From: Rhodococcus pseudokoreensis
GTDB taxonomy: Bacteria > Actinomycetota > Actinomycetes > Mycobacteriales > Mycobacteriaceae
Length of the DNA: 64,000 nt
Direction: 5' to 3'
NCBI RefSeq assembly: GCF_017068395.1
Contig: NZ_CP070619.1
Location: 2,046,001-2,110,000 of the forward strand
Part shown: piece after piece, positions 1 through 64,000 of the stretch
Position numbering within the stretch: position 1 is the first letter of the stretch
How the letters are laid out: every line of letters begins with the position of its first letter
Notes under the pieces: model-generated
The model's database searches: none
The model's input: the letters and a program-made list of their open reading frames with translations, nothing else
What the model was told of the DNA's origin: nothing
Made by a program: the position numbers and the translations under genes

Positions 1-872
1 CCGTCCGGCGCGCGGGCGGTCTCGCAGCCCGCGAACACCGCAAGCCGGAGGTCCGGCAGTTGCTGCAACAGCAACGCGAACTCCTGGCTCGGCAGGAGCA
101 TCCCGCGCCCGTTGCGCCGCTCCACCTTCAGACCGTCCGGATTGGCGTGCCCGAGATAGTGGAAGAGGTGAAACCCTCTTCTCTGCATGCCCATTCGACT
201 GCGGAGACGTTCGACGGACGGGCGGTCCTCGACCACCACCCGGAGCAGACCACGATCGACCAGGGGCCGCAGTTCCGCCAGCAAGCTGCGTTTCTCGGCA
301 TACAGGTCGAACGGGGCCTCGGAATCTTCCGGGCCCTCCCGCAGCGGACTCGACATCACCAGCAGGAGATTGAGCGGCGGCACGATCGGCGTCTGCCGGA
401 TCGGGTACGTGCGCGACCGTCCGGACCGCACCACGTGGACGTCGCGCGCCATGGCGAGGAACTGGTCGGGGCGTTGCGGATCCAGCAGCAACTCCCACGG
501 CCAGGCGCACACTTCCTGTGGCGCAGCGAGGATCCGCACGAGCAGCTGAGTTCCCGCCCGCCCGGCGAGTCCCCGGCTCTGTTGCAGCAGCGTTTCGACC
601 TCGGGGATCCCGAACACCAGATCCGTCAGCACTTTCCCGACGTCGAGCGCGTGGGCCGCGGCGTCGGTGCGCGCGTGCCGGACGGTGTCGGTCAGCCACC
701 CGGACGGCGCGTCGATCGTCTTTCCTGTGACGTCGTTCGGCAGTTTCCATTCCGGGATCTCTCGCCGCACCGCGAACACGGAGCCCATCCAGGACTGCGC
801 CGACAGCCAGACGTGGTCGCCCGCCCGGAGGACGCTGATCTCCAGTTCCTCGAAACCGGTTGCGGGTCTCAT
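1..872 (-). CDS. CHAT-domain (caspase-like) protein, C-terminus cut by window edge
   Basis: About 290 residues are visible, starting at the ATG at 872; the C-terminus lies beyond base 1. The last part carries the two hallmarks of a CHAT cysteine peptidase fold: a His in HYLGHA (His242) and a Cys in FAGCETAR (Cys283), about 40 residues apart as expected for the catalytic dyad. The N-terminal half has no domain I recognise. The start lies 12 bases after the stop of the lipase gene, so the two are probably cotranscribed. CHAT proteases in other systems act as regulated proteases in signalling or immunity; here the target is unknown. The family call is fairly firm, the function is not. Confidence 0.75.
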   Translation of the reverse strand, partial: MRPATGFEELEISVLRAGDHVWLSAQSWMGSVFAVRREIPEWKLPNDVTGKTIDAPSGWLTDTVRHARTDAAAHALDVGKVLTDLVFGIPEVETLLQQSRGLAGRAGTQLLVRILAAPQEVCAWPWELLLDPQRPDQFLAMARDVHVVRSGRSRTYPIRQTPIVPPLNLLLVMSSPLREGPEDSEAPFDLYAEKRSLLAELRPLVDRGLLRVVVEDRPSVERLRSRMGMQRRGFHLFHYLGHANPDGLKVERRNGRGMLLPSQEFALLLQQLPDLRLAVFAGCETARAPD

Positions 873-884
873 GCTTCCGCGCTC

Positions 885-2285
885 CTAGACGTCCACGGAC
901 CGGGCGATCTCGTCGAGGTCGACCACACTCGCGACGTCGGTGACCGGGTGCACCCCGGGCGCGCGCACGGTGATCCGGTAGTCCTGGGCGGGTAATCCGT
1001 CGAGGACGGCCTGCTGCCAGCCGTCGACGGCCGGCGACAACGGGTGCTGCCTGCTCGGACCGCCTGCGAGGGGCTCGACCGACGCGACCAGCCGAGCACC
1101 CCCTGCACCGGTGCGCGCGCGGATCACCAGCGGCTCGGCGGTCGTCACGTCGTCGACCTCCAGCGCCACCGATTCGTTCACCGCCGGAAACACGTTCGGG
1201 GGCGCGAGAACTGCGGTGGTCAGGATCCCGCCCACATGGTCGAGCACCGGGTCGTCGTTCTGCAGGGACCCGTGCCGCTGGCTGAAGAACGCTGCGTTCT
1301 TCCATCCCGTCATGAGCTCGTGCGGGGTGGCCGACAGCTTCGGCACGGTGCCGTCCCCGCCGATCTCCCCGGGCCCGCGGACGGTCATCGGCTCGACCTT
1401 CGTCCCGGCGAGCCGGGCGGCCCACTTGGTGGGCTGGAAGTCGCCGATCACCGGACGGATGTCGTAGCCCTCGGGTCCCGACTTCAGCCGCGCGTCGACG
1501 GTGTCGCGCAGGTCCCGGTGCAGGCGCACCGCCGCCCCCATCCGGCCGGCGTCGAGACCCGTCCCCGACCAGTCGAGCGCCTTGTCGTCGAGTGCCCGCC
1601 ACGACCCGTCGTCGCCCGCCATGCACCGATACGACGGCAGCAACTGGTAGGCGGACGTGAACGACCCGATCAGCGCACCCAGGTCCACGGTGAACGGGCC
1701 CCAGCCCTTGCGGAATCCGTTGACGAGGAAGTCGAGCGCATTGACCGAACCCGAGTACGGGGTGCCGAACGTGACGAGGGTGCGGGTGTCACGCCAGCCG
1801 TCCAGCAGTTCGAGGAACAGTCGGGCGACGATGCCGCCCATGGAATGGCACACCAGCACCAGCTTGGCGTCCGCGTTGCCCGACTTCTCGCGCCACCGTC
1901 CCAGCCAGTCGTGGGATCGCCGGGCCAGCGTGCGGGCCGCCACCCGGTTGTCGCGCCGCCAGTCGTAGGGCAGTTCGAAATAGTTGTCGCCGGGAACGGC
2001 CCCGAATCGGCGGACCAGGTCGTCGCGGAACTTCGTGTAGCCGTCGATCTTCCAGTCCAGCCCGGGAACGAAGTGGAAGTCCGGTACCAGCCGGGTGGCC
2101 ACGACGCCGTCGCCGAGGTCGTCGGCGTCCGGGTCGTCGCCGTCGAGTGTCAGGCGTTTGATGTTCCTGCCCAGCGACAGCACGCTCGCCAGCGCGACTC
2201 CCGGTGTCGGCGCCCACACGTCCTTGCCGTCACGCGCGAGAACCGATCCGCCGATACCGGGCAACAACACGACGACATCTTTCAT
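885..2285 (-). CDS. LCAT/PGAP1-like alpha/beta-hydrolase (putative lipase/acyltransferase)
   Basis: A 466-residue protein of the lecithin:cholesterol acyltransferase/PGAP1 branch of alpha/beta hydrolases. It opens with the oxyanion-type segment VVLLPGIGGSVLA, has a nucleophile elbow CHSMGG with Ser148, then LVTFGTPYSGS, and late Asp/His candidates in GGDGTVP and QRHGSLQ. The last roughly 100 residues look like a beta-sandwich extension. There is no clear signal peptide, so it is probably cytosolic. Two adjacent ATGs (2288 and 2285) can serve as start; the second is used here. It lies 123 bases after dcd and is followed at once by the CHAT gene, which suggests a lipase-protease pair. The lipid substrate is unknown. 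Confidence 0.72.
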   Translation of the reverse strand: MKDVVVLLPGIGGSVLARDGKDVWAPTPGVALASVLSLGRNIKRLTLDGDDPDADDLGDGVVATRLVPDFHFVPGLDWKIDGYTKFRDDLVRRFGAVPGDNYFELPYDWRRDNRVAARTLARRSHDWLGRWREKSGNADAKLVLVCHSMGGIVARLFLELLDGWRDTRTLVTFGTPYSGSVNALDFLVNGFRKGWGPFTVDLGALIGSFTSAYQLLPSYRCMAGDDGSWRALDDKALDWSGTGLDAGRMGAAVRLHRDLRDTVDARLKSGPEGYDIRPVIGDFQPTKWAARLAGTKVEPMTVRGPGEIGGDGTVPKLSATPHELMTGWKNAAFFSQRHGSLQNDDPVLDHVGGILTTAVLAPPNVFPAVNESVALEVDDVTTAEPLVIRARTGAGGARLVASVEPLAGGPSRQHPLSPAVDGWQQAVLDGLPAQDYRITVRAPGVHPVTDVASVVDLDEIARSVDV

Positions 2286-2408
2286 CATGGCCTCCGGGAT
2301 CGAACGCCCATAAGAGGGCGGCTTCGAATCCCAGTCTTCTCTTACTCGCCGCAATACACACGAGTAGCGGACCACTCGGTTTGCAACTTTTCGGCGGGCC
2401 GCCGACGC

Positions 2409-2978
2409 TCAGCGCTGCGCGAAGTTGAGGTAGGCCTTCGACGGCGTCGGGCCGCGCTGGCCCTGGTACTTGGAGCCGACGGCCGAGCTGCCGTACGGGT
2501 GCTCCGCCGCGCTGGAGAGCCGCAGCAGGCACAGCTGGCCGATCTTCATCCCCGGCCACAGGGTGATGGGCAGGTTCGCGACGTTGGAGAGTTCCAGCGT
2601 GATGTGCCCGTTGAAACCGGGGTCGATGAACCCGGCCGTCGAGTGCGTGAGCAGTCCGAGGCGGCCGAGCGAGGACTTGCCCTCCAGACGTCCGGCCAGG
2701 TCATCAGGCAGCGAGCACACCTCCAGCGTGGAACCGAGGACGAACTCTCCCGGGTGCAGAACGAACGGCTCCCCTTCCGCCGGCTCCACCAGCGTGGTCA
2801 GCTCGTCCTGCCGCTGAGCTGGGTCGATGTGCGTGTAGCGGGTGTTGTTGAACACCCGGAACAGGCTGTCGAGGCGCACGTCCACGCTCGAGGGCTGGAC
2901 CATCGAATCGTCGAACGGGTCGATGCCCAGACGTCCAGTGGAAATTGCGGCACGGAGATCGCGATCGGAGAGGAGCAC
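2409..2978 (-). CDS. dcd: dCTP deaminase, probably bifunctional dUMP-forming
   Basis: A 189-residue deoxycytidine triphosphate deaminase, which removes the amino group of dCTP to feed dUMP/dTTP synthesis in the cytosol. The sequence is almost collinear with the mycobacterial enzyme: MLLSDRDL start, [10 protein letters not shown], the catalytic-Glu segment HITLELSN, and a C-terminal [16 protein letters not shown] tail that folds over the nucleotide. Actinobacterial members of this type also hydrolyse dUTP, so the single enzyme probably makes dUMP directly; that is inferred from the family. It starts 9 bases after the TetR gene stop and may share its transcript. Confidence 0.95.
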
Positions 2979-2987
2979 AGGTAGAGG

Positions 2988-3611
2988 TTAACGGGTGTGG
3001 ATGGCCATCGAGAGCAGCAGTTCGGTGCAGGTATCCACCAGCTCCTCCTCGGGGAGTGTCACGGTCCCGTTCAGCCATGCCGTCAGGGTCTGGGCGAGGC
3101 CGCCGACCATGAAGTGCGCGGCGAGGTCGAGGCGCGGGCTCTCGGCCACCTCGTAGTACCCGACCGTCTGCTTCGTGACCAGGCCCGCGAACAGTCGCGA
3201 GCTGTCGAGGCGACGCTGTGCCAGCACCGCGCTCGACTGCGCCACCGAGAACATCAGCCGGCCGTGGCGCGGATCCTCGGCGACCTCCCGCACGATGTTG
3301 CGGACCCCGGCCCGGACGATCTCGCGCTCCCCCGGCCCGGCGTTCGTCACGGCGTCCAGGGTGCTGGTCGCGATGCGCTCCACGACGTGGTCGTACACGG
3401 CGACGGTCAGCGCGTCGCGGTCGGGGAAGCTCTCGTAGAAGTAACGGGTGGCGAGTCCGGCCTGCTTGCAGACTCCGCGCACCGTCAGGGCGTGGTCGCC
3501 GTCCGCGCTGCCGAGCAGGTCGAGTCCGGCCTCGATGAGCTGGCCGCGTCGTTCCGATCGACGCTGGTCACCCTCTTGGCCGCCGTACACCCTGTCCGAC
3601 GCGATTGCCAT
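2988..3611 (-). CDS. TetR-family transcriptional regulator
   Basis: A 207-residue TetR protein with an N-terminal helix-turn-helix (residues about 20-65, including LTVRGVCKQAGLATRYFYESF) and a variable ligand-binding C-terminus. It is transcribed away from the DUF2236 gene at 3705, and an imperfect inverted repeat in the 93-base gap is a plausible operator, so autoregulation and control of that neighbour are likely. dcd follows 9 bases downstream; whether dcd is regulated with it or only read through is unclear. The ligand is unknown. Confidence 0.88.
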   Translation of the reverse strand: MAIASDRVYGGQEGDQRRSERRGQLIEAGLDLLGSADGDHALTVRGVCKQAGLATRYFYESFPDRDALTVAVYDHVVERIATSTLDAVTNAGPGEREIVRAGVRNIVREVAEDPRHGRLMFSVAQSSAVLAQRRLDSSRLFAGLVTKQTVGYYEVAESPRLDLAAHFMVGGLAQTLTAWLNGTVTLPEEELVDTCTELLLSMAIHTR

Positions 3612-3654
3612 GGAAACATCTTCGCACTTGCCTCTGGACTCGCCACATATATGT

Positions 3655-3670
3655 GAGTACGGTCGTATTC
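3655..3670. promoter_or_regulatory. Candidate TetR operator between tetR and DUF2236 gene
   Basis: An inverted repeat GAGTAC-GGTC-GTATTC, with one mismatch between arms, sits in the middle of the divergent intergenic region, 35 bases before the ATG at 3705. Position and symmetry fit a TetR site; binding is inferred. Confidence 0.45.
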
Positions 3671-3704
3671 AGATAGGAATTCACCGCTTGCGACAGGAGT
3701 GCAC

Positions 3705-4529
3705 ATGTCGACATCTCTCGAGGTGCCGGACCGACTCGAACTGGTCATGGACGGCGCCGGCCTACTCGCCGGTGCAGCAAACGTGATCATGCAGCTCTCC
3801 CACCCCGCCGTCGGATACGGCGTCGTGGAAAGCCGCGTCGAAAGCGGACAGATCTTCCGGCACCCGATCAAACGAACCCGGACCACCCTCACCTACCTCG
3901 TCGTCGCCGCGCGCGGCACCGAGGAAGAGAAGGCCCAGTTCCGCAACGGCGTCAACCGCGCCCACGCCAAGGTGCGGTCGGGGCCCGACAGCCCCGTGCA
4001 GTACAACGCGTTCGACCCCGAACTGCAGCTGTGGGTCGCGGCCTGCATCTACCGCGGGTTCGAGGACGTCCACCGCTCCATGCACGGCGAATTCACCCCC
4101 ACCGAGAGCGAATACTTCTACCAGCAGGGCGCCACGTTCGGCACCACCCTGCAGGTGCCGAAGGAGATGTGGCCCGACGACCGAGCCGCCTTCGACGAGT
4201 ACTGGGAGAAAGCGCTCGCCAACGTGTCGATCGACGACACCATCCGCGAATACCTGGTCGCCCTCGCCAAGGTCGAATTCATGCCCGCCGTCGTGTCACG
4301 GTTGTTCGGCCGCCTCAACCTGTTCTTCACCACCGGCTTCCTGCCGCCGCTGTTCCGCGACCAGATGCACCTCACCTGGACCGCCAAGGATCAGCGACGC
4401 TTCGACCGGACCATGAGCACCATCGGCGCCGTCAGCCGACGCATCCCCGTCACCATCCGCGAACTCCCCTACATCCTGCTCATGCGCGATCTCCGACGCA
4501 GAATGCGGACCGGCAAACCCCTCGTATGA
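3705..4529 (+). CDS. Oxygenase MpaB family / DUF2236 protein
   Basis: A 274-residue member of the DUF2236 (MpaB/latex-clearing-like) family, haem-linked proteins that include rubber oxygenases and mycophenolic acid biosynthesis enzymes. Typical conserved segments are QLSHPAVGYGV near the N-terminus and FRHPIKRTRTTLTYL soon after, whose histidines and arginines belong to the family core. The ATG at 3705 is chosen because ACAGGAG lies 5 bases upstream; a GTG at 3699 would overlap that ribosome site. It is transcribed divergently from a TetR gene that probably controls it. The substrate is unknown. Confidence 0.85.
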   Translation: MSTSLEVPDRLELVMDGAGLLAGAANVIMQLSHPAVGYGVVESRVESGQIFRHPIKRTRTTLTYLVVAARGTEEEKAQFRNGVNRAHAKVRSGPDSPVQYNAFDPELQLWVAACIYRGFEDVHRSMHGEFTPTESEYFYQQGATFGTTLQVPKEMWPDDRAAFDEYWEKALANVSIDDTIREYLVALAKVEFMPAVVSRLFGRLNLFFTTGFLPPLFRDQMHLTWTAKDQRRFDRTMSTIGAVSRRIPVTIRELPYILLMRDLRRRMRTGKPLV

Positions 4530-4625
4530 CACTCCACGCGTGTGCGCGCGTAGTCCGGATCACCATCTGATAATGTTGCCGCCGCAAGGTGTTGGGCCTG
4601 CCTACGGGCGCCCAATATCGTGCGC

Positions 4626-4699
4626 GCCGATGTAGTTCAATGGCAGAACATCAGCTTCCCAAGCTGAATACGCGGGTTCGATTCCCGTCATCGGCTCCA
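4626..4699 (+). tRNA. tRNA-Gly (anticodon CCC)
   Basis: The acceptor arms GCCGATG (4626-4632) and CATCGGC (4689-4695) pair perfectly and are followed by T and an encoded CCA (4697-4699). The anticodon stem-loop reads TCAGC-TTCCCAA-GCTGA, giving anticodon CCC. The T-arm has the GTTCGATTC signature. A small hairpin (TTGGGC/GCCCAA, 4592-4615) precedes it and further weak hairpins follow it. Accessory-looking DNA begins right after, so it may mark an old integration site, but I saw no repeat of its 3' end. Confidence 0.95.
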
Positions 4700-4711
4700 T
4701 GGGGTGTTCAC

Positions 4712-4741
4712 CCAATAGCGCCTGTTGGGTTCACCTATTGG
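4712..4741. repeat. Inverted repeat just downstream of tRNA-Gly
   Basis: Arms CCAATAG (4712-4718) and CTATTGG (4735-4741) are perfectly complementary. There is no T-run after them, so this may be a weak terminator or part of the debris that starts here. Confidence 0.4.
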
Positions 4742-4943
4742 CCCGGGATCGGATCCGGACGCTAATTTCGGCGCATTCGACGCTGTGACGCCCGTTTCCG
4801 ACGAATCTTCGGTCAGCCTGCGAGACGTTCGACGCTGTGGGAGCAGCAATTCTGGTGAACCCGTGCCTGATGATGGGCTCTTTTTGCCAGGCAGGCGAGG
4901 TCGGCTACCGGGATCCGTGGATTCCGGTGCCGGGGCGGGGGCG

Positions 4944-5440
4944 CTATCTGCCCGGTCCCGTGGCGGCCAGGGATGCTGCGTGCCGCGTGGCGGAGTGGGT
5001 GCTGCGACGCCGCCGACGGGGTCGGCGTTCGGGTTCCGGTTCGCCGAGGAACCGACCCCACGAGCCGAGAACCTCGCGCCGGGTGGCCCAGTCGTGGAGA
5101 TTGAGGATGTTCAGCGCGGCGAAGGTGAAGCCGGCGAGCAGGGTGTAGCGGCGGAGTCCGAATCCCATTCGAGCGTCCGGGTCGACGGTGTACCGGCAGC
5201 GGCCGTCGGCGCCGGTCGGGGCGTCCGGCCGGTGATGACCGCGGCGGCGGGCATGCGGGTGCGCCGGGTCCGGCGGCGCGAGCGGGTAATCGGGTGGCGG
5301 CGGCGAGTCGGGCTCGGCGTCGACGAGTGGTTTGCGGTACCGCACCCGCCCCCAGGTCGAGATGTCGGTCGAATCCAAAGCCACGGCCCCGGTCGGCAGG
5401 TGATTCCACAAGGTGGCATGTCCTGTACTACTTCGAGACC
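4944..5440 (-). pseudogene. Decayed transposase remnant
   Basis: An open frame on the minus strand still reads VALDSTDISTWGR, then RCRYTVDPDARMGF, patterns I associate with DDE-type transposases of actinobacterial insertion elements (an Asp-containing strand, then a DPDAR segment). It then jumps to LLAGFTFAALNILNLHDWATRR, which resembles a transposase C-terminus, so the centre seems deleted. No proper N-terminus remains: the frame runs into the truncated TetR gene at about 5420-5440. No terminal inverted repeats were found. The family identification is tentative; the non-functional state is clear. Confidence 0.5.
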
Positions 5441-5869
5441 CATGAGCGTCCCCTTGTGTCAATTCTCGAGCGTTGGGATGCGGACTGCTGGCGGCATGCG
5501 GAGGACAAGGCAGACGGCGACCGAATCGAGGTGTTCATTCAAGCAGTCGGTCGCAATGCGGAGATTCCGGGGATCGTTCAGCTATACCTCGCTTTCGCCA
5601 TCGAAGCCGCTAAACCGGAGCACCCCGCTCACGAATACTTCCACGCCCGCTTCTCGCGCATCCAAATCGGCCTGGCGGACGCCATCAAGGAGCGTCAGCG
5701 ATCAGGACACCTCGCTTCCAGCGTACTTCCGTCGTCGCTGGCACAACGCCTGATCGCAGTTGCTGACGGACTTCAGCTCCAAGCACTGCTGACGCCGGAT
5801 ATTGATGTTGTACAGCAACTTCGCCAAACCCTCGACGAAGTCTCAACCGATACCCTGGTGAAGAAGTAG
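5420..5869 (+). pseudogene. TetR-family regulator, 5'-truncated (DNA-binding end lost)
   Basis: From about 5420 the plus strand encodes a typical TetR tail: it begins inside the end of the helix-turn-helix region with VLYYFETHERPLVSILER and runs about 149 residues through a C-terminal helical domain to a stop at 5869. The first roughly 45 residues, which hold the DNA-binding helices, are missing and replaced in frame by the opposite strand of the transposase remnant. It therefore cannot bind DNA as a normal TetR protein. The break point coincides with the transposase edge, which suggests insertion followed by deletion. Confidence 0.65.
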
Positions 5870-5950
5870 CCCGACACCTGACCATTTCTCCGGAACGGTG
5901 ACCCCACAGAGTATCTCGGATTCGAAGCATCTAATCACCGCAGCCACTCG

Positions 5951-6352
5951 CTACGATTCCCAGTCGAACGCATCGGACTTGACAGAGAAGGCACTCAACG
6001 TGCCAACTCGACAATCGGTTTCGCGATTGCCAGAACTATCACACCGTCCACGACCACCCGATCGTGGCGCCGCATCGACCCGATCCCCTACAGCCAGTCC
6101 GTGTCTGCCGGACCAGCCATTCGCCACTGAAATGCCGTACTGGCTCAGCTTCTCCTCACAGAAAGTTTGTAGCGACGTACGCTCCGTCTCGCCGAGCTCA
6201 GGTCCGGTCAACTTGCGATTGAGAAGACTGAGGGCTCGGCGATAGAAGACCTGAGCAGAGATCCCGAACTCGGGGAAGATCTGCTCATCGGCACCACCAT
6301 AAGGGTGCCAGGCTCTAGTGAAATCCAACATCGCCCGGTCATGTAAGTCCAT
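5951..6352 (-). CDS. DUF3263-like small protein
   Basis: A 133-residue protein. The ATG at 6352 is preceded by AAGGAGAG, so the longer upstream reading is rejected. Residues about 7-45 (AMLDFTRAWHPYGGADEQIF, then FGISAQVFYRRALSLLNR) match the pattern of DUF3263 proteins, small actinobacterial helix-turn-helix-like proteins with an LDFER-type start and a YYQ-type recognition segment. After about residue 85 the sequence becomes low-complexity and basic and may be unstructured or frameshifted. It sits alone between a truncated TetR gene and a GntR gene. A second protein of this type lies at 49322. Confidence 0.5.
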   Translation of the reverse strand: MDLHDRAMLDFTRAWHPYGGADEQIFPEFGISAQVFYRRALSLLNRKLTGPELGETERTSLQTFCEEKLSQYGISVANGWSGRHGLAVGDRVDAAPRSGGRGRCDSSGNRETDCRVGTLSAFSVKSDAFDWES

Positions 6353-6545
6353 GTACCTCTCCTTGGACTGGATTCTGGTAGCTCCGGCAACTTGACTGCC
6401 CAACTACGTGTTGCGTCTTCGGCGCGAACGTGTGTTGTGCCGAGTATCGATACCTAAACGACAGTTCCGCGCGCAGCTCGCGCGCAACAGCAGCCTCGTC
6501 CTACGAACGGCCGTAGGGAGTCGGTGAGAGTGGCGGATGGCCAGG

Positions 6546-7220
6546 TCACGTTCGGATCATGGTGTTCGCTGATCGGTCGCGGGAGGCCAAGAGTTTGTCG
6601 CGTGCGTTATTGAGATGAGCCGCGGTTGCGTCCTGGACACCTTGCACGTCCCCAGCTGCGATCAATCGCAAAATTTCCGAGTGCTCTGCAGCGATGATGT
6701 CAGCACTGAGCAGTTGGTTGGCCTGCACGCGCGCCATGCAGAAGTGCGCCTCCGCCATCAGCGTGGAGTGCATCCGTTGTAGTCGCGGGCTGCCGTCTGC
6801 TTCGACAAGAGCCAGGTGGAAGTCAACATCCGCGGAGACGACCAAGGCCGCGTCACCGATTATTGCCGCGTGCTGCAAGGTTGCATTGGCGACAGTCGCC
6901 GCCGTCGGGACCGATGCGCGGCTGGCTAGTCGGGCATGAACGAATTGCTCGACGAGCAGCCGGCTGTCGTAGAGATCAGCGAGGTCGACAGCGCTCAGGA
7001 CGGGCACCATGCACCCGCGACGCCCGTCTCGAATCAACAAACCGTCTGTGACCAGGCGGTCGACTGCCGCTTTGGCTGTCGGACGGCCGACTCCGAACCG
7101 CTCTGCGACTCCGACTTCGGTGACCACACCTCCTGGTTCTTCTCTTCCGGTAAGGATTCGCTCGCGCAATGCCTCTTCGACGGCATCTGCGACCGACCTG
7201 GTGCGCAGGTTGGATTCCAT
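6546..7220 (-). CDS. GntR-family regulator, FCD (FadR) subfamily
   Basis: A 224-residue protein with an N-terminal winged helix (residues about 8-70, including RFGVGRPTAKAAVDRLVTDGLLI) and a C-terminal FCD domain of helices carrying the expected Asp/His ligands (VDFHLALVEADGS, AEHSEIL). FCD regulators usually sense small carboxylates or sugar acids. It is divergent from the GarR-type reductase at 7338, so it probably controls the first transporter/sugar-acid cassette. The ATG at 7220 is preceded by GAGGAGGG at tight spacing; an ATG at 7232 is an alternative. Confidence 0.88.
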   Translation of the reverse strand: MESNLRTRSVADAVEEALRERILTGREEPGGVVTEVGVAERFGVGRPTAKAAVDRLVTDGLLIRDGRRGCMVPVLSAVDLADLYDSRLLVEQFVHARLASRASVPTAATVANATLQHAAIIGDAALVVSADVDFHLALVEADGSPRLQRMHSTLMAEAHFCMARVQANQLLSADIIAAEHSEILRLIAAGDVQGVQDATAAHLNNARDKLLASRDRSANTMIRT

Positions 7221-7337
7221 TGCCCTCCTCATGACCGACGTGAACTTCTGTATGACATGCAATCTTGACAGACAATATCGCAAAGAGCAGAGTGTGAGCA
7301 CCCCCACTTTTCCCTTCGCATGAGAGATGGATTGCAG

Positions 7338-8225
7338 ATGACGGTGATTGGTTTCATAGGTCCAGGTGTCATGGGACGGCCCATGGCGGCCAACCTGGTC
7401 GCAGCTGGGCACGATGTCCGGGTTTACGGACACTCCGACCGGTCACGCGCCCGTGCCGAGTCCACGGGCGGAACTGTCGTGGACAGCATTCGTGATGCCT
7501 GTGCGGGCGCCGATGTTGTCTTCACGATGCTTCCCGACGGCCCGGCAGTACTCGAAGCAGTGACCGGCGAGGACGGCGTCGTGGCCTCGATGACCCCGGG
7601 CACTGTACTGGTGGACCACAGCACGATTGCTCCAGCGGAATCGCTCGCGGTACACGCGGCTGCAGCCGAAGCTGACCTCCGCTGCCTCGACGCGCCGGTC
7701 AGCGGCGGCGAAGCGGGAGCGGTCGAGGGTGCCCTGTCGATCATGGTCGGCGGTGACCAGGAGACGTTAGATGAGGTGCGCTCCCTGCTCGAGGTCATGG
7801 GCGCCACCGTTGTGCATGTCGGCGATCCCGGATCAGGTCAAGTGGTCAAGGCGGCCAACCAGCTGATGGTGGCGGGCCACTTACAGATGCTTGCCGAAGC
7901 ACTGGTGTTTCTCCGCGCACATGGGGCTGATCTGCCCAATGCACTCGACGTGCTCGGAGGCGGGCTCGCGGGCAGCACAGTCCTGGAACGTAAACGCGCC
8001 GCAATGCTCACCGGAGATTTCACTCCGGGTTTCCGGATTGCGTTGCACGACAAAGACCTTGGCATCGTATCCGAAGCGGTACGCGGTCGTGGCCTCGTCC
8101 TGCCGGCAACGGGCCTGATGTCCTCTCTCGTTGCCTCGGTCAAGGCACGTGGTGGAGCCGGTCTGGACCACGCGGCCCTCTATGGGCTCGCCCTCGAACT
8201 CAACGGTTTGAAGATCACCGACTGA
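7338..8225 (+). CDS. garR: NAD(P)-dependent 2-hydroxy-3-oxopropionate (tartronate semialdehyde) reductase-like protein
   Basis: A 295-residue beta-hydroxyacid dehydrogenase. It has the N-terminal dinucleotide motif GFIGPGVMGRPMA, the substrate-binding DAPVSGGEAGA, and the catalytic Lys171 in GQVVKAANQ. The family contains 3-hydroxyisobutyrate dehydrogenase and tartronate semialdehyde reductase. The second is favoured because glycerate kinase and a hydroxypyruvate isomerase-like gene lie in the same cassette, so the product would be D-glycerate. The ATG at 7338 is used because the Rossmann motif then starts at residue 5. The gene is first in a plus-strand run that continues through the ABC transporter. 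Confidence 0.75.
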   Translation: MTVIGFIGPGVMGRPMAANLVAAGHDVRVYGHSDRSRARAESTGGTVVDSIRDACAGADVVFTMLPDGPAVLEAVTGEDGVVASMTPGTVLVDHSTIAPAESLAVHAAAAEADLRCLDAPVSGGEAGAVEGALSIMVGGDQETLDEVRSLLEVMGATVVHVGDPGSGQVVKAANQLMVAGHLQMLAEALVFLRAHGADLPNALDVLGGGLAGSTVLERKRAAMLTGDFTPGFRIALHDKDLGIVSEAVRGRGLVLPATGLMSSLVASVKARGGAGLDHAALYGLALELNGLKITD

Positions 8226-8315
8226 AACCGGAGTCTTCAGCCTGCTGTCAGCAGGGTGGTGCGGAAGCACGTGTGCTCCCTACTCCTGGTTACCAATTTT
8301 CGCGTCTGGAGTGCA

Positions 8316-9845
8316 ATGGCAGTGAAAGCTCCCCTCCCTCGGTCGAGGGGTTCCCTGATCGTCGCGCTGGTCGCGGCGCTGATCGCCGTTCTGGCCCTCT
8401 CCGGGTGTCGCCCACAGTCCACGGGGTTGACAGGGGCAGCGACCGGGCAGTTCGCGATCGGACAGACATCTCCGATCAACAACCTGTCGCCGCACCCGTT
8501 CAGTTCCTCGACTCAGGTGTGGGAGAAGGCGTTGTTCGACACCTTGGTCACGATCGATCCCGATCCGAAACCGAGTTTGGCCCGGACCTGGGAGGTGGCG
8601 GAGGGGTCTCGAACCTACACCTTTCATCTCACCCCCGGCGTCACCTTCACCAATGGCACTCCGTTGACCGCCCAGGTGGTCGTCGACAATTTGCTGTGGG
8701 CCGCCGATCCGGCGCACAAGGTGGCGGGCAATGCCGTGCTCCGGCCCGGCCAACCGATCGCGCTCGATCCGAACACGGTTCAGATTCGTTTCCCGGCACC
8801 CGTTCCGCAGTTGTTGTCCACCCTGGCCGTGGTTCCGATCATCGACCTGACGTCCGATCTCGCGACTCGACCCGTCGGGACCGGCCCCTTCAAGGTTGCC
8901 GAGTTCGTCCCCAATGACCACCTGAACCTGGTCCGCAACGAGAACTACTGGGATGCCACACGTCGGCCATCGATGTCGACGTTCAACGTTCGGGTGTACT
9001 CGGATGTCTCGGCGGCCACCGCGGCACTGAGCAGCGGTCAGATCCAGGCATTGGCATTTCCCCCGTTCGACCAGGTGACGTCGCTCCGCAAGCAGGGAAA
9101 TCGTGTTGTCTCCACCGACGCACCCGGCAATTTCATGATCCGCGTGAACACATCGTCGGGCCCCTTGTCGAACCAGAAGGTTCGCCAAGCTCTGGCGGCG
9201 TCGATCAACCGCGACGCGTTCACGCAGCTCACCGGCGACGGTACGACTCAGCCCAACCGCAGCATTTACCCACCCTCGTCACCGGTGTTTGCACCCGAGG
9301 TCGGGCGGTGCGAGCACGACCTCGCGCACGCCAGGGATCTACTGGTGCAAGCCGGCTACCCCGACGGTCTCGACCTCACGATCGACGTGAGCTCGGTCCG
9401 ACAGCCGGAACAGACCCGGTTCGCTCAGTTCTGGCAGCAGGACCTCGCCGAAATCGGGGTTCGCCTGAAGGTGAAAAATGTTTCGGGAACGGTGTTTTCG
9501 TCCAACATCATCGGTGGACAGTACGAGTTGTCCGCGGACTGGGTCCCCTGGGGTAACGCCGATCCCGCCTTGATCTTCATCACCGCCACGTTCACCCCGG
9601 GCGCCACACTCGAGAAATTCGCCGACCCCGAGTACGCCCGGATCGTCGATGCCGCCCAGACGGAACTCGATCCGGATGACAGGCTGGCCGCCTATCAGCA
9701 GATCAACCGTTACCTCGTCGACCAGGCCTTCGTGATCCCCATCGCTACCAGGCCCTTCCTGTACGCGGTGCGTCCCGGTATCGACTCATTCGACGTGGAT
9801 CCGTTCGGGATGGTCGTCGCGACATCCATCACCAGCGCGGCATGA
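8316..9845 (+). CDS. Dipeptide-type ABC transporter substrate-binding lipoprotein (cassette 1)
   Basis: A 509-residue family 5 extracellular solute-binding protein (DppA/OppA type). It has a basic N-terminus, a hydrophobic signal stretch and a lipobox LALSGC, so it should be lipid-anchored outside the membrane. The body shows family features: SLARTWEV near the start, RPVGTGPFKVAEFVPND in the middle, and NENYWD. The ATG at 8316 has GGAG 5 bases upstream. The permeases and fused ATPase follow directly. Members of this family bind peptides, nickel or oligosaccharides; with a putative glycosidase in the cassette, a sugar-like ligand is plausible. Confidence 0.88.
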   Translation: MAVKAPLPRSRGSLIVALVAALIAVLALSGCRPQSTGLTGAATGQFAIGQTSPINNLSPHPFSSSTQVWEKALFDTLVTIDPDPKPSLARTWEVAEGSRTYTFHLTPGVTFTNGTPLTAQVVVDNLLWAADPAHKVAGNAVLRPGQPIALDPNTVQIRFPAPVPQLLSTLAVVPIIDLTSDLATRPVGTGPFKVAEFVPNDHLNLVRNENYWDATRRPSMSTFNVRVYSDVSAATAALSSGQIQALAFPPFDQVTSLRKQGNRVVSTDAPGNFMIRVNTSSGPLSNQKVRQALAASINRDAFTQLTGDGTTQPNRSIYPPSSPVFAPEVGRCEHDLAHARDLLVQAGYPDGLDLTIDVSSVRQPEQTRFAQFWQQDLAEIGVRLKVKNVSGTVFSSNIIGGQYELSADWVPWGNADPALIFITATFTPGATLEKFADPEYARIVDAAQTELDPDDRLAAYQQINRYLVDQAFVIPIATRPFLYAVRPGIDSFDVDPFGMVVATSITSAA

Positions 9846-9882
9846 CACCGCGCCAATCATCCCGAAAAGAGGTGTGCGCCCA

Positions 9883-10836
9883 ATGCTGAACTTGATCGGT
9901 AAACGGGCCGGCCAGGGCCTGCTCACGATTTTCGCCGCGACGATCCTCATCTTCGCGATCCTGCGTCTGATCCCCGGAGACCCGGCGGTCTCGGTGGCAG
10001 GCCCGGACGCTTCTCCGGCCACGATCGCCGCCGTCCGGGAACAATATGGCCTCGACCGTCCACTGGTGGTGCAGTACGGAATCTGGTTGCAGAACTTACT
10101 GTCTGGCGATCTCGGCAAATCGTTCACGGCGCAGACCTCAGTCTTCTCCCTGATCGAGCCGACGATCGTACCGACCCTCTGGCTGGTCCTCGGCGGGGCC
10201 GTGTTGTCGGTGGCCATCGGTTTCGGATTGGGAATCGCAGCGGCGGTGCCACGACGTCGGGGCATCGATGCCGGCGTCACCGGATTCGCCTCACTTCTCT
10301 ACGGTATGCCGGGTTTCTGGGTCGGATTGCTGTTGATTCTGGTGTTCGGTGTCTCGTTGAAGTGGCTCGCTGTCGGGGGCTTCATCGACCCGATCCACGA
10401 CCCGATCGGCGGTGTGCAATCGCTGATACTGCCGTGGATCGTGCTGGCTATCGGCGTGGGCGGTTCCCTGTCGAAGTTCGTGAGAGCGTCCTACCTGGAG
10501 ATACTCGAGGGTGATCACATCCGGCTCGCTCGCAGCAAGGGCGCCGGGGCTCTGCGAATTGTTCGGGACCACGTGTTCCGCAACGCGCTGGTGCCGATTG
10601 TGACGGTGCTGGGGGTCAGCTTCGCGGGCCTTCTCGGTAGTGCGGTCGTAGTCGAGTCGGTCTTTTCCTGGCCCGGTCTGGGCTCGCTGATGGTGCGGTC
10701 GGTGACCGCCAACGACTATCCGACGGTGCAGGCGGTCCTCCTCATCTATGTCGTGGTCTTCGTGGTCGTCAACTTCTTGGTCGACCTCAGCTACACCCTC
10801 ATTGACCCCCGCATCCGGCTCGGAGGTTCCCGATGA
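9883..10836 (+). CDS. Dipeptide-type ABC transporter permease DppB-like (cassette 1)
   Basis: A 317-residue inner-membrane permease with about six hydrophobic segments. The first follows LIGKRAGQGLLTIFAATILI, and the cytoplasmic coupling loop is visible as RLARSKGAGALRIVRDHVFRNAL. ATG 9883 is chosen with AAGAGG 10 bases upstream rather than the GTG at 9874. It overlaps the next permease gene by the four bases ATGA. It forms the translocation path with the DppC-like subunit and is powered by the fused ATPase. Confidence 0.9.
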   Translation: MLNLIGKRAGQGLLTIFAATILIFAILRLIPGDPAVSVAGPDASPATIAAVREQYGLDRPLVVQYGIWLQNLLSGDLGKSFTAQTSVFSLIEPTIVPTLWLVLGGAVLSVAIGFGLGIAAAVPRRRGIDAGVTGFASLLYGMPGFWVGLLLILVFGVSLKWLAVGGFIDPIHDPIGGVQSLILPWIVLAIGVGGSLSKFVRASYLEILEGDHIRLARSKGAGALRIVRDHVFRNALVPIVTVLGVSFAGLLGSAVVVESVFSWPGLGSLMVRSVTANDYPTVQAVLLIYVVVFVVVNFLVDLSYTLIDPRIRLGGSR

Positions 10837-11846
10837 CAACCAGTTCGATCCCGACGCGGCGCACAGCCCCCACGGAAAGTCCGTTCGGTCCGCGGCGGCG
10901 AGTTGGCCGCGAGACGCTGAAGGCTTTGCTCCGGCAGCCTGCCGGAGCAATCGGGGCTGTGCTGACCGTGTTCTTCGTTGTCATCGCCCTGTTCGCACCT
11001 TGGCTCGCACCCCACCCCCCGCTTCTGGTCGATCCCTTTCAAGCACTGGCCGGTCCCAGTGGTGCTCACTGGCTCGGCACCGACGATCTCGGTCGCGACG
11101 TCCTCAGTCGGCTGTTGTATGGCGTGCGTCCCGCGCTGATCGTCGGCACCGTCGCGGTTCTGGTGGGCGGCTCGATCGGCATCATCCTCGGAGTACTCGC
11201 CGGTTACTACCGCGGCACGTTCGAAGCAGCCGTAATGCGATTGTGCGACATCGTGTTCGCCTTCCCTCTGGTCTTGGTCGGTGTGTGCACGGTCGTCATT
11301 CTCGGTCCGGGGGTGCTTTCCGTCGGCCTCGCGGTCGGAATCGGTACGATGCCGCTATTTGCCCGCCTGGCCCGCGCCGAGACGTTCGAAGAGACCTCCC
11401 GCGACTACATTCAGGCCTCCCGAGGCATGGGCGCGAACACCTCCTGGATCGTGGGCCGGCAGATCCTTCCCAACATCGCAGCCTCGATGGTGGTTCAGAT
11501 GGCCACGGCAATCTCGGTATCGGTCGTCATCGCCTCGTCGCTGGACTTCCTCGGACTCGGCACCCAACCACCGGCGCCGTCCTGGGGAAACATGCTCCAG
11601 GAAAGTCGTTCGTACCTGGCCGTCGCACCCGTGTTCGCGATCGCACCCGGCCTGATCCTGACGGTCTTCGTGCTCGCGGTGAACATGCTCGCCGCCGGCC
11701 TCACCAATGCACTCGACCCCCGCATCCGCACCAAGCTCGTCGGACAGCGCCGCCCGTCGGCTCGCCGCCGAGGGGCCACCGCGGTGCCGGTACCTGCCAT
11801 GGCAGCCGCCACCGATTCCCTGACGAAGGGCGACGACGTTGTTTGA
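10833..11846 (+). CDS. Dipeptide-type ABC transporter permease DppC-like (cassette 1)
   Basis: A 337-residue permease of the DppC class: a short cytoplasmic N-terminus, a first membrane helix near residue 40, the typical HWLGTDDLGRDVLSRLLYG segment, and a coupling loop ETSRDYIQASRGMGANTSWI. The start overlaps the DppB stop (ATGA) and the end overlaps the ATPase start by 8 bases, so translation of the three is coupled. Confidence 0.9.
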   Translation: MTTSSIPTRRTAPTESPFGPRRRVGRETLKALLRQPAGAIGAVLTVFFVVIALFAPWLAPHPPLLVDPFQALAGPSGAHWLGTDDLGRDVLSRLLYGVRPALIVGTVAVLVGGSIGIILGVLAGYYRGTFEAAVMRLCDIVFAFPLVLVGVCTVVILGPGVLSVGLAVGIGTMPLFARLARAETFEETSRDYIQASRGMGANTSWIVGRQILPNIAASMVVQMATAISVSVVIASSLDFLGLGTQPPAPSWGNMLQESRSYLAVAPVFAIAPGLILTVFVLAVNMLAAGLTNALDPRIRTKLVGQRRPSARRRGATAVPVPAMAAATDSLTKGDDVV

Positions 11847-13983
11847 ACCATCGCTATCGAACCTGACCGTCCTCGAGCACACAGAAGCCGACCCCGACGC
11901 ATCATCGGGACCGTTGCTCGAAGTCCGCGGTCTTCGTACCGAACTCGACACCGAGGCCGGCGTCGTCACCGCCGTCAGCGGAGTCGACCTCACTGTCGGG
12001 CCGGGCGAAGCACTCGGCATCGTTGGTGAATCGGGGTGCGGAAAGAGTATGACCGCGTTCTCGATCGCCGGGCTCCTGCCTCCGAACGGTCGGGTATCGG
12101 AAGGTCATATTCGATTCGACGGACGCGACCTGACGACTCTGAACGAGCGGGAACTGCGAAGAATCCGCGGCAAGGACATCGGGGTCGTCTTCCAAGACCC
12201 CCTCACCGCGCTGAACCCGACGATGACCATCTTCGACCAGGTCGCCGAGCCGCTTCGGTTGCACACCGATCTCAATCGCAGCGAGATCCGTGAACGTGTC
12301 ATCGACACGATGACACTGGTTGGAATTCCGGATCCTGCCAATCGGCTGCGCAGCTATCCCCATCAGTTGTCCGGCGGGCTGCGCCAGCGGGTAGCGATCG
12401 GAATCGCGCTGGTGTGTCGGCCGAAGCTTCTGATCGCCGACGAACCGACAACCGCGCTCGACGTGACAATCCAGCGGCAAATTCTGCTCCTCATCGACCG
12501 TTTGCGTCGCCAACTGTCGATGTCGGTCATCCTCATCACCCACGACCTGGGCGTGATCGCAGGGCATGCCGATCGGGTCGTGGTCATGTACGCCGGCGGG
12601 GTCGCTGAAACCGCTCCGACCAGTGAACTCTTCCGCAACCCGCGGCACCGCTACACCGAAGGGCTGTTCGCAGCCCTGCCCGACCGAGTGACCGGCGCCG
12701 ATCAACCACTGCGATCCATCCCCGGGACACCCCCCAACCTGCTCGACCCACCACCTGGCTGCCGCTTCGCACCACGTTGCCCGCAAGCCTCGGCGGACTG
12801 CACGCAAACACATTCGACACTCGTCGAGACGACGCCACTGCATCTGCACGCCTGCATCCACCCGGTAGAAACCGATGTCACGAACCAGACCCACCACTCC
12901 CCCGCGACCTCGCGACGACCCGCGGCAAACACGACCCACCACCCGGCGATACCAGCACTACAGCTCGAGCACGTCGTCAAGGACTACCTCGGGCCAGGTG
13001 GCGGATTGTTCACCAAACATCGTGGCCGAGTCAGCGCCGTCGCAGACGTGTCCCTGACCGTGCCCGCCGGCGAAACATTCGGACTCGTCGGGGAATCGGG
13101 CTGCGGCAAGTCCACACTCGCCCGGATGATGGTCGCCCTCGAAGAACCGACGTCCGGACGAATCCTGGTGTCGGGCGCGGATCTGACATCGCTGGGAGGT
13201 CGAGAGCTGCGCCGCAGGCGCCGCGATGTGCACCTGATGTTCCAGGACCCGTCCGGGTCGATGAACGGGCGCCGACGCGGACTGGAACTGCTGCGGGAGC
13301 CCTTCGCCGTGCAGGGAATCGGGGAACGTGGCAGCCAGAATCTCTCCATCGCCGAGCTCTTCGACATGGTCGGGCTTCCCCGCGCCATGGCGGACCGCTA
13401 CCCGCACGAACTGTCCGGAGGACAACGACAGCGCCTCGCGTTGGCCCGAGCGCTGGCGCTGGGACCGAAGGTGGTCGTTGCCGACGAGCCCGTCTCCGCG
13501 CTCGATGTGTCGATCCAAGCGCAGATCCTCAACCTGATGAAGGACCTGCAACGCGAGCGCGGCCTCAGCTACGTCTTCGTCTCGCATGACCTTTCAGTGG
13601 TGCAGTACATTTCGCACACGATCGGGGTCATGTACCTCGGCAAGTTGGTCGAGGTCGGTGCCGCCGCGACGATCTACTCAGCCCCCGCCCATCCGTATAC
13701 GCGTGCCCTACTCGACTCGGCTCCCGTCGCCGACCCGGATCGCACGATCTCCGCCGAGGCGATCGTCGGCGATCTACCGTCGGCGACCAACCCGCCTTCG
13801 GGCTGCCGGTTCCGCAAACGCTGCCCCCTTGCACAGGACGTGTGTGCTCAACAGGAACCTCTGCTGCGCGAAGTCATACCGGGACAACGGGTGGCCTGCC
13901 ACTTCCCGCTCACCACCCCTGCGGCACGCATCCCGACCGACGTAGAGATGCCGTCCTTCCAGCAGAGTCGGATGCAACCGTGA
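11839..13983 (+). CDS. Fused DppD-DppF type ABC transporter ATPase (cassette 1)
   Basis: A 714-residue protein holding two complete ABC ATPase domains in one chain. The first has Walker A GESGCGKS, signature LSGGLRQR and Walker [13 protein letters not shown]; the second has [16 protein letters not shown] and [12 protein letters not shown]. Each ends in the Cys-rich oligopeptide/dipeptide tail ([11 protein letters not shown] and [11 protein letters not shown]), which usually binds an iron-sulfur cluster. In most dipeptide importers these are two proteins. The linker, about residues 345-375, is Thr/Pro/His rich. The start codon is TTG at 11839, overlapping the permease by 8 bases. Confidence 0.9.
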
Positions 13984-14876
13984 CCGAGCCGCTCACCCAG
14001 CCCGCGCCGCTGCGCCACCTCGGGCCGACCACTACCCTGCGCGCGTTGTCGTTGGTCCGCACCGGGGAAATCGTTCCCCTGAATCGAAGCCTCGACGAGC
14101 CACCTCTGGTTGACCCGCCAGTGGGGCGGCCTCCGCTGCAGCACATCGCGCGCATGCATAACAATGTGCGGCCCCGATCGGACGGCTCGCATGTCGTCGT
14201 CAACGACGACGTCATCACGGTCGCGATGCAGGGAACCAGCCACTGGGACGCATTAGCCCACTGGGGTGCGATCGAGCCCACGGACGATCACGTGTTTTTT
14301 GGCGGCCGGACGATGACGGAGACCCACCCCGAATTCGGAGCCAAGACACTGGGAATCGACCTGATCGCCGGTGGAGTGGTTACCCGCGGGCTCGTCCTCG
14401 ACATGGTCGCCTTCCTGGCCGGCGATGATGCCGACTATCTGCCCGATGGCCGCGACGTGACTCGCAGGGACGTCGAGGCCTATCTCGCCCATCACCAACT
14501 GACCCCCGAACCAGGTGATGCCGTCGTGCTGTTCACCGGCTTCGAGGCGCGGCAACGGTCGGGCGCCTTCCTGCGGGAGGCTGGGCAGGCGATCGCACCT
14601 GGTTTCACGCTCGACACACTCGACTTGTGGGCCGACACCGAGGTCTTCGCGTTGGTCAGTGACAACCCGTCGGTCGAGCCGATCCCGATGCCGGAAGGGC
14701 GGTTCCACACGGTAGCCCTCAAGCATCTGGGCATTCACCTGGGTGAACTGTGGGCGCTCGAAGAACTGGTCAGACGCGCCCGAGACGCGGGCAGATACGA
14801 GTTCGCCCTGATCAGCGTGCCCCTGAACGTTCGCGGTGCATTCGGATCTCCAGCCAACGCAATCGCGGTCCTGTGA
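13980..14876 (+). CDS. Cyclase-family (kynurenine formamidase-like) metal-dependent hydrolase
   Basis: A 298-residue PF04199-type protein. The metal-binding signature appears as GTSHWDALAHWG, the counterpart of the family HGGTHxDxPxH. Relatives hydrolyse N-formylkynurenine, isatin or cyclic esters and amides. The GTG at 13980 overlaps the ATPase stop (GTGA), so it belongs to the transporter operon. In this setting it may open a lactone or remove an acyl or amide group from the imported compound; that is inference, as no tryptophan pathway gene is nearby. Confidence 0.78.
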   Translation: MTEPLTQPAPLRHLGPTTTLRALSLVRTGEIVPLNRSLDEPPLVDPPVGRPPLQHIARMHNNVRPRSDGSHVVVNDDVITVAMQGTSHWDALAHWGAIEPTDDHVFFGGRTMTETHPEFGAKTLGIDLIAGGVVTRGLVLDMVAFLAGDDADYLPDGRDVTRRDVEAYLAHHQLTPEPGDAVVLFTGFEARQRSGAFLREAGQAIAPGFTLDTLDLWADTEVFALVSDNPSVEPIPMPEGRFHTVALKHLGIHLGELWALEELVRRARDAGRYEFALISVPLNVRGAFGSPANAIAVL

Positions 14877-14919
14877 TCGCGCCATCCGCACAGCCGTACC
14901 AACAGAAAGGCCACCACAC

Positions 14920-17007
14920 ATGACGAATATCGCCGAGCCGGAACTGGTCTCCACCTCTGCCCGACGCGCCCAGGCGGCCGCATCGACGGACACAACCGGG
15001 CATAACCTGTGGTGGAAGGACCCATTCCAGATGTTCCAGACGAACATCCGGGAGATCGATGCGAGCTTGGACGTCGAGCGGACCCTCGACCAGATCCAGG
15101 AATACGGCGCAAACGCCTGGCTGATCAGTGTCGGCGGCATCATCTCCAACTATCCGACGCAGCTTCACCACCAGAGCCCGAATCCTGTTCTTGACCAACG
15201 ACAGTCCGGCGACCTCCTCGGAGATGCCCTGATCGCAGCGCACCGTCGCGGCGTCCGCGTCCTCGCTCGCATGGATTTCTCCAAAGTGGCCCGGCCGATC
15301 GCCGAAGCGAACCCCGAGTGGAGCTACATCGCCCCGGACGGCTCCCGCCAGGTCTACAACGGCCTGACCAGTGTGTGCCCGAGCGGCGCCTACTACCAGG
15401 AAAAACTGTTCGAGGTCATCGGCGAGATCCTCGACTCATACGACGTCGACGGGTTCTTCTTCAACTGGATGACTTACAACGAAGTCGACTACGCCAAACG
15501 GTACCGGGGGGTGTGCCAGTGCCTGCCCTGCCAGTCGGCATTCGCTCCGCAGCTCGGGGGAATGTTGCCGACGGGACCGGACTCTCCCGGATATACCCAC
15601 TGGCAGCGGCTGAGCAATGACGCGATGGATCGGCTCCTGGGGCGGGTGCGCGAGTTCATCGCGGCTCGCCGTCCGGAGGCGCCGTTGGTGATGGGGGACA
15701 CCGCGGACATCGTCTTCCACGAGGCGAACAACGCGATCGGCCGGTCACTGTGGCCGCACCAGACCTCCGAATGGGTCAGTGTGGCTCGCAGCTACCGACC
15801 GGATGTTCCGGTATTGGTCAACTCGGTGGCGTTCCTGGACATGCCGTATCGGCTGGTCAGCGAGGAGCCGCGCATGTTCGAGCAGTATCTCCTGCAGGCC
15901 GCCACTCGCGGGGCGATTCCCTCGACGTACATCATGGGCACCCAAGACGACTTCGACTACGACTGCTTGGCAGCCGGATCGGGTGTGACCCGCTTCCACC
16001 GCGACCATCCGGAGGTCTATACCCGCCTGGTTCCGGCTGCGAGTACCGCCATCGTGCGACCGGACCCGCTCAAGCCGGGCGGATCCGACCCGGCTCACGC
16101 CGAATCCGAGTTCCAGGGGGCATGGACGGCGCTACTCGAGCGTCACATTCCTTTCGATGCGCTACCGGAGATCCGTCTTGCCGAGCTCGGCGCATCTGGT
16201 GAACTCGATCGGTACGCGCTGCTGGTGCTGCCCGATCTCGGTGTCCTGGATTCCTCGACCGCGAGGGAGCTTGACGCATACGTCGAGCGAGGTGGTGCCC
16301 TGCTGATCATCGGGGCGACGGGGTTGGACACCGACCGGTCTCAGCTGGCCTCGAGCGGGGTGGCCGAACGGCTGGTCACTATGGACACCCCCGAAACGAC
16401 TTGGTCTTCCGCCGTCGTGCGCCACGATTCCGTGGGTGCGGCCGCATCGCCGTTGCCGATCTTGGGTGCCTTCCATGTGGTTCGCGCGAAAGCTCAGGCG
16501 ACAGCTGAAATGTCGGTCCTCTCCCGGGCACCGTACGGGCCACCGGAAAAATGCTACGGGCATCTCCCTGTGGATCATCCCGCGTGGCTCGAGTTCGCAC
16601 ACGGACACGGTCGAACCATCGCACTCCCGTGGACCCCTGGCCGCGCTTATCGGGAAGTGGGCCTCGGCGGGTTGGGCGATGTCCTTGCAGATGCCGCGCG
16701 CGAGCTGCTGGGGGGTCGACTCGAGGTCGAGACTGACCTGCCCGCGCAGGTGGAGGTTGTCGTGGGCCGCTCGGCCACCGGCATGGTGATCCACCTGCGC
16801 AACCTCACCGGGCTCCGGCACCAGTCGTTCGGTGACCCCGTCACGATCAAGGCGGGTCATCGCCTCACTCTGCGGAACGGCGAGATCCAATCGGTTCGCG
16901 CTCTGGTGGCTGGCGCGGATCTACATCCCGAGTCGTCGTCGGAGGGCGCGGCAGTCACCGTGGCCTTGCCGGAGATCGGCCTGTTCGAAGTTCTGACTCT
17001 CACGTGA
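14920..17007 (+). CDS. GHL6-like putative glycoside hydrolase with beta-galactosidase-type trimerisation domain (cassette 1)
   Basis: A 695-residue protein. Residues about 30-330 look like a TIM barrel of the hypothetical glycosyl hydrolase 6 type: NAWLISVGGIISNYPTQ, GVRVLARMDFSKVA, VDGFFFNWMTYNEVDY, then a CQCLPC cysteine cluster. Residues about 370-560 resemble the flavodoxin-like trimerisation domain of GH42 enzymes (DRYALLVLPDLGVLD, YVERGGALLIIGATG). No signal peptide is seen, so it should act inside the cell on imported material. A second, diverged copy lies at 25774 in the parallel cassette. Enzymatic activity is inferred from fold resemblance; the substrate is unknown. Confidence 0.68.
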   Translation: MTNIAEPELVSTSARRAQAAASTDTTGHNLWWKDPFQMFQTNIREIDASLDVERTLDQIQEYGANAWLISVGGIISNYPTQLHHQSPNPVLDQRQSGDLLGDALIAAHRRGVRVLARMDFSKVARPIAEANPEWSYIAPDGSRQVYNGLTSVCPSGAYYQEKLFEVIGEILDSYDVDGFFFNWMTYNEVDYAKRYRGVCQCLPCQSAFAPQLGGMLPTGPDSPGYTHWQRLSNDAMDRLLGRVREFIAARRPEAPLVMGDTADIVFHEANNAIGRSLWPHQTSEWVSVARSYRPDVPVLVNSVAFLDMPYRLVSEEPRMFEQYLLQAATRGAIPSTYIMGTQDDFDYDCLAAGSGVTRFHRDHPEVYTRLVPAASTAIVRPDPLKPGGSDPAHAESEFQGAWTALLERHIPFDALPEIRLAELGASGELDRYALLVLPDLGVLDSSTARELDAYVERGGALLIIGATGLDTDRSQLASSGVAERLVTMDTPETTWSSAVVRHDSVGAAASPLPILGAFHVVRAKAQATAEMSVLSRAPYGPPEKCYGHLPVDHPAWLEFAHGHGRTIALPWTPGRAYREVGLGGLGDVLADAARELLGGRLEVETDLPAQVEVVVGRSATGMVIHLRNLTGLRHQSFGDPVTIKAGHRLTLRNGEIQSVRALVAGADLHPESSSEGAAVTVALPEIGLFEVLTLT

Positions 17008-17070
17008 GCGAGTGGAAGCGAATTCTCATGACCCAATGGGTGTTACCGAGCGTCTCTGGAACGGTGCGAC

Positions 17071-18246
17071 ATGGCTGAGTCGCTGCGGATACTCATCGCC
17101 CCGGACAAATTCAAGGGAACATTGACAGCCGTCGACGCCGCCTCGGCCATTGCGTCCGGGATCTGTGCGGTGATGCCTGACGCCGTCGTCCAGGAACTCC
17201 CCATCGCCGATGGCGGGGAAGGGACCGTCGATGTCGTCGACGCCGCCGGCGGACTGCGGCATTCGTGCAGCGTCAAAGGCCCTGTTGGCGGGGTGTTCCG
17301 AGCGGACTGGGCAAGCATCGGCGGCTGGGCGGTTGTCGAGCTCGCCGCGGCGTGCGGGCTACAACTTCTGGAGCCGAGCATCGAGACCGCGCGCCTGGCG
17401 AACACCGAAGGCGCCGGGGAGATGATCCTCGATGCCCTGGACCAGGGGTTTCGCCGGATCGCCCTCGGGCTCGGTGGATCGGCGAGCACCGATGGTGGCA
17501 CCGGGCTGCTTCATGCACTCGGTGCCCGGTTTCTCGGTCCTGATGGCCGGGAGATCACACCCAATGGGGCGAACCTGCGCTCGATCACCGAGGTCGATCT
17601 CGCCGGACTCGACACTCGACTGGGGGAGGCGGAGATCGTGGCATGTTGCGATGTCGAGGCTCCGCTGCTCGGTCTCACGGGTGCGGCAGCGGTCTACGGC
17701 CCGCAGAAGGGTGCGGATTTTGCCACGGTGGCGGAGTTGGACGCCGGCTTGGCAAACCTCGCCACGGCGCTGCGGGACAGGACCGGCCGGGACGCGGCTT
17801 CGATCGCCTGGGGCGGCGCGGCGGGCGGTGTCGCCGGGGGACTCTACGCCGCGCTCGGATCACGGTTCGAGTCTGGTTTCGACCGGGTTGCAGATCTTCT
17901 CGACCTCGATCGCCGGCTCGACCACACTGATCTGGTGGTCGTCGGTGAGGGCAGACTCGATCACCAGTCGATCACCGGCAAGGCGCCGATCGCACTCGCC
18001 CGGCGGGCCCGCGCACGCTCCATCCCGGTGCTCGCGGTCGTCGGCGAACTCACGGTCGACGAACACAGCCTGGCCGCGAACGGCATCAGTGTCGCGGCCA
18101 GCACCCTGGCGGAGGCGGGATCGGCTGCGGCGGCGGTAACCGAACCAGCGCTGTGGGTCACTCGCGCAGCCCAGACAGCGATCCGCCATCATCTCGCCGG
18201 CGATCACCACATGGGTGTCGCGGAAGTGGCGCAGACGTGGTCGTGA
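17071..18246 (+). CDS. glxK: Glycerate kinase (GarK/GlxK type)
   Basis: A 391-residue glycerate kinase that phosphorylates D-glycerate, by family precedent to 2-phosphoglycerate, which enters lower glycolysis. Family markers are the start LRILIAPDKFKGTLTA, PIADGGEGTVD, the glycine-rich LGLGGSASTDGGTG, and VVGEGRLDHQSITGKAP. It follows the GHL6-like gene by 63 bases. Together with the GarR-type reductase and the hydroxypyruvate isomerase-like protein it completes a route from hydroxypyruvate to glycolysis. Confidence 0.93.
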   Translation: MAESLRILIAPDKFKGTLTAVDAASAIASGICAVMPDAVVQELPIADGGEGTVDVVDAAGGLRHSCSVKGPVGGVFRADWASIGGWAVVELAAACGLQLLEPSIETARLANTEGAGEMILDALDQGFRRIALGLGGSASTDGGTGLLHALGARFLGPDGREITPNGANLRSITEVDLAGLDTRLGEAEIVACCDVEAPLLGLTGAAAVYGPQKGADFATVAELDAGLANLATALRDRTGRDAASIAWGGAAGGVAGGLYAALGSRFESGFDRVADLLDLDRRLDHTDLVVVGEGRLDHQSITGKAPIALARRARARSIPVLAVVGELTVDEHSLAANGISVAASTLAEAGSAAAAVTEPALWVTRAAQTAIRHHLAGDHHMGVAEVAQTWS

Positions 18247-18388
18247 CCCGGATCAGCGCTGGATACCTGTGTGGTCTGGATGCCGGCGGACGGCGTCGGC
18301 CGTGGGGGCTCCGTTCACACTCGGGGTGTGGACGCCTTGGGCTCGTGTCAGGCGATAGCGTCGGCATCCGGGGCGGGCGACGGCCGAA

Positions 18389-19066
18389 TCATTCCGCCCG
18401 CTCCGCCTTCAGTCTGGCCAGCAAACGCTCACGAGCGGCGTCGAGGTGGTCCCGCAGGCGGGTGGCGGCAAGATCGGCGTCACCGGCATCGATTGCTTCG
18501 ATGACCGCCGCGTGCTCGGCCGCAACAGACGATGGGGAGACCACCTTGTGTGCCGAGTGCAGTCCCATCGTCATTTGCACTTCGCCGAGGATCAGGTCGT
18601 GCATCCGAACCAGCCGCTCGCTGCCGGTTTCCAAGACGAGGCTCGAGTGGAAGTCGATATCCGCTGCGACCTGGTCTTCGAAGACACCGGTTCGGGTCGC
18701 GATCTCCATTGCATCCTGGGTGCGGCGCACACTTGCCGGGGTGGGGTGCTGTTCGGCCAATATCGCCACTGCGGCAGTTTCGACGAGTTCGCGCGTAAAG
18801 AACAGATCCCGAACGTCGGCTTCCCCGAGTGTCGGGACCACGGCGGTCTTGTGGGCTGAGCGCCTGACGAGCCCTACCACGATGAGGCGTTCCAGACACG
18901 CCTTGGCGGTCGGACGTGCGACGTCGTATTCGGTCGCGATCCTCTTTTCGGTGAGGCGCTCACCCTGAGCGATTTCGCCGGTGATGATCCGAGTCCGCAT
19001 GGATGAATACAACGCGTCGACCAACGACGACGTCTCGAGGGAGTAGGTGGTCGGAGGCACACACAC
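18389..19066 (-). CDS. GntR-family regulator, FCD subfamily (second copy)
   Basis: A 225-residue protein with a winged helix at residues about 15-75 (YDVARPTAKACLERLIVVGLV) and an FCD domain (ADIDFHSSLVLETGSERLVRMHD, AAEHAAVIEAIDAGD). It resembles the GntR protein at 6546, including the RPTAKA turn, so the two may recognise related sites. It is divergent from the hydroxypyruvate isomerase-like gene; a 7-base inverted repeat in the gap is a candidate operator. It probably controls that gene, the second cassette, or both. Confidence 0.88.
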   Translation of the reverse strand: MCVPPTTYSLETSSLVDALYSSMRTRIITGEIAQGERLTEKRIATEYDVARPTAKACLERLIVVGLVRRSAHKTAVVPTLGEADVRDLFFTRELVETAAVAILAEQHPTPASVRRTQDAMEIATRTGVFEDQVAADIDFHSSLVLETGSERLVRMHDLILGEVQMTMGLHSAHKVVSPSSVAAEHAAVIEAIDAGDADLAATRLRDHLDAARERLLARLKAERAE

Positions 19067-19112
19067 ATGGTGTCATATCCGGCCTGTCAAGTCGCATCTA
19101 CTTGCCGACCAG

Positions 19113-19135
19113 TCTCGTATACCTGAGTTACGAGA
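19113..19135. promoter_or_regulatory. Candidate GntR operator
   Basis: Perfect 7-base inverted repeat TCTCGTA-N9-TACGAGA in the 97-base gap between the divergent gntR and hyi-like genes, 28 bases before the ATG at 19164. The assignment to GntR rests only on position. Confidence 0.4.
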
Positions 19136-19163
19136 ATATTTGACTAACAAAGTGGAGGTCATC

Positions 19164-19985
19164 ATGCAATACCGTAGGCACCAATTGAGTGCGAACGTGT
19201 CGATCCTGTTCACCGAGTACGACTACCTCGATCGCTTCGCCGCCGCACGTGCGGCCGGATTCGATGCCGTGGAAACCTGGTGGCCGTTTGCGACGCCGAC
19301 TCCTCCGCGCCGAAGCCTCAACGAGTTTCTCGCCGCGGTCGACTCGGCCGGGGTTCGCCTGACCGGGTTGAACTTCTGGGCCGGCGATATGGCGGCCGGT
19401 CAGCGGGGCATGGCTGTGCACGCCGATCGCCACGACGAACTCCGGGCGAACATCGCGCTCGTCGCGGACATCGCCGCCACAACGGGATGCCGCCACTTCA
19501 ACCTGCTCTACGGCCAGCTCGCCTCGGAGCAGTCTCCGGGCGCGGCCGCCGAGGTTGCCGCTGAGGCGTTTCGTGAGGCTGTCGCCGCACTCAGGCCCCT
19601 CGGGGGGACCATTCTGCTCGAGCCGCTCGCGCACGACCTGAACGGCGCATATCCGATTCGTACGATCGGTGACGCGCTCTCCTTCCTCGACGATTACGTC
19701 GATGCTGCCGGCACTGCGCTGCTGTTCGATACCTTCCATCTCGGGCACAACGGTGAGGACATCGTGGCCGCCGCCGATACCCACGCCGCCCGCATCGGTC
19801 ATGTCCAGATCGCAGACGATCCCGGGCGCGGCGCACCCGGTACCGGCGAACTTCCGATCGATGCATGCCTGGACGCCCTGGCGCGGGCCGGCTACACCGG
19901 ACGAGTCGGAGTCGAATACAAGCCGAGCACACCCACCACCTCTGCGTCACTGACCTGGCTTCGCCGGACCAACACCCCGGCCTGA
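19164..19985 (+). CDS. hyi: Hydroxypyruvate isomerase-like TIM-barrel protein
   Basis: A 273-residue AP-endonuclease-2/sugar-isomerase-fold protein. The start LSANVSILFTEYDYLDRFAAA closely matches the pattern of hydroxypyruvate isomerases, which interconvert hydroxypyruvate and tartronate semialdehyde. Metal-binding acidic residues are expected in ILLEPLAHD, LLFDTFHLGHNGED, HVQIADDPGRG and VGVEYKP, all present. The ATG at 19164 has GTGGAGG 5 bases upstream. The product would feed the GarR-type reductase at 7338. Other isomerases of this fold cannot be excluded. Confidence 0.78.
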   Translation: MQYRRHQLSANVSILFTEYDYLDRFAAARAAGFDAVETWWPFATPTPPRRSLNEFLAAVDSAGVRLTGLNFWAGDMAAGQRGMAVHADRHDELRANIALVADIAATTGCRHFNLLYGQLASEQSPGAAAEVAAEAFREAVAALRPLGGTILLEPLAHDLNGAYPIRTIGDALSFLDDYVDAAGTALLFDTFHLGHNGEDIVAAADTHAARIGHVQIADDPGRGAPGTGELPIDACLDALARAGYTGRVGVEYKPSTPTTSASLTWLRRTNTPA

Positions 19986-20574
19986 TCCAATCGGCTGACC
20001 TCAACGCTCGAGGGCTCGGAGGATGGCCCCGTGGCCCGATCGCCGATCGGCGAAACGTCCGGGGCACATTCGAGAACGGCCGTACGACGCAGCCAAGCCC
20101 TGGTGCTCGCACGTGAGTTTCCTGGGTTGAACTGGGCAGCAATAGTTCTCGCTGGACTGGGCCGATTTTACGAGCATCAACAATGCCGGTCGCCGCAAGG
20201 ATCGGACCAAACATCCATTACACCGCACGAGAAGCCCGCAGAAAGACACCAGATCGCATTGCGGTGCAGCAGTATTCATCTCTTGCGAAGAGTGCCGTCG
20301 CGCCAGACCCCGTGCCCGCCCGCGTCACTTCATGCTCTTTCGGCGCCCTGATCGGCGGGCAAGAATCCATCCGCTCGGCGAGTGAACGCGACGCCGGATC
20401 TCGACGCCGTGAACGCGTTCATCGGAGCGCAATTTGATTGCGTCAAAAGTTGTCAGATTTGTTGACTTGTATAGCAATCCGGAATATCGTCCTAATCACA
20501 ATTTCTACGTTCCCTCTTGACATGAAGGGGAGCTGGCCGTCTCTGGCACCGGCCCCATCTCAGTGAGGAAGACC
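19986..20574. other. Gene-free stretch before cassette 2
   Basis: About 590 bases with no convincing gene on either strand: short frames only, none with family resemblance or a good ribosome site. Its right end holds the likely promoter of the second transporter operon. Confidence 0.5.
20462..20490 (+). promoter_or_regulatory. Candidate sigma-A-type promoter for cassette 2
   Basis: TTGACT (20462-20467), a 17-base spacer, then TATCGT (20485-20490), about 85 bases before the start of the substrate-binding protein. Spacing is ideal; the -10 box is imperfect. Confidence 0.4.
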
Positions 20575-22098
20575 ATGCCCTTCAAAAAGACCATCGGCTT
20601 CGTTGCGATCTGCGCGGCAGCTGTTGCGACACTCGCCGGATGTCGCACGATCGCCGATTCCGATCCGAACGTGCTGACACTCGGAGTGACCGCCGAGGCC
20701 GGCTCGTTCGATCCAGTCGGCCTCAAAAGCAGCCCCGGGACCGCGGTCCAGTTCTGGGCGCCGGTGTACGACACTCTGCTTCGACGAGAGCCCGGCGGCG
20801 AGGTGCAGCCCAACATGGCGGACTGGAGCTACGACGCAGACCGGACGGCCCTGACCCTTAATCTCCGCGACGGCCTGCGGTTTGCGGACGGGTCACCGAT
20901 CACGGCAGACCAGGTCGTCGCAAGCATGGACCGGTTCCGCAACGGTGGCGGTCCGGACGCCGGAAACCTCGCCGGAATTACTGCGATCACGGCAACAACG
21001 GATAAGACCGTGATACTCGATCTGAGCGAGCCCGATCCCAGCCTGCTCTACAAGCTCACCTCGACGTCCGGGGCGATCGCGAACCCCGCCGAGTTCGACA
21101 AGTCCAACGTTGCTCTCGACCCCGCGGAATCCGGAGCATATGTCCTGGACAATGGCCGGACCACTCCCGGAGTCGAGTACACCTACGTCCGCAACCCGTA
21201 CTACTGGAATCCCGGAGCATGGCCGTTCGAGGAAATCTCGCTCAAGATTCTGCTGGACCCGACAGCTCGAATCAACGCTCTGCGATCGGGACAGGTCGAT
21301 GCCACCTTGATCGACGCGCAGTCGGTCGCGGAAATGAAAACACTCGGCTTCCAGGTCACCACGCAATCCTCGGCGTGGGAGGGCATGATCCTGTTCGACC
21401 GCAACGGTGAACTCACACCCGCCCTGGCCGACCGTCGGGTCCGCCAGGCGATGAATCTCGCATTCGATCGCGAAGCGATCGCCCGGTACCTCATGCTGGG
21501 CACAGTGGAGCCGAACAGCCAGATGTTCCGAGACGGCTCGTCTGCGTACTACGACGGACACAGCTACCCCTATGACCTCGAGCGTGCACGTCAGCTGATG
21601 GCGGAAGCCGGCTACGAAGACGGATTCGACCTGGTGATGCCGAGCGTGTCGGTCGTTTCGTATCTCGAGCCGATCATCATCGACTCCCTCAGTGAGATCG
21701 GAATCCGTGCCCGGTTCGAGGCAGTCCCGGCGGACCAGGTGAACTCGCTCCTGTTTTCCCGCAAGTACTCGGCAACCGAGACCCGTTACTCCCAGGACGC
21801 GGCGTGGTTGGACTTCAGTCGACACATACTCCCGGACGCCCCGTTCAATCCGTTCCATATCGAGACGCCGGAACTGGACGCGTTGCTGAAAACTGCACAG
21901 TATGCCACCCCTGAAGAGCGGACTGCGGCGGAGAAGGCGGTCGGACAGTATCTGTTCGACAATGCTTGGTACGTACCGCTTTTCAATTCGTCGCAACTGA
22001 TCGGTCATATCGACGGGATTCAGGTGACGCCGCAGTTGGGCGTCAACATCTTGCCTCTGCAGAACTACGCGCCCGCCGCGCCCGCGCCGGCTGACTGA
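20575..22098 (+). CDS. Dipeptide-type ABC transporter substrate-binding lipoprotein (cassette 2)
   Basis: A 507-residue family 5 solute-binding protein with a short signal peptide and lipobox ATLAGC. Typical features include VQFWAPVYDTLLRREP, LRDGLRFADGSPITADQV and NPYYWNPGAWPFEEI. The ATG at 20575 has GAGGAAG just upstream. It is clearly a different protein from the binding protein at 8316, so the two importers probably take different ligands. It leads an operon of permease, permease-ATPase fusion and ATPase. Confidence 0.9.
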   Translation: MPFKKTIGFVAICAAAVATLAGCRTIADSDPNVLTLGVTAEAGSFDPVGLKSSPGTAVQFWAPVYDTLLRREPGGEVQPNMADWSYDADRTALTLNLRDGLRFADGSPITADQVVASMDRFRNGGGPDAGNLAGITAITATTDKTVILDLSEPDPSLLYKLTSTSGAIANPAEFDKSNVALDPAESGAYVLDNGRTTPGVEYTYVRNPYYWNPGAWPFEEISLKILLDPTARINALRSGQVDATLIDAQSVAEMKTLGFQVTTQSSAWEGMILFDRNGELTPALADRRVRQAMNLAFDREAIARYLMLGTVEPNSQMFRDGSSAYYDGHSYPYDLERARQLMAEAGYEDGFDLVMPSVSVVSYLEPIIIDSLSEIGIRARFEAVPADQVNSLLFSRKYSATETRYSQDAAWLDFSRHILPDAPFNPFHIETPELDALLKTAQYATPEERTAAEKAVGQYLFDNAWYVPLFNSSQLIGHIDGIQVTPQLGVNILPLQNYAPAAPAPAD

Positions 22099-22124
22099 CC
22101 GAATCGGTTCGAGGAGAATTGACC

Positions 22125-23072
22125 ATGCTCATGTTCATCGCGCGACGGCTCGCAACCGGTGCCGCGCTCATTCTGATCGTCACGGCGATCACCTTCGCGA
22201 TGGTCTTCGCGAACGGAACCAACATCGCCGTGAACATTCTCGGCGAAACCGCGACCCCGGAAGACATCGCCGCCACGACCACCCAGCTCGGTCTCGACCG
22301 GCCGGTCTTCGTTCAGTACTTCGACTGGTTGGGAAGTGCCCTCACCGGCGACCTCGGAACAAGCTACTTCACCGAAGAATCGGTATGGAGTGCGCTTGCC
22401 GTACGAGTACCGGTGACGGTGTCCCTGGTGCTCTTCGCGATGGTGCTGATCTTGGCGGCGAGCATCGTCGCCGGCGTCGTCGCAGCCCGCCGAGGTGGTG
22501 CGATAGACAGTGCCGTGCAGTCCCTATCCGTCATCGGGTTCGCTCTTCCGAGCTACTGGATCGCGTTGGTCCTGGTCCTCGTCGTGGCGATCCCGCTGCC
22601 GGCGGTGTTCCCACCGACCGGGTTCGTGTCGATCGGCGACTCGGTTGTCGGATGGCTGGGAACGGCGACCCTGCCAGCGCTCGCACTCGCAATCGGCGGC
22701 ATCGGTGCCGTCGCTCAGCAGATCCGCGGATCCATGGTGGACGTGCTGAGACTGGACTACATCCGTACGCTCCGCAGTAGAGGCATCTCCGATCGTTCCA
22801 TCTTCTACCGGCACGCCCTCCGGAACGCAGCGGGTCCGGCCCTGACCGTCCTGTCCCTCCAGTTCATCGGCATGCTCGGTGGTGTCATCATCATCGAGCG
22901 CGTCTTCGCCCTGCCCGGAATCGGGATTCTGGCCTCCACGTCCGCCCTCCGCGGCGACGTTCCCGTGGTGATGGGAACGGTCGCGTTCACCGTTGTCGTG
23001 GTGGTCGTCGTCAACCTCCTTGTCGACATCCTCCAGGGTGTCTTGAACCCGAAGGTGCGCATCGATGTCTGA
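22125..23072 (+). CDS. Dipeptide-type ABC transporter permease DppB-like (cassette 2)
   Basis: A 315-residue membrane permease with about six transmembrane segments and the coupling loop RTLRSRGISDRSIFYRHALR. ATG 22125 is used because GAGGAG lies 8 bases upstream; a TTG at 22119 is less likely. It overlaps the next gene by 8 bases. Confidence 0.9.
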   Translation: MLMFIARRLATGAALILIVTAITFAMVFANGTNIAVNILGETATPEDIAATTTQLGLDRPVFVQYFDWLGSALTGDLGTSYFTEESVWSALAVRVPVTVSLVLFAMVLILAASIVAGVVAARRGGAIDSAVQSLSVIGFALPSYWIALVLVLVVAIPLPAVFPPTGFVSIGDSVVGWLGTATLPALALAIGGIGAVAQQIRGSMVDVLRLDYIRTLRSRGISDRSIFYRHALRNAAGPALTVLSLQFIGMLGGVIIIERVFALPGIGILASTSALRGDVPVVMGTVAFTVVVVVVVNLLVDILQGVLNPKVRIDV

Positions 23073-24822
23073 CACCACCGCTCTCGTATCCACCGGTCCC
23101 GTAGAACCACCACGCCCGAAAGTCGGGACCCTGCGCACTCTGGCGCGCCGACCGGTCGCTGTGGCATCGGCAACGGTCTTGCTTCTGATCGTGCTGGTCG
23201 CGATCCTCGCGCCCGTTCTGGCACCATTCGATCCCGACAAGACACATCTGCGGCTGACGAACTCCCTGCCCAACGGCACGTACTGGCTCGGCGGCGACCG
23301 CAGTGGCCGTGACATCCTCAGCCGGCTGATCTACTCCACCCAGGCCACGGTCCAAGCCGCGTTGATCGCGACCATCGTCGCAGTCCTGCTCGGCGTGATC
23401 ACCGGGCTAGTGGCCGGATACTACGGCCGGACCGCGGACGTGATCGGATCCTGGATCGCCAACATACTCATCGCAGTGCCCGGCATCATCGTGCTCATCA
23501 CGCTCTATGCAGCCGTTGGTTCCAACCAGCGTGTGGCGATGGTCGCCCTGGGAATTCTGCTGGCCCCGAACTTCTTCCGCCTTGTCCGGGCGATGACGAT
23601 GTCAGTCCGCAACGAGTACTATGTCGACGCCGCACGGGTGTCCGGTCTGGGCGACACCCGAATCATCGCGCGGCACGTGTTGTACGCGGTCCGCGGCCCG
23701 ATCATCGTGCAGGCAGCGTTCGCGGCCGGGGTGGCGATCGCGCTGCAAGCGGGACTCGAGTTCCTCGGATTGGGTGACGCCGGGACACCCAGCTGGGGTG
23801 GCATGCTCCTCGAAGCGTTCACGAACATTTACATCGCACCGGTACAGCTGGTGTGGCCGGGTATTGCGCTGGCTCTGGTGGTCTCGGCGTTGATCGTGCT
23901 CGGCAACTGCCTGCGCGATACCCTCGAAGGAAGCAAGCCGCGCATGCGGCGGAAAGAATGCGCGTCCCGACTGGACGTCGAGATCGTCACCGCACAGGGT
24001 GACGAACCTGTCCTCACTCTCGATGGCCTCGCGGTTGAATATCGCACCGATCATGGCTGGAAGCGGGTCGTGCACGACGTGTCGTTGACGGTCGCCCGTG
24101 GCGAGGTACTCGGTCTCATCGGCGAGTCGGGTTCGGGTAAATCGCAGTCCGCATTCGCCGTCCTCGACCTGCTACCGGCAGAGGCGCGGATCGCGGCCGG
24201 ATCATTACGGTTGGCGCTGCGTCGACCCTGTGGTTCTCAGACGCGCGCCGCGGCATTGGGCCACTCGGTCGCCTATATCGCTCAGGAGCCGCGCAGCAAT
24301 CTCGACCCCTCGTTCACTATTGGACAACAACTCGTCGAGGGCATTCGGGCGACGACCTCGCGGACGAAGGGCGGGGCGAAGGCCTATGCGCTCGAGCTGC
24401 TCGAGAAGGTCGGCATCGCAGATCCCGCCCGAACCTTCGACTCCTATCCCCATCAGATTTCCGGGGGCATGGCGCAGCGTGTATTGATTGCCGGCGCGAT
24501 CGCACCCGAGCCGGAGCTGCTCATCGCGGACGAGCCGACGACTGCGCTCGACGTCACGGTCCAGGCGGAGATCCTCGAACTGCTCCGCGATCTACAGGAA
24601 GAACACGGTATGGCAGTCCTGCTCGTTACCCACAACTTCGGAGTCGTGGCTGATCTGTGTGACCGGGTGGCTGTGATGAAGAGCGGGGTCATCGTCGAAA
24701 CCGGTGAGACGCAACAGGTCTTCGACCATCCGAAGGACTCAACCACCCGCGCGTTGCTCGACGCCATCCTCGACGTCGATGTGGTCCGCGAATCCGACGC
24801 GCCGACGGGAGTATCCGCATGA
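23065..24822 (+). CDS. Fused DppC-type permease and DppD-type ATPase (cassette 2)
   Basis: A 585-residue single chain. Residues about 1-290 are a DppC-like permease ([20 protein letters not shown], coupling loop [19 protein letters not shown]). Residues about 310-585 are a full ABC ATPase: Walker A GESGSGKS, signature ISGGMAQR, Walker [13 protein letters not shown]. The ATPase lacks the Cys-rich oligopeptide tail. The join is at about residues 290-310, with basic residues (KPRMRRKE) that would sit in the cytoplasm. It overlaps the genes on both sides (8 and 4 bases), so translation is coupled. Confidence 0.9.
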
Positions 24823-25661
24823 GCCTTCTCGAGATCCAAGGATTGAAGATCGGGTACGGGCGCGGGCGGCGGGCCAAGGAGGTCGTCCACGGCGTCGACC
24901 TGGCAGTGGACACCGGTGAGACACTCGGGCTGGTGGGTGAGTCCGGCTCGGGCAAAACGACCATCGGTCGGGCGGTGCTGGGCCTGATCCCGCCTTTGGC
25001 CGGCTCGGTCACGGTCGCCGGACGACCGGTCACAGGCTCGATGAGCAAGGTGGAGCGCCGCGCACACGCCCAGGCGGTGCAAGTGGTGTTCCAGGATCCG
25101 TACACATCGTTGAGCCCGTCATTGACGATCGCCGATACCTTGAGCGAGCCGCTCAAGGCCCAGGGCGTCGGGCGGGCTGAAGCGACCGCGCGAGTGAACG
25201 ACCTACTCGACCGAGTCCGCTTGCCGAAAGATGCCGGTAGTCGCCTTCCGCGGGAGTTCAGCGGTGGGCAGCGGCAGCGCGTCGCGATTGCCCGGGCGCT
25301 CGCGCTGCGCCCGAAACTGATCGTCTGTGACGAACCGGTGTCTGCGCTCGACCTGACCACCCAGGCGGTGATCTTGGATCTGTTGATCGAGATCCAGCGC
25401 GAGACCGGCGTCGGGTACCTGTTCATCACGCACGACCTGTCGGTGGTTCGCCATATCAGCCACCGGGTGGCGGTGATGTACCGCGGCGACATCGTCGAAC
25501 AAGGTGAGACACGCTCGGTCACAGGAAATCCCATGCACGATTACACCAAGCGACTGCTTCTCGCCTCGCCTGTGGCGGATCCGCGCGAGCAGCGTCAACG
25601 CCGGGCGGCGTGGCTCGAAAGCCGAGCCACGTTCTGCGGCGGCGTGGCCGCAGGGACATAA
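24819..25661 (+). CDS. Dipeptide-type ABC transporter ATPase DppF-like (cassette 2)
   Basis: A 280-residue ABC ATPase with Walker [10 protein letters not shown]-loop [14 protein letters not shown], signature FSGGQRQR, Walker [13 protein letters not shown] and switch His in FITHDLSVV. The ATG overlaps the previous stop (ATGA). It pairs with the ATPase half of the fusion upstream to power import. It ends shortly after the ATPase core, without the Cys-rich tail of full-length DppF. Confidence 0.9.
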
Positions 25662-25773
25662 GGCCCCGGAAATCCGTGGACAGCAGGATCACGCGACGAT
25701 GTCGATCCTCGGCGCCCGAGACAGGTCTATCGATTGCCATTTTTCGTACAGAATTTGAATTGAGGAGGACTGC

Positions 25774-27885
25774 GTGACTATCGAGACTCGCGCAACGCAC
25801 GCCGGCTCCGGTACCGACGAACCCTGGTATCGCCGTGCACGGCGATGGACGCAGCTGACGTTCGTCGAGGACGATCCCCTGCACTTTGATCGTGAGTTCT
25901 GGGTCGAGGTCATGCGCAGCACCCGCTCGAACGGTGCCTGCATCAGCGCCGGCGGGTACATGGCCTTTTACCCGACGCAAGTGCCGTATCACTACAAGAG
26001 CAGACACCTCGGTGACATGGACCTGTTCGGGATGGTCAATGACGACGCCCGCCGGCTCGGGATGGATGTCATGGCCAGGGTGGACCCCCACGCCGTCCAC
26101 CACGACGCCGCCGAGGCGCACCCCGAATGGATAGCACGGGACGAGGAGGGCAATCCACTCGAACATTGGTCCTTTCCCGACGTGTGGCTGACCTGTCCCT
26201 TCAGCACCTACTACAGCGATTTCCTCATCGAGGTAACCCGGGAGATCACCCGGGAGTACGACGTCGACGCCGTCTTCGCCAACCGGTGGGAGGGAAGCGA
26301 CATCATCTCCTACAGCGAAGGCGCCCGCCGTCAATACTTCGACGCAACCGGAAAGTCGTTGCCCACGGGATCCGACCGCAGGACGCCGGAGTGGGCTGAG
26401 TTCGTGTCCTGGCGATCGGATTACCTCAGCCGAACGATCGTCGAATGGGATCGGGCTGTGCGCGAGATCAACCCGAAAGGAAACTTCATTCCCAACCGGG
26501 GTGGCAAGCTCACCCGCGATCTCAATCCCGAACTGGTCAAGGACATGTATCCGGCGTTCTACGTCGACAAACAAGGGCGGGCGCCGCGCGAGGCCATCTG
26601 GGCCGCGGGCCGTGTCGGCAAGCGGGCACGAGGCATGTATCCCGACCGGCCGGTCACGCTGATCAGTTCGGTCGGGCCCGAGAATCACACGCACCGCTGG
26701 AAGGATTCGGTCGCCTCCGCTGCCGAGTTGGAGGCATGGATTGTCGACGGCTTCGTCCACGACGCGAAACCATGGTTCACCAAGTTCAATGCGTCCGTCC
26801 CCGACAGACGCTGGGTGGAACCGATCACGCGGGCATTTGATCTGCACGCGCGAGCCGAGGACCTCTACGGCGACAAGACCCCGGCCGCCCGGGTCGCGAT
26901 CTTCGACTCGGTGCCGCCGGAGACTTCCGGCTCCCCCTTGTCGGTCTACATCGGCGAGGACGCGGCGGAGGACGGCCTCTACCATTCACTTGTCGAGGCC
27001 AGGATCCCGTTCGAGTACGTCGATGCCGATTCAGCCACCACGGAACGTCTCGGCAAATATTCCGTCGTGATGGTTCCCGAAAGTGCCGAACTGTCCGAAG
27101 AGCATGTCGCTCTCCTGCGTCGGTTCGTCGCCGCCGGGGGGAATCTTCTCGTCGACTCCGATGCCGTGAACCGCGTGGACGGGACCGACAACGGGCTCGC
27201 CGACCTGATTGGGATCGAAGTGGTTGCTCCGACGCGGCGCGCCGTTCAAAACAACTACGTGGCTGTGATGGACCCCGCGCACGAGATCGCCGCACCCTTC
27301 GCGCCGGCGTCGCGGATCCTCGGAGGAACTGCAATCGTCCCCGTCCGCGCCGCCGCGGACACCACCGTGCCCTTCCGGTTCGTCCCCGACTTTCCCGATC
27401 TGCCGATGGAGGAAGTTTATCCCCGCGACCGGGCGCGTGACCCGGCGATCGTGCTGCGTGAGCACGCGGGCGGCGGCCGCACCGCCTACGTCTCCTTCAA
27501 CGTCGCGTCATTGTTCTGGGAGACACTTCAATCCGACCACGGCACCCTCATCACCCACCTCGTTCGCTGGGTGCTTGCCGACGATCGACCTGTCACGGTC
27601 ACCGGGGACGGTCTGATCGACATCGGCGTTCGCGAATCTGCCAAAGGCGTGACCGTGTCGCTGGTCAACCTCGATAATCCCAATGCCCTGCGGGGACAAC
27701 TGCGCGCCCATCGCCCCATCGGGCCACAGACGGTCGTCTTCCGTGTGCCTGACTTCGTGACCACCGCAACGATCCGGACTTTGACGACCCCCACAGGAGT
27801 CGCCTCAGACATCATCGCCGGCCACGTCGAGTTCACCGTACCGAGCATCGAACTACTCGAAGTTGTTGACCTCACGTGGGAGTAA
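25774..27885 (+). CDS. GHL6-like putative glycoside hydrolase with trimerisation domain (cassette 2)
   Basis: A 703-residue protein related to the one at 14920. Shared landmarks include ISAGGYMAFYPTQ, GMDVMARVDPHAVH, AEAHPEWIARDEEGNP, YDVDAVFANRWEGSDI in the barrel half, and KYSVVMVPESAELSEEHV with FVAAGGNLLVDSDA in the trimerisation half. It starts at GTG 25774 with GAGGAGGA upstream, 112 bases after the ATPase gene. No signal peptide is seen. It probably acts on what the second importer brings in. Fold assignment is reasonable; activity and substrate are unknown. Confidence 0.68.
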   Translation: MTIETRATHAGSGTDEPWYRRARRWTQLTFVEDDPLHFDREFWVEVMRSTRSNGACISAGGYMAFYPTQVPYHYKSRHLGDMDLFGMVNDDARRLGMDVMARVDPHAVHHDAAEAHPEWIARDEEGNPLEHWSFPDVWLTCPFSTYYSDFLIEVTREITREYDVDAVFANRWEGSDIISYSEGARRQYFDATGKSLPTGSDRRTPEWAEFVSWRSDYLSRTIVEWDRAVREINPKGNFIPNRGGKLTRDLNPELVKDMYPAFYVDKQGRAPREAIWAAGRVGKRARGMYPDRPVTLISSVGPENHTHRWKDSVASAAELEAWIVDGFVHDAKPWFTKFNASVPDRRWVEPITRAFDLHARAEDLYGDKTPAARVAIFDSVPPETSGSPLSVYIGEDAAEDGLYHSLVEARIPFEYVDADSATTERLGKYSVVMVPESAELSEEHVALLRRFVAAGGNLLVDSDAVNRVDGTDNGLADLIGIEVVAPTRRAVQNNYVAVMDPAHEIAAPFAPASRILGGTAIVPVRAAADTTVPFRFVPDFPDLPMEEVYPRDRARDPAIVLREHAGGGRTAYVSFNVASLFWETLQSDHGTLITHLVRWVLADDRPVTVTGDGLIDIGVRESAKGVTVSLVNLDNPNALRGQLRAHRPIGPQTVVFRVPDFVTTATIRTLTTPTGVASDIIAGHVEFTVPSIELLEVVDLTWE

Positions 27886-27973
27886 ATCCCAGCACGTCGA
27901 GCAGCGACCGCGGTGCCGGCGCAACCCACGCGCCGTCGTCACCGCGAACTACCTCTCTCACAAGGAGTACCGA

Positions 27974-28909
27974 ATGGGCATAGTCGTCCTGACCTCGAAT
28001 CCCGACCTGGAACACCGGGTACGCACAGCCGCGAGATCGGTGGCCATCGAGACGGCCTCCACACTCGACGACGTGCGCACCCCGCCAGCCGATACGGTCG
28101 CGATCGTCAATCTCCCCCATCCGGTGGATCCAGCACCGTACCCATCGCTGCGGTGGATCCATACAGCGACAGCGGGGATTGACGCATTTCTCACCCCGTC
28201 GCTGCTCGAGCGCGACGTGACCCTGACGTCCTCCGCCGGCAATGGAGGCATCGCACTTGCCGAACACGCTCTCATGCTCATGATGATGCTAGGGCGCGAT
28301 ACCTCCCGCTGGTACCGCGCTCAGCAGCACAAACAGTGGGACCGATACCCTCACGGCGAACTCGCGGGCCGCACTGTGGTCATCGTCGGAATGGGCGCGG
28401 TCGGGCGCGATCTCGCCCGGAAAGCGGTCGCCTGCCACATGCGTGTGATCGGTGTGACACGACGCCCCCACGACCCGATCGAAGACGTCGACCAGATTGT
28501 CACGTCAGACCATCTCGTCGACGTCGCCGCCGAAGCCGACTTCCTTGTCGTCGCCGCGCCCCTGACCCCATCTACCACCGGCCTGGTAGGGGAATCGGTA
28601 CTCGCGATGCTGCCAGCACACGCGTTTGTCGTCTGCGTGTCCCGCGGCGGCATCATCGATGAGGACGCGTTGATTGCGCGCCTCAGTGACAGTCGGCTTG
28701 CTGGCGCGGGTCTCGATGCGCACGAGATCGAACCCTTGCCCGCGCAGTCTGCCCTGTGGACACTCCCCAACGTCATCATCACCCCACACAATGGCGCCAC
28801 GACGGACGGCACGGCTCGCCGCGGTGAGCAGATTCTCCTCGACAATGTGGCGCGATTCGTCAACGACCAACCGCTCCGCAACATCGTCGACGCAACGGCC
28901 GGATATTAA
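27974..28909 (+). CDS. D-isomer-specific 2-hydroxyacid dehydrogenase
   Basis: A 311-residue NAD-dependent dehydrogenase of the D-2-hydroxyacid (glyoxylate/hydroxypyruvate reductase-like) family. The nucleotide motif is VVIVGMGAVGRDLARK; catalytic residues appear in order as Arg in CVSRGGIIDEDAL, Glu in HEIEPLPAQS and His in ITPHNGA. The ATG at 27974 has AAGGAG 6 bases upstream. In this island it could reduce hydroxypyruvate or another 2-oxoacid released from the imported compound. The exact 2-oxoacid cannot be read from sequence. Confidence 0.87.
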   Translation: MGIVVLTSNPDLEHRVRTAARSVAIETASTLDDVRTPPADTVAIVNLPHPVDPAPYPSLRWIHTATAGIDAFLTPSLLERDVTLTSSAGNGGIALAEHALMLMMMLGRDTSRWYRAQQHKQWDRYPHGELAGRTVVIVGMGAVGRDLARKAVACHMRVIGVTRRPHDPIEDVDQIVTSDHLVDVAAEADFLVVAAPLTPSTTGLVGESVLAMLPAHAFVVCVSRGGIIDEDALIARLSDSRLAGAGLDAHEIEPLPAQSALWTLPNVIITPHNGATTDGTARRGEQILLDNVARFVNDQPLRNIVDATAGY

Positions 28910-28917
28910 CGCAAGCG

Positions 28918-29335
28918 GGCCATTCAGATAGCCAGGAAGCACGCGAAGCCGGTGATCGTGGCCACGCAGAGGCTGAAGTCGATGATCGAGAAACTCGCGG
29001 CGGACCCGCGCGGAGACCTCCGATGTCGCGAACGCGGTCCTTGACGGTGCGGACGCGGCGATGCTCCCCGGTGGGACGTCGATCGGCGGGTACGCGATGG
29101 AGACGGTGCACATGACGGCGCGGTTGCACACCCAGTTGTCGCTGACGTGCGCCACCGAGACCTTCATCGTCGACCCGGTCGACGCCCGGATGCGATGGTG
29201 CGGCAGGTCGACAACGCGTTGCTGGGGCGAGGCCGGTACCGGCCGGGATGAACTCGTTGCCATCATGGCGGGTTCCCGCCCGGCACCCTGGGCTCGACCA
29301 AGCTGATTCACGTCCACAGAATCCGGCGAAAACGA
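28918..29335 (+). pseudogene. Pyruvate kinase C-terminal remnant, frameshifted
   Basis: Translation in shifting plus frames recovers the end of a pyruvate kinase. [20 protein letters not shown] comes first; after a one-base shift follows [20 protein letters not shown], then [17 protein letters not shown], and finally a C-terminus reading [18 protein letters not shown] and [11 protein letters not shown]. Conserved pyruvate kinase positions are kept but at least two or three frameshifts break it, and the N-terminal two thirds are absent. It lies just after the hydroxyacid dehydrogenase, where a paralogous pyruvate kinase would fit a glycerate pathway. Confidence 0.8.
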
Positions 29336-29464
29336 CCACTGCCGCGCGAGTTCGACGCGCTCGCCGTAGGCGGCAGCGATCTTGGGTCAGCCACAAGCCG
29401 CTGTCGATCTCCGGCGGATCACGGCTGATGTCCTTCCGGTAGCCAGCCTCCACGGTCCGCCACA

Positions 29465-30031
29465 TCAGACCTTCGGCGACCAGTTCACGCGGAGACGGGT
29501 GAGGGTCAGGGCAGCAAACTTCCACTGGTTGTCGACGCGGGTGTACCGCTCGTGATAATGCCCGTAGCCGTGCATGACTTCGTCGGCGTACTCGAGACAG
29601 TCGTACATCGACCAACGCCCGACGGCCTCGTCGGGGCCGGTCAGCTCGATCTGCGGGTCGTGCCCATGATGGACCGAGATGACTTGCGATACCGCACCCG
29701 CAATGACCCGCGCCGTCTCCGCGCCGCCGGTGACGACCCCGTCCGCCGGCTCGATGTCCGCGGCTGTGACCCCGTGATGACCGATGTGATATTGCCCCTC
29801 GCCACCGAAATCGACCTGCGCGTCGGCGGTGAACATGTCCTCGATGGCAGCCCAGTCCTTCTCGTCGACCGCTTGGAAATAGCGCGACTTCAAGTGCCGG
29901 ATGTCCTCGATCGCGCAGAGCTTCTCGAGCACGATTGCTGCATACTCCCGGTCCACATCTCGACCGAAAGCAGTTGATCTGGAGCCGATCAAAATTCCTC
30001 CTGGGTCGCGTCGTCCCAACGACGGTGACAT
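29465..30031 (-). CDS. SnoaL-like (NTF2-fold) protein
   Basis: A 188-residue protein. The core (residues about 35-185) reads LCAIEDIRHLKSRYFQAVDE, DWAAIEDMFTADAQVDFGG and GHYHERYTRVDNQWKFAA, the pattern of the SnoaL_4 polyketide cyclase/dehydratase-like NTF2 fold. Such proteins often act as small cyclases, isomerases or dehydratases on catabolic intermediates. The first 30 residues are poorly conserved and an internal start (GTG near the LEKLCAIEDI segment) is possible. A relative lies at 48579. Confidence 0.72.
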   Translation of the reverse strand: MSPSLGRRDPGGILIGSRSTAFGRDVDREYAAIVLEKLCAIEDIRHLKSRYFQAVDEKDWAAIEDMFTADAQVDFGGEGQYHIGHHGVTAADIEPADGVVTGGAETARVIAGAVSQVISVHHGHDPQIELTGPDEAVGRWSMYDCLEYADEVMHGYGHYHERYTRVDNQWKFAALTLTRLRVNWSPKV

Positions 30032-30363
30032 GCATCGATGCTGGCCACATGAGGATCCAATGGAACCGTGTTGAAGACACCTTCGTTCGTCGCGGGAACC
30101 GTTGAGTATCGCTCAACTCCGACAGACAAACACTAGTTAGTTTTATGTAACGTAGATCATAGCGGGCCCTCACGCAAGGGGGGCTTCCGCCCGGTCAGGC
30201 ACTGGGTAGACGGGTGCGTGAACACGACTTCCCCTATAGCGCAGAGGAATCTGTATGTGTGCGCGCTCGCGAATCCGAACCGCGGAATCCCGACGCGACC
30301 AAATGCCCCGCTCCGTCAGTCACGTACTGCGATCGCGGATGCGCCTCTCGACCATTGTGAGGG

Positions 30364-30393
30364 TTGACACAAACGCTCGACACACTCGATACT
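30364..30393 (+). promoter_or_regulatory. Candidate promoter upstream of Old Yellow Enzyme
   Basis: TTGACA (30364-30369), 18-base spacer, GATACT (30388-30393). The shared palindrome starts two bases later, covering the expected transcription start, which fits repression. Confidence 0.5.
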
Positions 30394-30394
30394 T

Positions 30395-30410
30395 ACGAAC
30401 GTCCGTACGT
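30395..30410. promoter_or_regulatory. Shared palindromic operator, copy A
   Basis: ACGAAC-GTCC-GTACGT: the left half is exact and the right half has one mismatch to the consensus ACGAAC-N4-GTTCGT. It lies 245 bases before the OYE start. Confidence 0.6.
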
Positions 30411-30655
30411 TTAATCTCGAAAGGGATTGCAACCACGGCCATCAGCTCGGCAGCACCGATGGACGTTCGAGCCAATTCCCGACCTTCCGCTCGGCGGGGC
30501 GTCGGCAACCGACAGAAGTTCGCGACTACATCCGCGAAAATGCCGGAGCCTGATCCCGAGATGCCGGCCGATGGTCCGGTGCGGTGGAAATCTCCTGTCG
30601 TGTTCGTAATCGATGCTCGCGGGCAAAGCCCATCCCCATGAAGGAGTTCTCAAGC

Positions 30656-31729
30656 ATGCTGTTCGACAACATCAAGCTAGGCTCGATCGAGCTGCAGAAT
30701 CGAGTCGTCATGGCGCCGATGACGCGCGTGCGCGCCTCCGCGACCGGCTTGCCGTCCCCCAGTACCGCGCTCTACTACGCTCAGCGCGCATCCGCGGGAC
30801 TGATCGTCAGTGAAGGCATCTCCCCGTCCAAGCAGGGACAGTCCGAACCGAATATTCCCGGTCTCTACAACGACGAGCAGGAAGCCGCGTGGCGCCCGAT
30901 CACGAAGGCGGTGCATGACGCGGGCGGACGGATCTTCGCTCAGATCATGCACGGTGGCCGAATCGGTCATCCCGAGATCAACGGAATGCAGCCACTGGGG
31001 GCCTCCGCGATCGCAGCACAGGGCAGGATCTTCAACTCCGGCGGCCGCCTCGCATTCGTAACGCCCGTCGAGATGACGATCGAGCAGATCCAGGAACAGA
31101 TCAGAGTGTTCGTCGATACGGCGAAGCGGGCGATCGCCGCCGGATTCGACGGAGTGGAACTCCATGGCGCCAACGGCTACCTGATCCAGCAGTTCCTCTC
31201 GGACAACAGCAACCAGCGCACCGACCGGTACGGCGGATCACCCGAAAACCGGGCGCGCTTTGCGATCGAGGTGGTCACCGCCGTCAGCGAGGCGATCGGG
31301 GCCGACCGGGTCGGCATCCGGTTCTCCCCCGGTGGGAAGTTCCACGACATGAACGAGAGCGATCCTGCCGGCCTGTACACCATCGTGCTCGAGGCCCTCA
31401 ATCCGCTCGGACTGGCCTACTTGCACATCCTCGAGACGGCGTCGGACGAAATCAACGACACGCTGCGCGGTCTCTGGACCGGACCGCTGATCGTCAACCC
31501 TGCCCTGGTCGCGAGCTCGGAGTTCGCCAACAAGGCAGACGCGGACCGGTGGCTCGCGCGAGGCGCCGACTTGATCGCCTTCGGCCGGTACTTCATCTCC
31601 AACCCCGACTTGGTTCGTCGCCTGCGCGACGATCTCGAGCTGGCCGAACCCGATCTCGAGACCTTCTACTCGGGTGGCGACAAGGGCTACATCGATTATC
31701 CGGATTGGTCGCCGACCGCCGTGGGGTAG
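30656..31729 (+). CDS. Old Yellow Enzyme-type alkene reductase (NemA-like)
   Basis: A 357-residue FMN-dependent ene-reductase with a TIM barrel. Visible landmarks are ELQNRVVMAPMTRVRA at the start, IFAQIMHGGRIGHP, GFDGVELHGANGYLIQQFL, NQRTDRYGGS and IAFGRYFISNPDL. The HGAN segment carries the usual substrate-binding His and Asn. It reduces carbon-carbon double bonds activated by a carbonyl or nitro group. The ATG at 30656 has AAGGAG 9 bases upstream. The shared palindrome lies in its control region, linking it to the catabolic region beyond 37 kb. Confidence 0.92.
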   Translation: MLFDNIKLGSIELQNRVVMAPMTRVRASATGLPSPSTALYYAQRASAGLIVSEGISPSKQGQSEPNIPGLYNDEQEAAWRPITKAVHDAGGRIFAQIMHGGRIGHPEINGMQPLGASAIAAQGRIFNSGGRLAFVTPVEMTIEQIQEQIRVFVDTAKRAIAAGFDGVELHGANGYLIQQFLSDNSNQRTDRYGGSPENRARFAIEVVTAVSEAIGADRVGIRFSPGGKFHDMNESDPAGLYTIVLEALNPLGLAYLHILETASDEINDTLRGLWTGPLIVNPALVASSEFANKADADRWLARGADLIAFGRYFISNPDLVRRLRDDLELAEPDLETFYSGGDKGYIDYPDWSPTAVG

Positions 31730-31742
31730 TCAACAACGCAGT

Positions 31743-31779
31743 GTGGTGGCCGAGCCGGATTACTTCGGCCGGCCACCAC
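31743..31779 (+). terminator. Hairpin after Old Yellow Enzyme
   Basis: Arms GTGGTGGCCG (31743-31752) and CGGCCACCAC (31770-31779) pair perfectly, 13 bases after the stop. There is no T-run, as is common in actinobacterial terminators. Confidence 0.6.
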
Positions 31780-32190
31780 GTTGCTTCCAGCCCACGCCAC
31801 CTCGTGTACATGCCCACCCGGTAAATCATCGGCGGCGTCTCGATGCCGAAACACACAAGTACCCCGTGCCTGTTCTTCACGGAACATGCTTCCCCACTGA
31901 GCTGCTGGTGGTGGGCGCTCGACCGCAAGCGGTTGCTCGGCATGCGGGCGTGCCACCGCTGAGTCGTCCGGGCAGGCGTACTCACCGGATATCAGAACGG
32001 GAGAGCGGGAAGCGCTACTTGATCTTGACCGGACGGACCACCAACCTCGACCGACCACACCAGCCGCGCGATCTGACTACTCACCGACGATTCGAGGGTT
32101 CGGATTGGGGTTATGCTCGCATCGATGCTCGAGAGGCGATTTGCATGACCCAGGGATTGTGGACACCGAGGCACAAGATCGAGGTCTGCC
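31780..32190. other. Gene-free stretch before the PknK-like gene
   Basis: About 410 bases with only short incidental frames and no recognisable remnant. It should contain the promoter of the kinase gene, but no box pair stands out. Confidence 0.4.
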
Positions 32191-35100
32191 GTGGCCGAAT
32201 ACGATCCAACGGCGACGCAGCGTGATCTGACCCCGGGTATCGCCGCGGAGTTGGCTGCGGCGGGGTTCGACGATGCCCAGGAGATCGGACGAGGCGGCTT
32301 CGGCGTCGTCTACCGCTGTCTGCAGCCGTCCCTCGATCGCATCGTCGCGGTCAAGGTCCTCACTGCCGACCTGGATCAGGACAACGTCGAGCGGTTCATT
32401 CGGGAGCAACGGGCGATGGGTCGACTGTCCGGGCATCCGAACATCGCCAACATTCTGCAGGTCGGTGCGACCGCCAGCGGGCAGCCGTACCTCGTGATGC
32501 ACCTTCACGCGCACGGATCTCTCGCTTCCCGAATTCACCGCTCCGGGCCGATAGGCTGGGACGAGGCGGTCCGGCTCGGAGTAAAGGTCGCGGGCGCGCT
32601 CGAGACTGCGCACCGGATCGGCACCGTGCATCGGGACGTCAAACCCGCGAACATCCTGCTCACGGACTACGGTGAGCCGCAGTTGACCGACTTCGGGATC
32701 GCACGCATCGCGGGTGGTTTCGAAACCTCCACGCGCGCGGTGGTCGGCTCACCGGCGTTCACCGCCCCCGAAGTGCTCGAGGGCGGACCCCCCACCCCGG
32801 CATCGGATGTGTACGGCCTCGGCGCGACTCTGTTCTGCGCGATCACCGGTCATGCCGCGTTCGAGCGCCGCAGCGGCGAACAGGTGGTGGCCCAATTCCT
32901 GCGGATCACCTCCCAGCCGATACCGGATATGCGTGGTGCGGACATTCCCGACGACGTCTGTGCTGCAATCGAGAGGGCGATGTCTCGGGACCCGGCCAGC
33001 CGCGCCGCGACCGCCATCGAGTTCGGGGAGCAATTGCGCGAGGCCGAACTCCGCAACGGCCTGCCCGTCGACGAGATGGCCCTGCCCGCCGACCTCGGCA
33101 CTCGGCCCCCCACTGAACATCGCCGCGCCTCGCTCAGGACCGCGTCAGGCGGGACCGACCTGATGACGACGGGCGGCAGGCATTATGCGGTGACGACCGG
33201 GCCGCCGCCTGCGCCCTCGACCAGATTCCGTCCGCCCACGCCGACCCGGCAGCTGGTGGAGCGGAGACACCTGCTCGACACCCTGAGGGCCGGACAGCGG
33301 CGCCGGTTGACGGTCATTCATGCGCCGGCCGGATTCGGCAAGAGCACGCTTGCCGCGCAATGGGGGGACGTGCTGACCGGGGAGGGGGTGTCGGTTGCGT
33401 GGCTGACGGTCGATCACGATGACAACAACGTGGTGTGGTTCCTCTCGCATCTGGTCGAGGCGATCCGACGGGTACGCTCGACCCTGGCTCGCAACCTCGT
33501 GCAGGCGCTCGAGGAGCACGGCGACGAGGCCGAGCAGTACGTCCTGTCGTCGCTGATCAACGAGATCCATGCTCGCGATGAGCGGGTGGTGGTCGTGATC
33601 GACGACTGGCACCGGGTCACCGACGCCACGACACGAGGTGCCCTGGGGTTTCTGCTCGATAACGGCTGTCACCACATCCAGGTCGTCGTGGCAAGCCGCA
33701 CGCGGGCCGGCCTTCCGATGAGCAGGATGCGTGTCCGTGACGAACTCGTCGAAATCGATTACACCGCATTACGTTTCGATGACAATGAGGCCCGCTCCTT
33801 CTTGGTCGATCTCGGCGGGCTGGACCTGGACATAGAGGATGTCACGGATCTGCGGGACTCGACGGACGGGTGGGTGGCGGCGTTGCAATTGGCGTACCTG
33901 TCACTACGAGGACGCGACGATCCCGCAGAGTTGATCGGGCACCTGTCGGGTCGGCATCACGCCATCGGCGAATTCCTCGCCGAGAACGTCCTCGACACGT
34001 TGGAACCGGAGATCCTCGATTTTCTGCTCACGACCTCGGTCACTGAGCGGATCAGTGGCAGTCTCGCGGCCGCGCTGGCGCAGGTGCCGCGTGGGCAGGC
34101 GCTACTCGAAGTAGTCGAGGAGCGGGATCTGTTCCTGCGACGGGTAGACGAGGACGGAGTGTGGTTCCGGTACAACCACGTGTTCGCCGAGTTCCTGCGA
34201 CGACGACTCGAGCGTGATCACCCCGAGCGGATCGACGAGCTCCATCGCACGGCGTCGGCGTGGTTCGCCGATCACGAGTTGCTCGGAGAGGCCGTCGATC
34301 ACGCGCTCCTGGCTGGGGATCAGGTCCGGGCCGTCGAACTCGTCGAGCGGGATGGGATGCACCTGATCGAGTATTCGCACATGACGACCCTCCTCGGGAT
34401 GGTTGCGAAGCTTCCTCCCGCGCTCACCGAATCGCGTCCGTGGTTGCAACTCGCAGTGGCCTGGGCCAATATCATGCTACATCGGGCCTTACCTGCCCAA
34501 CGGGCACTCGACCTTGTCGAATCAACGCTCGATCGTGTTCCCTCCACCGACGAGATCGCCGACCTGCGGGTGGAGGTGGCTGTGATGCGAGGCGTTATTC
34601 GGTTTCGCGCGGATCGAATGGACGGCGCGAATGAGTTGGTCCAGGCATGCCTGCCGCGGCTGGACACGTTGCGGCCGTGGGTTGTGTCGAGTGCCGCGAA
34701 CATCGCAACCTATCGAGCGACATATCAGTTCGACTTCAGCGAAGCGCGCCGACTGCAGGAATGGGCCTCTGAATTTCATGCGCGAACCAACGGCCCGTAT
34801 CTGGTGATGCACGGGCACTGTTTCGCCGGCCTTGCCGCCTTCGAACAACTCGATGTCGTGGCGGCAGAGCGCAGCTTCCGGGCGGGGGTGCGTGTGGCAA
34901 GGAGGTTGGGAGGTAAGCACTCGGAGGCCGCGCGCCTGGCCGATTCCCTCCTCGGCGCGCTGCTGTACGAGCGGGGTGAGATCGATCAGGCCGAAAGCTT
35001 GCTCGACGAAGGCTACGAGCTCGGGGGCGAGGGCGGCCTCGTGGAATTCAAGATCCCTCGGTATGTCCTCGGGGCGCGTATCAAGGCTCTGCGGGGCGAC

Positions 35101-35688
35101 CGGATAGCGGCAGCGCAGCGGCTCGATGAAGGGGCGAGGATCGCTGTGACACTGTCTCTTCCGCGGCTGCGCGCCAACGTCGAGAACGAACGGGTCAGGT
35201 TGGGGCTTCCGCTGAGCTCCGACATACCGGTCTCACCGCCCACTCAACACTCCTCTCGTCGACGACCGGTCGACGGTATCGAGGCACTGACGGCACAGAT
35301 CGAAGAAGCAACCGCCATCAGGCTGCTGCTCGATGAGCGTTCACCGGATCAGGCCGAGCTCGCCTGCACCTGGGCACAGGAGTGGGCGAACCGGCTCGAA
35401 GGCCGCGGTGCACACCGACTGTTGATGCAGGCCAGGAGACTGCTCGTGGCATGTTTGGCCGCCTCAGGCCGGATCGACGAAGCCAAGGAGCTGCTCGCCT
35501 CGATCGCAGCACAATGCGCCGAGCTAGGCCTCATCCGTCATCTTCCCGACGGTGGACCACACATCGTCTCGCTCATCGCGGCACTGAGGGAGGATCAGGT
35601 CGCCGGGAAATGGTGCAGCGATTGGACACACGTACCGGCCGCATTCCTCGTGAACATGGCGAAGGCCTCGTCGCCGCAGAGACTCTAG
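32191..35688 (+). CDS. pknK: PknK-like Ser/Thr protein kinase with STAND ATPase and helical repeats
   Basis: A 1165-residue regulator, close to the length of mycobacterial PknK. Residues about 25-290 form a Hanks-type kinase: GRGGFGVVY loop, Lys in VAVKVL, catalytic HRDVKPANILL and DFGIAR. Residues about 360-620 form a MalT/AfsR-like nucleotide-binding module with Walker A APAGFGKST and Walker B VVVVIDDWH. The rest is TPR-like helices. No C-terminal LuxR DNA-binding domain and no membrane helix is seen, so it is probably a cytosolic signalling kinase. GTG 32191 has GAGG 6 bases upstream. The neighbouring LuxR genes may be its partners. Confidence 0.88.
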   Translation: MAEYDPTATQRDLTPGIAAELAAAGFDDAQEIGRGGFGVVYRCLQPSLDRIVAVKVLTADLDQDNVERFIREQRAMGRLSGHPNIANILQVGATASGQPYLVMHLHAHGSLASRIHRSGPIGWDEAVRLGVKVAGALETAHRIGTVHRDVKPANILLTDYGEPQLTDFGIARIAGGFETSTRAVVGSPAFTAPEVLEGGPPTPASDVYGLGATLFCAITGHAAFERRSGEQVVAQFLRITSQPIPDMRGADIPDDVCAAIERAMSRDPASRAATAIEFGEQLREAELRNGLPVDEMALPADLGTRPPTEHRRASLRTASGGTDLMTTGGRHYAVTTGPPPAPSTRFRPPTPTRQLVERRHLLDTLRAGQRRRLTVIHAPAGFGKSTLAAQWGDVLTGEGVSVAWLTVDHDDNNVVWFLSHLVEAIRRVRSTLARNLVQALEEHGDEAEQYVLSSLINEIHARDERVVVVIDDWHRVTDATTRGALGFLLDNGCHHIQVVVASRTRAGLPMSRMRVRDELVEIDYTALRFDDNEARSFLVDLGGLDLDIEDVTDLRDSTDGWVAALQLAYLSLRGRDDPAELIGHLSGRHHAIGEFLAENVLDTLEPEILDFLLTTSVTERISGSLAAALAQVPRGQALLEVVEERDLFLRRVDEDGVWFRYNHVFAEFLRRRLERDHPERIDELHRTASAWFADHELLGEAVDHALLAGDQVRAVELVERDGMHLIEYSHMTTLLGMVAKLPPALTESRPWLQLAVAWANIMLHRALPAQRALDLVESTLDRVPSTDEIADLRVEVAVMRGVIRFRADRMDGANELVQACLPRLDTLRPWVVSSAANIATYRATYQFDFSEARRLQEWASEFHARTNGPYLVMHGHCFAGLAAFEQLDVVAAERSFRAGVRVARRLGGKHSEAARLADSLLGALLYERGEIDQAESLLDEGYELGGEGGLVEFKIPRYVLGARIKALRGDRIAAAQRLDEGARIAVTLSLPRLRANVENERVRLGLPLSSDIPVSPPTQHSSRRRPVDGIEALTAQIEEATAIRLLLDERSPDQAELACTWAQEWANRLEGRGAHRLLMQARRLLVACLAASGRIDEAKELLASIAAQCAELGLIRHLPDGGPHIVSLIAALREDQVAGKWCSDWTHVPAAFLVNMAKASSPQRL

Positions 35689-35938
35689 ATCGTCCCTTCA
35701 ATTGGTTCCAGCAGCCGGTCATCACCTCGAGCATTGCGACGGCGCCGCACGGGCGAACTCACGCACGACATGTTGACGGTCGGCGCCGGTCTCGTTCATA
35801 TGGACTCGCCCGCATATGGCTGCTCAGCGCAGACGTGGCGGGCGATTCCACGACTCCATAAGCCCTTCAAACCTCGCCCCCCGCGTTGATGTGACTCGAG
35901 AGCGCATCGGTCACCCGACGAGCATTCACGTGATTGGG

Positions 35939-36916
35939 TCACCTCCCGGCAAAGCCGACTTCCAGGACCGCCTCGGGGTCGACGGCATCGCGCTCTGTCA
36001 GCCATGCGGCAACGTGGACGCGGGAGGTGAATCCGAGCTTGTTGAGTATCCGCTCGACGTGGCCTTGAGCTGTGCGCTGCGAAATGACCAGAGTTTTGGC
36101 GATCGCCTTGTTGGTCAACCCCTGCCTGATCAGCTGGGCGACCTGCCACTCACGTGGGGTCAACAGATCACCGGCGCGGACGCAGCGCTCATCTCGGTCG
36201 GGTTGTTCGCCGAGTGCGTACGCCATGGCCTGGTCGAGGCTGAAGCGTCGCCCTCGCTGCTGCGCTTGGGAGTGCTCCCGCTCGCCGAGTCTCAGCGTGG
36301 TCCGTGCGTGCACATCTCCGCGGTTTGCCGTTGCTCCGGTGGGGATTCGGCCGACATGGTGTTGCCATGCTTCTGCGGCTTCGAACAACACGGCGGCGCG
36401 TTCGGCGTGGCGGTCGGCGGTGAGGGTCGCGGCGATATGCAGAAGATCGGCTGCAAGAACCGGACTTCGCAGCTGCCGCGTCAGATGTAGCGCACGCTCG
36501 AGGTGATCAGCTGCCCGTGTGGGTGCACCCGCCTCGGAGATGACAGCGAGGGCCGTGTGGGCAAGTGCCCGGTTCACTGATTCGCCGTGTGCGTAGGAGA
36601 TTACGAGGGCTTCTTCGAGGTAGGTGGCTGCAGCCTCGTCGTCGCCGTTGCAACCGAGGGTGGTATCGACCAGTGCCCCGGCGTCGTGCACGTCGCCGAG
36701 TTCGACGAGCCGGACACCGCCTGTGAACGTGTGCGCGACGTCTGCCGCCACGCGCAACGCCAGACGTGTTTTCCCCACTCCCCCGATTCCGGTCACGGTG
36801 ACCAGCCGGTGGGTTCCGAGAAGTCTTTTGGCGTCAGCGAGTTCGGTGCGCCTCCCGACAAAGCTGGTTAACTCGAGCGGGAGGTGCGTTGTTCGATCCC
36901 CAATGGCGAGCGACAT
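35939..36916 (-). CDS. LuxR-family regulator with internally deleted ATPase region
   Basis: A 325-residue protein that starts like a large ATPase-LuxR regulator (FVGRRTEL, Walker A TGIGGVGKT at about residue 45). At about residues 85-90 it jumps from the nucleotide-binding domain straight into TPR-like helices (DDEAAATYLEEALVIS). It ends with an intact LuxR helix-turn-helix (LTPREWQVAQLIRQGL, RTAQGHVERILNKLGF). Relatives are usually about 700-800 residues, so some 400 residues, including Walker B and the sensor regions, appear lost in frame. DNA binding may survive while ATP-driven switching probably does not. Confidence 0.75.
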   Translation of the reverse strand: MSLAIGDRTTHLPLELTSFVGRRTELADAKRLLGTHRLVTVTGIGGVGKTRLALRVAADVAHTFTGGVRLVELGDVHDAGALVDTTLGCNGDDEAAATYLEEALVISYAHGESVNRALAHTALAVISEAGAPTRAADHLERALHLTRQLRSPVLAADLLHIAATLTADRHAERAAVLFEAAEAWQHHVGRIPTGATANRGDVHARTTLRLGEREHSQAQQRGRRFSLDQAMAYALGEQPDRDERCVRAGDLLTPREWQVAQLIRQGLTNKAIAKTLVISQRTAQGHVERILNKLGFTSRVHVAAWLTERDAVDPEAVLEVGFAGR

Positions 36917-36969
36917 GGAACCGCTTCTTTCAGTGGAGTTGCTTCGGTGCCCGACACCCGCCTAAACTT

Positions 36970-36985
36970 ACGAGTGTTTGTTTGC
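36970..36985. promoter_or_regulatory. Weak copy of the shared palindrome, copy J
   Basis: ACGAGT-GTTT-GTTTGC matches the consensus only partly (four mismatches across both halves). It lies between the two LuxR genes and may be chance. Confidence 0.2.
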
Positions 36986-37121
36986 TTGACTCTACGACTC
37001 TCCCCGGCGGATGGCAAGGAACCCCCTGTCGGCCAACCATTTTAGGCCGCATTTCAGCTGGTTCCGAAATCCGCACCGGAGCGTCCATGGCCTGGACGGA
37101 CCCGGAGGTTAACGGAATCCG

Positions 37122-37505
37122 ATGACGATGCACGCCGAGCTGAGGCGAATCCTCGACCTACTCCACTCTGAGCGCGTGGATGACCGGGCGGCACGCCTTC
37201 GTGCCGCATCGGCGCTGGAGAGGGTCCTGCTCGCCGGTGTCCACGCCGATTCGTGTGTGCACACCGACCTCCCGGTCCGCGCCGATACCGCGCGCCCCTC
37301 CGTTCACGACGAGCCGTTGACCGGTCGCGAGCACGAGATACTGGGAATGATGGCCGATGGTGCATCGAACGCAGAAATTGGTCGCGACCTCTACATTTCG
37401 AGAAACACGGTCCGGTTTCACGTCAGCAACATACTGCGCAAGATGTCGGTGACCAATCGCACCGCGGCGGTGGCGAGAATGACAACCGGCATCGGCGTGC
37501 GCTGA
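37122..37505 (+). CDS. Small LuxR-type helix-turn-helix protein
   Basis: A 127-residue protein whose C-terminal half is a LuxR DNA-binding domain ([35 protein letters not shown]). The N-terminal half has no recognised sensor domain. It is a short orphan regulator like GerE-type proteins. Two ATGs (37122 and 37128) are possible; GGAGG at 37104-37108 fits either only loosely. It is divergent from the deleted LuxR gene and close to the catabolic region, so it could regulate either. Confidence 0.8.
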
Positions 37506-37561
37506 CCTGTCCCTCGATTCGCCGCCTCGGTCCAGGCAGATCTGCGTTTCGCGGCACGACA

Positions 37562-37604
37562 CACGGAAGTCCTCCGGTCGTGATTCAACCGGAGGACTTC
37601 CGTG
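37562..37604. terminator. Bidirectional hairpin terminator
   Basis: A perfect 17-base inverted repeat (37562-37578 with 37588-37604, 9-base loop) lies between the convergent small LuxR gene and cupin gene, in the right place to stop both transcripts. Confidence 0.75.
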
Positions 37605-37662
37605 GTGACGATATTGAGCCGCAGCGAAAGAACTGCCGACGAATGACGCGGTGACGGGAAGG

Positions 37663-38109
37663 TCAGTGCGCCTCTGCGTGGGTGCCGACTCGGACGTATC
37701 CGGCGAGCGAGCTGTCGTCGACCTCGGGCAGATTGACGACGATGTTCTCGGGCGTGCGGGTGGTGAGCCAGATGAGTTCCTCGGTGGTACTCATGTTGGC
37801 TTCAACGTGCGGCATGAACGGTGGGACGAAGACGAAGTCCCCTTCGGACATGTCGATGTACTCGCTAAAGTTTTCACCGAAGTAGATTCGCGCCTTGCCG
37901 GCCAGAACGTACCCGCCGGTTTCGGCCTCACCGTGATGGTGCGGCAGGGATCGATATCCGGGCTCGTTGAAGACTTTCCCGAACCAAATCTTCGTGGCCG
38001 GCGTGTGCTGGACGCTGACCCCGGAGACACGCACGGCGCCACCGGATTGGCCCGTGTTCTGCGCTTCCTGTCCCTTGCGAGTGACTACCGGCTTGTCGTG
38101 TTCGGCCAT
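37663..38109 (-). CDS. Cupin-domain protein
   Basis: A 148-residue single-domain cupin. The first motif appears as SLPHHHGEAETGGYVLAG, with a His triplet and Glu for metal binding. The second is near GDFVFVPPFMPHVEANM. Small cupins of this kind include dioxygenases and isomerases. AAAGGAATC precedes the ATG, and a shared palindrome lies only 14 bases before the start, so it is probably tightly controlled with the surrounding catabolic units. The reaction is unknown. Confidence 0.82.
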   Translation of the reverse strand: MAEHDKPVVTRKGQEAQNTGQSGGAVRVSGVSVQHTPATKIWFGKVFNEPGYRSLPHHHGEAETGGYVLAGKARIYFGENFSEYIDMSEGDFVFVPPFMPHVEANMSTTEELIWLTTRTPENIVVNLPEVDDSSLAGYVRVGTHAEAH

Positions 38110-38123
38110 GCTTGATTCCTTTC

Positions 38124-38139
38124 AAGAACAAACGTTCGC
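38124..38139. promoter_or_regulatory. Shared palindromic operator, copy E
   Basis: AAGAAC-AAAC-GTTCGC, one mismatch per half to the consensus, 14 bases upstream of the cupin start. Confidence 0.55.
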
Positions 38140-38213
38140 TTTTTATGCAGCGTACGAGTGCACCCGTGTTCAGGCAAGGGTGCGCGACGGTTGCACTCCG
38201 TAAACTGCACGCG

Positions 38214-38711
38214 TCAGTGAAGCAATTCGGGGCGTCGGCGAATCATGAAGCTGCTACGGAAGGTCATCACCGCTTCGCCTCGCTGATTGAGTGCGCTGTA
38301 GGCGAAGGACCAGATGCCCTGGTCGGGCTTCTTGGTGGGGCGGGCGGCAATGAGCTCGGCTTCGGGATGCAGGGTGTCGCCGATGAGCACCGGACGCACG
38401 GCGCGCACCTCGTCGAGGCCGAGCCAGGCGACGACGTTGTTGAAGTAGCCGGTCTGGGTCGTCAGCCCCAGGGCGAGCGAGAGCGTGAACGGTCCGTGCG
38501 CGATCCGCTGCCCGAACTGGGTGCCGGCGGCGTACTCCTCGTCGAGGTGCAGGGAGACGATGTCGCAGGTCAGCCCCGCCCACTGCACCAGGTGTGCGTC
38601 GGTGACAGTCATGCCGGGGCCGCGGAGTACGTCCCCCAGGTCGAGGTCCTCCCACCAGCGATCGGGCTGCCCGATCACTCGGGCGGCAGTGCTGACGTCG
38701 TTGATTGTCAT
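38214..38711 (-). CDS. MaoC-like hydratase (first copy)
   Basis: A 165-residue single hot-dog-fold MaoC protein. The hydratase signature is seen as QWAGLTCDIVSLHLDEEYA and FGQRIAHGPFTL, with the conserved catalytic Asp and His of (R)-enoyl-CoA hydratases expected here, then RPVLIGDTLHPEAEL. It is divergent from the CitE-type lyase gene and shares its control region. GAGGAG lies just upstream of the ATG. It probably hydrates an enoyl-CoA made in this pathway. Confidence 0.85.
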   Translation of the reverse strand: MTINDVSTAARVIGQPDRWWEDLDLGDVLRGPGMTVTDAHLVQWAGLTCDIVSLHLDEEYAAGTQFGQRIAHGPFTLSLALGLTTQTGYFNNVVAWLGLDEVRAVRPVLIGDTLHPEAELIAARPTKKPDQGIWSFAYSALNQRGEAVMTFRSSFMIRRRPELLH

Positions 38712-38753
38712 CGAAACTCCTCATAGCGCCGGCGCCGCCGGCCGTGTTAACGT

Positions 38754-38769
38754 ACGAGCGATTGTTCGT
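38754..38769. promoter_or_regulatory. Shared palindromic operator, copy C
   Basis: ACGAGC-GATT-GTTCGT: one mismatch in the left half, right half exact. It is 42 bases from the MaoC start and 225 bases from the lyase start, so it could control both directions. Confidence 0.65.
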
Positions 38770-38994
38770 TTAACAGTACGGGCCGCCAACCCGCTGGTCA
38801 ATCATTTGGTCAAAGCTTTGCACCACGATGTCTGGATGTGACGAGATGCCGCACACCACAAGGTTCCGCACCTCATTCATGGTGGGTGCGGTTTCCTCCG
38901 GGTGGTCGGTGCGGCGATCGGCGGTATCACCCGGGACCGTGTGGGGAATCAGTGACGTCCCCGCACCGGCGGTGCCCTATCGAGTGAGGAAGTA

Positions 38995-39885
38995 ATGCGA
39001 CCCCTACGTTCTCTCCAGTTCGTGCCGGCTCATCGTGAGGGCTGGGCGCAGAAGGCAGTGCGCGCCGGCGCCGACGCGGTGATCCTCGATCTCGAGGATT
39101 CGGTCCCCGAGCCGAGCAAGGCCGATGCCCGTGCACTGGCAGCCGCGACGATCGACACCCTGCGACGCGAGCACCCCGAGGTGACGGTGCTGGTGCGCCC
39201 GAACCCCCTCGATACCGACCACTTCGGCAAAGATCTCCACGCCGTCGTCCGCGCCGGGCTCGGCGGTCTGCTTCTGCCGAAGATCTACGGCGCGCGGGAG
39301 GTGCTCGATTTCGCGGCTCTGCTCGAGCACTTCGAGATCGAGGCTGCACTCGTCCGCGGCAGTGTGGAGGTGATCCCCACCCTCGAGACCGCGAAGTCGC
39401 TGGTGAACTGCGAGGCGATTGCCGCCGCGCATCCGCGGGTCGCGTCGCTGATGGTGGCCGCCGCCCGCGATGCCGACGTCTCGCGCGAGGTCGGTTTCGA
39501 GTGGACGGCCGAGGGCCTCGAGACACTTCATTACCGCAGCAAAGCGGTGCTCGCTTGTCGTGCCGCCGGCTTGGCCCACCCCATCGTGGGGCTGTGGCAG
39601 GAGATCTCCGATCTGGACGGATTGCGCCGATTCGCCGAGGGCAACCGTCGACTCGGCTTTACCGGCCAGGTCCTCATCCACCCCTCGCACATCGAGACGG
39701 TCAATGACGTCTATGCCCCGGACCCGAAAGTCGTCGACCGCTTCCGGCGCATGATCGAGGCTTTCGAACAGGCCCAGGCGCAGGGCCAGGCAGCCGCCCT
39801 CTTCGAGGGCGAACACGTCGATATCGCGCACGTCAAGACCGCCCGCGGCGTGGTCGCCCTCGCCGAATCCATCAGTTCGCAGTAA
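38995..39885 (+). CDS. CitE-type CoA ester lyase (HpcH/HpaI family)
   Basis: A 296-residue lyase related to citrate lyase beta, malyl-CoA and citramalyl-CoA lyases. Landmarks are RSLQFVPAHREGW, the acidic AVILDLEDSVPEPSKADAR, RPNPLDT, EVIPTLETAKSL and VLIHPSHIETVND. It cleaves a beta-hydroxyacyl-CoA to a shorter CoA ester plus a keto acid or ketone body. GAGGAAG precedes the ATG. A MaoC hydratase follows 27 bases on, so hydration then cleavage is likely. The chain is a candidate 3-hydroxy-3-methylglutaryl-CoA or citramalyl-CoA type lyase by analogy with the mycobacterial leucine cluster. Confidence 0.87.
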   Translation: MRPLRSLQFVPAHREGWAQKAVRAGADAVILDLEDSVPEPSKADARALAAATIDTLRREHPEVTVLVRPNPLDTDHFGKDLHAVVRAGLGGLLLPKIYGAREVLDFAALLEHFEIEAALVRGSVEVIPTLETAKSLVNCEAIAAAHPRVASLMVAAARDADVSREVGFEWTAEGLETLHYRSKAVLACRAAGLAHPIVGLWQEISDLDGLRRFAEGNRRLGFTGQVLIHPSHIETVNDVYAPDPKVVDRFRRMIEAFEQAQAQGQAAALFEGEHVDIAHVKTARGVVALAESISSQ

Positions 39886-39912
39886 CCGCAACAACCTCGT
39901 AAGGAACCGACA

Positions 39913-40380
39913 ATGAGTGGACTGTACTTCGAAGAGCTCGAACCGGAGCTCGTCATCAAGCACGCGGTGACCCGCACCGTCACCGAGACCGACAATCTGC
40001 TGTTCACGACGCTCACCTTGAACGTCCAGCCCCTGCATCTCGACGCCGAGTTCGCCAAGAACAGCATGTACGGCGAGCGCATCGTCAACAGCGTCTTCAC
40101 CCTCGGCGTCGTGGTCGGCATCCCGGTGCAGGAGACCACCCTCGGAACCACACTTGGCAATCTCGGGTTCGAGGAGATCGCCTTCCCTGCGCCCGTGCTG
40201 ATCGGCGATACCCTTCGGGTCGAGACCCAGATCCTGTCTCGCCGTGAGTCGAAGTCGCGCCCGGACACCGGCATCGTGCGATTCGAGCACCGCGGGTTCA
40301 ACCAGAACGACAAGCTGGTGTGCCGCGTGCAGCGGTCCGGCCTGATGCTCAAGAAGCCCGCCGAGGTCGCTGTCTCATGA
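39913..40380 (+). CDS. MaoC-like hydratase (second copy)
   Basis: A 155-residue hot-dog-fold hydratase. It reads TVTETDNLLFTTLTLNVQPL, DAEFAKNSMYGERIVNS and FPAPVLIGDTLRVETQIL, typical of mesaconyl/itaconyl-CoA hydratase-like MaoC proteins that work with CitE lyases. It lies between the lyase and the FAH gene and overlaps the latter by the four bases ATGA. It probably makes the tertiary or secondary 3-hydroxyacyl-CoA that the lyase cleaves. Confidence 0.85.
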   Translation: MSGLYFEELEPELVIKHAVTRTVTETDNLLFTTLTLNVQPLHLDAEFAKNSMYGERIVNSVFTLGVVVGIPVQETTLGTTLGNLGFEEIAFPAPVLIGDTLRVETQILSRRESKSRPDTGIVRFEHRGFNQNDKLVCRVQRSGLMLKKPAEVAVS

Positions 40381-41213
40381 GGCTGGCCACGCTGCGCCTG
40401 AACGGCTCGACCGCCGCCGCCCGGATCGACGGCGAACAGGCGGTGCTGATCGAGCCGTTCCCCAGCCTTTCGGATCTGCTGCGCGACCCGCACTGGCAGC
40501 GCATCGCCACCGAGGCAGCCGGGCAGGTCGTCGAGCTCGGTGCCGTGGAGTACGCGCCCGTGGTTCCGCACCCGACGAAGATCGTGTGCGTGGGCCTGAA
40601 CTATGCGAATCACATCGAGGAGATGGGCCGCGAACTCCCCCGCTACCCGACGTTGTTCGCCAAATTCCCCGAAGCACTTATCGGCGCCTACGACGACATC
40701 CACGTTCCCTCCTACGCCGATCAGCAGGTGGATTGGGAAGGAGAGCTCGCCGTCGTCATCGGCAAGACTGCGAGAACGGTCCTGGCCGCCGATGCCGGCG
40801 AGTACATCGCCGGCTTCGCGGTCGCCAATGATGTCACCATGCGCGACTACCAGTATCGAACGCAACAGTGGCTGCAGGGCAAGACCTTCGAAGGAACCTG
40901 CCCGCTCGGTCCGACGCTGGTGACCCCGGACGAGTTTTCGCTCGGCGCCACACTGAACACCGTCGTCGACGGCACCACGGTCCAGGCGGACTCGACCGGC
41001 GACCTGGTGTTCACCCCCGCCCGGTTGATCGAGTACATCTCCCACATCGTCACCCTGCAGGCCGGAGACGTGATCTTGACCGGCACCCCCGGCGGGGTCG
41101 GCCACCCGACCGGAACACATCTGTCCGATGGCCAGACCCTCACCACGGAGATCACCGGCCTGGGCACGCTGCGCAACACCGTGCGCGTTGCCGCCCCGGT
41201 CCCGGTCGGCTGA
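40377..41213 (+). CDS. Fumarylacetoacetate hydrolase (FAH) family protein
   Basis: A 278-residue FAH-superfamily enzyme with a short N-terminal domain and the metal-binding catalytic core: IVCVGLNYANHIEEMG, WEGELAVVIGKTA, GFAVANDVTMRDYQ, KTFEGTCPLGPTLV, and a final TLQAGDVILTGTPGGVG. Members cleave acylpyruvates, hydrate 2-hydroxydienoates or decarboxylate oxaloacetate. It is coupled to the MaoC gene by ATGA overlap, so it acts in the same route, probably on a keto acid released by the lyase. The exact reaction is open. Confidence 0.9.
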   Translation: MRLATLRLNGSTAAARIDGEQAVLIEPFPSLSDLLRDPHWQRIATEAAGQVVELGAVEYAPVVPHPTKIVCVGLNYANHIEEMGRELPRYPTLFAKFPEALIGAYDDIHVPSYADQQVDWEGELAVVIGKTARTVLAADAGEYIAGFAVANDVTMRDYQYRTQQWLQGKTFEGTCPLGPTLVTPDEFSLGATLNTVVDGTTVQADSTGDLVFTPARLIEYISHIVTLQAGDVILTGTPGGVGHPTGTHLSDGQTLTTEITGLGTLRNTVRVAAPVPVG

Positions 41214-41252
41214 CCGCCACTCTGCGTTCCACAATCGAATACGACACCGTCC

Positions 41253-41285
41253 AGCCCTCCCGGTCCACCACGGACCGGGAGGGCT
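41253..41285 (+). terminator. Hairpin after lyase-hydratase-FAH operon
   Basis: Arms AGCCCTCCCGGTCC (41253-41266) and GGACCGGGAGGGCT (41272-41285) with a 5-base loop; no T-run. Confidence 0.7.
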
Positions 41286-41618
41286 AGTGGCCGTCGCTCC
41301 CGCGTGCATCGTTCGAGCTCTCTCCGACCCCAGATCGCGAAAGGCAGGTTCCTGCCCAGGCGTTCGCTCACGGTCGCCTCTACCCCGCGGCAACCTGGGC
41401 GCACGTGCGGTTGCTCACCGACGCAACGGAGTTGGTGAATCGACGACGGGCAAGCCAGGCGCGGCTGCAGTCCGGCAGGCGTGGGACGGCAAAGAAGTGG
41501 CTGATTCTCCTGGTAGCGGCATGCCGCAGATCACCCGTTGACGAATGGTGTGCTCTACGCCACAATACAAACAAACGAGCAAACGTTCGTCAGTATCTGG
41601 CATCGAGAAGGAAAATCC
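41286..41618. other. Intergenic region before the sugar-type ABC operon
   Basis: About 330 bases. No gene is seen. The right part carries a possible promoter, TTGACG (41538-41543) and CACAAT (41561-41566) with 17-base spacing, and the shared palindrome. Confidence 0.45.
41575..41590. promoter_or_regulatory. Shared palindromic operator, copy D
   Basis: ACGAGC-AAAC-GTTCGT: one mismatch left, right half exact. It lies 28 bases before the binding-protein start and over the expected transcription start. Confidence 0.65.
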
Positions 41619-42743
41619 ATGAAAGCTCTGTCTTGTCGTCGCGCGGCCCTTGCCGGAGTTGCTTTCAGCGCAGTCCTGAGCGTTGCGGCGTGCACGGCCA
41701 GCGCCCCAGCCGAATCGAGCGGTACCTCCGGGGGGTCGACGAGCGACGGCGGCCAGGCCCTGCCGGTCGCACAACTCTGCGGCGACCGTCCCCTGAAGAT
41801 CGCGCATGTCGCCGGTTTCGGCGCCAACTCCTGGCGCAAGATCACGCAGGCCGAACTCACCGACGAGCTCGCCGCGTGCCCGAATGTGACCTTGGAGTAC
41901 ACCCAGGCCGACAACGACCTGCAGAAGTACATCACCGCGATCAACTCGTATACCGCACAGGGCTTCGACGCGATCGTCACCTACGACGACTTCGGTAGCC
42001 AGGCGCTGAGCGCCCTGAAGAACGCCCATGACTCCGGTGTCGTCGTCGTGCCCTACATCGCCGATCCCGGCGGTGAGGTCGGTGTCGATTACGACGGATA
42101 CGTCCAGTACGACTTCGACGTCGAGGGCGACACGATGGCCAAGTGGTTGGGCGGCCAGGTTCAGCCGGGCAGCAAGCTGCTCTTCAGTGGTGGGCTGCCG
42201 GGCGGAAGCCCCTCGACGGTCGCCCTGTGGGACGGAGTCAACGAGACCTCGAAGGAACTCGGCGATCCCTTCACCTCGCTGACCAACGAACCGCAGCCGT
42301 CGAGCTGGGACGCCGCCTACGAGCAGCGTGCGATGGCAGGTGCGTTGACCAAGTACCCCGAGATCAACGCTCTGGCATCGGATTACGGTGTCGCATCGAA
42401 GGGTGGCCTGCGCGCCTTCATCAACGCCGGCCGGCCCATCCCGCCGTTGGCGACATCGGCGACCGACAACGAACTTAGTTGCATGTGGTTGCAGTACCAC
42501 CAGGCAAACCCGGATTTCCAGTTGCTGACCCTCGACGGCACCACGACCGTCGTGCGCATCGCGGCCCGCAAGGCGCTGGCCGCGCTCAATGGACAGCCCG
42601 ATAACGAGCCGGAGAACTTCGAACTGCCGACATTCGTCGACACTCTGGGCGGCAAGCTTCCGACCTGCCGCGAGGATCTTCCGCCGGACGCCGACCTGTC
42701 CTCGGCGCTCTCGCCCGAGCAGCTCTCGGCCGTCTTCAAGTAG
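41619..42743 (+). CDS. Sugar-type ABC transporter substrate-binding lipoprotein
   Basis: A 374-residue periplasmic-binding protein of the ribose/autoinducer (Peripla_BP_4) type with a signal peptide and lipobox SVAAC. A Ser/Gly-rich linker is followed by two Rossmann-like lobes (IAHVAGFGANSWRKI, AQGFDAIVTYDDFGSQAL, YPEINALASDYGVAS). The ATG at 41619 has AGAAGGA upstream. It leads an operon of at least seven genes that runs to 49091. In a catabolic region with CoA-thioester enzymes the ligand may be a non-sugar compound. Confidence 0.88.
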   Translation: MKALSCRRAALAGVAFSAVLSVAACTASAPAESSGTSGGSTSDGGQALPVAQLCGDRPLKIAHVAGFGANSWRKITQAELTDELAACPNVTLEYTQADNDLQKYITAINSYTAQGFDAIVTYDDFGSQALSALKNAHDSGVVVVPYIADPGGEVGVDYDGYVQYDFDVEGDTMAKWLGGQVQPGSKLLFSGGLPGGSPSTVALWDGVNETSKELGDPFTSLTNEPQPSSWDAAYEQRAMAGALTKYPEINALASDYGVASKGGLRAFINAGRPIPPLATSATDNELSCMWLQYHQANPDFQLLTLDGTTTVVRIAARKALAALNGQPDNEPENFELPTFVDTLGGKLPTCREDLPPDADLSSALSPEQLSAVFK

Positions 42744-42776
42744 AAGCCGGGCACGAGGGACGAGGAGTGGTCAACA

Positions 42777-45347
42777 GTGACTCAGCAAGAGATCGTCGAG
42801 GATGTGATGTACGTGAGTGACGTACAGGTTCAGGAAGATCCGGTACACGATATCGCCGATCAGGACATCGTCCTGCGGCTGGACGCGGTGGACAAGAAGT
42901 ACCCGGGCGTCCACGCGATCAAGGGTGTCTCACTCACCGTCCGGCGCGGTGAGATCCATGCGCTGGTCGGCCAGAACGGGGCGGGCAAGTCCACACTCGT
43001 CGGCATTGCGGCCGGTTCGATCACCGCCGATTCGGGGACGGTGGAGATCGGTGGCGTCGCCGCCACCGACCCGTCCCCGGCCTGGTGCCGGGAGCAAGGG
43101 CTCGCCATCGTCTACCAAGAGCCGGCGCTACTTCCGGATCTGACGGTGGCCGAGAACATGCGCCTGAGCATGCCCGAGGACCGCCGCCCTCCGGTCGGCG
43201 AGCAGGTCGGCTGGGCGGAAGGCATCCTCTCGCGGTGGAGCAGCGTGGCCTCGATCGATCCGCGCACCCCGGTCCGCGAACTGCAGCCCGATGCGCGGTT
43301 CGTCGTCGAGATTGCGAAGGCCCTGGCGGAAGAGCCCAAGGTCATCGTCCTCGACGAGCCCACCGAACATCTGCTGCCGCCCGCGGTGGCCGAGTTGTTC
43401 CGCCTGGTGTCGGAGTTGATCGATGCCGGTGGCGCGGTCGTGTACATCTCGCACCGGCTCAACGAGGTCAAGCAGATCGCCCACACGGTGTCGGTTCTGC
43501 GCGACGGTGCGTTGGTCGGAACCTTCGACGGCGCCGAGGTCACCGAGCAGGACGTGGTCAACCTCGTCGTCGGCCGCGAGCTCACCCGCGCACACACCCG
43601 CGCCGAGACCCGCACGGCCGCACTCGGGGAGACATTGCTGCAGGTCACCGGATTCTCCGGCGACGGGTTCGACGACCTGGACCTGACCGTCCGCGCCGGC
43701 GAGATCGTCGGGTTCGCCGGTGTCGAGGGCCAGGGGCAACGCGAGGTCCTGCGTGCGCTCGGCGGCCTCGTCACCGGCCGCGGCACCATCGAACTCGGCG
43801 GCCGGACGGTCAAGACGTCGAGCCCGACCGCGGCACTGGCCGGGGGCATCGCCTACCTTCCCCACGACCGGCACCACGAGGGCATTCTGCCGGGCCTGAG
43901 CCTGCGGGAGAACGCCTCGCTGTCGTCGCTGGGGCGGTTGTCCCGCCTCGGCGTGCTCTCGCGCCTGCGCGAACGCAGGGCCACCTCCGAAACGTTCGCG
44001 TCGATGCGGGTCAAGGCGCCCTCCGCCGAGGTCGACATCGCCACCCTCTCGGGCGGAAACCAGCAGAAGGTCGTGCTCAGCCGAGTACTGATGACCGAGT
44101 CGAAGCTGATCCTGGCCGACGAACCCACCCAGGGCGTCGACATCGGCGCCCGCGAGGAGATCTACACCATCCTGCGGGAGGCGGCGGCCCGCGGCGCCGC
44201 GATCATCGTGCTCTCCTCCTCTGCGGCTGAACTCGAGCAGCTCTGCGATCGAGTCATCGTCTTCTCCCGCGGCAAGGCCGAGAAGGAACTCGTCGGCGAC
44301 GACCTGTCCGAGCACGGCATCGCCCAGGCCGCACTCAGTGCCACCGGCAGTCGCAGTCGCGTCGGCACCGCCCTGCGGAAGGTCACCCTCGGACGGAAGC
44401 TGGCCCGTAACGACCTCACCCCCGCGGCGATTCTCGCGATCGCGACCATCCTGCTCGCGGGTGTGGCGATCAGCCAGAGCGAGTTCTACCTCACCACACG
44501 CAATTTCGGGCTGATCTTGCCACTGCTAGCCACCTTGGCGTTCTTCGCGATGGCCCAGCAGGTGGTGATGATGGTCGGGGGCATCGACCTATCGGTCGGG
44601 CCGCTGGCGGGCCTGCTGGTCGTGGTCGGTTCGTTCGTCCTGTCGGCGTACAAGACACCGGTCGGGATGATCATCGGGCTGATCGTGCTCGCCATAGTGG
44701 CCGCGGTCGTCGGTCTGGTCAACTGGACCTTGGCGGTGATCGTCAAGATCAACCCCCTGATCGCCACCCTGGTGACCTATACCGCTATCCAGGGCATCGC
44801 GTACCTGCTGCGACCGTTGCCCGCGGGCAAGATCGACCCGATCTTCCTGTCGTACGTGTCCACCAAGCTCGGATTCATCCCGATCATGATCGTGCTGGCG
44901 ATCGTCGTCGCGGTGCTGCTCGAGTTCGCGATGTACCGGAGCCTGTTCGGTATCCGCCTGCGCGCCACCGGATCCGCGCATGCCACCGCGGATCGGATCG
45001 GTGTGCGCACCAAGCGGATCACGCTCATCGCGTACGTGGGCTGCTCGGTGCTCGCCGTCCCGGCGGCCGTGCTGCTGATGGCGCAGGCCGGGACCGGCAA
45101 CGCCAGCATCGGCGACAGCTACACCCTTGCGAGCATCGGTGCCGCGGTACTCGGCGGGGCCTCGATCTTCGGTGGCCGTGGCTCGTTCATCGGCGCCTGC
45201 CTCGGCGCGGTACTCGTGATCCAGATCAACACGGTGGTGCAGTTCATCGGCTTGCCGCTGTACTGGCAGCAGTGGCTGCTCGGCGGGCTGACCATCGCCG
45301 CAGCCGCCTTCTACTCCAAGTCCCGAACCCTCGCAGAGCGGAGCTGA
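42777..45347 (+). CDS. Fused RbsA-type ATPase and RbsC-type permease
   Basis: An 856-residue single chain. Residues about 25-515 hold two ABC ATPase domains and residues about 535-855 a ribose-type permease with many membrane helices. Domain 1 has Walker A GQNGAGKST and Walker B VIVLDEPTEHL, but where LSxGQ is expected it reads ELQPDARFVVEIAKAL, so the signature is degenerate. Domain 2 has the usual weak Walker A (GVEGQGQRE) but an intact LSGGNQQK signature and ILADEPTQGVD. GTG 42777 is used; a later ATG within about ten codons is possible. ATPase and permease are normally separate proteins. Confidence 0.88.
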   Translation: MTQQEIVEDVMYVSDVQVQEDPVHDIADQDIVLRLDAVDKKYPGVHAIKGVSLTVRRGEIHALVGQNGAGKSTLVGIAAGSITADSGTVEIGGVAATDPSPAWCREQGLAIVYQEPALLPDLTVAENMRLSMPEDRRPPVGEQVGWAEGILSRWSSVASIDPRTPVRELQPDARFVVEIAKALAEEPKVIVLDEPTEHLLPPAVAELFRLVSELIDAGGAVVYISHRLNEVKQIAHTVSVLRDGALVGTFDGAEVTEQDVVNLVVGRELTRAHTRAETRTAALGETLLQVTGFSGDGFDDLDLTVRAGEIVGFAGVEGQGQREVLRALGGLVTGRGTIELGGRTVKTSSPTAALAGGIAYLPHDRHHEGILPGLSLRENASLSSLGRLSRLGVLSRLRERRATSETFASMRVKAPSAEVDIATLSGGNQQKVVLSRVLMTESKLILADEPTQGVDIGAREEIYTILREAAARGAAIIVLSSSAAELEQLCDRVIVFSRGKAEKELVGDDLSEHGIAQAALSATGSRSRVGTALRKVTLGRKLARNDLTPAAILAIATILLAGVAISQSEFYLTTRNFGLILPLLATLAFFAMAQQVVMMVGGIDLSVGPLAGLLVVVGSFVLSAYKTPVGMIIGLIVLAIVAAVVGLVNWTLAVIVKINPLIATLVTYTAIQGIAYLLRPLPAGKIDPIFLSYVSTKLGFIPIMIVLAIVVAVLLEFAMYRSLFGIRLRATGSAHATADRIGVRTKRITLIAYVGCSVLAVPAAVLLMAQAGTGNASIGDSYTLASIGAAVLGGASIFGGRGSFIGACLGAVLVIQINTVVQFIGLPLYWQQWLLGGLTIAAAAFYSKSRTLAERS

Positions 45348-45351
45348 CGCC

Positions 45352-46377
45352 GTGAGCGCAACGCACGCACCACAAGTACTCCCGGACACCGAACCGAAGG
45401 ACTCCGGCTCTCGCCGGTGGACACCGACCTGGAACGGCACCAGCTCGGTCATCGCGATCACCGTGGCCCTGTTCGGCTTCAGCTGGCTCATCGCACCCGG
45501 CAGCGTCTCCGGCAGCGCGATCGACTCGCTACTTCCCTTCGCCGGGATCCTGGCAATCGCCGCGATCGGGCAGACCATCGTGGTCATGCTCAAGGGCATC
45601 GATCTGTCGCTGCCCGGCATGATGACGATGGCCGCCCTGGTCAGCAGCCAATACGCCCAGGACCACGGCAGCATCCTCACCGCGTTGCTCGTCGTCGCCG
45701 CCATCGCCGTCGTCGTCGGCCTGGTCAACGGCATTGTTGTCTCGGCGTTCTCGGTGACCCCGTTGGTGGCCACCCTGGCGGTCAATGCCGTCCTGATGGG
45801 CGCCGCGCTGGCCTACTCCGGTGGCACACCGACCCGCGCCCCGCAAAGCGTGTCCGACTTCGCACTGGAGAAGACTCTCGGTGTCTCCAACACGGTGTGG
45901 CTCGCGGTCGCGCTGATGATCGTGACCGTGTTCGCGACCGGCCGCACCGCGTGGGGACGCCGGGTGATCGCTGTCGGGTCGAACGAGCGGACCGCCCACG
46001 CCGCGGGTGTGCGCACCGCGCGGATCAAGATCAGCGGATACGTCGCCGCGGCGCTGTGCTACAGCGGTGCCGGGGTCCTGCTGGCCGGGTATGTAAGCAC
46101 TCCGAACACCAACGCCGGCACCAGCTACCTTCTGCCGGCGATCGCGGCGGTCGTCGTCGGCGGCACCGCCCTCACCGGTGGCCGCGGCAACATCATCGGC
46201 ACGGCTGTCGGGGCCCTGTTCCTGAGCCAGCTCACCCAACTGGTGCTCTCCCTCGGCGCACCGTCCTCGACCCAGTTCCTCGTCCAGGCCGTGGTCATCG
46301 CCGTCGCGGTGGGAGCACAGCAGTTGGACCTACGCCACATCCTCCATCGTTTGATTCCCGGAAAGGATCCTTCATGA
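45352..46377 (+). CDS. RbsC-type ABC transporter permease
   Basis: A 341-residue membrane permease with about eight to ten hydrophobic segments and the family segments MLKGIDLSLPGMM, VGSNERTAHAAGVRTARIKI and VVVGGTALTGGRGNIIGT. It starts at GTG 45352, four bases after the fusion gene, and overlaps the SDR gene by ATGA. It probably pairs with the permease half of the fusion to form a heterodimeric channel. Confidence 0.9.
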   Translation: MSATHAPQVLPDTEPKDSGSRRWTPTWNGTSSVIAITVALFGFSWLIAPGSVSGSAIDSLLPFAGILAIAAIGQTIVVMLKGIDLSLPGMMTMAALVSSQYAQDHGSILTALLVVAAIAVVVGLVNGIVVSAFSVTPLVATLAVNAVLMGAALAYSGGTPTRAPQSVSDFALEKTLGVSNTVWLAVALMIVTVFATGRTAWGRRVIAVGSNERTAHAAGVRTARIKISGYVAAALCYSGAGVLLAGYVSTPNTNAGTSYLLPAIAAVVVGGTALTGGRGNIIGTAVGALFLSQLTQLVLSLGAPSSTQFLVQAVVIAVAVGAQQLDLRHILHRLIPGKDPS

Positions 46378-47225
46378 CGAACATCGGTCAGCGACTGAAC
46401 GGCAAGGTGGCGTTCGTGACCGGCGCCGCACGCGGCCAAGGCCGGTCGCACGCACTGGCCCTCGCAGGCGAAGGCGCGGACCTCATCCTGCTCGACTCGG
46501 TACGCCCCATCGACCAGGTCAGCTACGCAATGCCCGAGCATGCGGACCTGAAGGAGACCGCGCGCCTGGTCGAGGAGCTGGGCCGGCGGGCCGTGCTGAT
46601 CGAAGCCGACGTCCGTGACGAGTCGATGATCGACGCGGTCGCCGACGGCGCCGCCGAGCTGGGGCGCCTCGATATCGTCGTCGCCAATGCCGGCGTCCTC
46701 GGAGCAGCGAAACTCTCCTGGGAGCTCACCCGCGCCGAATGGGACACCCTGATCGACATCAACCTCACCGGTGTCTGGCAGACGATGAAGGCGGCGTTGC
46801 CGCACATCATCGCCGGTGGCAATGGTGGTTCGATCATCGCGATCAGTTCCATCGCCGGGATCCGCGGAGTCCCGCACGTGGCGCACTACAGCGCCGCCAA
46901 GCATGCCCTGGTCGGACTGGTCGGCTCGGTCGCGAACGAGGTTGCACCGCACAATATCCGCGTTAACACCGTGCATCCGACCAACGTCCGCACCGACATG
47001 ATCGACAACCCGACGGCGGCGAAGATCTTCCGGCCCGACCTCGAGAACCCGACCCTCGACGACGGTGTCGACGTGCTCGGCCGCATCAATCTGCTGCCGG
47101 TGCCGTGGGTGGACTCTGCCGACATCTCCGAGGCCGTCCTGTGGCTGGCCTGTGACGAGTCGCGGTATGTGACCGGAACGGCCCTGCCCGTCGATGCCGG
47201 GATGCTCGCAAAGTACCCCGGCTGA
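46374..47225 (+). CDS. Mycofactocin-coupled SDR family oxidoreductase
   Basis: A 283-residue short-chain dehydrogenase. The cofactor motif is TGAARGQGRSHA, the pattern typical of the mycofactocin-linked SDR subfamily, which keeps its nicotinamide bound and passes electrons to mycofactocin. The active site shows SSIAGIRG with Ser, then YSAAKHAL with Tyr and Lys. An insert around residues 38-55 (SVRPIDQVSYAMPEHADL) also fits that subfamily. The ATG overlaps the permease stop. It probably oxidises an alcohol brought in by the transporter. Confidence 0.85.
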   Translation: MTNIGQRLNGKVAFVTGAARGQGRSHALALAGEGADLILLDSVRPIDQVSYAMPEHADLKETARLVEELGRRAVLIEADVRDESMIDAVADGAAELGRLDIVVANAGVLGAAKLSWELTRAEWDTLIDINLTGVWQTMKAALPHIIAGGNGGSIIAISSIAGIRGVPHVAHYSAAKHALVGLVGSVANEVAPHNIRVNTVHPTNVRTDMIDNPTAAKIFRPDLENPTLDDGVDVLGRINLLPVPWVDSADISEAVLWLACDESRYVTGTALPVDAGMLAKYPG

Positions 47226-47273
47226 CGACCGCATTTTCCGTCACCAGACCCCAACAGAGAAGGACGAAGATCA

Positions 47274-47627
47274 ATGACAGCCAATGGTGGACCGGTCCGC
47301 ACGATCGCACTGATCGGGCGCAAGCCGGGTATGTCGTTCGCCCAGTTCGACGAGTACTGGCGGGAAAAGCACGCTCCCCTCGCCGCGCAGGTGCCCGGTG
47401 TGATCCGTTACGTGCAGCGGCACGTCGTTCCGCAGGAAGGTGCCACCGAACCCGACAACGGATTCGGGATCGACGGTCTGGCCGTTCTCGAATACGAGAG
47501 CGCCGAGGCGATGGACGCCGGTTGGGCGTCCGAGGCCGGTCAGGCGGCCTTGGCGGACGTCGAGAACTTCATCGGCAAGCACTACGTGGTGGTTCTCGAG
47601 GACCACGTCGTCGTCGGCGACGCCTGA
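47274..47627 (+). CDS. EthD-family protein
   Basis: A 117-residue ferredoxin-like dimeric alpha-beta barrel protein of the EthD family. It starts with RTIALIGRKPGMSFAQFDEY and shows HAPLAAQVPGVIRYVQRH. EthD proteins accompany ether- and ring-degrading oxygenases and some polyketide cyclases; their own chemistry is often unknown. GAAGGACG precedes the ATG. It lies 48 bases after the SDR. A second EthD gene lies at 59139. Confidence 0.83.
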   Translation: MTANGGPVRTIALIGRKPGMSFAQFDEYWREKHAPLAAQVPGVIRYVQRHVVPQEGATEPDNGFGIDGLAVLEYESAEAMDAGWASEAGQAALADVENFIGKHYVVVLEDHVVVGDA

Positions 47628-47674
47628 ATCGCTCGGCGTCCCTAATACGCAGACACTTCAGTTAGGAGCCCGTC

Positions 47675-48535
47675 ATGGATGTGGGCGTAGTTTATTTCTT
47701 CACCGATCAGGGTCCGGACCCCATCGAGTTCGGGCAGGCCGCGGAAGGATACGGATTCGAGTCCCTGTTCGTGCCCGAACACACACATTTCCCGGTGTCC
47801 CGGAAAACCGACTACCCGATTCCCTATGGCGGGCCCGAACTGCCCGGGTTCTACCTGCGCACCTATGACCAGATCGTCACGATGTCGATGATCGCCGCGC
47901 ACACGCAGACGATCATGCTGGGCACCGGAATCTGCCTGCTCGCCCAGCACGACCCGATCGCCAAAGCCAAGCAGATCGCCACCCTCGACCACCTCTCCGA
48001 CGGCCGCGTCATCTGCGGCGTCGGAATGGGGTGGAACGTCGAGGAGGCCGAGGCACACGGCGTCGTCTGGAAGCAGCGCTATTCGACCGTGCGCGACAAA
48101 CTCAAGGTCATGCAGGCGCTGTGGACCCAGGAGGAGGCGAGTTACGACGGGCAGCGGGCGTCCCTCGCCCCCTCCTGGGCATGGCCCAAACCCGCGCAAC
48201 CGAATGGTCCACGCACCTATCTCGGTGGCGCCGGGCCCACCACCATGCGGCACGCCGCCGAGTGGGCCGATGCCTGGTACGTCGTACCCAGCGTCGAGGA
48301 CCCGACGCTGGACAAGAGCGTGTCCGAGTTCCGCCGGCTCGTCGAAGAAACTGGCCGCGATCCCGCATCGGTCGGGATCGCGGCCGCCTCGGCGCCCCCG
48401 GACCCCGCAGTGCTCGAAAGCTATCGAGAATTGGGGATCGAGCGGGCCGTGCTGTGGGTCGATCCGGCAGATGACCCGGGCGAGGGTATGCGCAACCTCG
48501 AAAAGGTCTCCAAAGTCCTCGCGCAAATCTCCTGA
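47675..48535 (+). CDS. LLM-class (probably F420-dependent) oxidoreductase
   Basis: A 286-residue luciferase-like TIM barrel. Landmarks are YGFESLFVPEHTHFPVSRKT near residue 28, GTGICLLAQHDPIAKAKQI, and LDHLSDGRVICGVGMGWNVEE. Such actinobacterial proteins usually use coenzyme F420 to oxidise alcohols or reduce enones. TAGGAG precedes the ATG. It sits between EthD and SnoaL-like genes in the transporter operon. Cofactor choice (F420 over FMN) is inferred from the subfamily. Confidence 0.85.
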   Translation: MDVGVVYFFTDQGPDPIEFGQAAEGYGFESLFVPEHTHFPVSRKTDYPIPYGGPELPGFYLRTYDQIVTMSMIAAHTQTIMLGTGICLLAQHDPIAKAKQIATLDHLSDGRVICGVGMGWNVEEAEAHGVVWKQRYSTVRDKLKVMQALWTQEEASYDGQRASLAPSWAWPKPAQPNGPRTYLGGAGPTTMRHAAEWADAWYVVPSVEDPTLDKSVSEFRRLVEETGRDPASVGIAAASAPPDPAVLESYRELGIERAVLWVDPADDPGEGMRNLEKVSKVLAQIS

Positions 48536-48578
48536 TTAATCTTCCCAGACCTACACCCTCACAGGAGGATTCGACACC

Positions 48579-49091
48579 ATGAACACCACCACCGCGGACG
48601 TGAGCGTCAGCGAGCTCGCCGAGCGCCTCACGCGACTCGAAGACGTCCGCGCAATCGAGCAGCTCAAGTACCGCTATGCCGGGTTCTGCGACAACGGCTA
48701 CGACCCGGAAGGTATTGCCACCCTGTTCGTCGAAGACGGCCGGTGGGTCGTGGACGGCGAGGGTGGCTCCATGACCGGCCACGAGGAGATCAAGGCGCAT
48801 TTCCGGGCGTTGTCGGACAAGATCACCTGGGCTCTGCACTACATGATCGCCCCCCGTGTGGAACTCGCCGAGGACGGCCAGAGCGCAACCGGATACTTCT
48901 ACCTGCTGTGCCTGTGCACCATCGAGAACAGTCAGGACGCCACCAAGAAGGATCCGGTCATTCTGACGATCAACTACACCGATCAGTTCGTCAAGCGGGA
49001 CGGCGCCTGGTATTTCCAGGAACTGCGTGGCCGCACCCACCAGGTATCGAACTGGGACCAGGGCTGGGTCAAGCAGCCCTTCCGCGACTGA
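48579..49091 (+). CDS. SnoaL-like (NTF2-fold) protein
   Basis: A 170-residue SnoaL_4-type protein (DVRAIEQLKYRYAGFCDNGY, EGIATLFVEDGRWVVDGEGG, INYTDQFVKRDGAWYFQELR). AGGAGG precedes the ATG. It is the last gene of the transporter operon before a hairpin. It resembles the protein at 29465 and may be a dehydratase, isomerase or hydrolase acting on a small ketone or acid; the reaction is unknown. Confidence 0.83.
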   Translation: MNTTTADVSVSELAERLTRLEDVRAIEQLKYRYAGFCDNGYDPEGIATLFVEDGRWVVDGEGGSMTGHEEIKAHFRALSDKITWALHYMIAPRVELAEDGQSATGYFYLLCLCTIENSQDATKKDPVILTINYTDQFVKRDGAWYFQELRGRTHQVSNWDQGWVKQPFRD

Positions 49092-49141
49092 CGGCTACGG
49101 CAGCCGCTCGGCAGCTCGACCAAACGAGGCAGGGGTTGTCT

Positions 49142-49177
49142 GTGCGGGGCTACGGGGACATCTCCGTCGCCCCGCAC
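49142..49177 (+). terminator. Hairpin after SnoaL-like gene
   Basis: Arms GTGCGGGGC (49142-49150) and GCCCCGCAC (49169-49177), with inner ACGG/CCGT pairing; about 50 bases after the operon's last stop. Confidence 0.55.
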
Positions 49178-49321
49178 ACTGCGCGTCACCTCCGCGACGG
49201 AGATGGCACAACACTCTATCCACCGGTCCGCTGATGACATTCTTCGACGGCGGACCTCGCACTTGCTGTCGCCCGAGATTATGGATGATCGCACGATTCA
49301 GCGCATTCGAAAGTAATTGCT

Positions 49322-49645
49322 ATGCAGCCCAGACAATTCGGTGGAACAGCGTCGATTGATGTCGACGCTGAAGTCGAGCGTTACAAGCGGCTGCGGCGCA
49401 TCAAGAGGGACGGCGAACGTAGGAGGACGCGTCCTCCGGCGGAAACCGATGCGCACGCGATGGTTCGTGTGGCGCTGGCCTGGCTGCCCTACGGTGGCGT
49501 TCCCGCCGAGGAACTGCTGGTGCACTTCGGACTGGCAGAGGATCAGTTCGTCGCCGCACTCTGGCAGATCATGGCCGACGGCGACTGTGCTCCAGAGGAC
49601 GCGCGGAACATCGCCGAGCACTACCCGCGGTCTACGAACGCCTGA
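49322..49645 (+). CDS. DUF3263-like small protein (second copy)
   Basis: A 107-residue protein with a basic first half (RYKRLRRIKR-like content) and a second half MVRVALAWLPYGGVPAEELL, then HFGLAEDQFVAALWQIM. That layout (hydrophobic AW-PYGG turn, FG-start helix) mirrors the protein at 5951 and loosely the DUF3263 pattern. It lies alone between a terminator and an SDR gene. A DNA-binding or regulatory role is possible but unproven. Confidence 0.45.
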   Translation: MQPRQFGGTASIDVDAEVERYKRLRRIKRDGERRRTRPPAETDAHAMVRVALAWLPYGGVPAEELLVHFGLAEDQFVAALWQIMADGDCAPEDARNIAEHYPRSTNA

Positions 49646-49743
49646 GCAGCACCGAGACCGTACCGATCCGCACGTGGCGGTGGAGCGGCCGGCGCGACAG
49701 GTGGCTGTGTATTCATCACTCGACATATTCAGGGGAGGAAATT

Positions 49744-50526
49744 GTGATCGAAACTGCCAGTGGGACCGGGACTCGTCTTGCCGATCGGACGGCGGTGATC
49801 ACCGGCGGCGCGTCGGGGATCGGCCGGGCGAGCGCGCTACGGTTCGCGTCCGAAGGCGCCGAGGTCGTTGTATGGGACCTCGATCCGGTCGGGATCGAGG
49901 CAGTGGTCACCGAAATCCGCCAGGCGGGCGGACGGGCTCACGGGGTGGCTGTCGATATCTCCGACGCGTCCGCGGTGGCAGCGGCGGCCGCCGAGACTAC
50001 GGCGGTAGCGGGAGAGGTGACGGTGCTGATGAACAACGCGGGTGTGCTCGACGACTATGCTCCGCTCCTCGACACCGACGAGGCCCTGTGGGACCGCATC
50101 ATCGGCGTCAACCTCAAAGGTATGTTTCTGGTGACCCGCGCGGTATTGCCGTCGATGCTCGCCGCTGGCGGCGGGTCGATCGTCAACACCGCCTCGGTCG
50201 CCGCGTTCATCGCCGGTGGGGGCGGTACCGCGTACACCAGCTCCAAGCATGGTGTCGTCGGCTTCACCCGGCAGATGTCGTTCGACTACGCACACCAGAA
50301 TGTGCGGGTGAACGCGATCGCGCCCGGTGCGGTGGAGACCGGGATGTCCAAGGACATCTTGTACAACGACGATCTGCCGGTCGTCGAGGCGCTGCGCAGT
50401 GCACCGGCCGGCCGGCACGCACAGCCCGAGGAGTTGGCGAACGTCGCGCTGTTCCTGGTCAGCGACGAGGCGAGCTTCGTACACGGGGCGGTTTACGTCG
50501 CAGACGGCGGCTGGACCATCCGTTGA
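49744..50526 (+). CDS. SDR family oxidoreductase
   Basis: A 260-residue classical short-chain dehydrogenase: TGGASGIGRAS cofactor motif, NNAGVL, Ser in VNTASVAAFIAGG, and YTSSKHGVVG with the Tyr/Lys pair. It starts at GTG 49744 with GGGGAGGAAATT upstream. It is followed by a strong terminator. Probably an NAD(P)-dependent alcohol/ketone enzyme of the same catabolic region, although no copy of the shared palindrome lies in front of it. Confidence 0.9.
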   Translation: MIETASGTGTRLADRTAVITGGASGIGRASALRFASEGAEVVVWDLDPVGIEAVVTEIRQAGGRAHGVAVDISDASAVAAAAAETTAVAGEVTVLMNNAGVLDDYAPLLDTDEALWDRIIGVNLKGMFLVTRAVLPSMLAAGGGSIVNTASVAAFIAGGGGTAYTSSKHGVVGFTRQMSFDYAHQNVRVNAIAPGAVETGMSKDILYNDDLPVVEALRSAPAGRHAQPEELANVALFLVSDEASFVHGAVYVADGGWTIR

Positions 50527-50547
50527 CTTTCCTTCGTCGACGATAAA

Positions 50548-50587
50548 GGGGGGCTCGGACCGGATCGCGGTCCGAGCCCCCCCTTTT
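50548..50587. terminator. Intrinsic terminator between convergent SDR and MFS genes
   Basis: Perfect 14-base stem (50548-50561 with 50569-50582), 7-base loop, followed by C and TTTT (50584-50587), with AAA on the other side: a textbook bidirectional terminator. Confidence 0.88.
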
Positions 50588-50796
50588 CGCCGTGCTCGTC
50601 CCCGTCGTGCCGTGGGCATCTCGGGTGGGGTCGAGCGCGGCCCCGCGGAAATGCGCGGGAGTGCTCTCCGGCTCCGGCATGCGTCGCCGTGGTGTGAACC
50701 GTCCGGAACCGGAGAGCGTTTGGGAGCCGACCCACGAGGATGGCGCAACGGCTGGTAGGCGGCCTCGCGGGGTCGACGATCAGGGGTGGAGTGGGT

Positions 50797-52080
50797 CTAG
50801 AGCCGGGAGCGGCGAGCGCACTCCACGCTCAACAGCCCGAGTACTCCGATGGTGACCATGGCGTAGGTGGCACTGCCGGTGGTGTCGATGATCAGCCCCA
50901 GCATCGGGGCGGCCAGTACGGCGCCGACATTGCTGACGGTCACGATAAGTCCACTCGTCTGGTAATTCGCCTGCGGCTGAGACAGTTCCGCTGCCCACGC
51001 CCAGTAGGTGCCACCGTACAACGAGGCGGCCAGAAACATCATGCACAGGTAGATCCCGAGGGTGCTCGCGGGAATCCCGGGCAGTGCGACCACCATGATG
51101 CCGGCCAGGCCGGCACCGATCATGTTCGTCTGGAAGCGTTCGCCGCGGAAGAGTCGGTCCGACATCAGCCCGCCGACGGGGGCGGCGACGAGTTTGAACA
51201 TGAAGGTGACGCCGATGATCGCCGAGGCTTCGAGCAGTGTCATGCCGCGGTCTTGTTCGAGGAACAATGGCAGGGCGTAGGAGAGGCCGTAGAGGGTGAT
51301 CGCCGTCCCTGCCCCGTACAGCGAGGACCACCACACCCGGGAGCTGCGAAGCGCCTCGGCCAGCGATCCCGGCTTGGGCAGCGCATCGAAACGGGTCGAG
51401 TGCGGGCGGCGGAGCCCGACGGGTTCGGCCACGAGGGCGTCCATCGAGGGCACACCGGGGTGAGCCATGCGGAAGTCCCTGACCGTGAGCACGAACAACG
51501 CACCGCAGGCGACGCTCGGGACCACGGTCAGCCACATCGAGGCGATCTCCCACGACATGCCGCCGTCGGTGAGCAGCGGCCCGGCGAACGAGGTGATGGA
51601 GAAGCCGACGCCGAGGAAGCCCATCAGCAGGCCGGTCGCGAACCCGCGCCGGTTCTTGGGGAACCACAAGGAGGCGTGCGTGGCCAGGGACGCATTCATC
51701 ACACCGCCGCAGCAGCCCAGGAGCAGACGCAGTACGAGCATGCCGGCGTAGGACTCACCGACCACCGGGATCAACAGCGCCGAGACGGCGTTGCAGAGCA
51801 GGCCGATGACGACGATCTTCTTCACCCCGATACGGGCGGCCCACTTGCCGGCGAAGACCGGAACCACGCAGAACGTGAGCATCGATGCGGTGGTGAGCAA
51901 CGACAGCTGGGTGGCGTTGATCCCCCAGTCGTCCTGGATGACTGTGCCGAACACGGCGACGGTGTTCAGACCGATGAAGCAGCACATGAAGCACAGCAGG
52001 CTGACCAGCAGGACCCACCAACTGTAGAGGGGCGCGCGCGTGTAGGTCACACGCGCGCCGGTGAGCGTCGATGTTGTCAT
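50797..52080 (-). CDS. MFS transporter
   Basis: A 427-residue major facilitator protein with about twelve hydrophobic segments and a long central loop around residues 195-240. The loop after helix 2 reads GKWAARIGVKKIV, and the equivalent in the second half is GGLMSDRLFRGE. It looks like the oxalate/formate or monocarboxylate-type branch by general layout. The ATG at 52080 is used; a longer reading has no ribosome site. One shared palindrome lies 162 bases upstream. It may take up the growth substrate or export a product. Confidence 0.87.
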   Translation of the reverse strand: MTTSTLTGARVTYTRAPLYSWWVLLVSLLCFMCCFIGLNTVAVFGTVIQDDWGINATQLSLLTTASMLTFCVVPVFAGKWAARIGVKKIVVIGLLCNAVSALLIPVVGESYAGMLVLRLLLGCCGGVMNASLATHASLWFPKNRRGFATGLLMGFLGVGFSITSFAGPLLTDGGMSWEIASMWLTVVPSVACGALFVLTVRDFRMAHPGVPSMDALVAEPVGLRRPHSTRFDALPKPGSLAEALRSSRVWWSSLYGAGTAITLYGLSYALPLFLEQDRGMTLLEASAIIGVTFMFKLVAAPVGGLMSDRLFRGERFQTNMIGAGLAGIMVVALPGIPASTLGIYLCMMFLAASLYGGTYWAWAAELSQPQANYQTSGLIVTVSNVGAVLAAPMLGLIIDTTGSATYAMVTIGVLGLLSVECARRSRL

Positions 52081-52242
52081 GACGTGGCTCCTAGTAGCTG
52101 GATCCTCCGCCGACACGGCAGGAGGTGGCGTCGGAATGGTTGCGAAGAGCCGAAATGCACATGGCACGGAAAGGATTCGACCGTGCGCCGCACTCGAAAC
52201 GACTGACAGGCGCCGGCGCGAGAGGGAATCGTCAACCAAAAA

Positions 52243-52258
52243 ACGAACGTACGTATGT
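52243..52258. promoter_or_regulatory. Shared palindromic operator, copy B
   Basis: ACGAAC-GTAC-GTATGT: left half exact, two mismatches right. It lies in the control region of the MFS gene. Confidence 0.55.
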
Positions 52259-52367
52259 TAGTTCTATCTCGACTGTCGTGTCAACGATCACAACGAGGCG
52301 TGCGACCGGACTCAACCCGCGGCGCGGCGATCAAGAAGGTCGAGTCGTATTCGGTCTCAGAACATGC

Positions 52368-52399
52368 GAACGCCCGGCTGGTGCACCAGCCGGGCGTTC
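52368..52399. terminator. Hairpin after aldehyde dehydrogenase gene
   Basis: Perfect 14-base stem (52368-52381 with 52386-52399) and 4-base loop, 18 bases past the aldehyde dehydrogenase stop. Confidence 0.7.
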
Positions 52400-52417
52400 A
52401 CGAGGCATCGAACGGTG

Positions 52418-53881
52418 TCAGGCGAGGGAAATGGTGACCGCTTTGCTCTGCAGGTAGCCGTCGAGGGCTTCGCCGCCCATTTCCTTGCCCCAGCCGGATT
52501 GCTTGAATCCGCCGAACGGCAGCGCGGCGTCGAAGACGTTGTAGCAGTTGACCCAGACCGCACCTGCGTTGACCGACTCGGCGAAGCGGTGGGCGCGACC
52601 GACGTTGCTCGTCCACACTCCGGCCGCCAGACCGAAGGTGGTGTCGTTCGCGCGGCGCAGCACCTCGGCTTCGTCATCGAACGGCATCAGCGAAACCACC
52701 GGGCCGAAGATCTCTTCCCGGGCGATGGTCATGTCGTCGTCGACCCCGCCGAGCACGGTCGGCTCGAGGTAGTAGCCGGGTTCGCGGGTCTGGGCACCAC
52801 CGGCGATGATCTGCGCTCCGTCACTGAGCGCGCCCTCGACGAAGGTCTTGACCTTGGTGCGGTGCTGGTCGGAAATCATCGGGCCGACGAGGACGCCGCG
52901 CTCGGCGCTGGGACCGATCTTGATCTGCGGCACCTTGGCGGCGATGCGGGTCTGGACCTCGTCGTAGACCTTGCGCTGCACATACAGCCGCGACCCTGCC
53001 GTGCAGGCCTCACCCTGGGCATAGAGGACGGCACCGAGCACTCCGTCGACCGCGATGTCGAGATCGGCGTCGTCGTAGATGACATTGGGGGATTTGCCGC
53101 CGAGCTCGAGGGTCAGCTTGCTCAGGTTCGATGCCGCCGCGACGACGATCCGCTTACCGGTCTCGACCGAGCCAGTGAATGCGACCTTGTCGACCTGCGG
53201 ATGACCGGCCAGTGGGGCACCGGCGGCCGCGCCCGTTCCGGTGATCACGTTGACCACCCCGTCGGGTACACCGGCTTCGACAGCCAACTCCGCCAGGCGC
53301 AGTGGGGCCAGGGAGGCGAGTTCGGCGGGTTTGAGAACCACGGTGCATCCGGCGGCCAGCGCCGGGGCGAGCTTCCAGATCGCGGCGAGGGCGGCGCCGT
53401 TCCAGGGGATGATCTGGGCAACGACGCCGACCGGCTGCCGCCGGGTGTAGGAGAAGAAGTCTCCGGGGTTCTGCCGCGACAGCGGGATGGTGCGCCCCTC
53501 GAGCTTGGTGGTCCACCCGGCCATGTAGCGCACCAGGTCGGCCATGTTCGGCAGGTCGATATCGCGGATGAACGCGTAGGGCTTTCCGCAGTCCTGGGTG
53601 TCGATGAGCGCGATCTCGTCTGCGTTGGCCTCGATGAGGTCCGCGAATCGGTGCAGGATCCGGGCGCGGGCCTCGGCCGGCATCCGGCGCCACGGGCCGT
53701 CGTCGAATGCACGGCGTGCGGCCTGCACCGCCAGTTCGACGTCGTGCGGGCCGCCGGCGGCGATCTCAGCGAGCTTTTCTCCGGTCGACGGGTTGAAGAC
53801 GTCGACGGTGCCACCTTCGACCGGATCCACCCATTTACCGTCGATCAGTAGTTGATGACGGCTCGGGCTGGTCTCGGACAT
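52418..53881 (-). CDS. Aldehyde dehydrogenase
   Basis: A 487-residue NAD(P)-dependent aldehyde dehydrogenase. Visible catalytic residues are Glu in LELGGKSPN and the nucleophile Cys in GEACTAGSR; also VVAQIIPWNGAAL, FTGSVETGKRI and EEIFGPVVSL. The ATG at 53881 has GGAGAAAAG just upstream, which rules out the longer reading. It forms its own unit with the shared palindrome 116 bases upstream and a hairpin behind. It probably oxidises an aldehyde to the acid that is then activated to a CoA thioester. Confidence 0.93.
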   Translation of the reverse strand: MSETSPSRHQLLIDGKWVDPVEGGTVDVFNPSTGEKLAEIAAGGPHDVELAVQAARRAFDDGPWRRMPAEARARILHRFADLIEANADEIALIDTQDCGKPYAFIRDIDLPNMADLVRYMAGWTTKLEGRTIPLSRQNPGDFFSYTRRQPVGVVAQIIPWNGAALAAIWKLAPALAAGCTVVLKPAELASLAPLRLAELAVEAGVPDGVVNVITGTGAAAGAPLAGHPQVDKVAFTGSVETGKRIVVAAASNLSKLTLELGGKSPNVIYDDADLDIAVDGVLGAVLYAQGEACTAGSRLYVQRKVYDEVQTRIAAKVPQIKIGPSAERGVLVGPMISDQHRTKVKTFVEGALSDGAQIIAGGAQTREPGYYLEPTVLGGVDDDMTIAREEIFGPVVSLMPFDDEAEVLRRANDTTFGLAAGVWTSNVGRAHRFAESVNAGAVWVNCYNVFDAALPFGGFKQSGWGKEMGGEALDGYLQSKAVTISLA

Positions 53882-53997
53882 CTTTTCTCCTTCGGGTAGA
53901 GCTCTCGGCGAACACACGAACGCTGGCGGTGATGATGCGGCCGTGGGTGCCGCCGGGCGCGCGCGGAAGCCCTCGGGACCCGCCGCACTTACCACAT

Positions 53998-54013
53998 ACG
54001 AACGATTGTTTTC
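53998..54013. promoter_or_regulatory. Shared palindromic operator, copy F
   Basis: ACGAAC-GATT-GTTTTC: left half exact, two mismatches right. It lies between the Old Yellow Enzyme end and the aldehyde dehydrogenase start. Confidence 0.55.
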
Positions 54014-54066
54014 TTACGGTACCGGGTGGGCACCCGTCCATGTCAACGATTGCGCCCACCAGACGA

Positions 54067-55203
54067 TCAGGGGATGTTGCCGCGGTAGCGGGCAGATCGG
54101 TACGGGGTCGGCCAGTCGAGCGTGTCCTCGACGCCGAGTTCCTTTGCCGCCCTGAGCGGCCACATCGGCTCGCGCAGCAGGTTCCGCCCGACGAAGACGG
54201 CGTCGGCGGCCCCGTCGACGAGGAGTTGCTCGGCCTGGGAGGAGTCGGTGATCAACCCGACAGCCGCGACCGGAATGGTGGTCTCGTTGCGGATCCGGCG
54301 AGCGAACGGCACCTGATATCCGGGTCCGACGGTGATTTTCTGCTCCGGGGTCAGGCCTCCGCTGGAAACGTCGACGAGGTCGATGCCGGAACCCTCGAGC
54401 GAGCGAATCAATGCGACGCTGTCGTCGACGTCCCAGCCGTCCTCGGCCCAGTCGGTAGCGGAGATCCGAAGCAACAGCGGCAACTCCTCCGGCCAGACAG
54501 AGCGGACCGCGGCGATGATTTCCCGCAGCAGCCGGGCGCGGCGGTCGGGGTCTCCGCCGTAGTCGTCGGTGCGCCGGTTGGTGATCGGTGACAGGAACTG
54601 ATGGAGCAGGTAGCCGTGTGCGGCGTGGATCTCGACGACCCGGAAGCCTGCGGCCAGCGCACGGGCGGCAGCGTCGGCGAAGTCGGTGACCACCTTCGCG
54701 ATATCGGCCACGGTCATCTCGCGCGGCACGGCCTGGTCCCCCCAGGCCGTCGCCGACGGACCGACTGTCTCCCAGCCGCCCTCGCTAATCGGGACGGTGC
54801 CGTCACCCTCCCACGGAACGTAGGCCGAGGCCTTGCGGCCGGCATGCGCGAGTTGAATACCGGGGATCGATCCGTGCTCGGTGACGAACCTGTTGATGCG
54901 CGCAAACGCCTCGAGCTGCGTGTCGTTCCACAGCCCGGTGCACTTGGGGCTGATCCGCCCTTCCGGACTGACTCCGGTCGCCTCGGTCAGCACCAGCCCG
55001 GCCTTACCCTTGGCGAACGAGCCGAGGTGCACCAGATGCCAGTCGTCGGGTACGCCGTCGTCGGCGGAGAACTGGCACATCGGTGCCACCCAGAGGCGGT
55101 TACGGAAGGTCACACCGCGCAGGGTCAGCGGTGAGAACAGCCGGGTGCGATGAATGGTGGGTTGAGACAACGCAAGCTCCTCAGGTCGCGGTGGTGCGGT
55201 CAT
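54067..55203 (-). CDS. NADH:flavin oxidoreductase (YqjM-like Old Yellow Enzyme)
   Basis: A protein of up to 378 residues, FMN-dependent ene-reductase of the YqjM class: LRGVTFRNRLWVAPMCQFSA near the start with the class-typical Cys, then IPGIQLAHAGRKASA, VVEIHAAHGYLLHQFLSP, NRRTDDYGGD and ADAVFVGRNLLREP. Start choice: ATG 55203 overlaps the cupin stop (ATGA), while TTG 55170 has GAGGAG at good spacing and fits the family start better. It is downstream of the acyl-CoA dehydrogenase and cupin genes in one operon. It is distinct in class from the OYE at 30656. Confidence 0.9.
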   Translation of the reverse strand: MTAPPRPEELALSQPTIHRTRLFSPLTLRGVTFRNRLWVAPMCQFSADDGVPDDWHLVHLGSFAKGKAGLVLTEATGVSPEGRISPKCTGLWNDTQLEAFARINRFVTEHGSIPGIQLAHAGRKASAYVPWEGDGTVPISEGGWETVGPSATAWGDQAVPREMTVADIAKVVTDFADAAARALAAGFRVVEIHAAHGYLLHQFLSPITNRRTDDYGGDPDRRARLLREIIAAVRSVWPEELPLLLRISATDWAEDGWDVDDSVALIRSLEGSGIDLVDVSSGGLTPEQKITVGPGYQVPFARRIRNETTIPVAAVGLITDSSQAEQLLVDGAADAVFVGRNLLREPMWPLRAAKELGVEDTLDWPTPYRSARYRGNIP

Positions 55204-55601
55204 TCCAGCGTGGAGCCGGCGTTCGGGCCCTCGAGGAACTTGTTGGGAGTCAGGAAGAAGCACAGCACCAGGGCTCCGTTCGGTGCGGAGGCGCGGTGCT
55301 GATTGCCCTGCGGGCGCCAGGAGAAGTTCCCGACGGTAGTCTCGCCCTCCTCGTCGACGATGCTGCCTTCGAGCACCCAGGTCTGTTCGATCCGGACGTG
55401 CTCGTGCAGCGGCAGGACCGAACCGGGCTGCCACCGGAACAGAGCCGTGAGCAGGCCGCTCTCCTCGTCCTTGAGCAGCACCTTGATGTCGATGCCCTCG
55501 TACCCGGAGGGCCGCCAGGGCAAAGCGTCGACGTCGACGTACCGCGAGGCCATCGGCGGCAGTGCGTTGAGTTCGTCGGCGAAGGGGGTGATTGCGGTCA
55601 T
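55200..55601 (-). CDS. Cupin-domain protein (ChrR-like)
   Basis: A 133-residue cupin with the first motif LPLHEHVRIEQTWVLEGSIV (His, His, Glu pattern for metal) and second motif around FSWRPQGNQHRA. It resembles the ChrR/2,4-dihydroxyacetophenone dioxygenase-like cupins. It lies 41 bases after the acyl-CoA dehydrogenase and overlaps the flavin oxidoreductase by ATGA. A dioxygenase or decarboxylase-type role is possible, but nothing in the sequence decides it. Confidence 0.82.
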   Translation of the reverse strand: MTAITPFADELNALPPMASRYVDVDALPWRPSGYEGIDIKVLLKDEESGLLTALFRWQPGSVLPLHEHVRIEQTWVLEGSIVDEEGETTVGNFSWRPQGNQHRASAPNGALVLCFFLTPNKFLEGPNAGSTLE

Positions 55602-55642
55602 GGTGACGTGTCTTTCTGTGTTGTGTTGTGCGGGTATGTATG

Positions 55643-56815
55643 TCAGAACGACCGGGGCAATCCCAGATACTTCTCACCGATGTGGTTACGGAGCATCTCG
55701 TTGGTCAGCGGGGCGAAGGTGTAGAGGCGGGCGTCTCGGAACAACCGCTCCATCGGGTACTCCTTGCTGAACCCCGATCCGCCCATCAGGCGCATCCCGG
55801 CGTCGGTGACGGCGACCGCGGCGTCGGAGGCGGCGATCTTGGCCATGGCGCTGAGAATGTCGGCGCGCTTGCCGGTGGCGGTGGCCTCGGCGGCCTGGAG
55901 CATCAGGGCGCGGGCCGACTCGATCGCGATGGCGCCGTCGACGAGGCGGTGCTGGCCGGCCTGGAAGCTGCCGACCGGGCGCCCGAAGACCTGACGCTGG
56001 CGGCCGTAGTCGACGGCCGCTTCCAGAGCGCCCCGGGCGATCCCGAGGGCGGCAGCAGCGGCGTTGAGCCGTTCCCCGTTCAGGGTGCCGAGCACCTGCC
56101 GGAACCCCTGGTCGATCTGCCCGAGCACGGCGGTGGCGTCGACTTCGACGTTGTCGAAGATGACTTCGCAGGTGTCGAGACTGTGGATGGCGAAGGTGTC
56201 GAGTTCTTTCACCGTGATGCCCGGGGTGTCGGTGGGGACAACGAACATGGTGATGCCGTCGATCGGAGAGGACTCCGGCGTCGAGGTCCGGGCCAGAACG
56301 ATGAGATTCCTCGCGTGCTGCGGGCCCGAGATCCATGTCTTGGCGCCGTTGAGAATCCACCGGCCGTCGTCGGACTGCGTCGCCCGGGTCCGCATGACGC
56401 GGGCGACGTCGGTGCCGCCGTCTGGTTCGGTCAGCGCGAACGCCACCCGTTCGTGGCCGTCGAGGAGTGGGGCCAGGACCGTGCTGCGCTGCTGGTCGGT
56501 GCCATACTCGGTGAGCAGTCCCACTCCCATGTACTGCACGACCAGGCACACCGCCATCGAGGTCGGGCCCGCGGCGAGCTCTTCGAGGACGATGATCTGA
56601 AGTCGTGGGTCGGCGCCGGTGGTGCCGTCGGCCTGGGCGTCGAGTCCGATCAGGCCGGCCTCCCCGAGGGCACGGTACAACTCGAGGTCGAACGCGTTCG
56701 CGTCGTCGAGTTCCCTGACCCGCTGCGCAGGTGCGACCTTCTCGATGATCTCGCGCACCATCTCGCGCAGATCCGCTTGCTCCGTGGTGTCCGGCAGCGT
56801 GCCGCTTCCAATCAT
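55643..56815 (-). CDS. Acyl-CoA dehydrogenase with isovaleryl-type catalytic-residue pattern
   Basis: A 390-residue FAD-dependent acyl-CoA dehydrogenase with FALTEPDGGTDVA, FAD-site GRQRQVFGRPVGSFQ and C-terminal RLMGGSGFSKEYPMER. The usual base in the YEGT motif is absent: the segment reads TFAPLTNEM, with Pro at that position. A Glu is present in LNGERLN, the place where isovaleryl-CoA and long-chain dehydrogenases carry their base. That hints at a 3-methyl-branched substrate, though LNGER-like motifs also occur more widely. ATG 56815 has GGAGGAG upstream. It leads the operon with cupin and YqjM-like genes. Confidence 0.9.
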   Translation of the reverse strand: MIGSGTLPDTTEQADLREMVREIIEKVAPAQRVRELDDANAFDLELYRALGEAGLIGLDAQADGTTGADPRLQIIVLEELAAGPTSMAVCLVVQYMGVGLLTEYGTDQQRSTVLAPLLDGHERVAFALTEPDGGTDVARVMRTRATQSDDGRWILNGAKTWISGPQHARNLIVLARTSTPESSPIDGITMFVVPTDTPGITVKELDTFAIHSLDTCEVIFDNVEVDATAVLGQIDQGFRQVLGTLNGERLNAAAAALGIARGALEAAVDYGRQRQVFGRPVGSFQAGQHRLVDGAIAIESARALMLQAAEATATGKRADILSAMAKIAASDAAVAVTDAGMRLMGGSGFSKEYPMERLFRDARLYTFAPLTNEMLRNHIGEKYLGLPRSF

Positions 56816-56903
56816 GGGACTCCTCCAACTCGGGTGACGGCGCCCTTCCGGGGCGAAGGTGCGGCCGCCGGGCTGTGACCTGGTCACGCATCCCACGATA
56901 CAA

Positions 56904-56919
56904 ACGAACGCACGTTTTT
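56904..56919. promoter_or_regulatory. Shared palindromic operator, copy G
   Basis: ACGAAC-GCAC-GTTTTT: left half exact, two mismatches right; 88 bases from the acyl-CoA dehydrogenase start. Confidence 0.55.
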
Positions 56920-56949
56920 CCAAGGTGCCAGGAGGCCTTTCCTCCGGTC

Positions 56950-56977
56950 TAGACAAACAAACACCCGTTCGTATAAC
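56950..56977 (+). promoter_or_regulatory. Candidate promoter for DUF485-ActP genes
   Basis: TAGACA (56950-56955), 16-base spacer, TATAAC (56972-56977). Palindrome copy H fills the spacer, as expected of a repressor site. Confidence 0.45.
56957..56972. promoter_or_regulatory. Shared palindromic operator, copy H
   Basis: ACAAAC-ACCC-GTTCGT: one mismatch left, right half exact; 134 bases before the DUF485 gene start and 38 bases from copy G, one for each divergent unit. Confidence 0.6.
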
Positions 56978-57106
56978 GTGTGTGATGCCCATTACAGAGG
57001 GCGTGTAGGCCGCACGGTTCGACAACCCGTCTCGGCCCCGCTCTCACTCGTCGTGAACTCGCGGTACACGCGCGAGAGACGGCACCGACCACGAGAAAGG
57101 GTGACC

Positions 57107-57451
57107 ATGCCTTTCACCGAGACCGCCGTCGACTGGAGTCGGCTCTGGTCCGATCCGGCGATGCTCCGCCTGCGAGATGACCGCCGCAGCTTCTTCACCA
57201 TCGCCTGGAGCGTGTTCGCGGTGGCCTTCTTCGCACTCGTCGGCTTCGCGGCCTTCGCCCCGGAGATCATCGCGAAACGCCCTGTGCCGGGCCTGAGCAT
57301 CGGACTGATCCTCGCCTTGACCTATGTCGCGACCGTGATGAGCCTCGGCGCCTGGTACGTGCGCCGCGCACGTCATTGGGACACTCTCGCCGCAGCCGTG
57401 CTGAGCACGCCCACCACCACTCGGGAGCGGGAGGTCACGGGCAATGTCTGA
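57107..57451 (+). CDS. DUF485 (YjcH-like) small membrane protein
   Basis: A 114-residue protein with two hydrophobic segments (around FFTIAWSVFAVAFFALVGFA and SIGLILALTYVATVMSLGAW) flanked by charged ends, the DUF485 layout. In many bacteria it is encoded directly before the ActP symporter and probably assists it. Here it overlaps the symporter start by 8 bases. ATG 57107 is used with GAAAGGGTG upstream. Confidence 0.85.
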   Translation: MPFTETAVDWSRLWSDPAMLRLRDDRRSFFTIAWSVFAVAFFALVGFAAFAPEIIAKRPVPGLSIGLILALTYVATVMSLGAWYVRRARHWDTLAAAVLSTPTTTREREVTGNV

Positions 57452-59030
57452 CGGATTCAACACCACCGCCGTTGCCGTCACCGTCCTGCTGCTGGCGATC
57501 ACCTTCGTGGCGACCTACTTCGCCTCGCGCCGTACGAAGACCTCGGCGGAGTTCTGGACGGCCGGCGGCGGTATGACCGGACGCAAGAACGGCACCGCCA
57601 TCGCCGGCGATTTCCTGTCCTCGGCCTCGCTGCTGGGGTACGCCGGGCTGGCCTACCTCTACGGCATGGACGGCATCGTCTACGCGATCTTCGCGTGCGG
57701 GATCTTCCTGATGGTGATGTTCCTGATCGCCGAAAAGCTCCGCAACCTTGGGCGTTTCACGTTCGCCGACGCCCTCGCCACCCGGCTGCGGTCCGGTCCG
57801 GTCCGCATCGTCTCGGCGATCTCGACGCTGTTCATCTGCGTCTTCTACCTGCTCGCCCAGATGGTCGCCGGCGGCGTGCTGATGGAGGCACTCGCCGGAA
57901 TCGACTTCTCCTGGGGCGTCGTGATCGCCGCAGTCCTGATGCTGACCTATGTGCTCTTCGGCGGCATGCTCGCCACCACGTGGCTGCAGATCATCAAGGC
58001 CGTCGCCTTGATGAGCGTCGTCGCACTACTGGTGATCCTGGTTCTCGTCCGGATCGACCCCAACCCGCTCAACATCATCGAGCAGGCGATCTCACAGAGT
58101 AAATTCGGCGACCACTACCTGGCGACCGGCAACTCCTTCAAGGGGCCCTGGAACATCATCTCCATGGCGGTGGCCGTGACGTTGTCCGCCGTGGGCCTGC
58201 CCCACGTGCTGATGCGGTTCTTCACCGTCCCCGACGCCATCGAGGCCCGCAAGTCCGCGATCTGGGCGATCAGCCTGATCGGCGGATTCAACGTCCTCAT
58301 CGCCTTCCTCGGCATCTCCGCGCGCGCCGCCCTCGGTGCCGGCGGGGAAGAAATCGCCGGCAAGGGCGGCAATCTCGCCCTGCCCGCCCTGACCGTGTGG
58401 CTCGGCGGCGGCGACGGCTTCGCATCCGACCTGCTGCTGGCACTGGTGGTCGCGGTCTCGATCGCCACACTCCTGGCCGTATCCGCCGGCCTGGTGCTCA
58501 GCGCGTCCAGCACGATCGCCCACGACCTGTGGGCCAAGACGTTCCACCGTCCCGAACGGGAGGAAATGACGGTCGGCCGGATCGCCGCAGTGGCATTGGT
58601 GATCGTCACCGTCGGCGTCACCCTGGCGATCGGCGGCACCCAGAACGTGACCTTCCTGGCCACGCTGGCGACGTCGACCGCGGCGAGCGCGAACTTCCCC
58701 GTGCTGATCATGACACTGCTCTGGCGGCGGATGCGCACCCTCGGGGCCGTAGTCGGCGCATTGTCGGGTCTACTGACGGCGCTGGCTTTGATCCTGACCG
58801 GTCCACTCGTGTGGCCGAGCCTGGCACCGCTGCTGTCGGATTCGCTGTCAACCACCGCCCCGTTCCCGCTGGCCTTCCCCATTCTGCTGTCGGTGCCTGC
58901 AGGATTCCTCGGCTGCATCGTGGGCAGCTACCTCAGTCGCGAGCCTGCCGACGACGCCGCCTTCGACGAACTTCAAGTGCGGGCCCTGACCGGGGCAGGT
59001 CTGGACAAGACGAAGACCCTCTCGCACTGA
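57444..59030 (+). CDS. actP: ActP-like cation/carboxylate symporter (SSS family)
   Basis: A 528-residue sodium:solute symporter with about thirteen membrane segments. Family segments include FASRRTKTSAEFWTAGGGMT, GTAIAGDFLSSASLLGYAGL and SSTIAHDLWAKTF. ActP proteins take up acetate, pyruvate or other short carboxylates. Its place in the regulon suggests uptake of a short-chain acid connected with the pathway. A long hairpin follows directly. Confidence 0.88.
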   Translation: MSDGFNTTAVAVTVLLLAITFVATYFASRRTKTSAEFWTAGGGMTGRKNGTAIAGDFLSSASLLGYAGLAYLYGMDGIVYAIFACGIFLMVMFLIAEKLRNLGRFTFADALATRLRSGPVRIVSAISTLFICVFYLLAQMVAGGVLMEALAGIDFSWGVVIAAVLMLTYVLFGGMLATTWLQIIKAVALMSVVALLVILVLVRIDPNPLNIIEQAISQSKFGDHYLATGNSFKGPWNIISMAVAVTLSAVGLPHVLMRFFTVPDAIEARKSAIWAISLIGGFNVLIAFLGISARAALGAGGEEIAGKGGNLALPALTVWLGGGDGFASDLLLALVVAVSIATLLAVSAGLVLSASSTIAHDLWAKTFHRPEREEMTVGRIAAVALVIVTVGVTLAIGGTQNVTFLATLATSTAASANFPVLIMTLLWRRMRTLGAVVGALSGLLTALALILTGPLVWPSLAPLLSDSLSTTAPFPLAFPILLSVPAGFLGCIVGSYLSREPADDAAFDELQVRALTGAGLDKTKTLSH

Positions 59031-59035
59031 TCCCC

Positions 59036-59085
59036 CACGGCGGCGTTCGACCGGAACTTGTGCTCTCCGGTCGAACGCCGCCGTG
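59036..59085 (+). terminator. Long hairpin terminator after actP
   Basis: A perfect 20-base inverted repeat (59036-59055 with 59066-59085, 10-base loop) starting 5 bases after the actP stop; no T-run. Confidence 0.75.
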
Positions 59086-59138
59086 CATGCCCGATTGGTC
59101 GCCGATCCCCTCGCCGACCCCGACAAAAGGAGAAATGC

Positions 59139-59456
59139 ATGTCCGTCAAGATCGTTGCGCTCATCACCTCGAAGTCCGAGCTCTCTCGCGACGAATTCCT
59201 CCGGTATTGGAACGTCGAGCACCCCCACTACGTCTGGAAGCTCCCCGAACTCGAGCGCTACGTGCAGAACCCGGCCATCGAGCACCGCAAGGACTGGGCG
59301 TACGACGGGATGGCGGAGCTGTGGTTCCCCTCGGTCGCCGCAGTGGCCCAGGCGTTCTCCTCACCGGAGGCCGACGCGGTGCGCGAGCACGAGGAAGAGT
59401 TCATCGGCGAGATCACCTGGTTCCTCGCCTCCGAGTCGGAGATCGTGCCGGTCTGA
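59139..59456 (+). CDS. EthD-family protein (second copy)
   Basis: A 105-residue dimeric alpha-beta barrel protein (KIVALITSKSELSRDEFLRY, then NVEHPHYVWKLPELERYVQN) of the EthD family. AAAAGGAG precedes the ATG at 59139. It lies after the actP terminator and converges on the thioesterase gene, 14 bases apart. It differs clearly from the EthD protein at 47274. Confidence 0.82.
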   Translation: MSVKIVALITSKSELSRDEFLRYWNVEHPHYVWKLPELERYVQNPAIEHRKDWAYDGMAELWFPSVAAVAQAFSSPEADAVREHEEEFIGEITWFLASESEIVPV

Positions 59457-59470
59457 CGGCTCCGTCTAGC

Positions 59471-60334
59471 TCAGGGTTCGCGCAGCACGCCCTCCTGGGT
59501 TGCCGAGGCGATGCGCGCACCCGCTTCGGTGGTGAAGTCGCAGGTGCACAGGCACCGACCGCCGGTGGCGATCGGGCTGGTCTGCCGACACAGCATCCAG
59601 TCGTTCATGGAGAACTGGCGGTGAAACCACATCGCGTGGTCGATGCTGGCACCGGCGATCACCCGGTTGCCGTACCAGGAGCGCCCGTGCGGCATCAGCG
59701 CCGGATCGAGCAAGGTCAGGTCGCTGACATACGCCAGCAGCGCGGCGTGCAACAGCGGCTCGTCCGGAACCTGAGCCGCCGCGCGCACCCAAAACCGCTG
59801 CTCGGGCTCGCGGGTACCCGCCGCGGCCAGCGCCTCAGGATGCTCGAGAAAGCGGAAATCGAACGGATGAGGCTGCGACCACCACGCCGGCAGCGCCGCG
59901 AACTCCACCTCGAGCCGCTGGTACAGCGGCAACAGCTCGTCCGGTGCCGTCTCGGTCAGCGGCGGGGACCATTCGTGCTCCGGGCCGCTCTGCTCGGTGG
60001 CGAACGACAGCTGCAGCGTCGCCAGCACTGCATCACCCTGGGTAGCGGTGACCAAGCGGGCGCTGAAGGAGCGGCCGTCGCGCAGAACCGTCACCTGGTA
60101 GCTGACGGGTACCTCCGGGTTTCCGCCACGCAGGAACAGCGTGTGCAGCGAATGCGGGTACCGACCCTCGGGCACTGTCGCCCCGGCCGCCATCACGGCC
60201 TGGGCGAGCACCTGCCCACCGAAGAGCCGAGGAAGTCTGCGCACCGCGGTCGGTCCATGGAACCGGTTACCCCCGGTGGGAGTCACACGCAGCGCGTCGA
60301 CCAGCGATTCGAGTTGTTCGGCCGAGGCAATCAC
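59471..60334 (-). CDS. tesB: TesB-type acyl-CoA thioesterase
   Basis: A 287-residue double hot-dog acyl-CoA thioesterase II. Landmarks are RLFGGQVLAQAVMAAG with HSLHTLFLRGGNPEVPVSY in the first half and ASIDHAMWFHRQFSMNDWML in the second, carrying the catalytic Asp region. GTG 60334 is chosen because AAGGAGG lies 8 bases upstream. It is divergent from the carboxylase alpha gene with palindrome copy I between them. It may relieve trapped CoA thioesters during growth on the substrate. Confidence 0.9.
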   Translation of the reverse strand: MIASAEQLESLVDALRVTPTGGNRFHGPTAVRRLPRLFGGQVLAQAVMAAGATVPEGRYPHSLHTLFLRGGNPEVPVSYQVTVLRDGRSFSARLVTATQGDAVLATLQLSFATEQSGPEHEWSPPLTETAPDELLPLYQRLEVEFAALPAWWSQPHPFDFRFLEHPEALAAAGTREPEQRFWVRAAAQVPDEPLLHAALLAYVSDLTLLDPALMPHGRSWYGNRVIAGASIDHAMWFHRQFSMNDWMLCRQTSPIATGGRCLCTCDFTTEAGARIASATQEGVLREP

Positions 60335-60425
60335 CGTCAGCGCCCTCCTTGTCGTCGACCCCGCCCCACGGGGCGGGGCGGGAACCATCGTTGACCAGTT
60401 CCCCCTCGAACGGTACCGTAAGCGA

Positions 60426-60441
60426 ACGTACGATTGTTTGT
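60426..60441. promoter_or_regulatory. Shared palindromic operator, copy I
   Basis: ACGTAC-GATT-GTTTGT: one mismatch in each half. It lies 91 bases from the tesB start and 83 bases from the carboxylase start. Confidence 0.6.
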
Positions 60442-60524
60442 CTAAGCGATACGGTCATACGAAGGCGACCCCATCCCGGGGCGTTCATCGGCACAGGTAT
60501 TTCAAAACCCCAAGGAGTCCGGGC

Positions 60525-62324
60525 ATGTTGTCCAAGGTCCTCGTCGCCAACCGCGGCGAAATCGCGGTCCGCATCATTCGCACGTGTGCAGAGGCCGGCA
60601 TCGCCAGCGTCGCGGTGTACTCGGAGGCCGACGAAAAGGCGCTCCACGTGCGACTGGCCGACGAGGCGGTGCTGCTCGGCGCGGCGCCGGCATCCGAGTC
60701 GTACCTGGCGATCGACAAGATCATCGAGGCGGCCAAGAGCACCGGCGCGCAGGCCGTGCACCCCGGGTACGGCTTCCTGGCCGAGAACGCCGGGTTCGCG
60801 AAGGCGGTCGAAGACGCCGGTTTGATCTTCATCGGACCCCCTTCGTCGGCGATCGAGGTGATGGGCTCGAAGATCGCCGCCCGGGAGATCGCCGCGAAGG
60901 CCGAGGTCCCGCAGGTTCCGGGCTCGCCGGAGACCATCGACTCGGCAGCCGACGTGATCGCGTTCGGCGACGAGCACGGCTACCCGGTCGCGATCAAGGC
61001 CACCTACGGCGGCGGTGGCCGCGGCATGCGCACGGTCGCCTCCGCCGCGGACGCCGAATCCGCGTTCGCCTCCGCCAAGCAGGAGTCCGCTGCGGCGTTC
61101 GGCCGCGACGACGTCTACCTCGAGCGATACCTCTCCAGTGCCCGCCACGTCGAGGTCCAGGTTTTCGCCGACACCCACGGCAACGCGGTGTGGATCGGTG
61201 ACCGCGACTGCTCGGTCCAGCGCCGGCATCAGAAGCTGATCGAGGAGGCTCCCGCCCCCGGCCTGTCGGACGAGTTGCGCCGCGCCATGGGTGAAGCATC
61301 GGTCCGCCTGGCCCAACAGGTCGGCTACGTCGGCGCCGGCACCGTCGAATTCCTCGTCGAGGCCGACCGGGACGCCTTCTACTTCCTGGAGATGAACACC
61401 CGAATCCAGGTCGAGCACCCGGTCACCGAGATGACCCTGGGCCTGGATCTGGTCGCCGAACAACTCGCCGTCGCCGCCGGCGAACCGCTGTCGATCACCG
61501 ACTCCGGCGCCACCCCGCGCGGACACGCCATCGAGGTCCGCGTCAACGCCGAGGACACCCGCGGCGCCCTGTTCATGCCCAGTCCCGGCCCCATCGCCGC
61601 GGTGCAGGCACCCACCCGGGCCGGAGTCCGCTGGGACGGCGGCTACGAATCCGGCGACGAGGTCCAGCCCTACTACGACAGCCTGGTCGGCAAGCTCATC
61701 GTGTGGGCCCCCACCCGGGACCGGGCCCTGGACCGGTTGACCCTCGCACTCGACGAGCTGGTCATCGACGGGGTTCCCACCACCGTTCCGGCCGCGCGAC
61801 AGATCATCGCGCACAAGGATTTCCGCAATGTCGCCATGCACACCAACTGGCTCGAACGCGACATCGACTTCGCCTCGTTGCTGCCGCCGGTCGAGGACCC
61901 CGCCGACCCTGACGACGAGGACGCCGACGAGGTGCAACTCCGCAACGAGGTGTGGGTCGGCGATCGCCGCTACGTGATCCCGTTCTTCTCGCCCACTGCC
62001 GCAGCAGTTCCCGGCGCCCCGGCGGCCGAGGCCCCGGCCAGGCGTGCGACCGGCGCGGGCAGCGGGCCGCGGAAGAAGCGCGGCGGGGGCGCTGCCGCGA
62101 CCGGTGACGTCAAGAGCCCGATGCAGGGCACGGTCGCGCAGATCGACGTCGAGGTCGGCGCCCCGGTCGAGGCGGGGCAGATCCTCATGGTCCTCGAGGC
62201 GATGAAGATGCAGAACCCGATCCGTGCCGCCATCACCGGTGTCGTCGAGTCCCTGCACGTCGAGGTCGGCCAGGTCGTGGCCGCCGGAGTCGCTCTGGCC
62301 ACCGTCGTTCCGGAAGCGCAGTGA
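60525..62324 (+). CDS. accA: Acyl-CoA carboxylase alpha subunit (biotin carboxylase plus biotin carrier)
   Basis: A 599-residue protein. Residues about 1-445 are biotin carboxylase (LVANRGEIAVRIIRTC, HPGYGFLAENA, ATYGGGGRGMRTV, EMNTRIQVEHPVTEMT). A low-complexity Ala/Pro/Gly/Lys linker around 490-525 leads to a carrier domain with the biotinyl Lys in EAMKM. At about 600 residues it is close in length to actinobacterial AccA3-type subunits. AAGGAG precedes the ATG. The partner beta subunit is two genes on. It may carboxylate a 3-methylcrotonyl-like, geranyl-like or propionyl-CoA. Confidence 0.93.
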   Translation: MLSKVLVANRGEIAVRIIRTCAEAGIASVAVYSEADEKALHVRLADEAVLLGAAPASESYLAIDKIIEAAKSTGAQAVHPGYGFLAENAGFAKAVEDAGLIFIGPPSSAIEVMGSKIAAREIAAKAEVPQVPGSPETIDSAADVIAFGDEHGYPVAIKATYGGGGRGMRTVASAADAESAFASAKQESAAAFGRDDVYLERYLSSARHVEVQVFADTHGNAVWIGDRDCSVQRRHQKLIEEAPAPGLSDELRRAMGEASVRLAQQVGYVGAGTVEFLVEADRDAFYFLEMNTRIQVEHPVTEMTLGLDLVAEQLAVAAGEPLSITDSGATPRGHAIEVRVNAEDTRGALFMPSPGPIAAVQAPTRAGVRWDGGYESGDEVQPYYDSLVGKLIVWAPTRDRALDRLTLALDELVIDGVPTTVPAARQIIAHKDFRNVAMHTNWLERDIDFASLLPPVEDPADPDDEDADEVQLRNEVWVGDRRYVIPFFSPTAAAVPGAPAAEAPARRATGAGSGPRKKRGGGAAATGDVKSPMQGTVAQIDVEVGAPVEAGQILMVLEAMKMQNPIRAAITGVVESLHVEVGQVVAAGVALATVVPEAQ

Positions 62325-62325
62325 C

Positions 62326-63072
62326 ATGACCCGATTCGGACAGCAGGTCGCCGTGGTCACCGGTGCCGGGGGTGGCCTCGGCGCGATCACCGCCTCGATC
62401 CTCGGCGACCTCGGGCTCGCCGTCGCCTGTGTGGACATCGACGAGGTGGCCGCCAAGCGCACCGCCACCGAACTGAACGACCGCGGCGTGACCAGCACGG
62501 CCTACGGCGTGGACATCACCTCGGAATCGGCGGCCGGCGCACTGTCCGAGGCCGTACACGCCGACCTCGGACAGGTCTCGCATCTGGTCAACATCGCCGG
62601 AATTCTGCGCCGCACGCATCTGGCCGACACCGACGCGGCATCCTGGCGACAGGTCATGGACGTCAACGTCACCGCCCCGTTCCTGCTCACCCAGGCCTTC
62701 GCAGACGACCTGAAGTCCGCCGAATACGGACGAGTGATCAACTGCGCCTCCTTCGCCGGCACCCGCGGCTACGAGTACCCCGCCTACGCCGCGTCGAAGG
62801 CCGCACTGATCAACCTGACCAGTTCGCTGCTGTTCGACTTCTGGGGCACCGCGGTCACCGTGAACGCCGTCGCCCCCGGCGCCATGGTCACCCCGATGCT
62901 CGATCACGCGGCGGCGCAGCGGATGGCAGAGAAGACGCCGACCGGACGCATCCTCGAACCCGACGATGTCGCCGCGGTCATCGGCTTCCTCGCCGGCCGC
63001 TCCTCCCGCGGGGTCAACGGCACCACCACCGTGATCGACGGCGGCGCCTCGCTCCTGTTCAGCTATCGCTGA
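62326..63072 (+). CDS. SDR family oxidoreductase between carboxylase subunits
   Basis: A 248-residue classical SDR: TGAGGGLGAITA cofactor motif, NIAGIL, Ser in NCASFAGTRG, YAASKAAL with Tyr/Lys, and NAVAPGAMVTPM. It starts one base after the carboxylase alpha stop and is followed 51 bases later by the beta gene, so it is made together with the carboxylase. It probably oxidises a hydroxyacyl-CoA or alcohol intermediate of the same route. Confidence 0.9.
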   Translation: MTRFGQQVAVVTGAGGGLGAITASILGDLGLAVACVDIDEVAAKRTATELNDRGVTSTAYGVDITSESAAGALSEAVHADLGQVSHLVNIAGILRRTHLADTDAASWRQVMDVNVTAPFLLTQAFADDLKSAEYGRVINCASFAGTRGYEYPAYAASKAALINLTSSLLFDFWGTAVTVNAVAPGAMVTPMLDHAAAQRMAEKTPTGRILEPDDVAAVIGFLAGRSSRGVNGTTTVIDGGASLLFSYR

Positions 63073-63123
63073 CCCGCACCACCGATTCGTAATCCACTAC
63101 ATCCCATACAGTTTGGAAAGATC

Positions 63124-64000
63124 ATGACTGACATTCTCGACGAGAAGACCACCGCAGCCCCGGTGGGACCGCACGAAGAACTCGACGCCCGCCTCGCCGC
63201 GGCGCGCCTCGGCGGCTCGGAGAAACAGCGCCAGAAGCAGATCGACGCCGGCAAGATGCTGGTCCGCGACCGCCTCGAGCTGCTCTTCGACAACGGCTGG
63301 TCCTTCGAGGACGGCCTGCTCGCCCGCTACGACGAGGGCCTGCCGGGCGATGCCGTCGTCACCGCCGTCGGCAAGGTCGACGGCCGCGACATCGTCGTGA
63401 TCGCCAACGACTACACCGTCAAGGCCGGCACCTGGGGCAAGCGGACCTTCGAGAAGATCGTGCGGGCACAGGAACTCGCCGACTCCACCGGTACCCCGAT
63501 CGTGTACCTGTTCGACTCCGCCGGCGCCCGCATCGACGAGCAGTTCGAAAGCTTCGTCGGTCGCCGCGCCTGGGGCAACATCTTCTACAACCAGGTCCAG
63601 ATCTCCGGTCGTGTCCCCCAGGTCTGCGCCCTCTTCGGCCCCTCCCCCGCCGGCTCGGCCTATGTACCCGCCCTGTGCGATCTGACGATCATGGTCCGCG
63701 GTCACGCGACCGCCTACCTCGGCTCGCCCCGACTTGCCCAGATGGTGACCGGCGAAGACGTCACCCTCGAGGAAATGGGTGGGGCGGAGATGCACTCGAC
63801 CGTCTCGGGCCTGTCCGACGTCCTGGTCGAGGACGACGCGGAAGCGATCGCCGCGGTCCGGGTGTGGCTGTCCTTCCTGCCGTCGAACTGGCAGCAGGAG
63901 CCCCCGGTCACCGCACCGGCGGAACCGTCCGGACTGCGGACCATCAAGGAGATCGTCCCCGAGGTCGAATCCGAGATATTCGACATCCACGAGCTCATCG
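63124..64000 (+). CDS. Acyl-CoA carboxylase beta (carboxyltransferase) subunit, cut by window end
   Basis: The first 292 residues of a carboxyltransferase. It has the N-terminal helical start (HEELDARLAAARLGGSEKQR), the acyl-CoA-binding half with FDSAGARIDEQ and IFYNQVQISGRVPQV, the glycine-rich FGPSPAGSAYVPALCD, and EMGGAEMHSTVSGLSD. The IFYNQ segment recalls methylcrotonyl- and geranyl-CoA carboxylases more than the propionyl-CoA type, but this is a weak cue. It forms the enzyme with the biotin subunit at 60525. The C-terminal half lies beyond the window. Confidence 0.92.
   Translation, partial: MTDILDEKTTAAPVGPHEELDARLAAARLGGSEKQRQKQIDAGKMLVRDRLELLFDNGWSFEDGLLARYDEGLPGDAVVTAVGKVDGRDIVVIANDYTVKAGTWGKRTFEKIVRAQELADSTGTPIVYLFDSAGARIDEQFESFVGRRAWGNIFYNQVQISGRVPQVCALFGPSPAGSAYVPALCDLTIMVRGHATAYLGSPRLAQMVTGEDVTLEEMGGAEMHSTVSGLSDVLVEDDAEAIAAVRVWLSFLPSNWQQEPPVTAPAEPSGLRTIKEIVPEVESEIFDIHELI

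Follow-up and report, generated by a model that had tools for sequence, protein, structure and literature searches.

The palindromes repeated between the genes of a 40-kb cluster in Rhodococcus pseudokoreensis are very probably the operators of a single TetR-family repressor, which is encoded just past the end of the window (the whole stretch of 64,000 nucleotides analysed here) and would silence genes for uptake and CoA-dependent breakdown of one compound. The repressor is predicted to sit, as a dimer or possibly as two dimers, at the -10 box or a short distance downstream of it in about a dozen transcription units, that of the TetR gene among them. RNA polymerase would be blocked at these promoters and, as we propose, the 40-kb cluster would therefore be silent until the repressor is released, probably by a CoA thioester of the pathway.

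A palindrome confined, at matrix level, to one gene cluster

The sequence-only reading of this DNA had listed nine palindromes close to ACGAAC-N4-GTTCGT and a weak tenth at 36970, and all ten are present at these positions. Allowing up to three mismatches, this loose pattern matches the window 61 times, 1.8 times the mean of 33.8 in 100 shuffles of the window (sd 5.1, largest 48), so that the enrichment of the loose consensus is just moderate. The 16-bp core alone is unspecific, since with up to two mismatches the 9.87-Mb genome has 101 copies of it (28 for a reversed-pattern control), eight of them in the cluster. Both counts would suit palindromes that arose by chance or as a dispersed repeat and play no part in regulation, an explanation to which we attach practically no credence in view of the scores obtained with an extended motif.

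With a 24-bp two-sided matrix, built first on nine sites and later on 14, 14 intergenic copies are found in a 40-kb block, 11 within the window and three just past its end. The additions to the earlier list are 30126 in the window and, in window-equivalent numbering, 66739, 67793 and 69424 past its end. When each of the 14 cluster sites is left out in turn, it scores between 18.7 and 30.7, compared with -2.4 to 8.8 for 14 of the about 93 core matches outside the cluster, 12 of these 14 sitting inside called genes. Over 267,820 bp outside the clusters the matrix never reaches a score of 12. The sequence-only reading had proposed such a scan, asking whether matches are equally dense elsewhere; the separation is clean, with zero background matches at 12 or above, and the regulon reading stands. 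Score separation, empty background and the conservation described below led us to reject a chance or repeat origin, against which the association of the motif with one TetR clade speaks as well. Position 59127, scoring 12.9 with the nine-site and 11.4 with the 14-site matrix, was left out of the site count. The operator consensus is ACAAACGAACG-NN-CGTTCGTTTGT.

As had been claimed, the copies are intergenic: all 14 lie outside called genes, though by our own gene calls just 15.5% of the block lies between genes. Their previously given distance from a start, 14 to 245 bases, holds approximately for 13 sites (22–254 bp from the middle of the site to the closest start in the right orientation, with our own start choices) but not for 30126, which is 523 bp from the old yellow enzyme gene. 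In a whole-genome model 22 of 22 matches (11 sites) fall inside one 39-kb stretch; counting against it, the model missed three of its training sites, that of the TetR gene among them.

Predicted operator sites and target genes

The leftmost site is a weak operator-like palindrome at 30126–30141 (leave-one-out score 18.7) upstream of the gene of old yellow enzyme 1 (Oxidored_FMN, Pfam 281 bits; 30656–31729, plus strand); it is not recovered by the whole-genome model and not alignable to R. opacus-type genomes. Palindrome A (30395–30410, score 26.6) is located 2 bp past a promoter-like TTGACA-18-GATACT. The weak copy at 36970–36985 (19.2) precedes a LuxR-type gene with a GerE domain (37122–37505), whose counterparts in the genomes G006 and G005 are likewise preceded by sites (24.0 and 21.6, respectively).

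Site 38124–38139 (22.8), of which 16 of 16 bases are kept in both G005 and G006, lies before a cupin gene (37663–38109, minus strand) whose counterparts are found next to the TetR gene in other genera. It is followed by site 38754–38769 (25.8, TTGAC at -32) between MaoC-type hydratase 1 (38214–38711, minus) and an operon for an HpcH/CitE-type lyase, MaoC 2 and a FAH-family hydrolase (39058–41213, plus). Palindrome D (41575–41590, 27.7, TTGAC at -37) stands before the ABC transporter operon (41619–49091, plus), which encodes a sugar-type ABC transporter, a mycofactocin-coupled SDR (46374–47225), an EthD protein, an F420-dependent LLM oxidoreductase (47675–48535) and a SnoaL-like protein; the ABC binding protein has only two weak relatives among solved structures.

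The highest score, 30.7, belongs to site 52243–52258, which overlaps the -10-like box of TTGACA-18-TAACAT on the minus strand; the MFS transporter gene lies at 50797–52080 (minus). Site 53998–54013 (24.5, TTGAC at -33) is found before the aldehyde dehydrogenase gene (52418–53881, minus). One divergent gap holds two sites, 56904–56919 (23.5) on the side of acyl-CoA dehydrogenase and 56957–56972 (26.9) on that of the DUF485 protein and the SSF symporter (ActP/MctC-like; 57107–59030, plus). The dehydrogenase, for which no solved relative was found at a strict limit of 1e-60, is encoded together with old yellow enzyme 2 and a ChrR-type cupin (54067–56815, minus). The last site within the window, 60426–60441 (23.1, TTGAC at -35), separates an acyl-CoA thioesterase gene (59471–60334, minus) from those of acyl-CoA carboxylase alpha, an SDR and the start of carboxylase beta (60525–64000, plus), an operon that continues past the window end. 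Apart from the LuxR-type gene, all of these are predicted targets, and the list drawn up earlier is retained purely on the strength of site position and conservation.

Promoter layout

A TTGAC box lies a short way upstream of seven of the 14 sites, the layout to be expected if the regulator is a repressor. Of 19 site-target pairs, seven have TTGAC 26–37 bp upstream of the operator, against a background of 2.3%; general promoter scans gave little beyond what shuffles give. The TetR protein might instead activate some or all of its targets, as in 12 of the 19 pairs no -35 box can be recognised where one would be expected upstream and an activator, FasR, is among the families to which it bears a weak likeness (40.2 bits). 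We consider this very improbable, because in the best -35/-10-like pairs the site is mostly at or downstream of the -10, for some between the boxes, and because BkaR and PaaR, which have comparable layouts, are repressors according to PMC3920632 and PMC6651687, respectively.

A TetR gene past the window end

The earlier reading had postulated one TetR-type repressor, had seen no intact gene for it between 4 and 64 kb and had suggested looking just beyond 64 kb for a TetR gene with a site at its own promoter. Indeed, of 398 candidates 150 were scored, and none with a TetR_N match falls in the window; a TetR-like ORF at 2988–3611 attains 21.8 bits, under the Pfam cut-off of 24. A TetR gene does exist on the minus strand 3.1–3.7 kb beyond the window; in window-equivalent numbering it spans 67127 to 67720 or 67738. 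Its product belongs to the TetR family with 50.2 bits for TetR_N (cut-off 24) and 87.5 bits for TetR_C_24 (cut-off 26.4), and has a 97% identical orthologue in R. opacus. Upstream of the gene, at its promoter, lies the palindrome 67793–67808 (score 21.4), which is kept in R. opacus-type, R. jostii and R. ruber relatives.

Both genes flanking TetR are preceded by sites as well, namely 66739–66754 (29.6) for a mycofactocin-coupled SDR (65836–66690, minus) and 69424–69439 (25.4) for an acyl-CoA ligase (67847–69373, minus); another SDR gene extends to 65447 (plus; all window-equivalent). Binding of the TetR protein to the sites around its gene and in the window is predicted. For the NCBIfam-named TetR regulators (KstR, FasR, PsrA, FadR, AcuR, MftR and others) no family cut-off is reached, the best value being 51.5 against 250 bits. 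A second TetR-like ORF was noticed by eye near window-equivalent position 70755 (approximately).

Conservation and co-occurrence

Between species the site cores are 97.9% and 99.0% identical, compared with 83.3% and 84.1% for intergenic bases within 100 bp. Furthermore, the motif is found around TetR orthologues of 52–57% identity in four other actinobacterial lineages, and an R. ruber megaplasmid also carries sites around its orthologue. Using a model trained on the present sites alone, the motif was detected in 4 of 7 other genomes with this TetR versus 2 of 53 without it. Within the HTH of the TetR proteins, VGSLYNH is present in all 11 motif-positive cases and in one of the 20 motif-negative ones.

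These data bear on the possibility that the operators belong to another regulator, either LuxR-type or a distant TetR, and that the adjacent TetR is a mere neighbour. Two LuxR-type genes (35939–36751 and the above-mentioned 37122–37505) do lie within the cluster, TetR_N has at least 150 matches in the genome, and there is the second TetR-like ORF seen by eye. Nevertheless, such an assignment appears very improbable, given that the sites in other lineages cluster round orthologues of this very TetR, that motif and TetR co-occur over 61 genomes and that the HTH segment tracks motif presence.

Several observations count against the adjacent TetR as the cognate repressor. R. jostii has kept TetR without the cluster; its TetR promoter carries a single weak site (16.9), and there is one further match of 13.7. 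No site appeared in motif scans of the remoter TetR-bearing genomes G038 and G046 or of L029, whose TetR is 44% identical, and VGSLYNH is present in G046 despite this. Isolated strong motifs occur without this TetR in G009 and G045, and in G028 two of six motif matches are on a different contig from TetR.

Comparison with known systems

Among solved chains, the best or high sequence matches of the TetR protein are 3vpr (5.3e-17), a Thermus TetR, and KstR2 (4w97, 1.5e-12). Both are distant from it and not orthologues, and the proteins examined here include no cholesterol ring-degradation set.

PaaR of Thermus thermophilus HB8 (TTHA0973) is, according to PMC6651687, an autoregulated TetR repressor with the operator CNAACGNNCGTTNG that adjoins a CoA-ligase catabolic cluster; a title in the reference list of that paper gives phenylacetyl-CoA as its effector. 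This operator corresponds to the inner 14 bases of the consensus reported here, but single sites deviate from the PaaR operator by 1–3 mismatches in its 10 fixed bases. PaaR controls paa genes, whereas no paaABCD-type gene is found among the regulon proteins scanned. Since the core is common and paa genes were not seen, the present system is classed as working like PaaR, not as a member.

In mycobacteria, BkaR (Rv2506, MSMEG_4718) is an autoregulatory TetR repressor with a 16-bp palindrome core, as stated in PMC3920632. Its operator, GTTANTN4ANTAAC, is unlike the one described here. It occurs at two genome places (C6:1253283 and C6:3786138), none in the cluster, and BkaR-type leucine control was rejected. 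The targets of BkaR reportedly are carboxylase, acyl-CoA dehydrogenase and related genes; the 3-kb loci around both places contain no carboxylase relative and consequently a BkaR locus was not identified in this genome.

Lists of at most 20 papers each from the open PMC literature, covered by titles and abstract starts, yielded nothing on this TetR or regulon, and passages of an R. opacus 1CP transcriptome study (PMC13101518) nothing tied to the cluster.

Pathway and implications

The genes point to a CoA-dependent pathway that degrades a methyl-branched, perhaps terpenoid, compound. Itaconate degradation was rejected, the hydratase (125.9 of 340 bits for RipB/Ich) and the lyase (109.4 of 375 bits for RipC/Ccl) being far below the cut-offs. 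A geranyl- or methylcrotonyl-CoA carboxylase was rejected too: the beta subunit matches propionyl-CoA carboxylase more closely, with 362 bits against 287 for the methylcrotonyl- and 244 for the geranyl-CoA enzyme.

While this kind of switch is well known, the regulator, gene set and food source appear undescribed. Tentatively, and with more doubt than confidence, we envisage an undescribed TetR subfamily in several actinobacterial families that reads one conserved operator via VGSLYNH; at 22–24 bp, with half-site repeats 4 bp apart, the operator could seat two overlapping dimers. It might control an undescribed pathway in which mycofactocin-coupled and F420-dependent oxidoreductases are joined to a biotin-dependent carboxylase and a MaoC/CitE-type hydratase-lyase pair, degrading a methyl-branched or terpenoid compound.

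With the TetR protein as predicted repressor, a hitherto unassigned 40-kb cluster becomes a single regulatory unit, for which a regulator, its operator and its targets can be named, a set that carries over to other actinobacteria and to the R. ruber megaplasmid. The pair of operator and regulator could serve as a sensor part, and by deleting or titrating the regulator one could search directly for the substrate and switch the pathway on.

Putative operator palindromes in the block

The sequence-only reading had proposed ten copies of a 16-bp palindrome close to ACGAAC-N4-GTTCGT under one TetR-type repressor, and all ten are present (30395, 38124, 38754, 41575, 52243, 53998, 56904, 56957, 60426 and the weak copy 36970). 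A 24-bp two-sided matrix built on the nine strong copies was run over 164 kb around the window, which occupies C6:2046001-2110000; this region was annotated with a simple codon-based gene caller (starts approximate, some genes missed). It recovers the nine and the weak tenth and adds 30126, 66739, 67793 and 69424 (numbers above 64000 are window-equivalent). Counting overlapping registers, 29 windows exceed 12, whereas three local shuffles give 2, 0 and 0. In leave-one-out scoring the 14 cluster sites reach 18.7–30.7, and the 14-site matrix gives no score of at least 12 in the 267,820 bp scanned outside the clusters. The strong copies lie between genes as had been claimed; indeed 14/14 sites are intergenic, though the intergenic share of the block is only 15.5%.

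The 16-bp core by itself is unspecific, occurring with up to two mismatches at 101 places genome-wide (control 28), 8 of them within the cluster; 14 core matches from elsewhere in the genome reach matrix scores of -2.4 to 8.8, and 12 of these are inside called genes. Information content extends about three bases past the core on each side. Half-sites repeat at 4-bp spacing, leading to secondary matrix matches at 4-bp shifts, and the operator could possibly seat two overlapping dimers.

Matches scattered over unrelated regions, which the same reading had named as speaking against a regulon, did not appear when the sequence-only model R1, trained on both orientations of the 14 sites, was applied to the whole genome (9.87 Mb, six contigs) at E <= 10: the 22 matches represent 11 sites, every one inside C6:2076392-2115442. 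Because all of these are training sites, what the scan tells is the absence of any further match. It missed three training sites (30126, 36970, 67793) and scored 150 of 1112 first-look candidates, so weak sites may still exist elsewhere in the genome.

The candidate regulator gene and neighbouring elements

A TetR gene with a site at its own promoter, expected just beyond 64 kb, is found there on the minus strand, from 67127 to 67720 by the codon-based call, with site 67793 upstream. The called protein has 197 aa; a length of 203 aa, as in many of the listed relatives and in one form encoded on the same contig, places the start at 67738. It contains TetR_N and TetR_C_24 domains, and its nearest named kin in protein comparison belong to Rhodococcus opacus, R. 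jostii and other rhodococci. In a genome search with 150 of 398 candidates scored, its TetR_N match lies at C6:2113553-2113687 (window-equivalent 67553-67687), and none of those scored falls within the window. By the matrix, sites 66739 and 69424 lie upstream of a mycofactocin-coupled SDR gene and an acyl-CoA ligase gene, respectively.

A second regulator may be under control of the TetR: weak site 36970 precedes a short LuxR-type gene (region 36970-37505), and two genomes of the R. opacus type have an equivalent site. At 32191-35688 a 1165-aa protein combines a Ser/Thr kinase domain, an AAA/STAND-type ATPase and a MalT-like TPR region; a relative also sits next to the TetR in R. jostii, whose catabolic genes are missing.

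The gene caller missed a second ORF (about 70755-71350), TetR-like as judged by eye, which separates the last operator from a neighbouring module. That module, with aldehyde dehydrogenase, alcohol dehydrogenase and further genes, holds four copies of TTA(A/G)CGATCATT(G/T)A (71568, 71684, 82534, 84354), perhaps the operator of another regulator. Two TetR_N domains within one 449-aa open frame (C6:2127615-2128358) form an arrangement resembling that of Mce3R.

Promoter layout

TTGAC lies 26–37 bp upstream of the operator in 7/19 site-target pairs against a background of 2.3% (binomial p 1.4e-7, pairs treated as independent). TTGACA-18-GATACT ends shortly before site 30395, and the -10 box of TTGACA-18-TAACAT overlaps site 52243; general promoter scans gave 1, 3 and 0 sites versus 0.4, 1.7 and 1.4 in shuffles. 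The operator placement fits repression at the start site, the TetR presumably binding the predicted operators, repressing and being released. The layout is comparable to that of the published TetR repressors BkaR and PaaR.

Conservation and co-occurrence

Of 61 genomes (own and 60 relatives), 8 encode the TetR (E <= 1e-30) and 7 carry the motif (E <= 0.5). Five have both, three the TetR alone (G024, G038, G046), two the motif alone (G009, G045) and 51 neither (Fisher p 1.8e-4, or 9.9e-4 minus the own genome, relatedness ignored). The strong isolated motifs of G045 (C52:9966, 25.2) and G009 (C242:4788, 29.4), with no TetR match at 1e-30, may be chance or belong to another regulator. All motif matches (E <= 1) of the R. 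opacus-type genomes G005 (11/11) and G006 (12/12) fall in one 31-kb stretch adjoining the TetR; in relative G028, 4/6 are on the TetR's contig and 2/6 on another.

The 12 alignable site cores (all but 30126 and 30395) are 97.9% and 99.0% identical to those of G006 and G005, versus 83.3% and 84.1% for intergenic bases within 100 bp of sites and 89.7% and 89.6% for coding bases. Around TetR orthologues of Rhodococcus HM1, Saccharopolyspora, Amycolatopsis, one Nocardioidaceae and one Pseudonocardiaceae, the 14-site matrix finds 29 sites of at least 12 in 102,892 bp, and cupin, carboxylase, FAH-type hydrolase, ligase and other core genes recur partly or wholly. An R. ruber megaplasmid (TetR 90% identical) shows 8 sites of at least 14 in the 40 kb seen and the same gene order without the MFS and one SDR gene, the ABC end being cut off. 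In G028 (TetR 44% identical) a site of 27.5 precedes the carboxylase gene and another, of 27.7, separates the TetR gene from the cupin gene. No site of at least 12 occurs on short contig L029 (TetR 44% identical), or in about 3.5 kb around 18 class-level homologues (37–42% identity) and the homologues from G038 and G046. VGSLYNH is present in the HTH of 11/11 motif-positive and 1/20 motif-negative TetRs, L029 left out and R. jostii (16.9 at the TetR promoter) and locus L030 (17.8, 15.2) counted as positive.

Adjoining the regulon in Saccharopolyspora (L025:16000-19266) is a mycofactocin-like set of radical SAM/SPASM, FMN dehydrogenase and creatininase genes, and in the Nocardioidaceae genome (L027:15027-17570) an F420-like double radical SAM protein with a CofH C-terminal region.

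Genes of the proposed regulon and candidate substrate

The proposed regulon comprises two old yellow enzymes, two cupins, two MaoC hydratases, a CitE-type lyase closest to malyl-CoA/beta-methylmalyl-CoA lyases, an FAH-family hydrolase, aldehyde and acyl-CoA dehydrogenases, a thioesterase, an acyl-CoA carboxylase and an acyl-CoA ligase, sugar-type ABC, MFS and SSF transporters, an F420-dependent LLM protein and several SDRs, two of them exceeding the mycofactocin-coupled cut-off. Carveol binding reported for mycofactocin-associated SDRs (PMC5264612) makes a terpenoid substrate attractive, but the regulon's carboxylase does not resemble geranyl-CoA carboxylase. We only tentatively consider the substrate methyl-branched or terpenoid.

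Among the papers listed from the PMC open library none described this TetR regulon, which is apparently undescribed so far; that it is a real, local regulon of a known kind is well supported.
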